Assembly (NCBI GenBank): GCA_963971405.1
Contig: OZ020485.1
Coordinates: 5,952,001 to 6,016,000 of the forward strand
DNA: 64,000 nt
Reading direction: 5' to 3'
DNA from: Psococerastis gibbosa
Taxonomy: Eukaryota > Arthropoda > Insecta > Psocodea > Psocidae
Shown: positions 1-64,000 of the stretch, one piece after another
Layout of the letters: the number at the start of each line of letters is the position of its first letter
Numbering within the stretch: the first letter of the stretch is position 1
Position numbers and translations under genes: made by a program
Notes under the pieces: model-generated
The model's database searches: none
The model's input: the letters and a program-made list of their open reading frames with translations, nothing else
What the model was told of the DNA's origin: nothing

Positions 1-26
1 GTTTCAACGCCTGCTTTAAAAATTTC

Positions 27-430
27 TACTAAAGCAACCCTGTCAGCCTGGCGGGGGGGAGTGAGTCAGTTTGTTAACTTAAAATCTTCTCACGCACAAG
101 AAAGTTTCAGAATGTAGAAAAGACTTTAAAAAAAATTTCTCTTCTAAAATGTAGCAGTACGATAGATTCTTGTTTTTTTTTTTTCTTTTTTGATAACATA
201 AAAGCATTTTTTGGGACCCATGAGGTACAATTGAAGTGTACAATTGTTTTTTTTTTTTTTTTTTATTGAAATATATGCACCGACCGGGTAGGCGGTAGGG
301 GGGGAAAAAGGCACCCTAAGGGCAGACTCTTTCACCCCGGGGGAAGGGGAGTTGGCTGACAGGGTGGACCTCCTGATAATAGTGGATTCCGAACCACTTG
401 GTAATGGAGAGATGGGACATTCCACTGCAA
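27..430 (+). repeat. R2 repeat copy 1
   Basis: CAACCCTGTCAGCCTGGCGG and onward to AGGGTGGACCTCCTGATAAT and GTGGATTCCGAACCACTTGG, with a foreign insert at about 81-310. Confidence 0.65.
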
Positions 431-783
431 CAAAAATATTTTTTTTTTTTAATGTTGGGGCCACCTTTTATACGTTTATACAATGGCTGGTCAAAGGAGG
501 TGTGGCGAGTGGCCCCAGAAATTCAAATATGTATTTTTGGCGGGAAACGAACATTCTATATCTCCTCTGTAGTACTCTAGGCCCTTCCACGACTCTTGCT
601 GCCATTGGCAACGTAAACGATATCCATAATATTCATCAATTTCGGATAAAATATAACAAACCAGCCTAACCCTTTTTTTTGCTCTTTGCAACGGCAAGGG
701 AAGATTGAAATAACAACAATAATGACCTGTCAGGGTACTGTACCAACCTCTACGGTCTACACCAGGGGTTCCCAACCTGTGGT

Positions 784-1430
784 CTGTGGACCATTTGGCA
801 AGTAGGTACACAAAAATCATACCTCGAGACCATTTTTTTTATTTGGGGCTAACTCAATTTGGGGGGTTTTATTCTCAAAAAACTCCAAAAAAAACGTGTA
901 AAAAAAATTATTTCTCAAAAACTGCTCCAACGATTTCTTTTAAATTCACATATATTGTCGTCGTTATTAATGTGGACAAAATGCGGGGGGTCGCTTGCCC
1001 TTGATAGTTTGCTTCTGGGGGTAAAAAAATAAAAATAACTAAATTTAAATGAAAAATGACTAAAAAATAATTTTTCTGCTAAACCTTTCTATCGATGATT
1101 TCTACCTACAGGCACGTTTTAGGTGTTAAATTGAGTAACGAAACGGACAGGTTGCTTTCCCGAAGAACTATTTGGTTTTGTGCAAAAAAATGATAGAAAA
1201 TTCACGCTCAAATGCATTGCCTGCCCTGCCATTATTACAGTGTTGTAATGTGTTGCTCTGACCTATCTAGAATTTACCTCACCTCCAGTGACGTCAGGTG
1301 GACAACCCCCCCCCCCCCCCTACCTTAACCATAGGAAAACTATTTACCATGAAATAACTCATTTTCTCTATGTACCAATTGATAAATTGGAAAGCATATT
1401 CGAGTAAACTCGTACCGGTTCTTATTTTAG
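784..1430 (-). repeat. R1 repeat copy 1 (partial)
   Basis: Reverse-oriented R1: the antisense of the GTTAGCCC, CAAGGGGCAAGCGACCCC and TAGAAATCATCGATAG landmarks in order, ending at the CGAGTTTACTCG palindrome. The 3' part with GGGTTCCTGGGACCTC is missing. Confidence 0.8.
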
Positions 1431-2835
1431 AGCTGATTGACATAGATATAAACATATGACTTAACTTGACTTAGGGTGGCGCTAACAGCCCATGGGGACT
1501 TTTGGCCGCACGTACTACATATATAAACATATGGCCTAGATAAACTAAATTGACTAGTCTACATTTTAAATATTAAACACATCATTTATCGATTTAGTTT
1601 TTTGCATTTTTTAAGAAAATTTTGCACAGTAGTGTATATTTTTTTATACCAATGAAAAGTAGAGATTTGAACAAACAAAAACCCCACCTAATTTTTAAAA
1701 AAAAATTGACATTTTGACGTGAGATTTTTTCGATTGAAAATTAGGGTGCTTTTTCCATATAGGCCCTACAGTCAAAATTAGGTTTAAAAAAAATTAATAT
1801 TTTAAGTCAAAAAAATTAGTGTATTTAGAACATAGAAAGGTAAGTTTTCACCAAATTTCGCGTAAAAAGTATTTTTTTTTTGTGAAAGTTAAAAATAAAA
1901 AACCAAAACCTTGGTTTTTGGCATTTCTCTCATAAAATTTGAGGTTGTGCGAAAAAAGTGTAATCACTAAAGTTGTACATCTTCTTATTACCTACCCTTT
2001 TGCTATTTGACGTTTTTCCATAGGACTTGTAGTTTTGCCGGAAATGAAGATGTACCGTATTTCACCCTTAAAAACCTCCTTCCCGAACTCAGATCGCCCG
2101 TAATTTATTTTTCCTTTAATGTCTGTCACATTATCTTCCATTTCCAATGGGTTTCATTCTACTATAATTTAATGGTTTTTTTTTCACCATTTTCAGGGGA
2201 TCTACCCTGGGCTATTATTATAATAGAAGACATGATGCATCATCTATAGCGTCTACTGTGCAGCGCCCGACAAGTTTATTAACTTGGGGGCCCACAGGAT
2301 ATTTTTATTACAACGGTATAATTATAGATAACTTATTTATAAATATATTCCTTCCGCGCAGGGAAGTACCGTTCGAAGAAGAAGAAGAAGAAATCCATAT
2401 GATAACTTCTTTCAACAGCAGTGGTCAAGAGAGAAAATCCTCACCAGTTCTCAGGTCTGGACTCCAGTCTCATTGGGTTGTCGTGTACTCCTGTATTTAG
2501 AGAAGCGTTGACATTGCATTGGCATCGGAGTGGCAGATTATAATTTATATACCATATATATTTAAAACAGCCAATAGGGGCAGCTGGCAGCTAGTGAGAC
2601 GCTCAATCCCCACAGGAAGCTCGCACACGTCATTTGTATTTGGGTCCAGCCGGAAGAGGAAGAGGGCTAGTGTATTTAAAGGTGATTTCGGTTATAACGA
2701 GGAGGTTACCTCTTCAACCAAAGTTAATTTAATGTCAGTGTTATATATACCATATAATACTACAATATATTGAATAAAGCATTGCCTTTATGCAATTAAG
2801 AAAGCTCACAGACCTGTTCGGTTAGATAGTTGTGT
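1431..2835. other. No gene seen; AT-rich
   Basis: Many T- and A-runs. A (GAA)n stretch lies at 2373-2390 and a scrap of the SINE-tail repeat at 2685-2763. Open frames here lack family motifs. Confidence 0.5.
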
Positions 2836-2965
2836 AGTTGTGCTAACCTGTCTAGCAACACGAATCATGTCAATTAGAGCATAAGTAGAGGATTTGGCAT
2901 TTGCTGGACTTGTCGGGGCTTGTGGTCCAGCGGTTAAGACAAGCCCAGTTTTTTCCATATCCTCT
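2836..2965 (+). repeat. SINE-like repeat copy 1
   Basis: Shares GTGCTAACCTG..TA, AGAGCATAA and AGAGGATTT with 12748-12910. Holds GTGGTCCAGCGGTTAAGAC, resembling a tRNA A-box. Confidence 0.5.
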
Positions 2966-3004
2966 AATTTCGGTTCCATGATCAGTTGATCACAGCATGT
3001 CTAA

Positions 3005-3165
3005 TGTATGACAGGAAGACGACTGGCCGGACGTCCTCGAAAACGCTGGAAAGATGAGTTTTGAGTCCGCAGATGGTAGAGCGTTGTACAAATCCGAGGT
3101 GACTGGAGGAGTGTTGTCGAGCAGGTCAAAGCTCACCAAGGGCTGTAGAGCCAGAAGAAGATGTC
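3005..3165 (+). pseudogene. LINE reverse transcriptase, C-terminal scrap
   Basis: Reads GRPRKRWKDEF, a stop, then RGDWRSVVEQVKAHQGL. GRP.KRW and W..VV.QV are the usual last blocks of insect non-LTR reverse transcriptases. Stops interrupt it. Confidence 0.55.
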
Positions 3166-5021
3166 TAATGAATGGGGTAGCAAATAGAGGGCCTTCATAC
3201 TAATAACAGCTTCAAATCTATCAAAAACCCATTTTGAAAATGAGATAATTGAAAAGGGTGGGGTGCAGGGTGCAGCGGAAGTAACAACTTAGCATACATG
3301 CACAGATATACAGTTTTATTGATTTAATTAAATCTGTGAAAGGGTTGCTCAAAAGAGTTGAAAACATTGACTGTATATACTTCCCAGGCGTTTGCATTAG
3401 GTATACAATAATATGTTATGCATCATACATTTTATTCAACGGCAAACATAGGAACCGAGCAAATTGCAATTAAATATGGTACCATACAGTAGCAATTCCA
3501 TTGAGATTTTTAGAAGATTATACCCGTAACGAGATGACTCCAGAAACCCAGAAGGTTATTAATACAGACTCTCTTGACTGAACTGTAAAATCTAAGTAAA
3601 GGAATTTAATGTGGAGATATTTAAGTGCGGTCAAGTGGATTGGAATAATTATATTTGCCCGGAGTCAAGGGCTACAATTAAATTAATTGCAGACAAATGA
3701 CCATTAATGATATTTCAGCAACATATCCCCCATCCTTTACGCAACATCTGGAAAACCGTTAAGTAGTGAAATTTCCAAAAATTATATTTAATGGAACAGG
3801 CTTATGTAGCGCGTGAAACATCGGATGAAAATTCTGTAAAAGTAAAAGTAGAATTTTTTTCCTATTTATCTTTCCAGTTTCCAAAAACACTAAAAAATTT
3901 CTTATTGATATTTTAACTATTCTTTAATTTTTCAACTTATTTGGGTTATTAACTTGTCTAATCTTATAGCGTTACCTAAGCGTATTGCACTTGTATTTCG
4001 CTTTAAATTGTCATCAGTTATGCAGCCTCCATGGCCATTGCTATATTGTGTAGCATATGGCCAAATTGTAACAATTTTTTGCATAAATACACTATTAATA
4101 TTATAAGCGGAAGCTTGAGCGCGATAGTTGAATGTATTCAATTTTTTCAATATGTTGCACCTTGTCCGGGGTTACTGGACAAGGAAAAAAGTGAAGTGAA
4201 GTGAAAAAATGAAACTGCATCATTCAAAACCCCATAGCTTTTAAATGTTAATTTTGAAAAGGCAAATCCCAGCATATTTAGTTCACGCATGCGTATTTTT
4301 TACAATTTAGATACGAAGTTACGAATCAATGAGAAACTATGCTTTAAACGCACGTGCGAAGATAGGATATGAGCCATGTGGTCTATTTATTGCGGAGTGG
4401 TAGATTTTGTGGGCAGAACGGCCATAAAAATATGTGGATTAATGGCGATGGGTGGGTTGCACAAGGTCCCTACTCCGAATCGGGTCACGGTTCCCACACA
4501 TCCAGGAAGCTTTACCACACCACTTTTCACAATTTACGCTAGTCCACCACTTTCTGTTTTCTGCCCTAAGGCAGCAGTGAATAGTGATCGACATGTAACA
4601 ATTTTATCTTCAATGTTATTCTTCTTACCTTGGGCATTGGCTACTATGGTCAAATATTGCAAAGTGGTTTTTCTGGTGAAATGCCTATAAACTAAAAAGG
4701 TAGGTGTCAGCCCATTGTTCAATACGTCAGGGCCCAACTCAAAACATCATTACATTACCAGGGAAAATTTCAATGGCAGGTATGGTCAAAATACCCTCAA
4801 CACCATGTAATGTAATACTCTGACTTAGTTGGAACCTGTCATCCTGTCCCTTCAAGTCCAGGCTGCCTGTCTTAATAATAACCAAAGGTTTAAATTTCAT
4901 ATACAGTGCATATATTATATATATTATGTTATATATTCAATCTCTTAACCTTGAATATGAATATATAATATGAATAATATGAATATAATATGAATGAATA
5001 TTATAATTATATTCTCTCTCT
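3166..5021. other. No gene seen
   Basis: Unique-looking AT-rich sequence ending in an irregular AT repeat (about 4905-5010, ATATGAAT-type units). Short open frames at 3932-4737 show no recognisable motif. Confidence 0.5.
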
Positions 5022-5468
5022 TCAAGTTACAGCCGGATGATGGCTGGGTGGCAGCAACATATTGCAGCGATCTCTCCAGTCTCCGCGATTTTGACATGTC
5101 CTCTTCAGCTCCACATAGGACGTTATCACCAAATCATTTTTAACTTGTTGGAGATATTCGTTTCGTGGCCGTCTCCGTCGATCTACGCCTTTCATGGTCC
5201 CCTCAATGACGCAGCTGACTAAGTTATCATGCCAAAGCAGGTGTCCGATCCAGCGTGCCCTCCTAGTGGATATGCATGCAATAAGGGTCCTTTTTTCATT
5301 TATTTGGGTTAGGACTTCCTCATTAGTTACATGGTCTTGCCAAGGTATTCTCAAAATGCGGCGATAACACCACATTTCGAATGCTTCTATTTTCTTGACA
5401 TATTTTTCGCTTATGCACCATGTTTCACATCCATATAGTAGAATGCTCCACACAAGAGACTTAAGCAT
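5022..5468 (-). pseudogene. LINE reverse transcriptase C-terminal fragment
   Basis: An open 148-residue piece with SILLYGCETW, AFEMWCYRRILRIPW, VTNEEVL, RRARWIGHLLWHD and RRRRPRNEYL. This is the post-catalytic region of a non-LTR retrotransposon. The palm domain and endonuclease are absent, and AT-rich sequence follows on both sides. Confidence 0.85.
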
Positions 5469-8400
5469 TCTTTATATTATTATATTAAAATTATTAATAC
5501 AAACAAACAAACTATTATTACTTAAATATAATATCATAAAATACAAGAAAAATCAAGAAAAAGGCACTGCTGTGGCTGTATGTCTCGGTTGATTTCCATC
5601 TCAATCACGGTGATCCGAGAAGCCAGCATAAAACAAAAAATAATAGGAGTGAAATAAAAGAACTTTCTTCAATGAGTATCGGGCAGATGCGGCATCAAGA
5701 GAGAAGAGAGTTTTTTGTCATTACTAATTCAGATAAGATGATTACACGAGCTCGCATAATTCATCTTGTGACGCTTACTAATCTGTAGTTTAGAGGTAAT
5801 ACTTTTTGCTCTGCATCACAGCGCAGTACGGCCGTCTTTCGCGTCTAATTTGATTTTCTTCTCCTGTGGTCTAGTTACTCGAGGCGTCTGCACTTTTTTT
5901 TTTTAGGCCTCCGCGCCTTTTCCACATTTATCAACACAACAACATTCTGCACTTTCATGTGCCTAACCTTTGGTCCATTGAGAACTGTGCCATTGCCATA
6001 GAAGGTCTTACCACAGAAGTATCCACATTTTTTAATACAATAGTCGTGCAATGCTTTGCTAATGGTTGTTGGTGTAGCTTAAGGCATCAACTGGACTGGA
6101 CCCCGAAACATCAAAATTGTCGCAATTTTAAACTGGAGACACGTTCAAAAAGAGATATTAGGCCCTATCATCGTGAAATCATTTTATTAATTAGAGAAAA
6201 AATTGCATAACAAGATAGAACTGCGCACTGCACGATGTGCTTATCAAAATGCGCCGAACACACCTACATCATCAGACGTGTCGGCAGGTTAGCCAACATA
6301 GAGAAACCTCCTAGACTACTAATTTTGCCGATGCTTCAGAGCCACGTATGATGCAGCAGTCAATGCCACAGTAATTTTTTTTTACTCTGAGCCCTTATCG
6401 TTTGCTGTCAACAGATAACAGCCTAAAACTCATTAAAAAAGCACCCCTGCAGCATGAACGAACCATATTATAGCAACAGCAATTCAGTTTTACAGCAGCA
6501 AAACGCTGTCCCTGAATAGAGGAAACCCAATTTGAAAATTACCAATTATCTTTAATGGTTACGGCCTTTGCTAACATTTTACCAAAAATCTGTTGACCCA
6601 TCAGCTTTTAAGCTAATTCGTATGCAATTTCGCAACGCAGATGTTGAGCTGGCCATTCACGAGGGCTCCAAACGGACTCGCGCAAAGCCAAATGGCGCGT
6701 CCTGTTCCACTTGGCGCGTTAGCGCCTTTTGGAGGGGTCATTCACGACTACGCTGAACCAGTAGCTCCAAATCTTTCAAATTGTATGTAAAAGTACGTGT
6801 TCCATATCGTCACACTGTACAACCCCCCCCCCCCCCTCGCCATTAACTGAGCTAAACATATGGCTTTTATTACCGAATAAAGTCACTTTAAATGTTGAAA
6901 TGCATGTATCTATTGTACTATCTAGGTAAATAAATGTATGAAACCAATTAAAATGTGAATGCTAGTGCTAGTTATAGGCTACAACAGCGCAAAACACTCA
7001 CTTACAACGGAAACGAACACTTCGGCGCGTTTATACGAATGACTAATGCACCCAGAAATTTCTTTTAAAATATGGTACGTTCCTAATTATTGGATGAACC
7101 TTCAATATTCAGAAAAATCCACGAGTTCAACCACTCCGTAAAAATTTTGGACTAATGGCCAATAATCAAATAATTGTCATTCAGAAACTACACTCGAGCA
7201 ATTATGCTCCATCCATTGAGGATGTGTGCACTACGCGACAACATTAAATATTCAGACAGAGAGCACAATGCACCAAACACCTGAATACTGATTGCTACGT
7301 GCATTTATAACGTAATGAATATGGATCAATGTCCTACTATTTGGCTGGGTCACAAAACAGTCATCAATCAACTTGAGACTGCTCGTACATGTAGTATACG
7401 ATGACTTTTGACCACAATGACAAAAATATTTATAAAGAAGCCTTCTATTGGGGTTTATATAGGCTTAAACAACAGCCAAAGAGAAGATGTGCCAAAAAAA
7501 AAGGAACTTTTAAAATACTGTAAGTAAAAATTTCACACACAGAATGATTCTCAGTAGTTCAGCTAAGTTGGTAAGCTCCACAATTCCTTATTTAAAATAT
7601 TCTTCAACTTCCTCTTCTTCTTCTTCTTCAGCCAACGCCCGTCCTTGGCTGATCATTTGGCCATTTGACGCCGTGCCGCATAGTAGAGCTGGGTCAATCC
7701 CTCCTGTGTCTCAGTTCGGTTTTCTACCTCACTTTAAAAATTAAATATTTAAAATATGATCCCTATGATCCATTAATGAGTTGTGACGTGACTATACAGG
7801 CAATTTTAGGGAAACTTACAGTGTGCTGTGCAAACCAACAACCTGTGAACTGGACACCTACCCTAACCCTAGGCATCATCCGCTCATAATAAAGCATGCT
7901 TCAATCACGTACTATAGTATACTTGAACCAGAGGCAAGTCGGAGGTAACTATTGTACAATAGCTCGAGATAGGAAAACGACATTAGTGTAAAATTTTGGC
8001 TTAATCTGTGCTAAGAGGTTGCGGCTGATTAGCCGAATGACGACATGTCCCCGATTCCAATACATTGCTTAGTGGGAAGTAACTAAGCAATTGGTGCGCA
8101 TCTCTCCTAGGAAAACACGGTGGAGGGGAACGTTACAAAAGTAGTCGTGATGCCGTCATTACTTACCAGGGGTATAGAAGCACAGGACGTGGTATGCAAG
8201 GACGGCGACGAGGAATCGCTTCAGACAGGCTGACCACTTGAGCACCCGGTCCGTGCGTCTGCCCATCCCTCTGGTTCCATAGTAGTGCTAGAAGCCCCAC
8301 CCCTGCAACAAATCCCAATGGTTAGTGCTGACTCTGCGTGCCTATGTTCTACTACCCGACCACGACCAGAAAACTTGCATAAGCGGAACACGGAACTGTT

Positions 8401-8604
8401 CCAAGTGCCATGGTCGGGTAGAACATCACATAGGCAAGGTTGATGCAGTTGCCCCATCACATATCCCCCAATGAACTAATATAGAACTAAACAAATTACT
8501 TCGGGAAAATGATTTTGCTTCCGTGAAAGACTGTACCAGCCACGTCCTAGGCACTTGCCTAAAAGAATAGCTTTAACATATAACATTGCATTGTCCAGTC
8601 AGTA
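5469..8604. other. No gene seen
   Basis: Contains a C-run at 6822-6836 and a (TTC)n run at about 7605-7629. I recognise no exon or repeat family apart from the hairpin noted at 8339. Confidence 0.45.
8339..8437. repeat. Imperfect hairpin
   Basis: CTATGTTCTACTACCCGACC pairs with GGTCGGGTAGAACATCACAT across about 50 bp. No further signal. Confidence 0.45.
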
Positions 8605-9113
8605 GGGGTCTTCGCAGTGTTGGTGTTATCGAGTTTTACCTAGTTAAGTGTGTTATATCAAGCTATGTTAACACACGTGAAACCAGATAACCAAGCTAAC
8701 CAGCGGGCTATCCTAAACGCACTTCCAAGCTGGTTAACTGTGTTATTTAGCTAGCGCTGCTATCTATAGCTCAGGTTTGACCGCCGCCATCTTTATTTTT
8801 GTCGATTGATTTGAAACACGCGTTTAAAATTTTGTAGTTTTTAAATTTATTTGTATTATCGATTAAACTTATGTCACAAAAATTACCGTAAATACTTAAA
8901 ATTGTAATAACCAAATTGAACAACTAGAATAGAGTTCTGCCATTTTCTTTAAAACCGTGCCACGAACATCTGACTACTACCACGTTGTTTACTCTGTTAA
9001 ATATTTTCGATATAGCATGATAACTCACTCCCGAGATCCAATCACGATTGTGTGTTAACTTGGATAGCACATCTAACTCGATAACTCGATAACACCAACA
9101 CTGTGAATACCCC
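8605..9113. mobile_element. MITE with TA target duplication, 509 bp
   Basis: Inverted ends GGGGTCTTCGCAGTGTTGGT and its partner ACCAACACTGTGAATACCCC, flanked by TA. The interior has many GTTATC/CTAACC-like short repeats. Consistent with a Tc1/mariner-type MITE. Confidence 0.7.
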
Positions 9114-9760
9114 TAATACGAAGAAGAAAAAATCTTCAACCGCCTTTTCTTGCCCGAAATTGATAAAAGATCTGCTTTTTAAGTCACTAAAAAAAACAGA
9201 CTTACTATGTCCACAAAAAAGGTTCTAGAAATTCCCTTGTCCTTATAGTTAATTAGGAAAGTGGTAGAATTTAATGGCGTAACGCACAGCACCGCTCTGC
9301 TCCATCCATATATCCAACGTAAAACTCGACTTTTAAACTAAAAACTTTGGATGCGTTGCAACTAGTAAGCTTTAATGATTGAGTACAAGTAACACGCAAT
9401 GAATTTCAATGTAATTCACCATATTGTAACTAAAGAAACATTTTATAAAGGGGACGCATACTCTCTCATTGAGAACCCCTCATTAGCTGTACGCCTATCG
9501 GACATATATATACTATAGTAGTATTGAGCTATTGAAAAGGGGTAGGCCACCAGCATTGAACAGGCTGAATAGAACATACAACATTGACTCAGAGGTCTAT
9601 AAATAGAAGGTGATCCTAAGCAGACCCACATATGGTACCCAATACGCATTACTATAATATTACTCCTAGTCCCACACTACGACAAACTAGTATTATGTAC
9701 AAATGGACACTGGGGAGTGGGGTCAGGGGACCGTTCAAATCAAGTCCGATAAACCCTCAA

Positions 9761-10597
9761 AGAACCGGTCCGAGTTTACTCGAACATACTATCCAATTTA
9801 TCAATTAGTAGATAGAGAAAATGTGTAATTTCATGGTAAATAATTTTCCTATGGTTAAATTTCGGATATCTCCGGGGGGGGGGGGGGTCCACCAGACGTC
9901 ACTAGAGGTGAGGTAAATTCTAGATAGGTCAAACCACTACCACACAATAATAATGGCAGGGCACAATGCATTTGACCGTGAATTTTCTATCATTTTTTCA
10001 AAAAAACATTTTGCACAAAACCAAATAGTTTTTTGGGAAAGCAACCTGTTCGGTTTCGTTACTAAATTTAACACCTAAAACATGCCTGAAGGTAGAAATC
10101 ATCGATAGGAAGTTTCGCAGAAAAATTATTTTTTAGTCATTTTTCATTAAAATTGAGTTATTTTTATTTTTTAACCCTAGAAGCAAACTATCCTATCAAG
10201 GGGCAAGCAACCCCCAGCATTTCATTAAATTAATAACGACTACAATATACAGTATGTGAATTTAAAAGAAATCGTTGGAGCCGTTTTAGAGAAATAATTT
10301 TTTTTTAGAAGTTTTTTTAAAGTAAAACCCCCCAAAATTGAGTTAGCCCAAAATAAAAAAAATCTGCCCGAGGTATGACTGTTTTGAAGCTACATGCCCA
10401 ATTTCAGCAAAATCCACCGAGTGGTTTGCTCGGAAATCGATGAACAGACAGAGCGACACAAAGACAGACAGACATTTCGTAAAACCACTTTTTTGGGTTC
10501 CTGGGACCTCAAAACGTGTAAATCCGATGAAATCTCGGAATCGATAATTTCGACCATCACAAAGCTTCCCTTATACTTCGTATAAATTTGAAAGCAA
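9761..10597 (+). repeat. R1 repeat copy 2 (full length, 837 bp)
   Basis: Starts AGAACCGGTCCGAGTTTACT, then a G-run, CATCGATAG, CAAGGGGCAAGC, GACAGACAGACATTTCGTAA and GGGTTCCTGGGACCTCAAAA; ends TATAAATTTGAAAGCAACAA. No long ORF, no LTR, no terminal inverted repeat. Class unknown. Confidence 0.8.
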
Positions 10598-10628
10598 CAA
10601 TAAGTTAACCGGCAGATGAACCACAGTA

Positions 10629-10799
10629 GAATCCGGGATGATAGGCCGTGGTCGATCTGAACGCAACAGTTACTGCGGAACCTCCAAGATAAAATCTTAG
10701 AAGTCTACGCAGTATCACTGAAGATGTCGACCACAGATGTTGACGAAACGTTTGTAGGTACGCTTTCAGATAGACCGCGGCCTATCATCCGGGATTCAA
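10629..10799. repeat. Inverted-repeat element, ~170 bp
   Basis: GAATCCGGGATGATAGGCCG pairs with CGGCCTATCATCCGGGATTC. The centre carries GATGTCGACCACAGATGTTG, a sequence type common near arthropod retroelement ends. Confidence 0.5.
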
Positions 10800-11649
10800 T
10801 TGCTTCATGTAACTCCGGCCGTGAAATTATATTAACCAGCAGATTCCGTGAGTAGCGACACCTTAGCTATAATTGGTAATCTCAACGCATGAAATGGCAG
10901 TCAGCTAGTTTATTTCAATGTTTATCAGAATTTATTCGTTCGGTGGAAATAAGCGCCAGGTAAGGTCCGGTTTCGAGTTGGCGACCCCATGGCTATGATT
11001 GAGGTTGCACGCCTACCTGATGGTGTGGTGGCGACACGATGCCCCGAAAAGGCAAAGATCCTGATGTGTTCGGCTTTTTTTTATTCTCTAGGGGATTGAT
11101 CGTACAGTATCGTATGAATATTCGAAGTTGACTCTCACAGCCCACCCATTCTTTGACTTTCTCTTCCAGTAATAGAAGAAGTGACAGGTGACCCGGCGTT
11201 CGTACCGTGAAAGGCGTTATTGTAGACTTTTTCAAGAGCACCGAGCCTATCAAAAGTAATGACTTGCATGGCCCGATATTTTAGCAAACGGGACAATGTG
11301 GAACAAAAAAAAAACGTTTATTTCGGGAGTGCTGGGACAGAACCATTGCCGTTTACCCTACTCGTTCTGACACTGAAACTTTGCAAAGTGAATGTTCTCC
11401 GTCCATCAGCAGCCGTAGTGCCAAAGCTGAGGAATAACTTATCGAGTATTATCCTAAACAAACCACAATCAATGTAAATTGGGAATGAATCAATCAATCA
11501 AATAGCCTATTTCTAATCAGTACAAGACAATACACAGTACAAAAAAGAAATCAAGTGGGGGAAAAAATTAAATTATAAATTGTGTATCTACAAAGATTAA
11601 CCGTTGGTTATTGTTGCATACTATGGCCAGTGCAAAATCAGGGGGAGTG
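10800..11649. other. No gene seen
   Basis: Short open frames at 10993-11253 and 11259-11477 have no recognised motif and no splice-flanked homology elsewhere in the window. Confidence 0.45.
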
Positions 11650-11950
11650 GGAGGGACAGAGAGAGCGGCATATCCGTATAAATGATGAGCTCTACGCGAT
11701 ATACCGAGAACCTACGATAGTAGCCGAAATCAAGAGGGCCCGCATCAGTTGCTTAGGGCACGTGGAACAAATGCCAGGCAATAGGGCTACAAGAGCAGCC
11801 TTACACAAGGGAGAAGAAGAGTGGGACGACCAAAGATGTGATAGCTGGATGACTTCGAGGTGGCTCTGGCGACCCTTGGCGTCGATGACTGGCGAAGGTG
11901 AGCGCAGGCTGTCGCGATGTGGCAGAGCACGGAGTAGTAACTTTGGTCCA
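11650..11950 (+). pseudogene. LINE 3' end fragment
   Basis: NDELYAIYREPTIVAEIKRA then ISCLGHVEQMPGNRATRAAL, matching the K..R..WLGHV.RM...R tail block of non-LTR elements. Frameshifts follow. Related to 37835-38135. Confidence 0.75.
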
Positions 11951-12747
11951 TATGCTAGACATAGGGGGAGCATCCAAACTGTTGAATCTCGTCTACTTTG
12001 GAGCGGGTTAGTTTTAATACCATATGATTCAAATAATTCCCCGGGTAAGTTATTCTTATCCTTAGGTACTACACCTGGAAGTACCTTGAGCCACAGCACA
12101 AGCACAAATGGGCTCAAATGTGTACCCCTAACTCCGTTGAGATGAATATTTGTATTGCGATTGAATTACATGTATATCCAAAAGCGAAACCGCACACGGG
12201 CTGACTGAAGTTTAGCGGTATATAATTTTATTGTAGTGTACACTCTGTATCGAAAATTGGATCAATACAATAATAATGTAATGCCGCCATAGCAATGAGT
12301 TACAAACTAGGAAAAGGCCATTACAGTGACGGGAAAAAAACACCACGATAAAATTTTGAACATCAATACAAGTGGCATGAATCACGTACCAGTACGCCCG
12401 CCATAATGATGCAGAAACAATGAGGCACGATCTCTACTGCGTTTAAAATGGAACTCACCATAATCTTGTTCAGCAACCGCTGTCAATGCCCAGTATGATG
12501 ATCTGAAACAAGCAAATAGACCTATATTAGACAGGTTCAAAATAAATGACCTGCATGAAATGAGCAATCATACGAGGTGAAGGTACGCTCCCGCATCGAT
12601 GTACCAGTGGGTCGAAGGTCCTTCAGTTGGTGAAAGGACGTTAAAATGTTTTTCTCCAAGCAGGGATAATAGAATGGATGGCGCCTAAGGCCTAAACACA
12701 TGCATGCTAAGGGCAATATCGGTAAAACCAAGCGGCTGAGATAAGCG

Positions 12748-12975
12748 TGCTAACCTGACTAACAAATAGGAATCTTGTCAAAGAGCATATAAGCAGAGGA
12801 TTTAGCGAAATTTGTACTATGTGTTCTAGCAGTTACGATGGCCATAGATCATGTGTTCGAATCCCGCCAAGTCTAGATTTTTCAAAATCCTCTTATTTCG
12901 GTTATAAAAAGGAGGTTGCCTCTTCAAAATAAGTTAGTTTAATCCCAGTATTATGTACCATATCATACTCTAAAT
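12748..12975 (+). repeat. SINE-like repeat copy 2
   Basis: Same repeat with GTGTTCGAATCCCGCC, a tRNA B-box, and a tail (GGTTATAAAAAGGAGGTTGC) also seen near 2690. Confidence 0.5.
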
Positions 12976-13065
12976 CTGTAATATGGTTTCCGACAGAATC
13001 ACCCGCTCGCGCATACAGCCGATTCAAGTTCCAGGAGCCGGGCTTCAGTGTGCTGCGATTCGCGT

Positions 13066-13698
13066 GAATTTTCCATAATTTCTCAAAAAATAATTTTTTG
13101 CACAGAACAAATATTTTTTTGGGAATGCAACCTGTCCGTTTTTGTTACCCTATTGAACACCTAAAACATGCCTGAATGTAGAAATCATCGAAAGAAAGGT
13201 TCCCCAGAAAAATTATTTTTTTTTGTCATTTTTCATGAAAATTGAGTTATTTTTAATTTTTTACCCCCAGAAGCAAACTATCAAGGGGCAAGCGACCCCC
13301 CGCATTTTTTTAACATTAATAACGACTACAATATATGTGATTTAAGAGAAATAGTTGGAGCCGTTTTTGAGAAATAATTTTTTTTAGACTTTTTTTTAGT
13401 TTTTTGAGAATAAAACCCCCCCAAATTGAGTTAGCCCAAAATAAAAAAAATCGCCTCGAGGTATGATTTTTGTGAACCTACATGCAAAATTTCATCAAAA
13501 TCGGACGGGTAATTTGCCCGGAAATCGATGAACAGACAGACATACAGTCAGACAGAGCGACAGACAGACATTTCGTAAAAACCACTTTTTTGGGTTCCTG
13601 GGACCTCAAAACGTGTAAATCCGTTGAAATCTCGGAATCGAAAATTTCGACCATCACAAAGCTTTCCTTATACTACGTATAAATTGGAAAGCAATAAA
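13066..13698 (+). repeat. R1 repeat copy 3 (left-truncated)
   Basis: Begins within R1 at GTGAATTTTCC and runs to GGAAAGCAATAA. It is bounded by direct copies of a ~120-bp non-R1 sequence (12932-13064 and 13696-13832). Confidence 0.8.
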
Positions 13699-14276
13699 TT
13701 AGTTTAATGCCAGTATTATATACCATATCATACTGTAAATCTGTAATATGCTTTCCGACAAAATGTCCCGCTCGCGCATACAGCCGATTCAGGTTCCTGG
13801 CGCCGGGCATCAGTGTGCACTGTGCTGCGATTCGCCCGTGAGACTGGACCTTTAACGGGACAATGTATGGTTCTCTACAGACTCAGCCACATCATTAACA
13901 ATAATATAAAATAATAGTAGGATTGTACAAGGAGCAGAAGTAAACCTGTGCAGGTTGGTAGAATAGAATGTAGATGATGACTTATGTAGCCTACGTCGGA
14001 TTCGGGGCGCCTCATTTTATAATAGCCGCCCTTTGGCGTTCAAGCCCACAAAAACTCAAAGGTCACGACTTATGATCGTGAAGGGTCAGCCGTGGACGGT
14101 GCCTGCTTTACGATCTGTGAGAAATTAAAATTTACAAGGGGTGGTCCTACTAAGGTCTTCAGTTCTCACCCTTCACAATGTGTACTTGTGTGCCCTACGG
14201 TAATAGAAATAACAGCATTAAAATTAATTGTCCACAACCATTTCATCGAAACTGTTGTTGTTGTTGTTGTTTCTAA

Positions 14277-14945
14277 TGCCTGCTTTCAGCATTTCTGCTT
14301 TAAGAGGACATGCTACGCAGAAAATGAGCACCCCAAAATTTGTTGTTTTTATGGACTTTTTATTTTTTATTTAATTACCAAAGCAAGCCATAAAAAAGAT
14401 TTGGCTCATGGAAGTTGTAGAAGCCTGCTTCATGCATCATGCAATAGGAAATATTAAATTTTTGGTACCTTAGTTCTTTCATAAATACCAGAACGGACTA
14501 AAATTATGTGTATTCTGGGATTTTTGGAAGAACTACAAAACCGAAAAGTAAAAAAAAAAAAAAAAGATTATATGATGCAAGAAGTAATCTTCTACAACTT
14601 TCATGAGCCAAGTCTTTAATGACTTGCTTTGTTAATTAAATAAAAAATAAAAAGTCCATAAAAACAACAAATTTTGGGGTGCTCATTTTCTACGTAGCAT
14701 GTCCTCTTAAGCAACCCTGTCAGCCTGGCGGGGGGAGTGAGTCTGTTTGTTAAGTTGAGGCACCCTAAGGGCACTCTTTCACCTCGGGGAAAGGGGAGTT
14801 GACTGACAGGGTGGACCTCCTGATTATAGTGGATTCCGAACCACTTGAGAAACATGGTAAAGTCACACGATTAAATCGGAGGTGACCAGGACTCGACTTA
14901 TACTGCCTAAGTGAGGTATCATGTCCCACCAGGTTCCCCTGCCAA
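14277..14945 (+). repeat. R2 repeat copy 2, interrupted by TTAA MITE
   Basis: CTGCTTTCAGCATTTCTGCT is joined across the MITE to AAGCAACCCTGTCAGCC, continuing to GGATTCCGAACCACTTGAG and ACCAGGACTCGACT. Confidence 0.7.
14304..14706. mobile_element. TTAA-flanked MITE copy A, 403 bp
   Basis: Ends GAGGACATGCTACG and CGTAGCATGTCCTC, with TTAA at 14300-14303 and 14707-14710. It interrupts an R2 repeat exactly at a TTAA. The long inverted arms reach past TTTGTTGTTTTTATGGAC. Confidence 0.85.
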
Positions 14946-15579
14946 CGCTGTGCCCACTACCAAGTTGCCGCAGTTTGAAACATGCTCTGCTCTAATGGAA
15001 TCAACATGGTAAGGCCGTTGGCTTCATCGAAACTACAATATACAATATGATTTCATCTTGTTTATACCGTGCTCTACACTACAAACATATTTAACCTTAT
15101 ATTAGTATTGTGTACAATAGAATAAAAAATTCAGAAGGTCCAAGAAATATAGGTAGAATCCAGCGGAGTAAGTTTCTTGATGGTTTATTTTCTTAACATC
15201 CACAACATTTGAATAATAAAGATCTCTAGATGCCGTAAATACAGACTCCCAAGTAAGATGGATGAATAAAACAAAAGAAGGAGCTAATTAAGCTTGTCTT
15301 ATTGTATGTACCCAAACAAGACATTTGCTGGAGAATCAGGTCATGCTATGCCACGAGATATTTCACATTCATTAAACCTTTTTGGCTTTACATTTTACTT
15401 TTCTCTTTGCAGTCTTCAGTCGTGTAATGAGCTACGTGAAATTTTACTGATGTTTTAAGATTTTGTAGAATATGCAAAATGGGTCGAATTGCAAAAAAAA
15501 AAAAATAATGTGGAAAACCACAAGACGGAAATCTATTTTTTCTTCCATTGGATTGAAATAGCTATGAAAAAAGGTTTAA

Positions 15580-15975
15580 GAGGACATGGTACGTAGAAAA
15601 TGAGCACCCCAAAATTTGTTGTTTTTATTGACTTTTTATTTTTTATTAAATTAACAAAGCAAGTCATTAAAAATTTGGCTCATGGAAGTTGTAGAAGACT
15701 GCTTCATGCATCATGCAATAGGAAATATTATATTTTTGGTACCTTAGTTCTTTCATAAATACCAGAACGGACTAAAATTATGTGTATTCTGGGATTTTTT
15801 GGAAGAACTACAGAACCGAAAAGTAAAAGTACCCGATTATATGATACACGAAGTAGTCTTCTACAACTTCCATGAGCCAAATCTTTAATGACTTGCTTTG
15901 TTAATTAAATAAAAAATAAAAAGTCCATAAAAACAACAAATTTTGGGGTGCTCATTTTCTACGTACCATGTCCTC
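15580..15975. mobile_element. TTAA-flanked MITE copy B, 396 bp
   Basis: Near-identical sister of the element at 14304, with TTAA at 15576-15579 and 15976-15979. The TTAA duplication is that of piggyBac-type elements, though the termini do not look like classic piggyBac ends. Confidence 0.85.
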
Positions 15976-16059
15976 TTAATTGCAAATAGGAAGTCTGTCG
16001 TGCCTATTGTTATAATAGAATATGTATGCCATATAGCAGGTATGATGGTAAACCAGACT

Positions 16060-16195
16060 ACGCGGGGGCTAGATACTTACAAAGGCTGTCAAGGAACATT
16101 AGAGGTGGAAGAAATGGCTGTTTTTAGTAGAAAACTAAAGAGACACCTTATAGAACAATGTTTGCATGTGGAGGACATGATGTGCAACTAGACAG
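16060..16195 (+). pseudogene. Possible LINE 3' end scrap
   Basis: RLSRNIRG shifts frame into FSRKLKRHLIEQCLHVEDMM, like the LP..IR....FK.KLK.HL ending of jockey-type elements. Confidence 0.35.
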
Positions 16196-16199
16196 CCGA

Positions 16200-17699
16200 T
16201 GGTCTTCTTATGATTCTCAGTGCAGATATTCTGAAACCACTACCTACAACTGAATATGCTAAGTGACTCCAATTTTTTTTTTTTTTAAAGGTAAACCATA
16301 TGACGAATATATATTTTTCTTCCATTGCATTGATATACTATTATTAGTTTAGGCTATTGGTTTTTAGCGTTTTATTTGTTATTGTGTTTTAGTTTGTATA
16401 ACGCCTATTGTTTTCATTGCTATGAATCAATACAGATATATCCTATTCTATTATCGGATTATTGAGTAGCCGACTACACTACAATAATGTTACTGTAAAG
16501 GCCACTAAAGTACAATACAATTTAAGTTACAATATTATGGTGAACTCCAGCTATGAGTTATAAATCTATGCGGTGGGAACGTGCCTAATTTTCCCGGGGT
16601 TTGCCGCACTCCGAAGCCTTTGTTCCAACGCCGCGCCTGGCAGGCCGAGTCGTGCCTAATTTTGGGGCCGTATCATTTCACCAAGCCTAGCTCACCCTCT
16701 CACTTGGACTTCCTGAGAACTCCTATAACGCGTCTGCTACTATGGTGTCCGATATCATGTGAAAATCATACCGGAAACGCCCTCAGGGTTACTCTAATGT
16801 CGGTTTGCGGAACATAAAATATCAAATTCTCTGACTTCCGTTGATTTTTCAATGCTGAAAAGTTTCATGGACAATGTCGAATTCGGAACTGTTCCCAACA
16901 TTATTTCAATGCTCAAAATCTTGAGAATCTATTAAAGGGTCAGGATGATTTTATTAGTTTCATTTGTCAAATTAATGGATCGACTAAACTGCTAAAGGAA
17001 GATATTCGCAGAATTCATATGCATGTACATAATTCAATCATCTCTCAATCATTACTGATTCTACCTAATAACAGAGCTGTGGGGCTATCTTATACTTCAT
17101 TCAAGAATCAAGTATTTCTCAGTGTGATGAAACTCATCGCAGCAAACAAAAATAACCGGTACGAGTGATACCAGACATATGGTTTCCTCAAAGAACTTCT
17201 AATATAATGCACTAGAAGAACCATTGGCGCTAGTGTATCATAGTCATTTGAAAACACAAATATCCGCCATATTTAGGCCTGCACAGCAGGGGGTATTATG
17301 TATTTTATTTAAAAATTAAGACAAAATGCCCTTTTTTGCCCTTATTATTGCCTATAATTTAATTTTGCATTTGCTACATTTGAAATTTCATAGGGTACAT
17401 TTACTCTTTTGAATGATTGAACTTATTTGATTCTATTGTTTCTTTTAAATCCACATAATTATCAGCTATTTTGGGAAAGCAAATTTTTCATAATAATTAA
17501 GTTAGACAGCCTAAATATTTAATAAAGACAATTTTTTTTTTATTTTTAAAAATCTTGGGTTAGGTACCACAAGAAAACTATTGAGTTTCATTTGGTGTGA
17601 AAGTTTGAGGCCTAAATATGGCGCTTTTCTATTAGTCTCCTGCTTCCGCAAGCAAATCACATGGAGGTGTAGGGGCTCGATTTTCCTGCTTATCGGTAC
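16200..17699. other. No gene seen
   Basis: AT-rich sequence without recognised motif. The frame at 16581-16817 is open but featureless. Confidence 0.45.
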
Positions 17700-18256
17700 C
17701 GAGATAGACATATTATAATGTGATGGTAAATAATTGTCCAGGGTTAAATTTAGGCTGCCTTTCCTTATCCCAAGGCACTGAATTGATCAATGGGACGATT
17801 GCTAAGTATAGAATGGGCAGACCAATATAATTCAATACAGTAATAATGGCAGGGTATGCAATGCATTGGACATCAATTATAAATATTTTTTTCAAACTAC
17901 AATTTTTTATTCAAAACCAAAACTTTGCTTGGGAAAGCAACCTGTTCTGTTTTGTTACTCTAATTAACACCTACTGTAAAACATACCTGAAGTTAGAAAG
18001 CATCGATATAGAAAGGCTCGGCAGAAAAATTATCTTTAAGTCATATCTCATGAAAATTTAATATTTTTTATTTTTTACCCCTAGAACTAAATTATCAAGA
18101 GGCAAGCGACCTATTGCCCTTTCTTTTAAAACATTAATAGCGACTACTACAATAGTACAATATACATGAATATTGTGTGAAATTAAAGGAAATCGCTGGA
18201 ACCATTTAAAAAAAAATAATAATAACCGTTTTTTTTAGTTTTTTGGGGGTGAAACT
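17700..18256 (+). repeat. R1 repeat copy 4 (diverged, partial)
   Basis: Shares the AATTGATCAATGGGACG, AAAGCAACCTGTTC and AAATCGCTGGA landmarks. More diverged than other copies, missing both ends. Confidence 0.65.
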
Positions 18257-18436
18257 GATATTGCTCATAAATTAAAATGAATTGTGTATTATTAAAGTTT
18301 ATATTTTTCAAGGGTGCTTCAAGGAGCCATTTTACCAATATTATATTGGCAATATAGGAAGGACCCTTGGAACAGAAAAATTAATTAATTAGCTCTCAAG
18401 CTGTGTTGTACTCAGCAGATTCAAAATACCTATACA

Positions 18437-19138
18437 CAGTGGCGGCTCGTGGTGTATCAAAATGGTGGGGCAACGAATTGTAATAAAGTAATAGCATATA
18501 ACTTACCACTACTTGAATATCAAATAGATTCTTCGGCATTTCGATGTGGCAAACAAGTCTATCACTTGCTGTTTACATTTTTGTAATATTTGTTTACATT
18601 ACCCTGCCTGGCCGTTGGGCAGAACCTGACTTCCCTAGTCAAAAATTCTTCTTTGAAAAATTTTATAATAATCATCACTCATGAAAAAATAGTGAAACTC
18701 TTCTCAAAAATAACTCTTATAATTATGATTTTAAAAAAATACCAATATTCAACGATATTATTAATACGAAACATTTAAAGTCATTTTTGGGGCGCTGCCC
18801 CGCTGCCCATGTATAAATGCATATGGCATGAATTGCATTGCAAGGTCCATAAGAGAAAAGTTGTGTACACCTTTTCAATGGTGCGGACGATCTTCTTAAC
18901 TTTTGCCTGACTCGGTTGCCATGGCGACCCGGGGCTAAATTGAAAATTGCCCCAAGTTGCCCAGAGCACGCACATAGCATAGCCGAATTGTAGCAGTTGC
19001 ATTTTTCTTCAGAATAGTATACTATTTTACTATTTTATTATTATTATTATTATTATTATTAAAAGGAAATTGCTTTGTTTGCCTGTAAAATTATGGGAGG
19101 GCTGTAGCCCCAGTGCCCTTATGGACGAGCCGCCACTG
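18437..19138. mobile_element. Non-autonomous hAT element, 702 bp, perfect 8-bp target duplication
   Basis: Termini CAGTGGCGGCTCGT and ACGAGCCGCCACTG are exact inverted repeats. Flanks are CCTATACA on both sides (18429-18436, 19139-19146). A TTA microsatellite lies inside (about 19035-19060). No transposase. Confidence 0.9.
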
Positions 19139-19308
19139 CCTATACAAGTACATTAGTACATACTATTTGTATATTATAATATTATATTATATTGATCCAG
19201 TAAAATACATTATATTGATACAATAAAATCATATACCGCATATATAACACAACAACGTACGACTGTACGAATATTACAGCAGTTTTGAAAACAGATGGCT
19301 AATTTTTA

Positions 19309-20070
19309 GCCGGGTTTACATGCTAAGATAAATCGTAACGATGTGAATGACAATTTATAGCTCTAATTTATCGAAAAAGTGGATACAGTTTACATGCTAC
19401 GATTTCTTGTCCAATATTCTTCGTCTTCACTTCACTTGGCCATCAGGTTTCGGCATGGAGGAAGTACTGTTGTGGTCGTTATATAACGTTTGTTTAGCGA
19501 AAAAAGCGAACAAGTCGCGAAGACCAAGAACAAAGTGGAGCCGCAAATGGTTGCTGCAGAAAAAGGGAATTTTCTCAAATAAAATTATTGCGAGAATTAC
19601 GAAAGGAACCCAATGACTGGTGGAATTACTTAAGAATCGGTTGTCAACGTCAAAAAATTGTCAACGAAACAACGAACTGTGCACAACCTCCGTGAACGGC
19701 CAATGCAAACTAAATCAAATTGTAGCGATAAATGGTTGCTACCTGTTTACACGTACCAACTTAACCAACTGGTTCCAACTTGTCGTTACGATTTGCATAA
19801 ATTGATGCTCGCCGGCATCAATCATCCAATCCAATTCCAATTAATCGTTACAATGACCTGTTCACACGCAACAATAAATCGTAACAATTCGATCGTTACG
19901 ACATGCTTAATGTCAAGTACAATACAGTGAGCCAAAATAAGCAAAATTAAGACACTCATATCATTTCAAGACATTTAAATAAAATAAAATAAGTATATAG
20001 CTATTTTTCGTATTCTTGTCGAATGAATTTTTTGTAATTTCTACAATTTATCGTAGCATGTAAGCCGGGT
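19309..20070. mobile_element. Degraded Harbinger element with TTTACATGCTA termini
   Basis: Inverted ends GCCGGGTTTACATGCTAAGA and its partner at 20041-20070 (TCGTAGCATGTAAGCCGGGT), 762 bp. Contains the transposase relic below. Confidence 0.55.
19455..19655 (+). pseudogene. Harbinger transposase N-terminal relic, frameshifted
   Basis: RRPRTKWSRKWLLQKKG in one frame continues as LLRELRKEPNDWWNYLRI in the next after a shift near 19582. This W...LL.ELR...D..NYLRM pattern starts many insect Harbinger transposases. It stops before the catalytic domain. Confidence 0.6.
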
Positions 20071-20320
20071 GTGTTATTCACCGCGCTGGTATAGGGTATA
20101 GCGCCCAAAGGTCTGGGTGCCTGTTTGTTAGCCATTCATGAAGGGAGACTTTGTTCCGGAAATTAAAGAACTACAGGTAGGAAGAAGACTGAGCCACCTT
20201 GTGGAATGTTGCAACACCCTCCTAAAATATTCAATTCATCACAAAAGCCCCTCTAGTATACACAAAGCACGAGCGTTCGTTACTCCCCTCTTCTTAAAGC
20301 ATTTCACAATGGACCTAGAA

Positions 20321-20514
20321 CAAGGGCGAATTTTGCCTCCAATTTAGGGAGGGGGGGGGGGGGTCAGCGGGCAGGTTCAGTGGATTATAACATTAAAAAG
20401 TATAATAATTTTTAATTCCCACTGTAAACCCATTGCTATCTAGTGTAAGTTAATTTATTGGGGGGGGGGGGGTCTGGACCCTCTGACCCCCCCCCCCCCT
20501 AAAATCCGCCCTTG
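20321..20514. mobile_element. Short hAT MITE with poly-G tracts
   Basis: Ends CAAGGGCGAATTTT and AAAATCCGCCCTTG; 8-bp flanks ACCTAGAA and ACTAAGAA match at six of eight. The body is largely G- and C-tracts. Confidence 0.7.
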
Positions 20515-21135
20515 ACTAAGAATAATTAGCCAATGGCCAACCCAACCCCATCAATCCAAGAAGCCCATCATACTAGTCGAATTATTTTGATTTGGCAGCC
20601 GTATTGATTACTTTTATTAAAAAGACATCAACAATAGTATAATTCATTCTAAATTGTAATTTGACAATTTAAAATATTTACATCCAACTCCGGGTTATTT
20701 TAAAATTTTGCGTTCCTGAGAGCGTGGAATACAAATGACTAGTTCTGTTTAGTTATCTTTCTATCGGCTATCAGCCTATATTTTTAGATACTTTCGGCAA
20801 ACTAAGTTATACGAAAGAAACATTTTTAGACACAGTACGCTTTAGGGGCATTAGAAACAAGCGCAGAGTGCAGTGATCTTCAAGTTTGCGGCTTCCCGCA
20901 TTTGTGGTTAAGGAGTTGAATGCCTCCAGTGTGTAATCAGACTTGATTCCTAGCAATCATTCAGGTTCAGTTTTCAAACCATAATTTTTAACTCGGGGTT
21001 TTCTAGCTCAACATTCCACATTTCATCATGTCAAAACTGGATACAAAGCTTCTTGAAATACAGTAAGTATGCCATGCAGAAAATACAAAAATACTACTTT
21101 ACATCTCGATACATATACATATACGACATGTGGAC

Positions 21136-21294
21136 CAAGGACGGATACAGTTGCCACCCCCCCCCCCCCCAAATTTGGTAAATCTATGTAAATTAATTTA
21201 TTACGCTCTGATTTAATCGATCTTACATATGTTTTTCCTATTTTGACCCACAACTACCCGCCCCCACCCCCCAAATGGGCTGGATCCGTCCCTG
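21136..21294. mobile_element. Short hAT MITE with poly-C tract
   Basis: Ends CAAGGACGGATACAG and CTGGATCCGTCCCTG, inverted copies of the GGACGGATCCAG end that also begins at 63952. Confidence 0.65.
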
Positions 21295-21464
21295 AAGTGG
21301 CATTCACTAACGCCAACTGGCCACTTCCTCGGGACTACCACACCAATCTTTTTTTGTACAAATCAAATTAAATAATTTTGGCCAATCTGTGTTGGAAACA
21401 GGTTACACATCATGATTCCCACTACCCATCAAAATGATCTGAATAATTTCTTCTGTTCATCCGG

Positions 21465-21565
21465 ATATTTTTGACAGCTCTACGATTGCTATTTCACGGC
21501 TCATGAGAAATTTAATTTTTACACTTATAAGGTTTTTCCCGCTCCGATTGTCTCTTACTGCGGAA
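21465..21565 (+). repeat. R3 short repeat
   Basis: GACAGCTCTACGATTG, TTTTTACACTTATAAGG and CTCCGATTGTCTCTTA. Shared with 28452-28530 and, partly, 52430-52500. Confidence 0.55.
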
Positions 21566-21605
21566 ACGCGTAAATGGAATGCTAGTAGGGGTTTTTATGT
21601 GAATA

Positions 21606-21837
21606 CCGTGGAACGGGGTCAATAGAAACACTGTGGTGAATAGAAACAAAACTTTTTTTTTTTAAAGGCTACATTATAATTATTTTTATTTTTTTATTGC
21701 TAACACTCCATACCACCAACTGAACTAAGTTTTGGTGGGAAGTTTTAAAAAATAATTATAATATAGCCTTTAAAAAAAAATAATAATTAAGTTTCGTTTC
21801 TATTCACCACGGTGTTTCTATTGATCCCGTTTCACGG
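21606..21837. mobile_element. Fold-back MITE, 232 bp, TA duplication
   Basis: Two arms of about 85 bp (CCGTGGAACGGGGTCAATAG and onward) are near-perfect inverted copies separated by ~60 bp, flanked by TA. Confidence 0.8.
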
Positions 21838-22297
21838 TAGGTCTTGGAACCCAACCCCCTGATAATACGATAGAATATTGCAGTCAGCAGTGGTTCCGCG
21901 ATGCTCTGGCATTCCGGCACATGTTCTAACTACTCCAAATCCAAGCGGCAATGAACAAGCCAATACATCTCTCTTGACACAGATATTTTCCATCTACCAT
22001 GTATCAACGCGTCATTGAGGCCACTACGAAAGAAATCAATACATGCATTAAGGTACAGTAGACCTTGCCAACCAATGGCTAAGCTAAGAATTTTTTGATT
22101 AGAACTACAAAAGTTGAGTTTATAATCTATATCGTATAATATATATATCTGTGTTTTTGTTTAATAGTTACTTTAACTATAACGACGCCGAGAATACCAC
22201 TGTATTTTAAAAATGACCAATATATATATGTATATATGACTTATGACACACGCTACAGCAGAGGTGGTCCCAGACCTCATAAAAGGGGGACGTACTT

Positions 22298-22745
22298 GTC
22301 AGTAGCGTAACGATAGGTTTTCGAAGGGGCGGTGTATAATTTGACGCCCCTCCACCCATTCTCATAAAAGTGTATAAAATGGGGAAAGTCGTTCTCATGG
22401 AAGTACGCAGCTTTTACATTAATGACCTTAGTGTCCTTTGCGCATGTGCCAGAGGGTTCGGAGGATATGAAGGGGGGCTCGGGGGTCTTCCCCGGGTAAT
22501 GTTTTTGAAAAATGGGGCTGAAATATTGGGGTTTTACGCATTTTCAGAGCAATAAGGGTTCTATATTACAGGGATTTAATAAAATTGTGCACTAGGGGGG
22601 CCCGGGGGTCTCCCCCGTTAGATTTTTTTTTTTAAAAATAGGGCTGAAATAGTGGGGTTTTACGCAATTTGAATGCAGTTGGATGTTAGAGGCAAAGAAT
22701 ATAACTGCCTTCCAAGGGGGGGGGGGGGGCAATTGCCCGCAGTGC
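22298..22745. mobile_element. Probable decayed hAT-like repeat
   Basis: Begins CAGTAGCGTAACG, a hAT-like end, followed by two internal near-repeats (GGGGCTGAAATATTGGGGTTTTACGC-like at ~22514 and ~22640) and G-runs. No matching right end or target duplication was found. Confidence 0.35.
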
Positions 22746-23985
22746 CGGTCGCTGCGTCCGCCTTTGCTACAGCATCTATTGTATATAATTTCGTATTTTT
22801 GGCACTATCAGCAATTTATGTAGACAAATCTTGTTTGTACCGAAAATGGTATGAAAATCAAACCAACGTATAAGACTCATCAAAATACGATACCGTATTA
22901 TTTAAGCTAAATTGTTTTTATCTCCGAGCACCCCCAAAATGTTTGTCAAGCCGGCGACAATGTAACCAACTGCCATAAGCAAGTCTCGGAAGTTGCTTCT
23001 ATGACACATACTACTATTGTCAAGTTGCAGCAACTGGTCTGCGTAACCTTGACCCTAGGCTCGGCAATGGAGCCTGCAGGCACCTCGGCAGACTGGTCGA
23101 AACGGAAAGTGGTTCCGCGGCTGTTGACCTTCTGATGTAACCATCTCCAGCACAAGACTCCGGCGAATCCAGCACCATCTATCTCTCTCAATGCATTGAC
23201 GGTTTCCAGTCAAGTACTGCGACTCTTCACTGGTTCCCATAGACGAGTTTTCCCACAACATTCAGTAAACTCCGCCGTATTGTCCCCGTACTCGTTCAAG
23301 CGTAGGTTCTTGATCGATACAAAGCAAGCCATACTCAAAGAATGGCCCATAAATACTTTCCCCGCGGAAAGCAGACGTAGTCAAGGAAGAAAAAGATAAA
23401 ACTAATTGAATTATATCGGTGCATAGTATTCTTTGGAACTGATTTCACGAGTTAGGAGCATTACAGCTGGTATACTGAGTGAAATTCAGCAGCATGTCAT
23501 GCTAAATGCGGTACAGCTACAGTGCTCATCTTAACACTATCAACAATAACAAAAGGATAGCCAAAGAATACCTTAAAGACATAGCACATTGAGCCAGTAC
23601 CGCACCTAGCGGAATAAAATAAATAAAACTCCTCCCCGGAAAACCAAACAGCTGATTACTGTGCAGGATCCCATACAAAATTTGGGAAATGGCAAACAGC
23701 AGATTATCTATAAGTCAACCTAATAAAATAGAAATAGACTCAACGCAGCAACAATAAAATTAGTTGATTAGTTATGGATTTGGTCCGTTCGGTTCGGATT
23801 TTCGGTTGGCCCGAACCGAGGACGGGACAGACAATAATAACAAACAATTGGACTGAACCGAGAGCCGGACGGACAATACTAACTAATAATTGGACCGAAC
23901 CAAACCAGATCGAAAAAAACAGCGGAAAGTCCAGTCCTCGGTTATCGGTCCACAGACCACAGTCTTCAGTCCCGGACCGTCCATT
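22746..23985. other. No gene seen; one local repeat
   Basis: Region 23765-23930 repeats CGGACGGACAATAATAAC/AATTGGACTGAACCG-like units, a local tandem-like structure. Other frames are featureless. Confidence 0.4.
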
Positions 23986-24835
23986 ATTGCTTTCCAATTT
24001 ATACGCAGTATAACGAAAGCTTTGTGATGGTCGAAATTTTCGATTCCGAAATTTCAACGGATTTACACGTTTTGAGGTCCCAGGAACCCAAAAAAGTGTT
24101 TTTTTTACGAAATGTCTGTCGCTCTGTATGTATGACTGTTTGTTCATCTATTTCCGGGCAAACTACTCGGTCGATTTAGATGGAATTTGGCAGACATGTA
24201 GGTTCACAAAAATCATGCCTCGGGACCATTTTTTTTAATTTGGGGCTAACTCAATTTTGGGGGGTTTTATTCTCAAAACTCTAAAAAAAACGTCTAAAAA
24301 TATTATTTCTCAAAAACGGCTCCAACGATTTCTTTTAAATTCACATATATTCTAGTCGTTATTAATGTCAACAAAATGCCATGGGTCGCTTGCCCCTTGA
24401 TAGTTTGCTTCTGGGGGTAAAAAAATAAAAATAACTGAATTTTCATGAAAAATGACTAAAAAATACTTTTTCTGTGGAACCTTTCTATCGATGATTTCTA
24501 CCTTCAGACACGTTTTAGTTGTTCAATAGAGTAACAAAACCAATTAGGTAGGTTGTTGTCCCAAAAAAATATTTTGTTCTGTGCAAAAAATTCTTTTTTG
24601 AAGAAATTATGGAAAATTCACTTTCCAATGCCTTGTCATTGTGACTACTGTTACAATGTATTGGTCTGTTCGTTCCAGAATATGTAATTGAGTTCAAAGG
24701 GGTTTTTAATATATTGAGGTGGACACCCCCCCCCCCTTCAAGGGACCCGAAATTTGACCATAGGGAAATTATTTACAATGAAATCACCTATTTTATAAAT
24801 TGGAAAACATGTTCGAGTAAACTCGGACCGGTTCT
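23986..24835 (-). repeat. R1 repeat copy 5 (full length)
   Basis: Reverse-oriented, from TTATTGCTTTCCAATTTATA to CGAGTAAACTCGGACCGGTTCT-type end. The ORFs here are incidental. Confidence 0.8.
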
Positions 24836-27396
24836 GATCAATACTACCAGTAATAAAGTCTAAAATTACCGCCGTAAACTTAATGCAACCACTTTGAACA
24901 AGCAATCTGGGGGGGGGGGGCGAGTCTTATAAATGCAAAAACTAAATACGGTATCTCAATGTCAATCGTAGAGTAAAGTTGTCAAATTTCAGGACAAATT
25001 TTTCTAGCATTTTAATATTATGGTACTATGTAAGATACGAATTTTATTTACCCCTTTCATACACAGATTGACCAAAATTATTGAATTGTTATGTACAAAA
25101 AAAACGGTTGGTGTTGCAGTCCCGAGAAAGGAGTTCGAGAACTGTGGCCAAATGGGGTTAGTGAAGGCCACATGTCATATATATCGAAATGTCGAAGAGC
25201 TTTTTGCTAATTTAACATATATTTTTGAAGGTTCTGCGATCGATAGTTCCAGTGTAAATTGAGATGATTGACTGAATACAAAAAGCGCGTTGTGAGAGTA
25301 CTCCAATTTGCTCTTAAGAGAACCATACAGTAGTTAAGTTCTGCTATAGTCTAAGCTTTCTTGGCAAGTAATAAAATAAAAGTAATTCATGCACGGCACA
25401 TATTGACATATTGCATAGAAAATAGTCTGCAGGGCAGGGCACATCTCAGGAACCCTTTTGCTTCATCGGAAATTAGACCTGATGCAAGATGATTGAATAT
25501 GTACACGCACCTAAGTCCACTTCAGGCTGAAGTCTTCAGCGATCCTTTTGCCAATGTAATATTAAAATAATAAATTACGGTATTACATTAACATTGATGC
25601 TGAGACTTATACTAAATGGGCCATTAGAATGAACTAGATACTGTAATTCTATTCTGTACTGTGTATTACCTAGCTAGATACCAAATAGCCATATAGGCAG
25701 CTATTCCTTACCGGACAAACAAAAAATCCCACTGTGGCTTCACGTACTGTAAGTAGCTTACAGCTTAAATAAACCACACAAGTCGGCTTTTCACAAACAC
25801 AACAACGTCAATAACGTAAAAACGCACATGAAAAACACAATTTTGAGCAAAAACAACGTTCCAAAAAACACTTGGAGAATCTTCAATAAAAAATTGGGAA
25901 ATCAACGGTCAAAAGTAAAATGGCCACTCTGCCTAGAGGGCAATACCCCTTAGCTTACGATTTAAAATAAGATTGGTGAAAAAGGGGGTAAGAACTATGT
26001 TGAAATCTGGTAAAATTTAACAAGGTGGGACAATTTGGGCTTGAGGGAGGCAGGGTGAGATGCATGTAGATCGATAATGGGCGCGGGGGCTGCGGACTGC
26101 GCGCAACCAAACGCACGGCACGGGCGTCCGACTCACACTGAACCTGCTCCGCCTCACAGCATCTCAGCTTTGCCTAGCAAAGCTCGACCAGCATCTTCAA
26201 TATTTTGATGCGACTGCATTTAAAGTCACAGCAATTCAACCCGTTCAACCCCTGAGAAAATAATGGAATGGTGGAGGACTGGAGGCGCTCTTTCAGAATT
26301 CAGATTCACATTCACACTACCCTTGACATCATACCACCGTAGATTGGATAGTCTACACAGTCTTCTTCTTAAGGTTACAATCTTAGCGATTGGTTGGCAG
26401 CAACTCCCTGCATATCGTCCTCTAGTTTACTCGGTCCTCGATCTTCCTCTACACAGTAACGTCCATAAAAGGATAGGGTGGCAATGTTGTCCGTCCCGTT
26501 TTTTAGGGAGATTCATCTACCTATTGAGATGGCGACCAATGTTCGACTTTCGGAAGATTTCAGCACAACTTTTCATTTCATGACCCCCTGAGCCTAAAAC
26601 CACCTTCCGTTCAAAATGTTATATACAGTATATATAGGTACTGTAAGCTATATACATACTTCCGTAAATATTACCTCATTTTGATGAAACTTGGCACAAA
26701 AATTGGTCATACAAAGGTCTTGATCGAGTTCGTTAACCAGCTGGATCAAGTATTAAAACACAAGATGGCGGCCGATTGAAACCTTATATAATTCATATCT
26801 CAGCCAATATTGGTCGCAGAGGAATGAATTAAATTTTGACTGAAAGCCCGTATAATTATCTACGATAATGGTGATCAACACTTTTTACGACAAATCAACG
26901 ATTTCAAGATGACGTCCAGTCAAAGTATAAATAATTTAATATAAGTAAAATTTCTTAGTCGTCATTGTTTGGAACACAAGTTGTGTGTTGATGTTGTGGT
27001 CCGGAAAATAATGAACTATTTTTTTATTTATTTTTTCATAAGTCTTACACAGCGTAGGCCAGAGCCGAAAGGAATTTGTTTTGCCTCCTAGCCTATTTAT
27101 ACTGTACCCTACATTATAATTATATTAGGGAATTAGGTCCGGTGCACACGGATGAATTTGTCAAGCAAATGGCCTGGTACAAAACCCCAGAGTCGTCTTC
27201 AGCAGATTTCTGTCGCTTTACTGCCGTTAAAATTTGATATACCGGTAACCGAATTTTTCTTCCAAAATAATTTCACCCGGGGGAGATCCCACAAAACAAC
27301 ATAATATAAAAGGGAGATCCCGCCGAGGTCTCCATCAGCAGTGGCGTATCAAATTTTTTGGGGCCATATATACGCAAGGTCAGAAACATAATAATC
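24836..27396. other. No gene seen
   Basis: Includes a G-run at 24909-24920 and a repeat-like stretch at 26660-26900 (AAGATGGCGGCCGATTGAAA). The frame 26263-26583 is open for 106 codons but matches nothing I recognise. Confidence 0.45.
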
Positions 27397-27404
27397 CATC
27401 TCAT

Positions 27405-27784
27405 CAATGGCGGATCCACAGGGGGGGGGGTCACGACCCCCCTTAAATAAGATAAAAAATCTACAAAAGTAACAACCCAAGAAAAAAAATAGGAAATAGT
27501 AAAAATACTATAGAACAGGCACATTCACTTGCACGCACATCTATCCCCAGAAATTGTTGTCAGGCTGTCCTAAATCATCCCAAATTATTCTGTGCCCTAG
27601 TTTCTTCTGGTAAGGAATTCCAAAACCTATATAGGGGTGTTTGCTACGAAAGAGGGATTCAAAAACATTTAGTTTTCACCTTAATTTTAAAAACTATTTC
27701 TCGGGAGAGGGGGGGGGGGTGTAGACTAAACCTTCACATCCAATTTGTGACCCCCTCCTAAACTTTCCACCGGATCCGCCCTTG
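27405..27784. mobile_element. hAT MITE of the GGGCGGATCC family, 380 bp
   Basis: Starts CAATGGCGGATCC, ends GGATCCGCCCTTG, with CATCTCAT duplicated at 27397-27404 and 27785-27792. Contains two G-runs of ten or more bases. Confidence 0.85.
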
Positions 27785-28242
27785 CATCTCATGCAGTCTG
27801 GGTCTTCATTTCGTTAACCTAAATCCTGGAGGCTAGAAATTTAGTAGGTGACTCAGACTAGAGTACTGCAATATATATAGGAGAAATTGAGAGCATTAAC
27901 GCTTCTTAACAAAAATTTATTTTTGTTTGCATTTTGATTCCTTGGGTCACATAGTTCACCAATTGCAATCCATTGCAAGCGACATGGGGCCAGGCATTTT
28001 TAACGGATGGAGCCTAGGACTCTGAAATGCACGATTCTTGAACGCGCAGATCACATGATGGAACGTGTATTTGAAAATTCCGAGATAGGCCCTACCTACT
28101 ATGCCATCCCGGCAACCCTTTCCCTGTGTCCGGAAAAAAAATTCTAGAATACTATCTACCAAATGAAATTATAACCCTGACTTTGTTAATAAATTATCTA
28201 CCACAAGTCAAAATTCATCATAACAAATGACAACAGAAATAA

Positions 28243-28384
28243 GGCGGGGTTTCCACATACGTCAATGGTCAATGAGAAATATGGTTTTGACGTGGTAGCA
28301 GACATTTTCAGTATGTCTTTAATGTCTGCTAAAACGTCAGTTTCACATTTCTCATTGACCATTGACGTATGTGGAAACCCCACC
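28243..28384. mobile_element. Fold-back MITE, 142 bp, TAA duplication
   Basis: Ends GGCGGGGTTTCCACATACGT and its inverse, TAA on both sides. Shares GACGTGGTAGCAGACAT with the fold-backs at 53.2 and 55.3 kb. Confidence 0.8.
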
Positions 28385-28451
28385 TAAAGGGTGCGCCCTG
28401 GAACACCCTATATATATAAAAATGCTGAAAAAGTCTATTGGTCTTGATTTT

Positions 28452-28530
28452 TTGACAGCTCTACGATTGTTATTTCATGAGAGATTTGATTTTTACACTT
28501 ATAAGGCTTCTCCCCTCCATCCTCTTAAGT
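28452..28530 (+). repeat. R3 short repeat, second copy
   Basis: GACAGCTCTACGATTG and TTTTTACACTTATAAGGCTT match 21465-21565. A third partial copy lies at 52430-52500. Confidence 0.55.
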
Positions 28531-28699
28531 TGGTTTTACTGAATTTTCTTGTGTGCTAGCACACGCTTGTCATGTTCTTGTGGTCATTACTATAATCTGG
28601 CAAATAATTAATGGAAGACCTTTTATTCTTAAAACTTCTCGCCTTCTTTAGGCTGTCACTTAAGCCTAGCTACATTAAGAGTACAGGTGTCTATATTAT

Positions 28700-28730
28700 A
28701 TAGTATATATATATATATATATATATATAA
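28700..28730. repeat. (AT)n microsatellite
   Basis: TA dinucleotides over about 30 bp, downstream of the fold-back at 28243. Confidence 0.85.
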
Positions 28731-28853
28731 TAGTATGAATCCCAAACCCGGCCCCTTTTCTGTAGACTTCTTTCAGTAGAATGACAGAACTCGAAGATAT
28801 GAACGATAAATTAAGAAAACCTTATTTTTAGTTTTAAGTCAACGAATGTAATT

Positions 28854-29039
28854 TCAAACAGTTCCAGCAACTATATATTGGCAGATATCTCTAGCCTCTG
28901 CCACAAGTGCTGCAAGATCATTGAAGTCAGCGTTTATATGTTCAGGGTCCAATAATGCTACGGTCATAATCATCGCAAAGGGTCCCATGACGTCCGCTGC
29001 CACGTCTGGCTGAACTGCGTTGAATTTTATTACAGCACC
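28854..29039 (-). CDS. Gene 1 exon 4 (C-terminus)
   Basis: 61 codons plus TGA, GAVIKFNAVQPDVAADVMGP and onward; acceptor tttatcag. This is the only intact copy of the C-terminal exon in the window. Confidence 0.78.
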   Translation of the reverse strand, partial: GAVIKFNAVQPDVAADVMGPFAMIMTVALLDPEHINADFNDLAALVAEARDICQYIVAGTV

Positions 29040-32000
29040 CTGATAAAAATGACAAGTAGAGACCGTCAATATTACCGTACCATACACAACAGAATTAACA
29101 ACAGAGTGACGGACACAAATGTTTGGCCTTCCACGAACAAAATACGTAATAGAGTAGTTTATTGTTATCATAATAATAAACTACGGTATAGTACGTAGAT
29201 TTCTTTAAAAAAAATAAAATAAAATAAAAACTGTGAAACCAATACAATTTATTGTGCACACTACACATGTGTACGTGCCAACGGCAATACCGAGTAGAAT
29301 ACATCAGACCAGAGCCTGTACAAAAATGCAGCAAACTTGGTATTGTGCACTACGTTGGTAAGGGAACATAGAGGGACGTGATAACGCGCTGAAACAACCT
29401 GTCAGCCTAAGTGAGTGAGTCCTGTACTCCTGGTCACCTTCCAATGATCCCAACGCGCCTTTCTTGGCTTTGTGGCACCGGTTATTAGAAGAATGTGAAA
29501 TGTTATTTTAGTTAAATACACGTATTATTATTAATTAATCTTGCGACTTAACAGTGTTCCCCAAGTGGTTCGAAATCCACTATTATCAGGAGGTATGCCT
29601 TGTATTGTAGTTTCTGTTGATTATATGCCCTTGGTCCGTAGAGTAACGGATGAAGGAAAAAAAAAATCCACCTTATCAGCTAACATCCCGTCACCCTGAG
29701 TTGAAGGAGTCTGCCCTTAGGGTACCTCAAGTTAAGAAAAGTAGAAATGCTAAAAGCAGACTTTGGAAAACAAACAAATAAACCCGTTGATGTGCGATGA
29801 GAAAATTTTGTAAGTGTTATAACTGATGTTTTTAATATCTAGATTAACTTCGTTAATATAGGGCCAAGATGGCGGCCAGAGAAATTGGAAAATCGGCCAT
29901 TTACACTCAGAAATGAAATCGCGCGCTTGCTCTCTATTGTTGCAACATAGCCATATTAACTAAAATAGGTCTATAGGCTGAGTAGGCTACAATTAGTTTA
30001 ATTTTCCGTCACGAGAAAGTTTCACTAACCTTTTTCACGGGGCAAGTTTTTTGACCAAAACGGTTGATCAACCAGCTGAAAGGGTCTCCTTTTTTATCAA
30101 GATTGTTGCAAAGGTTTTTTTCAGCAGCTGCCGGATCTGAGGGTTCAATAAGCCCTACGACAATCCCCTGTCACAGAAAGATAAGATTAGAATCGAGCAA
30201 CAGGCACAATACCATAATTACAAATTAGTACCTATAAAATATATTAATAATAATAACATATACCTAATATAATAAGTACAATTATAAAAAACATTCAACA
30301 TCAATCCTAAATAGTTCTATATCCCAAATACGTGAATATCTTTAAAAGACAGCCAGCATCTGGTTACACATTTCCTTATGGCACATAGGGTGCTGAACTA
30401 AAAGTCATATTTTTGCGTCCCCAATTTTGTTATTGTTAATTTTGAGGAAATTGTTTTGGTTGTTTCGGGGTTAACCCCCCATCAATAATAATTCTCTTAA
30501 CTTATAATATACCTATATCAAATTCTATCGAGTCGTTTGGCCGCATATCAATGTAGAAACTGACTGACAGACATTACGTAAAAAACCTTTATTTGCATTT
30601 TTGAGACTTCAAAATTAAATCCGAAATGTGAAATTTGTGAGGAAGGTTAGGTAGTTATTTCCTTGTGTACGTACCGCCAAGACGCCTTCAATATCAGTCC
30701 CCAAAGTCATATTTCCGTAAAGGGCTCCGTTTTTTGGTTCAACGTGACAGTCTAGGAAACACGCGGCTTCATCATCTCCCGGAGGGATTTGGGTAAATGA
30801 AAAAACTTTCATCTGAAAAAGAACCGGTCCGAGTTTATTGGAACATTCTTTCCAATTAATAAATTAGTAGATAGAGAAAATGAGTAATATCATAGCAAAT
30901 AATTTTCTTATTGTTAAATTTCGGATATCTCGGGGGAAGGGGAGGGGGTCCATCTGACGTGACGTCAATGGAGGTGAGGCAACCTCAATATATTTAAAAA
31001 ATCCTTAAAACTCCATTCTAATGTACGCTGCAACCATTTTTATCCCCTATCCCCAATCACTGAATTAATCAATGGCATCGCATATTCTAGATCGGGCAGA
31101 ACAATACACTACCACACAGTAATAATGGCAGGGCACGCAATGCATTTGAGCGTGAATTTTCATCATTTTTTAAAAAAATTACTTTTTTGCAGAAGACCAA
31201 ATATTTCTATGCGAAAGCAACCTGTCAGGTCTTGTTACTCAATTTTTCACCTAAAACATGCCTGAAGGTAGAAATCATCGATAGAACGGTTCCGCAGAAA
31301 AATTATTTTTTAGTCATTTTGCATGAAAATTTAGTTATTTTTATTTTTTACACCAGGAGTGGCGGCGCTAGAAATTTTAAGGTGGGGGCCATGGGGGGGG
31401 GGGGGCATGACTTCTATCTAGGGTGGCCAATGAAAAAACAAAACATTTTTCATTGGGTAGTAGCATTGACGTAAATTCCCAAAATAACTGGGGGGAGGGG
31501 GGCTTTAGGACCCTAAGACTTTGATTCATTACTCATTCACTGCTGAAGTCTGCCCAGCAAATATTATGACTTCATTATTATTTAAATTTTCTTTTTTTAA
31601 ATGTGTATGAAATACCATTGAATATATAACAGGAAAGAAAATTGGTAAATTAATGGGCCCAAATTAGTGAGGTTTTGTGAAAGTTATACTCTGGGAAGAG
31701 GGGGGTTCCGGGGGTCCCTACCGGTGAAAAAAATTAAGAAATAGGCCTAAATTAGGGAGGATTTACGGATTTTGCAAGAAGTACAGTTGATATTTTACCG
31801 ACGAATAAACCTGCCACTCATGGGGTCCCGGGGGTCTCCCCCGGAGAAAAAGTTTGAAAAAATAGGTCAGAAGTATTGGGGTTTTAAGCATTTTGAGTAG
31901 GTAATTTATTTTTGTGAAAGTAATTAGTCGCCAATATGTTCATTTTTTTCATGATGTCTTTCATGTGAAATAGGCAATAATTAATTTCCCTTTCGATATT

Positions 32001-34536
32001 GTGGATACATAATCTCTTTGTCACCAGAACTCCCGGGGGATGCTTCGGGTGCCCTATCTACGCCAATGGGGAGTAGGCATACCTTAATGGAAGTAAGTAA
32101 ATTGTTACCAAGGACTTGCACATGAACAAATACAAGTATCCCCCCTTAGACAACACTGACGGCAGTAACACAAGAACAGCAACAAGCAGCCCATACAGGA
32201 CAATTATAAGACTATGAACCACGGACGAACTCCACAAATTACTTTATGAATTAGGTAAGCTATATTTAGGTATTGAGTGCTACCCTCGCACGCCGCTGGC
32301 ATGAGGGGACACTTCAACTGTATTTGTACTTGGAAAAATTGTTTTAAGAAAAATAGACGGTTATTTATTTATTTATTTTATACCAGTTGTGTCGGACTTT
32401 TTTGAATTACAATAATTCTTCAATTTAATAAAATTTCAAATATCTCAAAAGTGGGGGGGCCGGAAAAATTGTTGGGGGCCAGCCCCCCGGGCGCCCCCAC
32501 TGACCCCCAGAAGTAAACTATCAAGGGGCAAGCGACCCCCCGCATTTTATTAGTATTAATAACAACTACAATATACAATACATAGGCCTACGTTAATTTA
32601 AAAGAGATCTTTGGAGCCGTTTTTGAGAAATAATTTTTTTAGACGTTTTTTTGGAGTTTTTAGAGAGTTAGCCCAAAATAAAAATAAAAGTCCCGAGGTA
32701 TGATTTTTGTGAACCTACATGACACATATCATCAAAATGTAACGAGTAGGCCTAGTTTGCCTCAAAATCGATGAACAGACAGAGCGACAGACAGACATTT
32801 CGTAAAATCGTAACAACTACTTTTTTGGGTTCCTGGGACCTCAAAACTTGTAAAACTGTTGAAATCTGGGAATCGAAAATTTTGACCATCACAAAGCTTT
32901 CCTTAGGCTCTCTGGACACGATGCGTTTTTCCCAAGCGTTCTAGGTGCGTTTTACCAAGGTCAAAACGCACAGTTTTAACGCAGTGAAAGGCACAATATA
33001 CGATGCGTTTTTCCGCCATTTTTGTTTATTGTTATTTTTGCTTAAAAATACAATGCAAAACTAATTTTTGAACATGCCTAGACCAAAAGGAAGAAGAAGA
33101 AAAGACTATATTTGTTGCAATGCTCCTAATTCTACAGATGAAGCTCGAAGAAGAGCAACGACACGATAAACAATGAGTTAAATCACGATTTTTACTAAAT
33201 CGGTACGATTACTCTCATGTTAGACTTATTAAGGAGCTACAGTTAATGCCAAGTTATTTTTTATCATTTTGTTAAAATAATTGGAATGTTTCGTGTGCCA
33301 GTGGCACGGAAATGACTCAAACGCATCGACAAATTCAGACAAAATATCTTGTTGTAGTTGCTCCGCCATTTTTAGTAGCAAAATAGCATGGATTTAGTGT
33401 TTGTCATGTTGCCCGCCTAACCGACAACTGACGAGAAAACGCAATTAAACGCAAGAAATCGGTTCATTTCGAATTCCAAATAGCGCGTCCAAGCGTTTTA
33501 CCGGTGCGTTTTCTCACTGGGTGCCGTGTATATGCACGTTAAAACGCAACGCTTTTCCTAAACGCTTGGGAAAAACGCATCGTGTCCAGAGAGCCTTATA
33601 CTATTTATAATTTGGAAAGCAACAAAAATCAAATCTACTAGACAATCACTAGAGAATAGGCCATCGAGGAGTATGACGCGAGTATGGCACGTCGTAAAGT
33701 GGGAACAAGCAACATATGGACATGGACAGCTGTGAAGTTGCGATGCATCTTATGAAAAGCAACGCGAGGATTCAGGCAGAGATTTAGTCAACCAACGAAG
33801 AAAAAAACTTTTTTACGGAAGTAATTAATTCTTCGTTCCACAGCCGCAATGAAAATAAACAAATAAGTTTGATAAAAACTGCAAGCTTTCTCAAAACTTA
33901 GACTATCTACGTCTTCTCTTCCAATTACATCAACCCTATTGTAAAAATAAGTATACGCACATTATCGTGTAAGCAGGGCATTAATATTTTAGTGAGAAAA
34001 TGGAAAGTTCTTACGAAAGTTTGTATTTTTCTTGAATTTTTCATCTGAACATATCATTGAGACTGCCGAACGAGGAATTAAATAATTTGGTCGAAAAAAC
34101 CAGGTCGCTATTTTTTTTCAAAATGTTTAGGAATGTCAGCCTTAACGACACTAGGCTATATATCATACCTAATACAAGGCGAGAAGGAAAATAAATTGAC
34201 CGTCATCACACTGTTAAACTTTCACTAATAAACTATAGTCCAGTTGGCAATCACTCAACTAAACCCAAAATTTCAAAGTTTTCCCAGATACTTAGGCGTG
34301 TTCAATGGACAGTTTAAAGAAAATCGTTTGAGCCAATGTGAAAATGATTGGGTCCGTTCCCCTAACAAGCAAAGTAATCGTTTTCTTTTTGCGATCAGCG
34401 TCAGCAGAGGATTTTTAAAACAGTTCCAACCAAATTGAAACGAAATCGTTCCAGTAGTTTGGGCTCTAACTCTGTGCTCACAGAAAAACAGCACACACCT
34501 ATACACGTACCGCACATACATACTCCACCCTCAAAA

Positions 34537-34567
<31 letters not shown>

Positions 34568-35188
34568 GACTCTCAAGACCTCAAGGAACTTGTAGATAAC
34601 CCTGCAAGTGACTAGTAAAATAATTTACAGGGAATATTAGGCTGATAAACGATATATGCTGCGAATATGCGACACAATACAATACAATTGACTTTATTAT
34701 TTCCATTTCAAATTATACCACACTGCCCGCGTGCAGCTTACAATTGACAAAAAAACGTCTAACCAATAATAATTATTAAGGCATCGCATATCAGCACGTG
34801 TTGTCTAGTCTAATAGGTATTTAAATCGTCATGACGAAAGGGCTTATTTTGGCTTAGTTGTGTGTGGTGAAATGTAAAATATACTAGTACTTTAGCCCCA
34901 CTCTACTTGTGTCTTTTATTACTTTTATTTATGTAATTGTAAAAGTGAACTAGAAAATTAAATTGAACATAAGCCGATGCCAAATTATAACGCCATGGGG
35001 AATGATTCTAAGTGGGACATTAGAAAAAACAGAAATAAATTTTATATGGCCTTGGGGGCGTTAGGGATGGTTAATTTACTCAACATTTTTGGCTTACTAC
35101 TGCATATGGCTCTTACCTTTTTAGTATTTGCTCCAACGCTGGCAATAACCAGGAAGCTGGCGACAACTGAAACCCAGGCACGGTGCAT
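28854..35188 (-). CDS. Gene 1: small secreted protein, possibly GM2-activator/MD-2-like lipid binding
   Basis: Four exons: 35188-35117, 30812-30675, 30167-30030, 29039-28854. All joins are in phase 0, giving 177 residues plus TGA. Residues 1-20 (MHRAWVSVVASFLVIASVGA) form a clear signal peptide, so the product enters the secretory pathway. The mature part has five cysteines (ACFLDC, NLCNN, KTCPVKKG, RDICQ) and no membrane helix. Size, a Gly/Asn-rich strand-like stretch (YGNMTLGTDI) and a late CPxKKG block resemble insect GM2-AP/DUF1091/MD-2-related secreted proteins, which bind lipids. That family call is inference. An odorant-binding protein was considered because of C-X3-C, but the remaining cysteine spacing does not fit. 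The exon set is supported by an independent duplicate gene at 40-48 kb. Introns are full of repeats. Confidence 0.72.
29365..29775 (-). repeat. R2 repeat copy 3 in gene 1 intron 3
   Basis: GTGATAACGCGCTGAAACAA, TCCTGGTCACCTTCC, CCAAGTGGTTCGAAATCCAC and GAGTCTGCCCTTAGGGTACC in reverse orientation. Confidence 0.6.
30030..30167 (-). CDS. Gene 1 exon 3
   Basis: 46 codons, GIVVGLIEPSDPAAAEKNLC to KTCPVKK. Acceptor gtgacag, donor gttagt. The duplicate exon at 40988-40851 has the same length, phase and splice sites. Confidence 0.82.
30675..30812 (-). CDS. Gene 1 exon 2
   Basis: 46 codons, MKVFSFTQIPPGDDEAACFL and onward; donor gtacgt. The acceptor tttttcag sits directly against the end of an R1 repeat (from 30820), so nearly all of the upstream splice signal lies in transposon DNA. 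Confidence 0.8.
31357..32502. mobile_element. hAT-like element inserted in R1
   Basis: Ends are (G)AGTGGCGGCGC and GCGCCCCCACTG. It is flanked by degenerate copies of ACCCCCAG (31350-31356 and 32503-32510), and R1 sequence continues on both sides. It holds several G-runs and no convincing ORF. Confidence 0.6.
32906..33595. mobile_element. PIF/Harbinger-type MITE, 690 bp, TTA target duplication
   Basis: Inverted termini GGCTCTCTGGACACGATGCG and onward, matching over about 35 bp, flanked by TTA at 32903-32905 and 33596-33598. Removing it and one TTA restores the R1 sequence found in other copies, so the insertion point is certain. No transposase is visible inside. Confidence 0.88.
33625..35116. 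other. Gene 1 intron 1, no exon found
   Basis: Contains a block (33640-33790) matching 47090-47245 in gene 2 intron 1, and a T-run of about 27 at 34541-34567. The matching block carries indels that break every frame, so I do not call it an exon. Confidence 0.5.
35117..35188 (-). CDS. Gene 1 exon 1 (signal peptide)
   Basis: 24 codons from ATG 35188, with donor gtaaga at 35116. It is preceded 64 bp upstream by a TATA box. The hydrophobic core SVVASFLVIASVGA is identical in the duplicate at 47853-47782. Confidence 0.8.
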
Positions 35189-35251
35189 GGTATATTCGAG
35201 ATTTTATTAACAGTAGAAGCTGATGTATTGAATAGCTGTGGAAAACGCTCG

Positions 35252-35260
35252 CTTTATATA
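35252..35260 (-). promoter_or_regulatory. TATA box of gene 1
   Basis: TATATAAAG on the minus strand, 64 bp before the ATG. It is conserved in position in gene 2 (TTTATAAAG at 47926-47918), and a further conserved block lies upstream (35304-35345 against 47973-48013). Confidence 0.6.
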
Positions 35261-35946
35261 TGAGCCCGGCAGAGGGGCATTCCCCCACCAACAAATATTA
35301 AGAGTTGAGCTTCATCATAATTATGGTTCCAACCTGACAATAATAATTACCGTTCACAATTTGCGGTTTTTGACATAGGTCACTCGGCACCAGCTTTAAC
35401 CACATTTTTTCCACAATATTCGGGGTACTTCTTTAAGCCTTTCCAGGTTACACAATTCTCAACTCCGATAGTTGAAGGTCCAAGTAGGCTGTACCATAAC
35501 ATAGCCACTCAACAACTCAACAACTGCTATACTTTAACGGCGCCTGTCCTGAGGTCCTCCCCCGCTTTCCTTTCAAGGGACATCCTCGGTCGTCTAAAGC
35601 AGGCCATACACGGTGCGTCCAAATGGACGTACGTCCAAAATCTGGCAGAAATCGCATCGTGTATGGGGAAACCCGACTGGACGTAGTGGACGGAAGCGAC
35701 CAAGATGGATTTCCAAATCTTTTGATCTCCACGTCCATGCGTCCATTCCGTCCATTTAGTGGTCGTACCGTGTATGTGCCTTTACTTTTTAGCCTGCGTC
35801 CATTTTTCCATGCGTCCACTCCGTCCATTTAGTGGTCGTACCGTGTATGGGGAAACTGTAAGTCCAAATGGACGCGGACCCACCGTGTATGTGCATTTCT
35901 ACGTCCAAACTGCAATCAGTCGTGGGTCAGCTACCGTGGAGTAAAC

Positions 35947-36126
35947 ATGGGAACTAAAGGCCATGACTTTGTATTGGAAGTGATTGAGAAATACCGGGGG
36001 CACGAATACCTTTGGCAAATTACTAATGACAGTCATCATGACAAAGGGAAAAGGGGCTTGGCATGGGATGACATGCCCTCATTTTTCAAATTGTGCTATA
36101 GGCCCCACACAACCAACGGTCGATGA
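35947..36126 (+). pseudogene. MADF/Myb-like companion protein of the Harbinger element, truncated
   Basis: A 59-codon ORF, MGTKGHDFVLEVIEKYRGHE then LWQ and GLAWDDM. The spacing of LIE..R....LW and AW..M is that of the MADF DNA-binding domain (usual length ~80-90). The last residues run into the inserted MITE, so the domain is cut. Confidence 0.55.
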
Positions 36127-36462
36127 AATTTACTGCAACCGGAATTTTTCCCCTTATGGAGATTTGACACAGTCTCGGTGAAAATCGAGTGACGTGCCCA
36201 GGGGGGTGGCCCATAGGGTCCGGACCCCCCCCCCCCCCCGAAATAAATTTTTGTATGTAAACCTGTAGGGTTTGGAGAATTAATCCATTAATAGCCTACA
36301 TTACGTAAAAAAACATTTCGGACCCCCCCCCCCCCCCCCCGAAATCAAAACCTGGGCACGGCCTTGGTCGGCGTGGTTGTATTTTCTATGCTACATCTCC
36401 ATAAGGAAAAAAAATATCCGTTTCCAGTAAATTTCACAGACAGTTGGTTATGCGGACCCTTA
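36093..36462. mobile_element. MITE inserted in the Harbinger element
   Basis: Outer arms share AACCAAC..GAAATTTACTG..CCTTATGGAGAT in inverse at 36105-36165 and 36400-36460. The centre contains two C-runs of about 16-18 bases and CCAGG/CCTGGGCAC ends. Confidence 0.5.
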
Positions 36463-36517
36463 AAATTTTCAATTTCAACTTGTAGGACCTGTACCTGCTA
36501 AAAAGTAATTTGCATTC

Positions 36518-36799
36518 TCACACATTAATACCTAAATAAGCAGGACGCATATTTACCTTCATGTAATCTTTAAGGCACCGCAAAATTGCCATACATGTCT
36601 CTGGTATTATGTGCCCCAATGCTTGCGGTGAAATGGCTGCTGGAAATTTCAATTCTTCATAAGAACATCCAGTTGCTAAGTACCTCAATGTTGCACTTAA
36701 TCTCTCATGTGGAGTAATAGCTTGTCTCATGTTAGTAAATATTTTTAATATATGTGGCGTAACCATTTTGAGCAACATTAAATAGGTTGATTCATCCAT
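36518..36799 (-). pseudogene. Harbinger transposase fragment (HARBI1-like)
   Basis: 93 residues with MDESTYLMLLKMVTPHI, then TNMRQAI.P.ERLS.TLRYLATG, then PETCMAI. These are the conserved N-terminal blocks that precede the DDE domain in PIF/Harbinger transposases. No catalytic residues are present in the piece. Confidence 0.8.
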
Positions 36800-37640
36800 T
36801 CTGAGGTAATTATTTCAGTCAGAAGGCTCCAAAGTGAGTTGTTCTATGAAATTCAAGTGACTGATATCCCTCCTTCTTGAAAGCCAACCTTTCTGCCACT
36901 TCTTTTTTTAATGTATATACAAACTGGTGCAGCGTACAGTAGTTGCAATTCATCCATAATATAAATGTACAGGTATACAAACACACAACCAGAAGACAAC
37001 AGCTGGTAGACTGATCGTAAGTTTTTTAGCTCCCGTGTATGGGCTCCTAAATGTGTATGGGCTCCTAAATTGGACGTACCGTGTATGGGGGCCATTATAG
37101 GCCTTGGGCCCTCCACCAGCCACTCAACAACTGTCCCAAACAAGCGCCATTTCCCATCAGGTCTCATTACACACTAAGTCGCATAAACTAGTTATCTGCA
37201 AATTAAAATAGTTAAATTAAAAAAACTTATAATAACTTAAGAAAAAAGTCAAGTGTATCGGATTTTGGGAGGTGTACGACGACATTTCTCTTTTTAGAAA
37301 ACTGGTATATTATATTGTACATGCATTTTTCGGGTGTGTAATGAAGAATTACTTAATTCGTAGAAATGGCATATTTGTTTCAAAACTATTTTAAAATCTC
37401 AGCCTTAACACCCTCCAAGCTATTGTCAGCAGTCATGGCAAAGACTTTATATGGAACTGGAAAGGGGATTGTTACTTTTACACTGTGTAATGAATGTGAT
37501 GATGATGTGTTATGAGAGGATATGGGGGAAGAGGAGAGATGTGGGCGAAAAGCAAAGGGGGCGCTTTCCTCAGGACATAAAAGAAATTAAACAAAGATAC
37601 CAGGGGCGGCGGAATAACAACATGATGGATGCTTGCTGTT

Positions 37641-37660
37641 AGGTTAGGTTAGGTTGGTCA
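37641..37660 (+). repeat. Interstitial (TTAGG)n
   Basis: Three TTAGG units and part of a fourth, the canonical insect telomere motif. Short runs also occur at 52405 (CCTAA) and 54322. The copy at 37641 is missing in the matching place of unit 2 (~48727). Confidence 0.6.
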
Positions 37661-37834
37661 CTTCACAGAGAACAACAAAACTTGGGAGGATAATCTATGC
37701 AAGAAACTTTAGAGAAAGGGAACATAAACTTCAAAATAGCATCTGGGCCCAATATTTAGTTGTCTCTAATGTTTTAATTTATACGCATGTTTTTTATTTA
37801 TGCGTATTTCAATGATACACGCCACAAAGAGAGT

Positions 37835-38135
37835 GGCGTATAGGTAGAAATGATGAGCTCTAGGCGATATACCAAGTACCTACGATAGTAGCTGAAATCA
37901 AGGGAGGCCGCATCAGGTGGTTAGGCCACGTGGGACGAATGCCAGACAATAGAGCAACAAGAGCAGCTTTACAGGTACCCAAGGGAGAAGACGAGTGGGA
38001 CGGCCACGGATGTGATGGCTGGATGACGTCGAGGTGGATCTGGCGGCCCTTGGTTTCACTGACAAGGGAAGAAGAGCACAGAACCACATGTGGCAGACCA
38101 GGCCAAGGCCCTTCACGGGAGTAAGTAAGCAAGTA
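37835..38135 (+). pseudogene. LINE 3' end fragment
   Basis: Reads YQVPTIVAEIKGGRIRWLGH, then VGRMPDNRATRAALQ, with frameshifts before a GTAAGTAAGCAAGTAA tail, similar to the tail at 62584. Confidence 0.75.
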
Positions 38136-38689
38136 ATTTTCTAATACCTGAATTTTATTATATCTTCTGAAAAACTGAATATTTAATTTGTATTTATCAA
38201 ATTTATTAGAAATATTGACGCAGACTATGATCTATAATTAATATCATTTGGAAAGATAATTCTGGGCGATACAAAATACTGATATCGAATACTCCTTCAG
38301 CATCCAAAAGTACGTACGATTTAGGTAAATTAACTTTAAGCTTTTACAACAAAAAAATTCGCTTGCCACCATTTGTCCTAGTGTTAGGTATATAAAATTC
38401 GCAAATATCATTAAATTAATGGTGGGTTGACATGATCTGCGACAACAAAATAACTCGCTAATGACATTAGAGACTGTCAGGTCATTTAAATAACAAATCA
38501 CTACCTTCCTGTACCTAATAACTTAATTAGTAATAGGGCAACAATATACTCTACCTACTCATTCATTCGACGAATTAAACGCAAACGAATTAAAATCATG
38601 AAAGCTATGTTACAGAAGAGGTGAGTAGCCTTCTAATGCATTTTAATAATTCCATTGTAAATAATTATCTTACGATTACATTTCGGTTG

Positions 38690-38959
38690 ACTCGACTTTC
38701 CTTAGCCCAAAGCACCAAATTGATCGATGGGACGATTGCATTGTCTTTTCATAGTTTAATCAAAACCAAAACTTTGCTTGGGAAAGCAACCAGTTCGGTT
38801 TTGTTGCTCTACTTATCACCTAACACATACCTAAAGTTAGAAAGCATCGATAGAAAGGTTCCTCAGTACACTACTTTTTAGTCATTTTTCATGAAAATTG
38901 AGTTGTTTTTTTTGCCCCCAGACCCAAACTAGGCCTATTAAGGCAAAAGCGACCTACTG

Positions 38960-38990
<31 letters not shown>

Positions 38991-40258
38991 GAAACTTCTT
39001 TATCGACGTAGGGAGAAAATCTTCGTTACGGGCCATCTTGTTACGCTCCATCCTTATTTCTGTACTCATGGATGACGCTCATTTTTGGGCAGATATAGAC
39101 GGCCTATCTCAATTTAAATTATACCCATGTCTTCGTCTATTCTTCCTCTTTCAGGCCATGCTATATTTGTTGTGATAGGGCAAGGGGTTTGACTTTGGGG
39201 GGAGGAAACGTGAGGAGGTGCGCCCAAATTTGGCCAGAATTTGCCGATTTTCATCGAAAATAGGCCTTTTTCGGAAGCGTTTTTGGAGGTGTTAATATCA
39301 ATTTGAAAACTTCAAACTACTTTAGTTCTTTTCCACCTTTCTTACTCTTTCCAGACATATATATTCAGTTTTACTATCCGTCTCTTCATTCAGGCTCAGG
39401 TGAGTTGGTAAGCCATCACTGTTTCGTCGGAAAACAGGTTCAAAGGGTACATTTGAATTTACGTGCATAGAGTAAAAAAATTCCACAGCCTGCAATTTTC
39501 AACCGAAATTAATTTTTAATGTCTTATTAGAAGCAGTATGCTATATTTGTGGTGATCAAGCAAGGGGTTTGGCTTTGGGGGGTGTGAAACGTCAGGGGGT
39601 ACGCACGATTTTCAACAAAAATAGGCCTCTTTCAAACTACTTAAGGGCTTTTCTACATTTCTTTCTCTTTCCAGCCATATATTATGTAAGTGAAATTTAG
39701 GTGTGGTCGCGTTAAACTCTCGTCTGTAAACCGACTTTACTACCGACTTACAGACAGCCAATATAATTAATGAAATGCTATTATAACCTTAGCAACAATA
39801 AGATGAAATAATTGAATCATTTGTATACATGTTTCTAATAATAAAGCCTTTTGCTTAAAATTTATCTAATTTAGCTTTACATAACCAATTTCTGTAAATT
39901 TGTAAATACGTATACATTGTAGATCATTTTTTCGAAAAATGATGTCATAAGGAAGTTTCACTTTTTACGTGTGTACAATGATACACGCACGCTAATTTTT
40001 TAAATATCAATAACAATTTTACAATATAGCCTATCTGAATTTAAAGAAAATAGTTGTAATCGATTTTGAGAAAAAAAAATTATCGTTTTTTCTACATGTT
40101 TTTGGAGTGTAAAACACCCCAAAATGGAGTTAGGCCAAAATACAAACTATTTCTGGAATATGATCATTGTGAACCTATATGCTAATTATTGCTAAAATTC
40201 ATCAAAATCCACTGAGTAGTTTGCTCGACGAACAGACAGAGAAATCGACAGACATTTG
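38690..40258 (+). repeat. R1 repeat copy 7, interrupted, entering gene 2 exon 4
   Basis: R1-like from about 38690 to 38960 and again 39995-40258, where it stops in the GACAGACATTT motif inside gene 2's last exon. The middle, 38960-39995, is foreign, starts with a T-run and contains an internal duplication (~39170-39360 and ~39545-39690). Confidence 0.7.
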
Positions 40259-40299
40259 GTCTGGTCTGGCTGAACTCCGTTGAATTGTAACACAGTGCC
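40192..40299 (-). pseudogene. Gene 2 exon 4, truncated and fused to R1 repeat
   Basis: The first ~14 codons are homologous to gene 1 exon 4. The rest is the antisense of R1's gacagacattt/gaacagacagag region. Ends in TAG. Acceptor ttttaag replaces ttatcag. Confidence 0.7.
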
Positions 40300-40850
40300 C
40301 TTAAAATTAGAATTAGAGATCACGAATATTACAATTCGAACCATAAAAAACAGAGAGACGGACGCTAATGTTTGGCCTTCCAAGAACAAAATAAGTAATT
40401 GCGTAGTTTATTGCTGTCGTAATTAACGGGCCCCATATGTTCACGGATTTATCATGAAGAAAAATTGTGAAATACACTTACTTTACTAGATTTCTTTAAA
40501 AAAGGAGAGACTGTGAATGCAAAAAATGCACGTGACATATGTACATGGCCTATACCGTACCTATGAATGTGCGTGTGAAAATGTTGTAAGTTTTATAACA
40601 TAACTGATTTAGACCAAACATGATATTGTTTTCAATAACGAGATTAACTTCGGTTATATATGGCCAAGATGGCGGCCAGTGAAATTGGAAAAATCTATCA
40701 TTTACAATCAGAAATGAATTTGCGCGCCTGCCTTCGATAGCGGCAAATAGCTCTCTGATGTTGCAACATAGCCATATTAACTAAACTAAGCCTATTGGCT
40801 GAGTAGGCTACAATTAATTTAATTTTCCGTCACGAGAAAGTTTCACTAAC

Positions 40851-40988
40851 CTTTTTCACGGGGCAAGTTTTTTGACCAAAACGGTTGATCAACCAGCTGA
40901 AACGTTGTCCTTCTTTATCAAGCTCGTTGCAAAAGTTTTTTTCTGCTTTTGCCGGATCTTTAGTTTCAACAAGCCCTATGACAACGCC
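40851..40988 (-). CDS. Gene 2 exon 3
   Basis: 46 codons, GVVIGLVETKDPAKAEKNFC to KTCPVKK, open throughout. Most changes from gene 1 keep the frame and are conservative, which suggests past selection. Confidence 0.75.
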
Positions 40989-41094
40989 CTGTCACAGAAT
41001 GATAAGATTAGTATCGAGGAACACGTGCATTACCATATAATTACAAAGGCTCTCACGGTCGGAGTTAAGCGATGAAGCAGAGATAAATAATTGT

Positions 41095-41345
41095 CTTAGG
41101 GTTAAATTTCGGCTTCCTCGATTTTCTCTATCCTGAACATTAACCTGTTCGGTTGCTTTATTTAGCACCATAGGCCTAGCTGAAGCTAGAAAGCATTGAT
41201 TAAAGGTTCCTCGGGTAAAATTTATTTATTTTAGTCATTTTTTATCAAGGGCACCCTAGTGCGTTTTTCTCATTTTTATAAAGTCTACAATATAGGTATG
41301 CAAATATAAAAAATAGTAAGTAGCCTACCGTTTTTGAGGGAATCA
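41095..41345 (+). repeat. R1-like fragment in gene 2 intron 2
   Basis: Diverged R1 middle section (GGGTTAAATTTCGG, CCTGTTCGG, GAAAGCATTGAT, TTTTAGTCATTTTT). Confidence 0.5.
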
Positions 41346-41521
41346 ACCAAGTATGTTATCGAAAATATTACTATTGGACAATAATTTTGTTAACCTACTG
41401 ATCTACAAGCCAAATGCCATGAAATTACATTGATTAACTTCGCCTCAAATTGAGGTACAAACTGACAGATATTTATTAAATATGTGAGGAACGGTAGACA
41501 GTTATTTATTTGCATACATAC

Positions 41522-41659
41522 CGACAAGACGCCATCAATATCGTTGGACAATGTGAAATTTCCGTAAAGGGCTCCGTTTTTTGGTTCCACATGACCCTCT
41601 AGGAAACACGCAACTACATCATCACCCGGAGGAATTTGGGTAAATGAAAAAACTTTCAT
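41522..41659 (-). CDS. Gene 2 exon 2
   Basis: 46 codons with MKVFSFTQIPPGDDVVACFL. Acceptor atttttcag, donor gtatgt. The second Cys of the C-X3-C motif is replaced by Gly. Confidence 0.75.
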
Positions 41660-41769
41660 CTGAAAAATAACACCCAAAGCTACTAGAAAATTTATACAGA
41701 CACACAGAATCAACTACTCAGTAGTGCTTCCAGTTATAAAAAGTTTCTATAACCCGTGAGTACAAGAGT

Positions 41770-41940
41770 AACTAAGAGAAAAGACGCTGAACTGGTGGGG
41801 ATACGTACTAGAGACGAAAACCACCTAGTCAAAAGAGTAATGCACCAAGAGATACAATGAAGAAGACCACCAGGGAGGCTTAAAGTTACACTAAGTAAGT
41901 AGTAGTAGTAGTAGTAGTAAGTAATATTTTCTATATTCTA
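41770..41940 (+). pseudogene. LINE C-terminal scrap with AGT microsatellite tail
   Basis: LNWWGYVLETKTT-type frame then DENHLVKRVMHQEIQ and GRLKVTL, ending in a (GTA)n run at 41897-41918. Lies in gene 2 intron 1 beside the BEL element. Confidence 0.45.
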
Positions 41941-42048
41941 TAACACATAGACGATCGTCAAATGCCCTTGTGTACGGTATTTAAGTAGCTTGACTGAAAA
42001 AAAACCCCGCTCTATGGCACCATTTCATTAATATTAGAGCAACATTTC

Positions 42049-42250
42049 TGTCAAGAATGTTTAGATTTTGGTCTGTGTTTATTTGATCTGTGGTCTTTTA
42101 GAGATTCGTCTCTGTGGTTTTTGGCTGAGCGCGTGTTTTTTATTAAATGGAGTCGAATAAATAAATGATTTTTAAAACGGAAAACTGATTTGTAATAACG
42201 AAGTTAGTTAGTTAATAGTTATTATTATTAGCTATTAGTTTTTCGGAACA
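42049..42250 (+). repeat. BEL/Pao 5' LTR
   Basis: Starts TGTCAAGAATG, ends TTTCGGAACA. Lacks the 17-bp GTCTGTGG-containing duplication found in the 3' LTR. Confidence 0.93.
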
Positions 42251-45200
42251 TGGCGACCGTGAAAATTGGCGGTGAGTTTGAGAATAGTGCAAATTGTCAG
42301 ATGTTGGTGCAGTTGAAGGCCAAGCGTAAAGTAATTCGCGGCCATTTAACCAAGGCCTGTAATGTTTCGCCAATTACTTCAAAATCAGTGTCTTCAGCCA
42401 AGGATAAGGCTACGAGGCTTTTTGAAGTTGAAGAGGACATTCAGAACTTGTTATTGCAAGAAAATTTGTCAGAGGAATTTGCAGAGGAGGCAGATAAAGC
42501 TGAAGAATATCGAGATGTGTTCCTAGCTTATTTATCTGACTTAGACGAGGCCCATGTTTCTGTGCCTGCGTCATTGAGTGCTGGTTCGGCGATTGAGGAG
42601 AGGCCTGCAACAACCATGAAGTACCCAGACTTGAAGCTTACTATTTTCAATGGTGATCCTCAAAATTGGGTTAACTTTGGGGCAACTTTTGAGAATATTC
42701 ATCTGGATGAGCGGTTGAGAGATGGACAAAAACTTCAGTATCGAAGGCAGAGTGTTATCGACGAGGCAAAGACGGCTGTGTTTAGTTTTCCTCCGTCGGC
42801 AGAGAATTATCCGAAGGCTGTGGACTATTTAAAGCAGAGATTTGGCCGACCGAACCTCTTGATTAATATTTATGTTCGAGAGCTCATGCAAATTACATTG
42901 CCGAAGGAAAGCAGGGATCTCGGCAATTTGTACGACAATCTCCGGACGAGACTGCGTGCTCTAGAGACATTAGGAATCAAAAGCGAGGAATTTGCAGCCG
43001 TGATGTGTCCTATGGTAGAGTCAGCGTTGCCCCAGGATATTTTACGTGCGTTTGAACGCAAAAGGCAAGGTAACCGAGTTGATTCTGATGATTTTAGCAA
43101 GCAGTTGCAAGATCTTATGGATTTTGTTCAAGTTGAAGTAGAGGCGGAGCAAAGGTTAAAAATTGCTGCTCAGAGCATCACAAATGATTCAGAAATGTGT
43201 CCCCAAGCTGTAATTCCGTCCGCTGCAGTACTCCACAGTTCTGCTGTAAATTTAAAGTGCGTGTTTTGCTCTAAGAAGCACCAAAGTAAAGATTGCTTCA
43301 AAGCTAAAAAGAATATGTCACATGGAGAGAAAATTAAGGCTATACAAAACGGTGGTTGTTGTTTTAGATGCTTAGAGCAATCTCACCGAGTAAAATTCTG
43401 CGCTCGTAGTGACATTACATGCAAAATAAGTTCTAAGAAGCACTACACCTTCTTGTGTCGGGATAGTCAAGAAAACGTTACGCCCAAAGAAGACAAGAAG
43501 TCTCCAGATGTAAAGTCAGGGAATAGTTACTGCGTGATAACGCCGAGTGTTGTTTTACTACAAACCATTAATGTGAAGATTGGAAAAAACCTAATTATTC
43601 GAGCTGTTTTAGACACGGGGTCCGATCGCTCGTATATCAGCAAGGAGATGGTAGCCAAGATCCGAGCCACTCAGTGTGGTACAGAAACTATTAAACATGG
43701 GATATTTGGAGGGGCTGAGACCCGCGCCACAACTCATGGGCGGTTTTCTATTGTCATTGAAAGCACGGACAAGAGTTATAAAAATACTTTTTGTCTGTTG
43801 GACCAAGAAACAATTTGCTGCACAATTCCCAAGTTGCGCGATCGGGAGTTAGAGAAAAAACTGGTGGAAAAGGGCATTGAGATTAGTGACACATTACCAG
43901 GCTCAGATGTCATTTACATTCTTTTTGGCATGGACCACATCCCGAAGATAACCATGTGCGAAAGAGTGAAAATCAGCGATAACTTACTAGCTGAGAGGAC
44001 GTCCTTTGGTTGGACAATAATGGGTGTAGTAGCGGAGGCAAATAATTCACTCATGTCAACTAATTTGTTCAATCTGATGGAGAAAAGTCAAGCTCTGGCC
44101 AATTTGTGGGAACTTGATACGCTTGGAATCAAGGACCCTATTGAAGTTGTGGACAAGGAACGGCACGTTGACCAGTTTTTTAAGGAGAATATTCGAGTGA
44201 ACGAAGGTGGCCGTTATACGGTTCGCTTACCATTCAAAGAAGGGCATCCTGAGTTAGTTTGTAATATCCATACTGTAAAAGGGCAATTGAACGGTGTTGT
44301 ACAGACTCTTTCGAAGAAGCAAGTTCGAAGCCAGTATGACAAAGTAATGACCGATTGGATTGCGGAGGGCATAATCAAAAAGGTGACAGAGGACAGTGAA
44401 GATGGGTATTTTCTACCACATTTCCCTGTAATTCGAGAAGCAAGTGAAACATTCAAAGTGAGACCTGTTTTTAACGGCAGTATGCTAGATTCCAATGGCA
44501 ACTGTTTGAACAAGTGTCTTGAAACTGGACCGAATCTTATTGAAAAGATACCCGACATTTTAAATCGTTTTCGATGGAAGGCAGTCGGAGTAATTTCAGA
44601 CATTAGGCAGGCGTTCCTTCAAATTTGTGTTACTGAAGAGGATCGTCAATTGTTGAAATTTTTATGGTTTAATGAAGAAGGGGACGTTGTGACTTGTCAA
44701 CATTGCAGAGTGGTGTTTGGTCTGGGGCCAAGTCCTTTTTTGTTGCAAGCCACTATACACCATCATCTTGAAGCAAGAGAAGGCACTAGAAGATTCGCGA
44801 GCGAGCTCAAGGATTCATTCTACGTGAACAATAGTGTCACAAGCTTGGATAATGAACAGGAGGCTACAGAGTTCATTGTACAAGCAACAGAAATGATGCA
44901 AGAAGGGAAGTTTGACTTGAGAGGTTGGCGGAAGACTGGCGAGAAATCCAAGGAAGGCGAAAAGGATAGTGTTGGCCTTTTGGGACTTGTTTGGCAACCA
45001 CTCAGTGACGTCATACAAGTCAATGTCAGTCGCATTTTTGAACTCAAGCAGTGTAAAATAACCAAGAGAAGTGTTTTATTTTGTGCTCAGCGAGTGTTTG
45101 ACCCAATCGGTGCGACGAGTCCAGTTATGCTTATACCTAAGCTAATCTTGCAAGAAACATGGACCCAGAAGGTGACATGGGACGAGATGTTGCCCGAGGA

Positions 45201-46815
45201 CTTGGCAAAGAGGTTTGTCAAGTGGCACGAGCAATGTTCTCATCTTCGAGACCTGAAAATTCCGAGATGGGTGAGGCAGCATGCGAATGATGTCGTTTCA
45301 TTGCATACTTTCTCCGATGCGTCCAAGTATGTTGGGTGGATATTACGATTCTATAACAACATGCAAAAGAAGCAAACTAAAATTTATGGACCATTATCAC
45401 ACGAAGAGTATAAGGTGGCGAGAGAATGGATGCTACGCTTCATGCAAGCAGATAGTTTTAATGAAAAAGACGATAGACTGCAGGGTTATGATATAACTTT
45501 AAAGGACAATATTATGAGAGTTAAAACAAGACTGACACCTATTGAAACGGATGATTTCTTTAAATGTCCTATTCTACTTGATGGGAAACATGAACCTACC
45601 AAAAAACTCATCTTAGAGACGCACAAATCAAACATGCACACTGGAGTAGGCATGACTTTGAGTATTCTGCGAGAAGAATTTTGGATTTGGCGTGGAAGGC
45701 AGAATGTGAAGCAAGTTTTGAAGAGTTGTGCAGTTTGTAGAATTCACAAGGCTAAGAAGACCAATGTAAAAGAAAGCAGCCTACCTATGACCCGGGTGTC
45801 ACTTGAAGCTCCCTTCGAGACAACGGGACTTGACCTGGCTGGGCCAATAATGACTGTTGAAGGAAAGTGTTGGATTGTTTTGTACACATGTGCCGTGTGC
45901 CGAGCAGTACATTTAGATGTTGTGCAGTCTTTGTCATCTGCTGCTCTTTTGACAAGCCTTCGTCGATTTATTGCACTGAGAGGCAGGCCGAAAATTATTT
46001 ATTCGGACTGTGGCACGAACATAGTGGGACTAAAAAATTCTATTAGTGACGTCAATGGGACAGAAACCCCGATTGAACGGAAGAATAGCCCGCCAAAAGC
46101 GCCCTGGTGGGGAGGATTCTACGAACGCCTTATTGGAATTTTAAAGGGGCTTTTGAGGAAAACATTGGGAACTGCACTAGTCACCCAAGAGGAACTGGTA
46201 ACGCTGGCCATGGAGAGTGCAGCTGTGATGAACCAACGCCCATTAACCTATCTACTTGAGGATCCGAAGGACTTGGAGGCGATAACCCCAAACTTCTTCA
46301 TGCAGCCGTTAAGGAATCTTATGACACATAAAGATATAGAAGAGGCTGAAGAGAGTCTAAACGAGAGAGGGAAACACCTGAATCAGTTGCGAGAAGCCTT
46401 AGCTACAAGGTTTAAAAATGAGTACCTGGGATTTTTACGAGCAAAGCACACAGGAGTAACCAAATCGGACATTCTACGAGTAGGTGATTTAGTTGTTATA
46501 GAAGGCCCTGAAAAGAGCAAAGCATTTTGGAAACTGGGACGAATTTTGGAGATCAAGGTGAGCAGAGACGGCCGGGAAAGAGCGGCACGCTTAAAAACGA
46601 CAAATGGAGAGATATGGAGAGCATATCAGAAACTGTATCTTCTCGAGGGAAGTTCTAGCGCCGGGAAAGAAGAGCAGCATACGAAAGAAGAGGAAGAGGT
46701 CGAAGATTGCGTTTTCGGCACGGAGACAGAAACAAGAAGTAAAGCAGGCAGAGCTATCCGACCGCCCCAGCGGCTCAACCTTCTTGGGGTGGGAGTGTCA
46801 AGAAAGAATGTTTAG
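42250..46815 (+). CDS. BEL/Pao gag-pol polyprotein, open but catalytically damaged
   Basis: One 1521-residue ORF. Domains in order: DUF1759 gag region (~120-290); two Cys/His clusters (CVFCSKKHQSKDC, CCFRCLEQSHRVKFC, ~335-385); aspartic protease with LDTGSDRSYIS (Asp ~455); reverse transcriptase with SDIRQAFLQI (Asp ~784), but the YVDD box reads YVNN (~858-861); the start of RNase H (LHTFSDAS, ~1018), after which most of that domain is missing; integrase with zinc site (H..H, CAVC) and D, D-X38-E (~1195, 1251, 1290; SDCGTN, WWGGFYERL); a DUF5641-type tail (GDLVVIEGP, KLGRILEI). The stop lies in the 3' LTR. It is shorter than the ~1700-1800 residues usual for the family, in line with the RNase H loss. 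It cannot copy itself as it stands, if the YVNN reading is right. Confidence 0.93.
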   Translation: MATVKIGGEFENSANCQMLVQLKAKRKVIRGHLTKACNVSPITSKSVSSAKDKATRLFEVEEDIQNLLLQENLSEEFAEEADKAEEYRDVFLAYLSDLDEAHVSVPASLSAGSAIEERPATTMKYPDLKLTIFNGDPQNWVNFGATFENIHLDERLRDGQKLQYRRQSVIDEAKTAVFSFPPSAENYPKAVDYLKQRFGRPNLLINIYVRELMQITLPKESRDLGNLYDNLRTRLRALETLGIKSEEFAAVMCPMVESALPQDILRAFERKRQGNRVDSDDFSKQLQDLMDFVQVEVEAEQRLKIAAQSITNDSEMCPQAVIPSAAVLHSSAVNLKCVFCSKKHQSKDCFKAKKNMSHGEKIKAIQNGGCCFRCLEQSHRVKFCARSDITCKISSKKHYTFLCRDSQENVTPKEDKKSPDVKSGNSYCVITPSVVLLQTINVKIGKNLIIRAVLDTGSDRSYISKEMVAKIRATQCGTETIKHGIFGGAETRATTHGRFSIVIESTDKSYKNTFCLLDQETICCTIPKLRDRELEKKLVEKGIEISDTLPGSDVIYILFGMDHIPKITMCERVKISDNLLAERTSFGWTIMGVVAEANNSLMSTNLFNLMEKSQALANLWELDTLGIKDPIEVVDKERHVDQFFKENIRVNEGGRYTVRLPFKEGHPELVCNIHTVKGQLNGVVQTLSKKQVRSQYDKVMTDWIAEGIIKKVTEDSEDGYFLPHFPVIREASETFKVRPVFNGSMLDSNGNCLNKCLETGPNLIEKIPDILNRFRWKAVGVISDIRQAFLQICVTEEDRQLLKFLWFNEEGDVVTCQHCRVVFGLGPSPFLLQATIHHHLEAREGTRRFASELKDSFYVNNSVTSLDNEQEATEFIVQATEMMQEGKFDLRGWRKTGEKSKEGEKDSVGLLGLVWQPLSDVIQVNVSRIFELKQCKITKRSVLFCAQRVFDPIGATSPVMLIPKLILQETWTQKVTWDEMLPEDLAKRFVKWHEQCSHLRDLKIPRWVRQHANDVVSLHTFSDASKYVGWILRFYNNMQKKQTKIYGPLSHEEYKVAREWMLRFMQADSFNEKDDRLQGYDITLKDNIMRVKTRLTPIETDDFFKCPILLDGKHEPTKKLILETHKSNMHTGVGMTLSILREEFWIWRGRQNVKQVLKSCAVCRIHKAKKTNVKESSLPMTRVSLEAPFETTGLDLAGPIMTVEGKCWIVLYTCAVCRAVHLDVVQSLSSAALLTSLRRFIALRGRPKIIYSDCGTNIVGLKNSISDVNGTETPIERKNSPPKAPWWGGFYERLIGILKGLLRKTLGTALVTQEELVTLAMESAAVMNQRPLTYLLEDPKDLEAITPNFFMQPLRNLMTHKDIEEAEESLNERGKHLNQLREALATRFKNEYLGFLRAKHTGVTKSDILRVGDLVVIEGPEKSKAFWKLGRILEIKVSRDGRERAARLKTTNGEIWRAYQKLYLLEGSSSAGKEEQHTKEEEEVEDCVFGTETETRSKAGRAIRPPQRLNLLGVGVSRKNV
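42251..42262 (+). other. Primer-binding site, tRNA-Arg type
   Basis: TGGCGACCGTGA directly after the 5' LTR. It matches the 3' end of an arginine tRNA, a primer used by many insect LTR elements. The polyprotein ATG overlaps the LTR/PBS junction. Confidence 0.7.
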
Positions 46816-47018
46816 ATTTTGGTCTGTGTTTATTTGATCTGTGGTCTATTTGGGTCTGTGGTCTTTTAGAGATTCGTCTCTGTGGTTTTTGGCTGAGCGC
46901 GTGTTTTTTATTAAATGGAGTCGAATAAATAAATGATTTTTAAAACGGAAAACTGATTTGTAATAACGAAGTTAGTTAGTTAATAGTTATTATTATTAGT
47001 TATTCGTTTTTCGGAACA
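46796..47018 (+). repeat. BEL/Pao 3' LTR
   Basis: Starts TGTCAAGAAAGAATG, ends TTTCGGAACA. It contains the last codons and stop of the polyprotein ORF. Confidence 0.93.
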
Positions 47019-47234
47019 ATTTCTCTTCAAGACGTAGAGGTAGACGTATTACTGGTACATTAATGTAGGGCGAAAGTTACCAGAACTATGACTGACAGAT
47101 AATAGGTCATCGAGGAGAATGACACGAGCATGGAGCGTCGTAAAAGTGGGAACAACCTGCATATGGACATGGACAGCTGTGAATTGCAATGCAATGCATC
47201 TTACAAAAAGCAACGCGAGAATCAAGGCAGAGAG

Positions 47235-47765
47235 TTTAAAATATTTTGTCGGGACATGATAACGCGCTGAGACAACCTGTCAGTCAAAGTGCGTGTCGAG
47301 TCCTGGTCACCTCCGAATTAATCGTGTGACTTTACTATGTTCGGTGGTTAGCCGGCCGCCTAACCAAGTTGAATCCAGCGGACCAGAGCAGGTTCAAAGA
47401 TGCAGATAACTTGGTAGTGTGCACAGTGCCGGTAGGGAAACATGGTAGGACTTGTCCTGGTCACCTCCGAACTAATCGTGTGACTTCACTGTGTTTCCCA
47501 AGTGGTTCGGAATCCACTATAACCAGGAGGCCCCTGTCCTATGGGCCCACACCGTGACCTGGGACTATGTCCATCCATACTACTACTATGTTCGGTGGTT
47601 CGGAATCCACTATAATGAGGAGGTCTACCCTGTCAGTCACTCCCCTGCTCCCTAGGAGTCTGCCCTTAGGGTGCCTCAAGTTAATAAACAGACTCACTCC
47701 GCCGCCAGGCTGAAAGGGTTGCTTAAAGCAGAAATACTGAAAGCAGGCGTTGGAAAACAAGACAA
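47235..47765 (-). repeat. R2 repeat copy 4 in gene 2 intron 1, internally duplicated
   Basis: Contains TCCTGGTCACCTCCGAA twice and GTGGTTCGGAATCCACTATA twice, then GAGTCTGCCCTTAGGGTGCC. Ends just beside exon 1 of gene 2. Confidence 0.65.
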
Positions 47766-47781
47766 AACAAGGGATCGTTAC

Positions 47782-47853
47782 CTTCCTCATCTCTGCTCCA
47801 ACGCTGGCAATAACCAGGAAGCTGGCGACAACTGAAACCCAGGCACGGCGCAT
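47782..47853 (-). CDS. Gene 2 exon 1 (signal peptide)
   Basis: MRRAWVSVVASFLVIASVGA then EMRK. It is 24 codons like gene 1, with donor gtaacg, weaker than gtaaga in gene 1. An R2 repeat ends about 20 bp into the intron. Confidence 0.75.
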
Positions 47854-47917
47854 GGTGTACTCGTATATTTTTTTAACAACAGAAGCTAATGTACTGAAGA
47901 GCTGTGGAAAATTTTCG

Positions 47918-47926
47918 CTTTATAAA
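47918..47926 (-). promoter_or_regulatory. TATA box of gene 2
   Basis: TTTATAAAG on the minus strand, 65 bp before the ATG. It sits in the same context as gene 1 (GGGCTCAT then TATA then AGCGA), so the core promoter was duplicated with the gene. Confidence 0.55.
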
Positions 47927-48890
47927 TGAGCCCGGCAGAGGGGCATCCATTCCCTCACCTACAAATATTAAGGTTGAGCTTCATCATAATTATGGTTCCA
48001 ACCTGACAATAATCATTTCCGGACACGATTTGCGGTTTTTGGCATAGGTCACTCGGCACCAGCTTTTTAGCTTCAACCTGATGTTCCCTATGATATTCGG
48101 GGTATTACTACCAGTATATTATAGGTACAGTACATTTGTGCCCTTTTCCTTATCGCTTTGGGAACTTGAGGGACTTCAACCCTTTCCAGGTTACACATTT
48201 CTTAACTCCGTTAGTTGAAGGTCCGAGTAGGCTGTATCATAGCATAGACACTCAACAACCGCCCCGCACAATTGCCAATTCACATCAGATATAACGTATT
48301 CGACAGGTTTTAGGCAATCTCTAGCATGTACACAGTGATTGAGACCATTTACACGGCAGAAGTAATGTTCTCGGACTGCAGCAGAGTGTTAAAGGACAAT
48401 ATTTCCAGGAAAAAACCCCGTATTAAGAGGAGATGGCAGCTAGACAAAAAATATGGGTACATAACTACATACATATATGCACGGTTCTTTTTTAAGAAGT
48501 TATTATGAATCTTTTAAAACGTAATTAGCTTAAGTTGCAGATAACTAGTATATAAATCAGAACAGATATTTTAATTTATTATTATTTTATTTATTAATTT
48601 TAATTTATTCGTAAAAGATACAGTACTTTTATATTAATTAATTATTAATTATTAGTTTCATATAAATTTATTGTGGTTGAATATTGCTGTGGAATACCTT
48701 ATCTACATGATGGATGATTGCTGTTGGTCATTTCACAGGGAACAACAAAACTTTTTTCTTTAGTTTTTAATTTTTATTCATAATTTTTTTTTAGAAATAT
48801 TGACGTGTAACTATAGAAATAATTAGATTACTCGTGACTTCGTGGTATTTCATTTTAATAAACCAAAAACAAAAACTTAGGAGTTTTAGA

Positions 48891-49137
48891 AAAACTTGTT
48901 ATAACAACCCGAATTAGTAAAACCCAAATAATCGTTAATGCATTTGCATCTTCTCCTCGAGTTGAGCAAGTCTCAAATTGCAGATAAGGTGTAACTGTAG
49001 TGGGTTTCCCTCTGTAGATGGCAGTTCTTGCCGAAAGCGCTCAGAATTTTATACTAACACAAGTGGGTTTCTTAGACAAAGTTAATTTCTTAACGATTAT
49101 TTGGGTTTTACTAATTCGGGTTGTTATAACAAGTTTT
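48891..49137. mobile_element. Element with perfect 48-bp inverted termini
   Basis: Arms 48891-48938 and 49090-49137 are exact inverse copies (starting AAAACTTGTTATAACAACCC). It is absent from the matching part of the first duplication unit near 37.7 kb, so it arrived after the duplication or was lost from the other copy. Confidence 0.75.
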
Positions 49138-49760
49138 TTCTTTATGTGTAACTGTAGCCTATAATGAATACCATATTGGGAGAAAATTGTGGGTGATACG
49201 AAAACTGATATGGAATAATCTTTCAGCACCCAAAAGTACATGAGATTTAGGTAACATAAAAATACCTTTAAAAAAAATTTCCGTTGGCCACTCAAATGTA
49301 TGTGTCCTTGTGTTAATTAGGATTATGTTCGCAAACATAATTAAATTAATAATGGGTTGACATGATCTGCGTCAGCAAAATAATTCACAAATGGCATTGG
49401 AGACTGCCGGGTCGTTTAAACAACAAATCACTACCTTCCTGTACCTAATAACTTAATTAGTGTTAGGACAACAATATACTCTACCTACTCATTCATTCCA
49501 TGCAAAAGAATCGAAATCATCAAGGCTATGTTACTGATGAGGTGAATAGCCTACTAATGCGTTTTCAGGAATTTGTGAATAAAGACGAAACCGACTACCA
49601 GCCACAAGCTAAATAATGGTTGCACTTACCTTCAACATGTTTTGAATAACATTACTATTATTGTTTTAAACATAATAACGATAGTATTCGCAATTAATAT
49701 ATATTGCTTGCTATAGTGTTAAAATAATGAGAGCGTCTACAGACATGTGAAGAAAATGTC

Positions 49761-49872
49761 TTAGATGATCCGGAGCCAGATTATGCTTAAGAAAGCACCA
49801 GCAGCGCAGCCAATGGATATGAATAAGGAAGCCAGTGAAGATACCACTTCTTGCTCATCTCTCCCCACCATT
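49761..49872 (-). CDS. ENT exon 11 (TM11, stop)
   Basis: Encodes RDEQEVVSSLASLFISIGCA and a final hydrophobic helix ending WLRII, then TAA at 49763-49761. It mirrors the small-residue-rich C-terminal helix of ENTs. Acceptor attctag. Confidence 0.93.
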
Positions 49873-52800
49873 CTAGAATTAAAACATCTCAAATTATCCT
49901 TTTGCGCAAGTACTCGATTACCAAGCGTTCGAACTCGTAGAAATATATTAACTGGAACGGCGGGAGATATAATATCCCTTAATCATAAGCCAACTTTCAG
50001 AGATAAGTACCAATGTAAAAAATATCCTGGGCGTGGTCAAAACTCTGTACTTAGCTTAAGTAGGCTATTCAGCCAGCGAAATTGCGTACTAAACTTGTGC
50101 AGGCCATACTGGCCGCCATATTGATTACGGTCTACAGCCCCGGGATGTTCGAACCACGTGTCAAGCACCAAATCCAAATTCCAGTGACCAATGAGTGAAA
50201 AGAACTAAATACAAAAAGGTTACACCTACCTTTGAAAACTCCCGATTGAACTGAGAGCGACGAGAAATGTTACTAACTTCACTAAATTGCTTAGAGAAAG
50301 CTTTCTACACTGTCACTGAGGCACTAGCACAATGACAATGACAGAACTACCTGATTTTGACAATTTTACTTTATACTTTCTTGTCGATTACTTGTTAATT
50401 ACTTGATTGTATAATTTAACACCATATTAACCACCATATAATAACGTATTGCCCTTTCATATTTAATAGTAATTTCCATAAACATACCTTGGAGCGTTTA
50501 TGAGAATATTATTGGTCATGTAGCCGTTGGTTAGCCCAAACAGACAGGTAAGTGCAATGTACACAGAGTTGTAGGGTATTAGAACGGGCAGGTGAAACCG
50601 GGGGTTGGCATTGCAGAGTAGAAATGCCGGAATGAATACCACTCGGATCAATGTCACCCAGAAAGTCACCCATTCACGTTCAAAAGGCTGTAACAATCCA
50701 TCAATACGAGAAATAAGACACTTCTCAGATTGAGCAATTCAATGAAGTCAATTATAAAGGCGCTAATACGCCATCCATATAAAAAATTTAAAAAAAAATA
50801 CAAATAATTAAATAATATAATGTTTAATAATAGCCTAATAAATGTTGGCTTCTTTACTACTGTATTATAGAACTTTGTTCAAAACAGACAATTTTCATGT
50901 TTTATGTTTGTACAATAATTAATCGATTCACTTTTGAGGCAAACTGAGGCCTCGAAAATTTATATTAAAGAAAGGAGAAACATGCTACAAAATGGTGGAA
51001 GAAAGCAGTGGCAACCATAGTCACTACAAATTTTGCGGACCCACGTAGCATTATCAAGATTGCAATGATAAACCCATGGCAAGGCACATGGCGGGGCCCC
51101 CCAGAACTACGAAAGTAAGCTACGTGCTAATTAAACCATTTATAGAAAAATGGCAGACATCATATCGAATTGTGCAGAAGAGGTATAACCTTAGCTAGGC
51201 GGACTTATCACATAATTACCGAATGCCCTGCTTACACTACAGCCAGACTCTTTCTGCCAAATCTCACACGCTGCAACACTTCATTTTGACTTGGGGACAG
51301 CCATGCCCCGGTCACTGCTACCATAAATTTCATCATATCTTCAAGTGCCATGAAACATATACATAATAAATACCATAACACCGACCTGCACATATACTCA
51401 AAAGAGTCCCTCACCATAGCATTGGAATATTAATTATTTTGATAACGGATTAAAGGTATTACAGGGTACAGATAAATTTTACAATAACAAAAACATATGT
51501 ATTGTAGTATCAATTAAATCAGAGCGTAATAAATTAACCTACAATAGTTACTAAATTTTTTGGGGGGGGGCATCCCATCCGTCCATGCGGTAGGTTAAAA
51601 AGAGTTTAATTGCATACATTAACCAACCTAATCTTTAATTAGGCGGGTATTCTACTGGTCAATTCTACTTCAAATTTGAGTTGAGATTTTTGTTTTACTC
51701 TATGACATTCTCAATTTTAATTTCCTCATGTTAAAATTGATCAATGATCATAGAGTAAAATCACGCGTTGCAAACAATAACAATCTAAAATTAAACAATG
51801 GCGTCGTTTAGAGATGTTTAATAATTTAAATTAATTTCTTGAGAACGATTAATTAGTAGTTTAAATCACAAAATTTCTTGTAGATTATAAAATTGAAAGA
51901 AAGACGGCGGGCAAACTTACAAATTTGGAAAAAATTTAAAACAAAAATGATGAATTGTTGAAAACAAGGGGAATGGGGTGCAAAAATAAATAATGCAACC
52001 TTGATGAGTTTCCGTCAATGACAAAATCAAAGTAGAAGTAAAATTGACTAGTGGAATACCCGCCTAAGGTTGTGGAATCAGGCTGAACCTACGTATACCT
52101 CGTATGCCAAGTAACAATCGAACATCAATATGAGGATTAAAATCCCTGAATTTCATGATTAACCAATAATCTGTCTATTGGATTATAAATAAAGCTGGTG
52201 GAAAAAATCTTACCCATTTAATTTTTCCAGCGACAATCCGTCCAATATAATCCCAAATACTAAAAACGAGAAATGCAACAACAGGGACGAAGTACTTATC
52301 TGAAAAAGAAAATAATTATTTAATCTAAGAACAATGATGCTCAATTCTACAAGTAGTGATAACACATAAGGTCTGACGAGAACTGAAATTAGTCACAATG
52401 TTACCTAACCTAACCTATGTTGCAGCATTATGTGATATTTCTTGAGATATTTGATGTTTACACTTATATAGCTTTTCCCCTCCAATTGTCTCTTAACTAC
52501 TATAAGTAAGTTTGTAATTCAAATGATCCTTAAGTCTCTTACCAGTCCAAGGAGTTTTTTCTAGTGAAGAGATCAATACAGTAAGAGATGGATAAATGGA
52601 AATAGTAATAATGTAACACAGCATCCCAGATATGCAATATATCCAAGTCTGTAAGAAATTTTGCAAAGGATTAATAAATAAACTACCTATACGCATGTAT
52701 AACGTATATCCAAGATTAGTTACTTTCGGCAGCCCCTTGTAACTCAATTTCGAGTTTGATAACCTACTAGTAGCTTGACTCAATTAAATCTAAACATAAA

Positions 52801-55800
52801 AATGTCCTGCAAAACAGAAAACTTTTCCCTTATAAAAAATATGAAAAATTCGGCAATAGGTTGTTTTTCTGATATTTATCACTGGATTTGTTATGGCCGG
52901 CTATCCCAAGTTTCCATGAATAGTAGTACACAAATTTTGATGGTCCGAACTAATAAGAATTTCATCATAATGCTGCCGAACAAATTAATTAACTTTTGAG
53001 TCCACACGTATTTAAATAAGAATGAAATGGCCAACATAGCTGAACTGTCTTTCACAATATCAGTTTCCAATAGAACTGATGGGCCTTCTGCTTTCAGAAA
53101 GTTTCGTTGAATAGTCCTAACCGAAAAGGTCGAACTCGGACACGCCATACACACGCTAATAAGGTGACCATTCCATTGGCTATTTCCAAAAACAGTGACG
53201 TGGTAGCAGACATTCAAGACTTAGGTGGCGTTTCCACCGACCTCGCATTGCAGAATTGACGGAAATGTTTATTTTCCTCTATGCCATAGTTAAAATTGAT
53301 CAATGATCATACAGTAAAATCACAAAAAAACAAACTAAAATTAAAAAATGGCGTCATGGGATATGTTAAGTACAAACATTTTAATAGATTTCTATAAAAA
53401 GAAAAATTCTAATTTTCGTCAATGTCATTTCCATTCTGCAATGCGAGATCGGTGGAAACGCAACCTAAGTCTTGAATGTCTGCTACCACGTCACTGTTTT
53501 TGGAAATAGCCCTAGCCGGTCAATGGAATGGGCGCCTTATTAATGCTTACCCTTTTAAAAACATGAACGACACTGATTTGCGGCAACAGTGGACCATCAT
53601 TTTCAACTCCTTCCGCAGGATCATAGGCGAGAGTATTCGCAGGCGCTTTGACTAGTAAATGGAATTTGAAAAATAACTAAAAAGAAATATTTGTCATTAA
53701 CATGTTTTTTTCTTATATGAAAGATGCACGGCGCACATCCCGCGCTCATCTTATTTCCAAAGATATAAAATAGAATATACATGTGTCGCCGAAACATAAA
53801 CTAAGTGACGCTGATAGCAGTGAAAAGAAAGGGGAAATGCGGGGAACGGCCAAAGGAAATGACAACGGTTGTCAAAGGAGACGTGACCGAGTTTGTTGAG
53901 CTCCAACATTAAAAAAAGAAAAGAAAATTGCGGCAAATGAAGAAGAAATATACAATCCAGCATGCAGGTTTGTCAACAGAACCAATGCAGTAAGTTTCTG
54001 CGCATTTGGGTCGTATTCCAAATAGCTTGATTATGACAATGATTAGCTTATGACGAGAGCCTCTAAGCTCAATCACGGTCACCACTTTTGCCGCTTCATT
54101 GTTTACGCTGGGTCGCTTATCTTACCCGCCTGGTTATTGCCAACTCCAGGCACACTTCAGAGAGTTCTAAAGATGGGGATTGCCTTAAGGATAACCCTCG
54201 TTATTAGAAAGCAGGTATTGTAGTGTACGGAAGCGGCAGAAGGGATGTAGGCTGTGGAAATTAGGTCACCTTCGGTGCAAAGCCACAACTACGGCAACTT
54301 GGTGCTCTCTTAGACTACATTAGGTTAGGTTACATGAAAGTAGTTACAAAGGAAAAAGGAAAAATTTTGAGACACATATATATTGCCTAGTCATAATAAA
54401 CTTTTTTTCTACCGACTAAAGAGACGATTTCAGGAGAAAATGCGGCATGATCAGAACTGGCGGGAATAAGGATGATTTAAGTTCGGCGAATCGATCAATA
54501 ATAGGATAGTAAATCAAATGTACTTACCGATTGTGACATATAGTAATATGCAAGAAGACTAAGAGCAACCACGAAATTGGCTATATTAAAATACAGTAGA
54601 GCTGAGTGTGTAGAAGAAGCACCGACAGATAAAGCACCTATGTAAACAATAGCTGGGAAAATCCCTCCGAGCGCCTGCCCGCTCACCACAGCAGATATGT
54701 ATCTTGTAGATATTTTACAGGCTAATCCAAGGAGACTAGCTTGTAGGATTGCACCCATCACTGAAAAGAGCAAAACATAGAAGTAAGACCCGGTGCTACT
54801 ATGAAAGACATGAACTGCCGATTTTGTGAACTAGGAGAAGAAACTGCGGAAAACTGCTTCTGGGGAGAAAGACTTAGGACTTTGGGAAGCGCCTTTCTGC
54901 ACATTTCTGACGTGACACATGTGACACTTTTATGGGTGCTGAAGTTTGTGACCAGAACTAGAGTAAACGAACGCTTGAATTAACATGTGTGACATTGTAT
55001 ATTTCTTGTAAAAGACATAAAATATGATAGGACTGCTTAATAAGAGCCTGAATATACCCTTTGAACTTTTTATTCACCACGGATGGTCGTAGCCACTCCT
55101 GATTCACTATACCAACATATAAATAGGAAAGCATGTATGCGTTCTTTTACATTGGTAGTGAGCATTAATTATAAGGGAGGATTTCCAAGCAAAATTCCCT
55201 TTTTTTCTTCAACATCTGCGGTAGACATCCAATCTATATACAAGTAGCACTACATAGATTTATAAAATTGCATTTCAGAGGCTCAGTAGCAACTTCTACG
55301 TTGAACGTCCCATTGCACCGACCTCGCTTTTCATAATGCAAGTGCATGACGTGGTAGCAGACATCATTATTAAGTCTCTGCCAATAAGGAGACTATAATG
55401 TAGATACTTAACTTATCTATTATAAATTAAGTTATGACATGGTAGAGACTTATTAATGATGTCTCCTACCACGTCATGCACTTGCATTATGAAAAACGAG
55501 GTCGGTGGAATAGTCGCCTTAGGCCGGATTCTGCTGCTTCATAAACATAAAAGTAACTTTGGAACTAAATAACTATGCCTGTCAAATGGGTAACTAGGCT
55601 AGGAGGATGTTACTTACTGATGAAATTTAAATAATGGAAACTTCCCTAGGCTTACAAACATGATTCGACTAGGCTATCAACGCAAATTGCGTTTCTACGT
55701 ATAGTCAAATTGGAAATACCTAATTAAATATTGTACAAAGCCAAGTAAGGCAAATAAACTTTCTTACCATTTATAACAACAACAGTCAGGATCGTAACTA

Positions 55801-58800
55801 TAAAAAAGGCGTTCTGCCCTGAAACAAGTGAAAAATATATTATTATTCAATATATTCTTCATTATTCAAAAACAGTTACATTGTTTGTTCATGCGTGTCA
55901 TTAAAGCCGAGTAGACTTGATAGCCAAACGGGACACTCACGTCTGCCAATTCCCAGCAGATTCGATAAAGAGTTTTGCACGTTTTAACGGGAACTTGGCA
56001 ATTTCACCTATGATGTACACGGTCACTGGGAACATTGATCATAACTAATAAGGGTACACAAGACTCAGATTGTTCTCTTGCCATGTTGCTGCAGCACGAG
56101 TTGGCTACGAACATGATGCAATGTGTTTCCTTTTGTTTCATCGGAAGCAGAGAATCTGCAAACAGACAATACACGATTACGACACCTGTCCCTTTTGACT
56201 ACCCCTGCTGCTTTTGGCCCACCTGCTCGGGCGCAGCGCGGGGTACCAAACGTAGTTTGAGGCTCTTACTCCCTAAACTCCACTCCCATACCGCAGCAGA
56301 ACTTGCTGAACCTGCAGCTATAGATAGAAGTTTGTAGTACTTAATATTGATGGTTAAGAGATAGCGGTGGTGCGTGTCTAAAACAGACAGAAAGCAGCGG
56401 CAGTAAAAATGTTGCAGAAGCCTGATCGAGGCGATTATAATACCGGTATTTATTTAATCCCCTGGTAATAAAAAAGTAATCAAGATAATTTTAAAATGGA
56501 AAGTGCTATTCAAAATTTGTTTGTTTACAGTTATAATCCTAGGGTATTTATTTAACCCCGGTATTATAATCGCCTCGATCAGCCTGCAGGAAGGATAAAG
56601 AGCTTGATTCGAGTATTAGTACAACTTATAGACTAAGGGGGGTGGGGAGGTCTTACAAACAAAATTCAGAGTAACTGCAGTCCGTCAAGCTGCGGAGCGG
56701 TGATTTGGAGACGAGTAGCTGGGGGAAGAAAACACATTTTAATGCATACAAGCTATGCAAATGGTTATAAATGAAGTATTAATTTTGATAGAATACATTA
56801 TGAATGCAGCCATCTCCATTCGTAGTGTCTCACACAGTCACATGCATCGCATGATATAATATATATATCGCGTGATACGATAATGATCAGTAAATTCACG
56901 CGTTTGAGCCGAAATGAATACAAGTATCAACGCACTAGCCATGTAAGGAAAACAATCCTGGGACGAGACATTAAATTACTCACTCATTGTTTCATGTCAT
57001 TTCATCATCATTTTTTCAGTAAGAATTTTCAATTTCGGACTTTCTACGAAAGTTTTACATAAAAACGTTCTTCGGTTACAATGAGGATAAAGGTGTGATT
57101 CAATATCTTACATGCGTCTGTGTCGACAATCACCAAGGCGGTAGTGAGAATAAAGCTCGCTAAAATGGCCCCCAAAGAACCAAACATCCGTAGCTCCAAA
57201 GATATCCTGAAAATTCACATAAGTTTTAGACGATTATAAAATATAAAACCCTGTATATGTTGAAAGTTGAAACTATTTACGGTCAAAGTACTCCAACAAC
57301 TCTTTAATTTTACGACAAATAATAGTTAATATTGGTATTTTCATTATTATGGTTACTATTTTTCGATGAGGCCTTTTATGGACGTACTATAGGTTCATTG
57401 AACAGTACCCAATGTCAATAGCCCCACTGATTTTCAGACTTTCTTCGCATTGTTTTCGCATTCTTTCTGGCACATATATCAACGTACAACCATGGGCAAC
57501 CAGTTGCTTGTAACACACGTATGTACACAATTATCTGAATTATCGAAACCACTGACGCAACAAGATACACATGGTTCAGTTTAGTTTCTTGGTCTGCATT
57601 CTATTGCATATCAACCTTCCACTAGAAACAATATGTTTCCACAAGCTTTGGCCAATGACCCCTCCTTTCTGTTAGTACAGAATCAAATCTAGTAAAATGG
57701 ACATCAGGACATGTAGAGTAGTGGAACGGACTCTGACTTTCACCCGAAAGGTTGTTGGTTCGAGTCCTACACTATAAATTTTCTGGCCATGCTTCGGAGG
57801 GCATGTAAATCAGGCGGTCCCGGGCTTTCCTAGTTGATTGTAAGAGAGGGCTTTATAGCCATAACTCCGCTGGGTTGGTTTAGTAATAGAACAAAACAAG
57901 TCATTATTTATTTATTGATTTAAAATTGAGCAATACCGTTTTTTATTGTTATAAAGTATTTGGTATAAAACGAGAATTAGCTATAATCTTCACATTTTAC
58001 CTCATACTCCCCCATGATATTTTTAAAATCCATGTATATAATGTCGATTGTACTTCTATACTTCTAGCTTACCTGTGGGCATACATGGAGTTGAGGAACA
58101 TAAACAAAACAGATGGTCCGGCAGCAGCAATTGTGACGTATGATGTGAACTCCGCTTGCAGAGTCGTCATATTCGAATTTGTTTCATTACTTGCAGCATC
58201 TCTCAACTTATACATCCAGTACTGAAAATAAACAATTAAAAAAAAATCAAAATTTTCCACTGTTTATACACGTACTGTAGGGTTTAAGGGTAAATGGACA
58301 CCCCTCATCCCACTATGCGTTTTTTTTTGTACAACGTCGAAATCATAGGAAATATCCGTTGTAGAGCATTCCTTAGAAGAAATACGTCTAAGCATTTTTT
58401 TTTTTATTTAAATGATATGTGGCTGTCACTAGAGTTTTCGAACTGCTTCCTTAGGAAGCCCTCACCAGCGGGTTTTTTCACAAAGCGATTTCGATAATTG
58501 TGGCTAATTTGTACTGTATTATAGGCACATGCATCATCTCAACATAACATCTGCTTGAACATGTGCTAATGTTTATGTCCTCATATACCTTTAAAGTAAC
58601 AGGTAGGCCTAGCCTAGGAGTACTTTATAATTTGAAGCAGCCCGGCTATGTAAAAGGGAATAGCGAAACTTTCTTAAATGTAGTTTAACTGGAGCCAGCG
58701 CCAAACCGATGCCAATAACTACTATCTCACGTTCTGGCCCAGCTGTGCGGCTGTTGAACCAGCAACAGCAGTTCCAAGGTTTACATTCCCGTGTAGATAA

Positions 58801-60956
58801 AGACGTGAGATATCTATATCAAGCACATGCCATGACGCGATGACCTAATTATCGACGACTATTGTTGATGCTGATTTCACATAAGACTACCCTGTGAGGT
58901 ATCTATTGTATAAGGTAGTCAATATATAAAGATGCATATTATGGACGAACGTTTTATTAGGGTACAAAAAATTCGGATAATTAAGTCTAGCGGTAGAGCC
59001 TGGGACTGGCGTCCGAGAAGTAGTACGAGTCCCATACAGGCCGTGTTTTGAGTTGTGTCTAGATCTATTGTACTTACGTCATGAGCCGTAACGAAAAATG
59101 TGTACGGCAGTAACGTGACTACTCCCAATAGGTAAAACGTCACGAACCCAAGTTTGTACCTAAAAATGAAACAACTTTACTTGCCGACTCATAATATCAC
59201 AAGAAGAAATGGAGCAACTATTACTCCAATAGTATTGGAGTAATAGTTGCTCATACTAAACCTCAAACTTGTAGAAGATTCAGAAAGAATTGATGAAATA
59301 ATTCGACGAAGGAACGGAAGTTATTCCACCGTTTCGGCGCTTCGCGAACCAATGTTAAATATAAAGGGTGGTAGACAGAGCCCTCCCCCCTCCCCCAAAT
59401 GATTTCTTCAGGCCTGAGCTTAGTCAGCGCAATTTTACGTGGTGAGGCGGAGTCCCACGAACCTTCTAAACACTTTATTCGGATATATGTATTTCTCGAT
59501 AAATAAAATTTACTTTTACTAACTTATATTAATCACAAAATGCCTATAAGCCTACTGCTTACAAGAAGATGACATGAAGTTCTTAGTATTTGGGTCAGAA
59601 GTAGGGTGCCGAAATAAATAAGTTGAATAGTGGGGTTTCTACCTTAATCATTTTTTTTTAATGCTGAGGCCTTGAAGGTCGCCTTCGTAATAATTACGTG
59701 CCACTATGTTGCTACCTTTATTATTACCCCATTGAGGCATTGACAAGACCTTGCCCTTTGCTGAATTTTCTGACCATGCTTCGGAGGACCGGTATTGGGC
59801 CTTCCTCGTAGAGTGTAAGAGAGGGCCATAGTGAGTGTCTCCAAAGTGACTTCGTGGAACATGCTGCTAATATAAAATTGAAAAGTCACAACTTATCCAC
59901 AATAAATGTTATTAAATGTAACCGGTTCCGGTAAGAAATCTAGTGTAATGATGATATTTTTTTGAAACTGTTTACATATAATAACATTTATAGTGGTCAT
60001 AAGTAGCGTCTTCTCAATTTTATACATAAAAGTGTAAGAGAGGACGTCAGGGAATCGGGCTGCCGTCAGGAATGTAAGAAAATGTGCGAGAAACATGGAA
60101 ATAAAAAAATAAAATTGTGTTTCGTAACGTTAAAAATGTGAAATAAAGATTATTACTGAAATGAATAACTTTTTCGCGCTTTAAATTTAATTCAAAATTT
60201 GGTGGGAACCCATATTTAATATAAAATTGCTAGTTTTATTTATTTCAAATCAGGCATAGCAGTTATTAACGGAGAAATGCAAAAGTAAATTTACACTAGG
60301 TATAATGTGACACTTCAGAAGGAAAATTGCACTACATAGAATGATACTTTGGTTCAGGTGTCAGGAATTGAGCTTTCTGATTTTTTCTGATTTCTGGTAA
60401 CCCTACAGTTATAGCCCTATCTGCCATAGGTTGGTTTCTTATAATATTTAGAACAAAAAGTCGTTCGCCCATGGAAAATAAAAAAAATAAAGAAAGAAAA
60501 TTGTCAGTATTTTCCATATTGGCACATTTTTGGTCCACTCTCACTCTTATTAATTTTATGTAGATAGACGAAGATACGGTAATCATTTGTTTTTTATTAT
60601 CGTCGCAGGTAGCGCCTTCTCCTTCACTATGGCCCAAGCTTCTGGCCCCTCTACGTCCCAGTAGACTAGCTAGTGAAATGTCATAGACTTTTGACCATGG
60701 ACAGCGACCAAAGTAGCGCTTTGAAATGGAGATAACTTACTCAGTCATACCAAGGCTACATCATTATATTACCTCCTACCAATATCAAATAATTAGCACA
60801 GGTAATTTTAACTTACCAATCTCTTGGTTCTTCAGGCAGAGCACAACAATCATTTCCGGCGGCATTGTCTTCAGGAGAACTTGTTCCCTCTCCGTCCATT
60901 TCGCTGTCATCGCTATCATTTTCAAGCAATGGCCTTGTGTTCACTGAATAGCTCAT
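49761..60956 (-). CDS. Equilibrative nucleoside transporter (SLC29/ENT family), complete 11-exon gene
   Basis: Carries nucleosides across membranes down their gradient, with eleven membrane helices expected for the family. Coding exons (minus strand): 60956-60817, 59159-59078, 58221-58073, 57206-57112, 55818-55768, 54760-54528, 53676-53551, 52648-52543, 52299-52214, 50687-50488, 49872-49761. They total 1380 nt, giving 459 residues plus TAA, and all splice phases match; human ENT1 is 456 residues. Visible landmarks are an acidic N-terminus, the TM1 motif LGVVTLLPYTFFVTA (residues ~56-70), two N-glycosylation sequons in the first outer loop (N86, N91), a helix with SGQALGGIF, an acidic cytosolic loop after TM6, the FSIWDYIGR signature (residues 340-348, with the family's key Asp and Arg present), NGY in TM10 and a small-residue-rich last helix. 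The usual Trp of the TM1 LLPW motif is Tyr here. No frameshift or stop is seen. The start is the first in-frame ATG of exon 1; untranslated exons upstream are possible. Confidence 0.95.
50488..50687 (-). CDS. ENT exon 10 (TM9-TM10)
   Basis: Encodes RVVFIPAFLLCNANPR and LFGLTNGYMTNN, matching the conserved ENT blocks R..F.P....CN..PR and SNGY. Acceptor ttacag, donor gtatgt. Confidence 0.96.
51650..52066. mobile_element. MITE in ENT intron 9, TA duplication
   Basis: Ends GGCGGGTATTCTACTGGTCA and TGACTAGTGGAATACCCGCC, inverted, flanked by TA. The interior shares AAAATTGATCAATGATCATA with the element at 53.3 kb. Confidence 0.7.
52214..52299 (-). CDS. ENT exon 9 (TM8, family signature)
   Basis: Encodes KYFVPVVAFLVFSIWDYIGR. 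The FD..GR-type signature is kept with Trp before the Asp. Acceptor tttcag, donor gtaaga. Confidence 0.96.
52543..52648 (-). CDS. ENT exon 8 (TM7)
   Basis: Encodes TWIYCISGMLCYIITISIYP, corresponding to the TM7 block with its late proline. Acceptor cttacag, donor gtaaga, phase 1 out. Confidence 0.93.
53165..53545. mobile_element. Large fold-back with nested MITE in ENT intron 7
   Basis: Outer arms (ATTTCCAAAAACAGTGACGT and onward, ~53186 and its inverse to ~53508) enclose an inner element beginning GGTGGCGTTTCCACCGACC at ~53225 and ending ~53474. Arms match closely. Confidence 0.7.
53551..53676 (-). CDS. ENT exon 7 (large cytosolic loop)
   Basis: The start was fixed by phase. The acceptor ctttttag at 53677 gives an open frame LFFKFHLLVKAPANT leading into an acidic stretch and LLPQISVVHVFKR. 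A closer acceptor-like ag at 53653 would break the frame. Donor gtaagc. Confidence 0.9.
54528..54760 (-). CDS. ENT exon 6 (TM4-TM6)
   Basis: Encodes VMGAILQASLLGLACKIS, then VVSGQALGGIFPA and TM6. These match the most conserved ENT helices (GAILQ.SL.GLA; SGQ.L.G.F). Acceptor tttcag, donor gtaagt, phase 0 out. Confidence 0.97.
55305..55525. mobile_element. Fold-back MITE in ENT intron 5
   Basis: Arms of about 80 bp containing CACCGACCTCG, then TAATGCAAGTGCATGACGTG, then GTAGCAGACAT; inverted copies meet near 55420. Confidence 0.75.
55768..55818 (-). CDS. ENT exon 5 (TM4, 51-bp micro-exon)
   Basis: Short exon giving WQNAFFIVTILTVVVIN, too short to appear as a free ORF. It is found from phase continuity between exons 4 and 6. 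Acceptor tttcag, donor gtaaga. Confidence 0.9.
56424..56586. mobile_element. Palindromic MITE in ENT intron 4
   Basis: Ends CTGATCGAGGCGATTATAAT and its inverse, with the same core as the shorter hairpin at 61492-61556. Confidence 0.65.
56587..57111. other. Part of ENT intron 4, nothing recognised
   Basis: Ordinary AT-rich intron sequence. No repeat family from this window matches. Confidence 0.45.
57112..57206 (-). CDS. ENT exon 4 (TM3)
   Basis: Encodes RISLELRMFGSLGAILASF and onward, matching the TM3 block of ENTs (arginine, then GSL.AI). Acceptor tttcag, donor gtaaga. Confidence 0.93.
57715..57865 (+). repeat. tRNA-derived SINE copy in ENT intron 3
   Basis: B-box GGTTCGAGTCC at about 57760, followed by TTTTCTGGCCATGCTTCGGA and GTAAGAGAGGGC, shared with 59745-59850. 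It lacks a full tRNA fold, so it is not called as a tRNA gene. Confidence 0.55.
58073..58221 (-). CDS. ENT exon 3 (outer loop 1 and TM2)
   Basis: Encodes YWMYKLRD, two N-X-T sequons (N86, N91) and TM2 ending LNSMYAH. The loop is shorter than in human ENT1. Acceptor tttcag, donor gtaagc, phase 2 out. Confidence 0.93.
59078..59159 (-). CDS. ENT exon 2 (TM1)
   Basis: Completes Trp47 and encodes the first membrane helix up to the family's TLLP..FF.TA motif. Acceptor ttttag, donor gtaagt, ends in phase 0. Confidence 0.95.
59212..59252. repeat. 41-bp palindrome in ENT intron 1
   Basis: Two exact 20-bp arms (GAGCAACTATTACTCCAATA and its inverse) around a single G, 53 bp from the exon 2 acceptor. 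The transcript could fold into a hairpin here. Confidence 0.85.
59745..59850 (+). repeat. SINE copy (tail part) in ENT intron 1
   Basis: GAATTTTCTGACCATGCTTC, CGGAGGA and GTGTAAGAGAGGGCC match the body of the 57.7-kb SINE. Confidence 0.5.
60817..60956 (-). CDS. ENT exon 1 (cytosolic N-terminus)
   Basis: Residues 1-46 plus two bases of Trp47. Opens at ATG 60956 with MSYSVNTRPLLEND, followed by a run of Asp/Glu/Ser. Donor gtaagt at 60816. The dileucine (RPLLEND) in the acidic tail resembles a sorting signal, but that is inference. Confidence 0.9.
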
Positions 60957-61491
60957 AATGAGAAATTAGTTATGAGACCCGAACTGCAAGCGAGCAGTAT
61001 CATACTAGAATGTCTCCATTGTGAAGTAATATGTATGAATGATTCATTTATCAAGGTCTCACACGTAATTGTAAAAAAAATGATTAACAGCTGGAAGTGG
61101 AACTCAATCTGGAAAATGGAAATTGTAATGTTGTTTGTTTGTTTATTTCTTTCATGAACTTCCATTTTCGTCGTGGTAAAAGAAAACATTTAAAACGCGG
61201 GAAAAGGTTTCAGCCGTCTCAGTTTTTACTTTTTATAAATTTCTCCTCCATACAATGTTTTAACGAAATCACATTCGCTTACTTCATAAAAGAAAGTCGG
61301 GTCTTATTATTTGTGAAGGTATGCCAGGTAGAGGATCAGATCGTCTTTTACTCTTTTCAAGCCCCGGCCATAGAAGACTCAGAAACCATTTTTGTCGTGG
61401 CAAAAGAAAACATTTAAAAAGCGGGGTAACTTTTCAACTGACTCAAATTTTACTTCGGGGTTTTCAGATTTCTGATAAACTCTCTACAGCC

Positions 61492-61556
61492 TGATCATGG
61501 CGATTATAATACCAGGGTATTAAATAAACTCCGGTATTATAATAGCCATGATCAGT
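61492..61556. repeat. Short hairpin related to the 56.4-kb MITE
   Basis: CTGATCATGGCGATTATAAT pairs with ATTATAATAGCCATGATCAG around a short AT-rich centre. Confidence 0.7.
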
Positions 61557-61739
61557 CTGCAGCTGGACACAATTCGAAATCCATAATCTTCAGGTCTGTT
61601 ACTGACAGAAAACTACTCAAGAAACTGGCATTACTAATTCAAATCACGAGCTCATCCGTTTTCATAAAAGTTTCAAGAACTTATTTTAACAAACAATACT
61701 ATTTATTTTTATAGTTTAAAATCCCGATATACAAGAGAA

Positions 61740-62605
61740 AAGGGGACGTGCAACAATGCAACAACTACCGGCCGATCAAGCTAATGAAACGAAAAGCATC
61801 CAAGAGGAAGCCCCTGCAAGTCTGTTATTCGCGGATGACGTGGTAGTAAGCACGCAAGGGAGAACGGAAGGCGAAGCAGAGCTAAATAAATGAGTGGAGC
61901 GCCTAGAAAAAGAGGGCCTGAAGGTAAACAGGAGCAAAACTGAGTACATGGAATGCGGGAAACCAGAACCAGGCACTGTAAAAATAGGTGACCAAGAACT
62001 TAAGTAAGTGGAGACATTTAAGTATCTGTGTAGCACTCTTGAACAAAACGGTGGATGTGAAGAAGACGTGAAGGGAAGAATAAAAGCAGGCTGGGGGAAA
62101 TTTCATGACATGGCACCAACCCTCACAGACAGAAAAATGCCAAAGAAGCTCAAGGGTCGAATATATAAGCAAGTGATCCGACATTGTATGCTGTACGGTG
62201 CGGAGTGTTGGGCGGTCAGGAAGCGAATTGAACACATAATCCACGTGGCGGAGATGAGAATGCTACGAAGGACGTGTGGACTGACCCTGCAAGACCAGCG
62301 CCGAAATGAGGACATAAGGTTGGAGATGAAAACTGGTGATGTCGCACTAAAGCTAAGGGAAAGAAGACTCAGTTGGTGGGGCCACGTCCATCCCTCCTAA
62401 AGCGTATACAGAACATGACACTCCCTGGACCCCGCCCCCGGGGAAGCCCGAAAATGACACTCCCCAGAAAAATCGAAGAAGACATAAGGACTCTCGCCCT
62501 GAACAAGGAAGACGCTCTAAACATAGTTGTTTGGAAACGACGCTGCCCTGCCGCCGACCCTCCCTGAGGACAAAGGCGATGTAAAAGTAAAAGTAAGTAA
62601 GTCCT
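61740..62605 (+). pseudogene. LINE reverse transcriptase, decayed
   Basis: Contains the catalytic LLFADDVVVSTQGR box, KVNRSKTEYM, then VETFKYLCSTLEQNG, LYGAECWAVRKR, MRMLRRTCG, RRLSWWGHV and, after a frameshift near 62395, KIEEDIRTL and VVWKRRCPAADPP. In-frame stops at about 61890 and 62005 show it is dead. Ends in a TAAAAGTAAAAGTAAGTAAG tail. Confidence 0.85.
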
Positions 62606-63407
62606 TCATCCATAGCCCATCAACCTCATACTGTTATAGTATACATGAGTGTAATAAAATTTTCCTCATCCGTAACAATTTGGATTGCAACTCATTATTT
62701 CAACAAATAACTAAATACATGAAATTTTTAACATTAGCCATGAGTTTTCAATCTTGTCCCTAACAATTGGGTGCACAGGTATATTATCTGGACAACCCAT
62801 TTGAAACGAAACATTTTAAATTAGTTTTTTATTTATTTATAAATAGTTTTAAATTGCACAATGAACCTTTGTGTATACCGTTATCGATATGGTTGTGCCA
62901 GAGAGCCTACACAAGCCTGCCCCCAGTCAGAATCACCTGGAGCAAATGCCCCCCCCCCCCCCCCCCGCAGCCAACGACCCGAAAGGCCAAAATACAAGCC
63001 GATTCTATTGAGAATTGACTAATTTTTTTAAAAATTTCCATTACCTACAATAACTTTTCAATGCACCATGTCTATTTGTCTAGTATAAATCAAAGCTACC
63101 ATCAACTCTTATTATTACTCAGCCCCGATAGGGACCTCCCCACCCCCTAATAGTACTTCCGCCGCCTTTGCGTATACACCATTCAAAAACTCGAATAAGT
63201 CGAATACCCAGTATCGATGTTAGCCGCAGACCTTGACCAAGTCAAAACATCTGGTATCAGTTAAATACTACATTTTGACTATATTTCATTTCTACTTCAC
63301 CATAAATATTTCAACCTTTGTGAAAATTTCTGCTTTTAATAACATGATAGACAACACAACAGAGATATACAATCATTTGAACCAATTAGTAGCTCAAGCT
63401 AGATGGA
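62606..63407. other. No gene seen
   Basis: Contains a long C-run (62948-62966) beside GGAGCAAATG. Otherwise AT-rich and featureless. Confidence 0.45.
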
Positions 63408-63915
63408 ATGAATGAATTTCAGGTCCCGTGCTTATCCGGCAGGACCTGCGACGGGCAAATGGACAGACAGCTGGCAGCAGCAGAGGGCGCAGGCACCGGG
63501 GTGCTGTACGCGGAGGAGACCGGACATCGTGGCCCCGCCGAAGAAGGGTACATGAGATGTGACATCCCTGCAGAAGTTGGCCAGTACGTTGGTGCCCCTG
63601 AAAACAGTGAACTCCCACTCTGGAACAAAATAAGAAATTGAGGATTTAGACAATTGGACTCACGACTAGCATCCGGACAAATTTTTCTGCTGCCACACTA
63701 TACCCTCGCCCGGATTGGTGTGCAATGTGTCGACATTGTGCGTAGGAGGCCGAAAGTGGATAGCACATTCTTGCAGAGTGCCATGTGATCTGGCGCCAGA
63801 GACTCAAACATCTAGGGTGCACTGTCGCTACTGACGGCTGGGCTCCAGCAACCCGCAGAAGCAGTGGGGCTCGACTAGTGGGGGACCTATGGACCCAAAT
63901 TGTGGCCTGGGTCCC
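63408..63915 (+). pseudogene. Probable LINE C-terminal fragment with zinc-knuckle motif
   Basis: From about 63655 one frame reads IRTNFSAATLYPRP, DWCAMCRHCA, a stop, EAESG, a stop, HILAECHVIWRQRL. CxxC..HILxxC is the zinc motif near the end of R2-like and related elements. The upstream open stretch 63408-63641 may belong to it. Confidence 0.5.
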
Positions 63916-63951
63916 GACTACAAGTTCATACTACTACTACCACCAGGGACG

Positions 63952-64000
63952 GATCCAGCCCATTTGGGGGGGGGGGGGGGGTCAAAATCCGAAAAACATA
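63952..64000. mobile_element. hAT MITE, left end only, cut by window edge
   Basis: CAGGGACGGATCCAGCCCAT followed by a long G-run is the reverse complement of the right end of the element at 21136-21294. The rest lies outside the window. Confidence 0.6.

Follow-up and report, generated by a model that had tools for sequence, protein, structure and literature searches.

The window analysed here, a 64-kb stretch of contig C2 (C2:5952001-6016000) from a genome of 409 Mb in 68 contigs to which C14 and C19 also belong, contains an old and lopsided segmental tandem duplication of one host gene. Unit A carries a gene of four exons, delimited by comparison, the copy in unit B is truncated in its last exon, and paralogues of the gene are found on C14 and C19. 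Taking the evidence together, we consider it fairly probable that copy A is working, that copy B is a duplicate probably in decay, and that the gene encodes a secreted protein related to DUF1091, for which a carrier fold and a ligand can be proposed.

Tandem units and gene structure

Comparison of the two halves of the region with each other revealed seven main collinear same-strand blocks, 74-90% identical and with E-values down to 1e-128, which link 29004-38644 (unit A) to 40264-49565 (unit B) head-to-tail in one orientation. These positions, taken from the re-aligned collinear blocks, are the outer edges of DNA homology, and the left edge of unit B lies inside exon 4 of its gene. The two head-to-tail units of ~10 kb proposed by the initial annotation are thus borne out. 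Lesser collinear matches sit between the main blocks, and there are also off-diagonal matches that are chiefly dispersed repeats. The flanking blocks that the annotation had described as shared are likewise present, with 38232-38644 upstream of copy A 78.7% identical to 49159-49565 upstream of copy B. A genome search with 38380-38644, a 265-base part of this outermost block, returned two matches at E up to 0.001, which are units A and B themselves; in a more local comparison, C14 carries weak matches of 90-120 bases to parts of the block pair, 74-77% identical and some of them inverted.

Counted in the seven main blocks, which are the better-conserved part of the units, and with gap columns and the tail of copy B excluded, the divergence between A and B is 14.5% in noncoding and 13.3% in coding DNA (p 0.62 for the difference). 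Synonymous divergence over exons 2-4 is 0.22, and the duplication is accordingly old, as had been claimed. Gaps are distributed differently: the 384 coding bases have none, whereas 15 fall in the 1272 bases of noncoding DNA (Fisher p 0.03). A and B do not differ at all over 85 bases (29997-30081) that span the end of exon 3 and the start of intron 3 (P 0.0003 if differences were placed at random), which hints at a candidate gene conversion or at local constraint. Scans of the 64-kb window for Rfam families (gathering thresholds) and tRNAs found nothing.

In both units the minus strand carries the gene, a point that the initial annotation had left unstated, and the comparison of the copies predicts four exons with AG acceptors, GT donors and phase-0 introns throughout. 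In copy A, exon 1 (35117-35188) encodes 24 aa that resemble a signal peptide by hydropathy, exon 2 (30675-30812) 46 aa, exon 3 (30030-30167) 46 aa ending in CPVKK ahead of a phase-0 donor, and exon 4 (28857-29039) 61 aa, followed by a stop at 28854-28856. The product of 177 aa (24+46+46+61) is the 177-residue protein of the initial annotation, and its N-terminus is hydrophobic. Exons 1-3 of copy B, on the same strand at 47782-47853, 41522-41659 and 40851-40988, have the same lengths as those of copy A (72, 138 and 138 nt), the same phase 0 and the same GT/AG sites. TATA-like boxes, also on the minus strand, are present in both copies as claimed (35252-35260 in A, 47918-47926 in B) and begin 72 and 73 nt ahead of the ATG, and the promoter block is kept in the C14 relatives too. 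The annotation had assigned the same four exons, with equal lengths, phases and splice sites, to both units and had relied on the paired comparison for telling exons from noise; this holds for exons 1-3, whereas copy B keeps only 12 of the 61 codons of exon 4, so that exon 4 of copy A is confirmed not by B but by two C14 paralogues, to both of which it aligns over nearly its full length (E 2e-15 each). The C14 relatives share exon 4 of A as well as part of its 3' flank, and A is therefore taken as the ancestral form. Three cysteines are invariant in 6/6 rows of the family alignment, and a fourth is shared wherever a row includes exon 4. A conserved block between exons 1 and 2 (33651-33785) was also considered as an additional exon and was rejected, as it differs in length between A and B and has no common open frame.

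As the annotation had stated, the two units differ in their transposons. Intron 1 of copy B contains a BEL/Pao retrotransposon with an uninterrupted plus-strand open frame of 1521 aa (42250-46815), bounded by direct terminal repeats (42053-42250 and 46804-47018) that differ by 2 mismatches and 17 gap positions in 215 columns. Judged by this frame and these terminal repeats, the element (42053-47018) was probably inserted recently. In intron 1 of copy A, the insertion is instead a dispersed repeat whose copy is split. One dispersed repeat is present in copies ~70-88% alike at 793-1423, 9759-10601, 13063-13697, 23983-24838 and 30818-32905; the last of these starts at the sixth base past exon 2 of A, on the acceptor side, where it may provide some of the splicing signals of that exon. 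Elsewhere in the window, 14299-14710 and 15575-15979 are 93% identical as a direct repeat and 82% as an inverted repeat, and each copy seems to be palindromic.

Truncation and fate of copy B

The initial annotation described a pair of small secreted-protein genes, a description that fits copy A and fails for copy B, which is truncated at its 3' end and continues into a repeat-derived tail. Homology between A and B in exon 4 halts after 12 codons (40264-40299, minus strand), and the frame of B then runs on through 23 aa of repeat DNA (40195-40263, minus strand) to a stop. The repeat is old and is itself cut internally where it meets exon 4. It is also found several times in the window and on C2, C14 and C19, and the piece 39990-40263 has at least 39 further genomic places, 70-76% identical, among 40 scored of 2161 candidates. 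The possibility that exon 4 of B is a variant real exon was rejected on these grounds, namely the matches of the tail to dispersed repeats on C2, C14 and C19 and in at least 39 further places. Because both C14 genes share exon 4 of A, copy B is the damaged copy.

The remaining coding sequence of B shows neither a stop nor an indel across 384 bases, which argues for constraint at least for a time. Changes were also polarised by C14, using only sites at which C14a and C14b do not differ; the A branch then has 7 synonymous and 11 nonsynonymous changes, the B branch 3 and 11. These counts, small as they are, fit a copy that was once constrained and is now drifting, and B has most likely lost its function or is on the way to losing it. 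An unlikely but conceivable alternative is that both copies work and that the repeat-derived tail of B has been exonised as a new C-terminus, so that the protein would have 151 aa and gain a cysteine at residue 132. Such a reading would draw on the promoter, splice sites, open exons 1-3 and four cysteines that B has kept, and on the excess of indels in noncoding DNA over none in coding DNA reported above. However, most of exon 4 is missing from B, including a conserved cysteine that is still present in the C14 genes and in the C19 pair; the changes on the B branch look neutral, and, if the indel rate is halved to represent a single branch, zero indels in B would be expected by chance 10% of the time. 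We regard as very improbable a further view, in which A and B form one compound gene. Copy B is upstream in the direction of transcription and has its own promoter and exons 1-3 with no proper 3' end; since every intron is in phase 0, read-through transcripts could splice exon 3 of B in frame to exon 4 of A. If true, this would account for exons 1-3 of B having stayed open, and the duplication would have created a cassette of promoter plus domain that can be switched and that uses a common last exon.

For the origin of the truncation, the DNA between the units (38645-40263) is informative. This spacer consists of two dispersed-repeat pieces (38646-38954 and 39995-40260) around a 1040-base stretch (38955-39994) with internal direct repeats, which matches only itself when compared with 234 kb of the same genome. 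Truncation of B at or near the duplication breakpoint is tentatively favoured, because the repeat piece is more diverged from its relatives than A is from B and the missing exon was not found nearby. A later cut, in which B was complete after the duplication and then lost its end by insertion of a repeat and a deletion, is a serious contender, if somewhat short of an even chance, and is compatible with a working A and a decaying B. The repeat is severed internally at the junction, as a deletion would do, and it adjoins the right end of unit A and not that of unit B, so it arrived on one side only. Against this, the repeat piece differs by ~24-30% from its best-scoring matches elsewhere in the genome versus 14.5% between A and B, which makes a fresh insertion unlikely, and no trace of the remainder of exon 4 or of the 3' flank of A was found in the spacer. 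Unequal crossing-over mediated by the repeat was rejected, as neither the 1.5 kb to the left of unit A nor the 1.9 kb to the right of unit B showed a copy of it.

Paralogues and family kinship

Searches with the window protein and its relatives identified at least two related genes on C14 and at least three on C19, these counts being lower bounds because only the best candidates were followed. The two C14 genes (C14a and C14b) are ~11 kb apart within duplicated DNA. Two of the C19 genes, at 28200-28207 kb and 28220-28227 kb, form a tandem duplication with ~20 kb spacing and 80-84% DNA identity. In an unrooted tree of the mature proteins, A and B group together with a support of 82, the C14 genes with 93 and the C19 pair with 100, and the third C19 gene (C19c) falls outside the pair. 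As the tree pairs neighbours, either the three loci were duplicated independently or neighbouring copies have been homogenised. Over exons 2-4, synonymous divergence is 0.21 for the C14 pair and 0.14 for the C19 pair, beside the 0.22 of A and B. Pairwise dN/dS over the same exons, with wide bootstrap intervals, is 0.62 (0.33-1.31) for A and B, 0.77 (0.47-1.27) for the C14 pair and 1.44 (0.83-2.78) for the C19 pair. Between the C2 and C14 loci it is 0.42-0.57 and none of the four intervals extends to 1, which points to purifying selection on the family over the longer term. Exon 4 of the C19 pair (C19:28200237-28200461 and 28220021-28220245) differs by ~36 nonsynonymous and 3-4 synonymous changes, an excess with an uncorrected p of 0.01-0.025, picked from 12 exon comparisons, and positive selection on this exon is possible.

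ML, DUF1091, GM2-AP and PBP/GOBP had been put forward in the initial annotation as candidate families for the 177-residue product. No Pfam family reaches its cut-off: the scan of A and B gave no match, and the sub-threshold matches in the family are to ML (E 0.067-0.18) and DUF3860 (E 0.25-0.27, C14a included). PBP/GOBP (PF01395) was rejected, with no match for any family protein scanned; the genome has PBP/GOBP exons elsewhere (6 matches) and insect odorant-receptor exons (6 matches), a content by which it is taken to be that of an insect. Sequence matches in the PDB to a protease (E 0.12 and 0.34) and a decarboxylase (E 1.1) were taken as chance, and a PDB search with the family alignment found no match. 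DUF1091 is retained as a distant relative: among the families proposed, the best supported assignment is to a divergent relative of DUF1091 that is not itself a Pfam member. What links the two is the shared position of the intron between exons 3 and 4 and the likeness of their profiles, no scanned member being over a Pfam cut-off.

The DUF1091 genes used in this comparison are from the same genome. With PF06477 (Pfam cut-off 25 bits), a genome search at E up to 10 gave four places, none of which is one of the present loci; one exon was at the cut-off, and its gene served as the query for further exons. This yielded 44 matches (E up to 10), of which 27 have E <=0.001 and 42 are on C2 and C14, and DUF1091-type genes look largely expanded in this insect. 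Two of the genes, once spliced, match PF06477 at 1e-8 and 1.1e-9. In 12/12 fetched DUF1091-type exons (one with V for C), a phase-0 GT donor follows exactly three codons past the CP position. The same rule, derived from these own-genome genes, is obeyed by 6/6 family genes of the codon set, namely A, B, the C14 pair and the C19 pair (one with CS for CP). DUF1091-type arrays are located at C2:22.66-22.80 Mb and C14:41.36-41.52 Mb (L052-L074), separate from the loci of the present family.

In other respects, the two groups are partly alike. The own-genome DUF1091 genes are also small, with a hydrophobic start in the one gene read whole (L052), their central exon also ends three codons past CP with phase-0 introns on both sides, and the last exon opens with G in 6/10 of those read and in 5/6 of the family. 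In contrast, the family has a separate signal exon, which in L052 is joined to exon 2, its last exon carries a C-terminal conserved cysteine, and its central exon is 46 aa long versus 54-56 aa in DUF1091. For the profile comparison, the DUF1091 profile comprised 12 rows (6 with exon 4, the pairing of exons 3 and 4 in 5 being by nearness only), of which 2 are genes verified against PF06477 and the others were found by similarity to one of them; L054 and the four exon-4-only loci L071-L074 were left out. The hhalign score between the family and this profile was 24.2, reached by 0/300 column shuffles, a fraction that differs from a database E-value in that shuffling splits neighbouring conserved columns. 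Several results stand against the kinship with DUF1091. The hhalign probability is 16.6%, the yardstick comparison of ML with the DUF1091 profile (score 17.6) was itself reached by 4/150 shuffles, PF06477 has no match at E up to 10 in A, B, C14a, C14b, C19a, C19b or C19c and its genome search passes over these loci, and C19c breaks the intron rule, reading TCQQVPD ahead of the donor.

The protein could instead be a divergent member of the ML/NPC2 family unrelated to DUF1091, which we think improbable. Members of ML/NPC2/Der p 2 (PF02221) are secreted, as is predicted for the present family, and there is a weak local match near the CP motif; ML is also the best sub-threshold match in Pfam, with E 0.18 and 12.6 bits for C14a and E 0.093 and 13.5 bits for C19a in its corrected model (14.0 with the faulty one), and none for A and B. 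These scores are nevertheless under the cut-off of 22.7 bits, the seven places at which PF02221 matched the genome (E up to 10) include none of these loci, and the ML profile score of 16.6 was reached by 15/300 shuffles. Intron positions differ as well, since 4/5 own-genome ML loci have no intron at the CP position and the fifth changes frame just past it. The ML domain has six conserved cysteines in three bridges, a set that the family lacks, with its four family-wide cysteines. DUF1091 resembles ML according to a Pfam note, and we take the two to be related; they may form one superfamily, in which case assignment to ML would differ mostly in rank from kinship with DUF1091.

Predicted product and its biological meaning

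With DUF1091 kept as the closer relative, the gene would encode a small secreted protein with four family-wide cysteines, its lineage being a relative of the genome's own DUF1091 genes. This kinship makes an MD-2/ML-type beta-sandwich the most likely fold, the MD-2 type being immunoglobulin-like with a hydrophobic pocket, and the protein may carry a lipid or another hydrophobic ligand outside cells; it is the hydrophobic N-terminus, small size, four cysteines and kinship together that suggest a secreted beta-sandwich carrier. Copy B keeps the promoter and exons 1-3 and, with its exon 4 cut after 12 codons and fused to the truncated old repeat between the units, is probably decaying or without function.

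One role that such a protein might have is illustrated by the Drosophila CheB proteins, a family of secreted proteins from at least 12 fly genes that were proposed to be relatives of the GM2 activator; CheB42a can be secreted, and the full-length protein modifies an ion channel (PMC2827562). The authors of that study state that their data gave the GM2-activator idea no support, and secreted CheB42a alone was without effect on channel currents (PMC2827562). What the present family would share with these CheB/GM2-activator-like proteins is its predicted secretion. An MD-2-related protein is reported to be needed for reproduction and integument in an insect (PMC8670961).

These data describe ordinary evolution and a familiar kind of biology. 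The genes appear to form a divergent, fast-changing branch with kinship to an insect protein family whose role is unknown, and this branch grows by tandem duplication at three separate loci, the pairs being broadly similar in age (synonymous divergence 0.14-0.22); in one pair, amino-acid changes may accumulate in the last exon more quickly than silent ones. Should the proposed carrier role hold, the genes would be candidates for species-specific chemical signalling or lipid transport.
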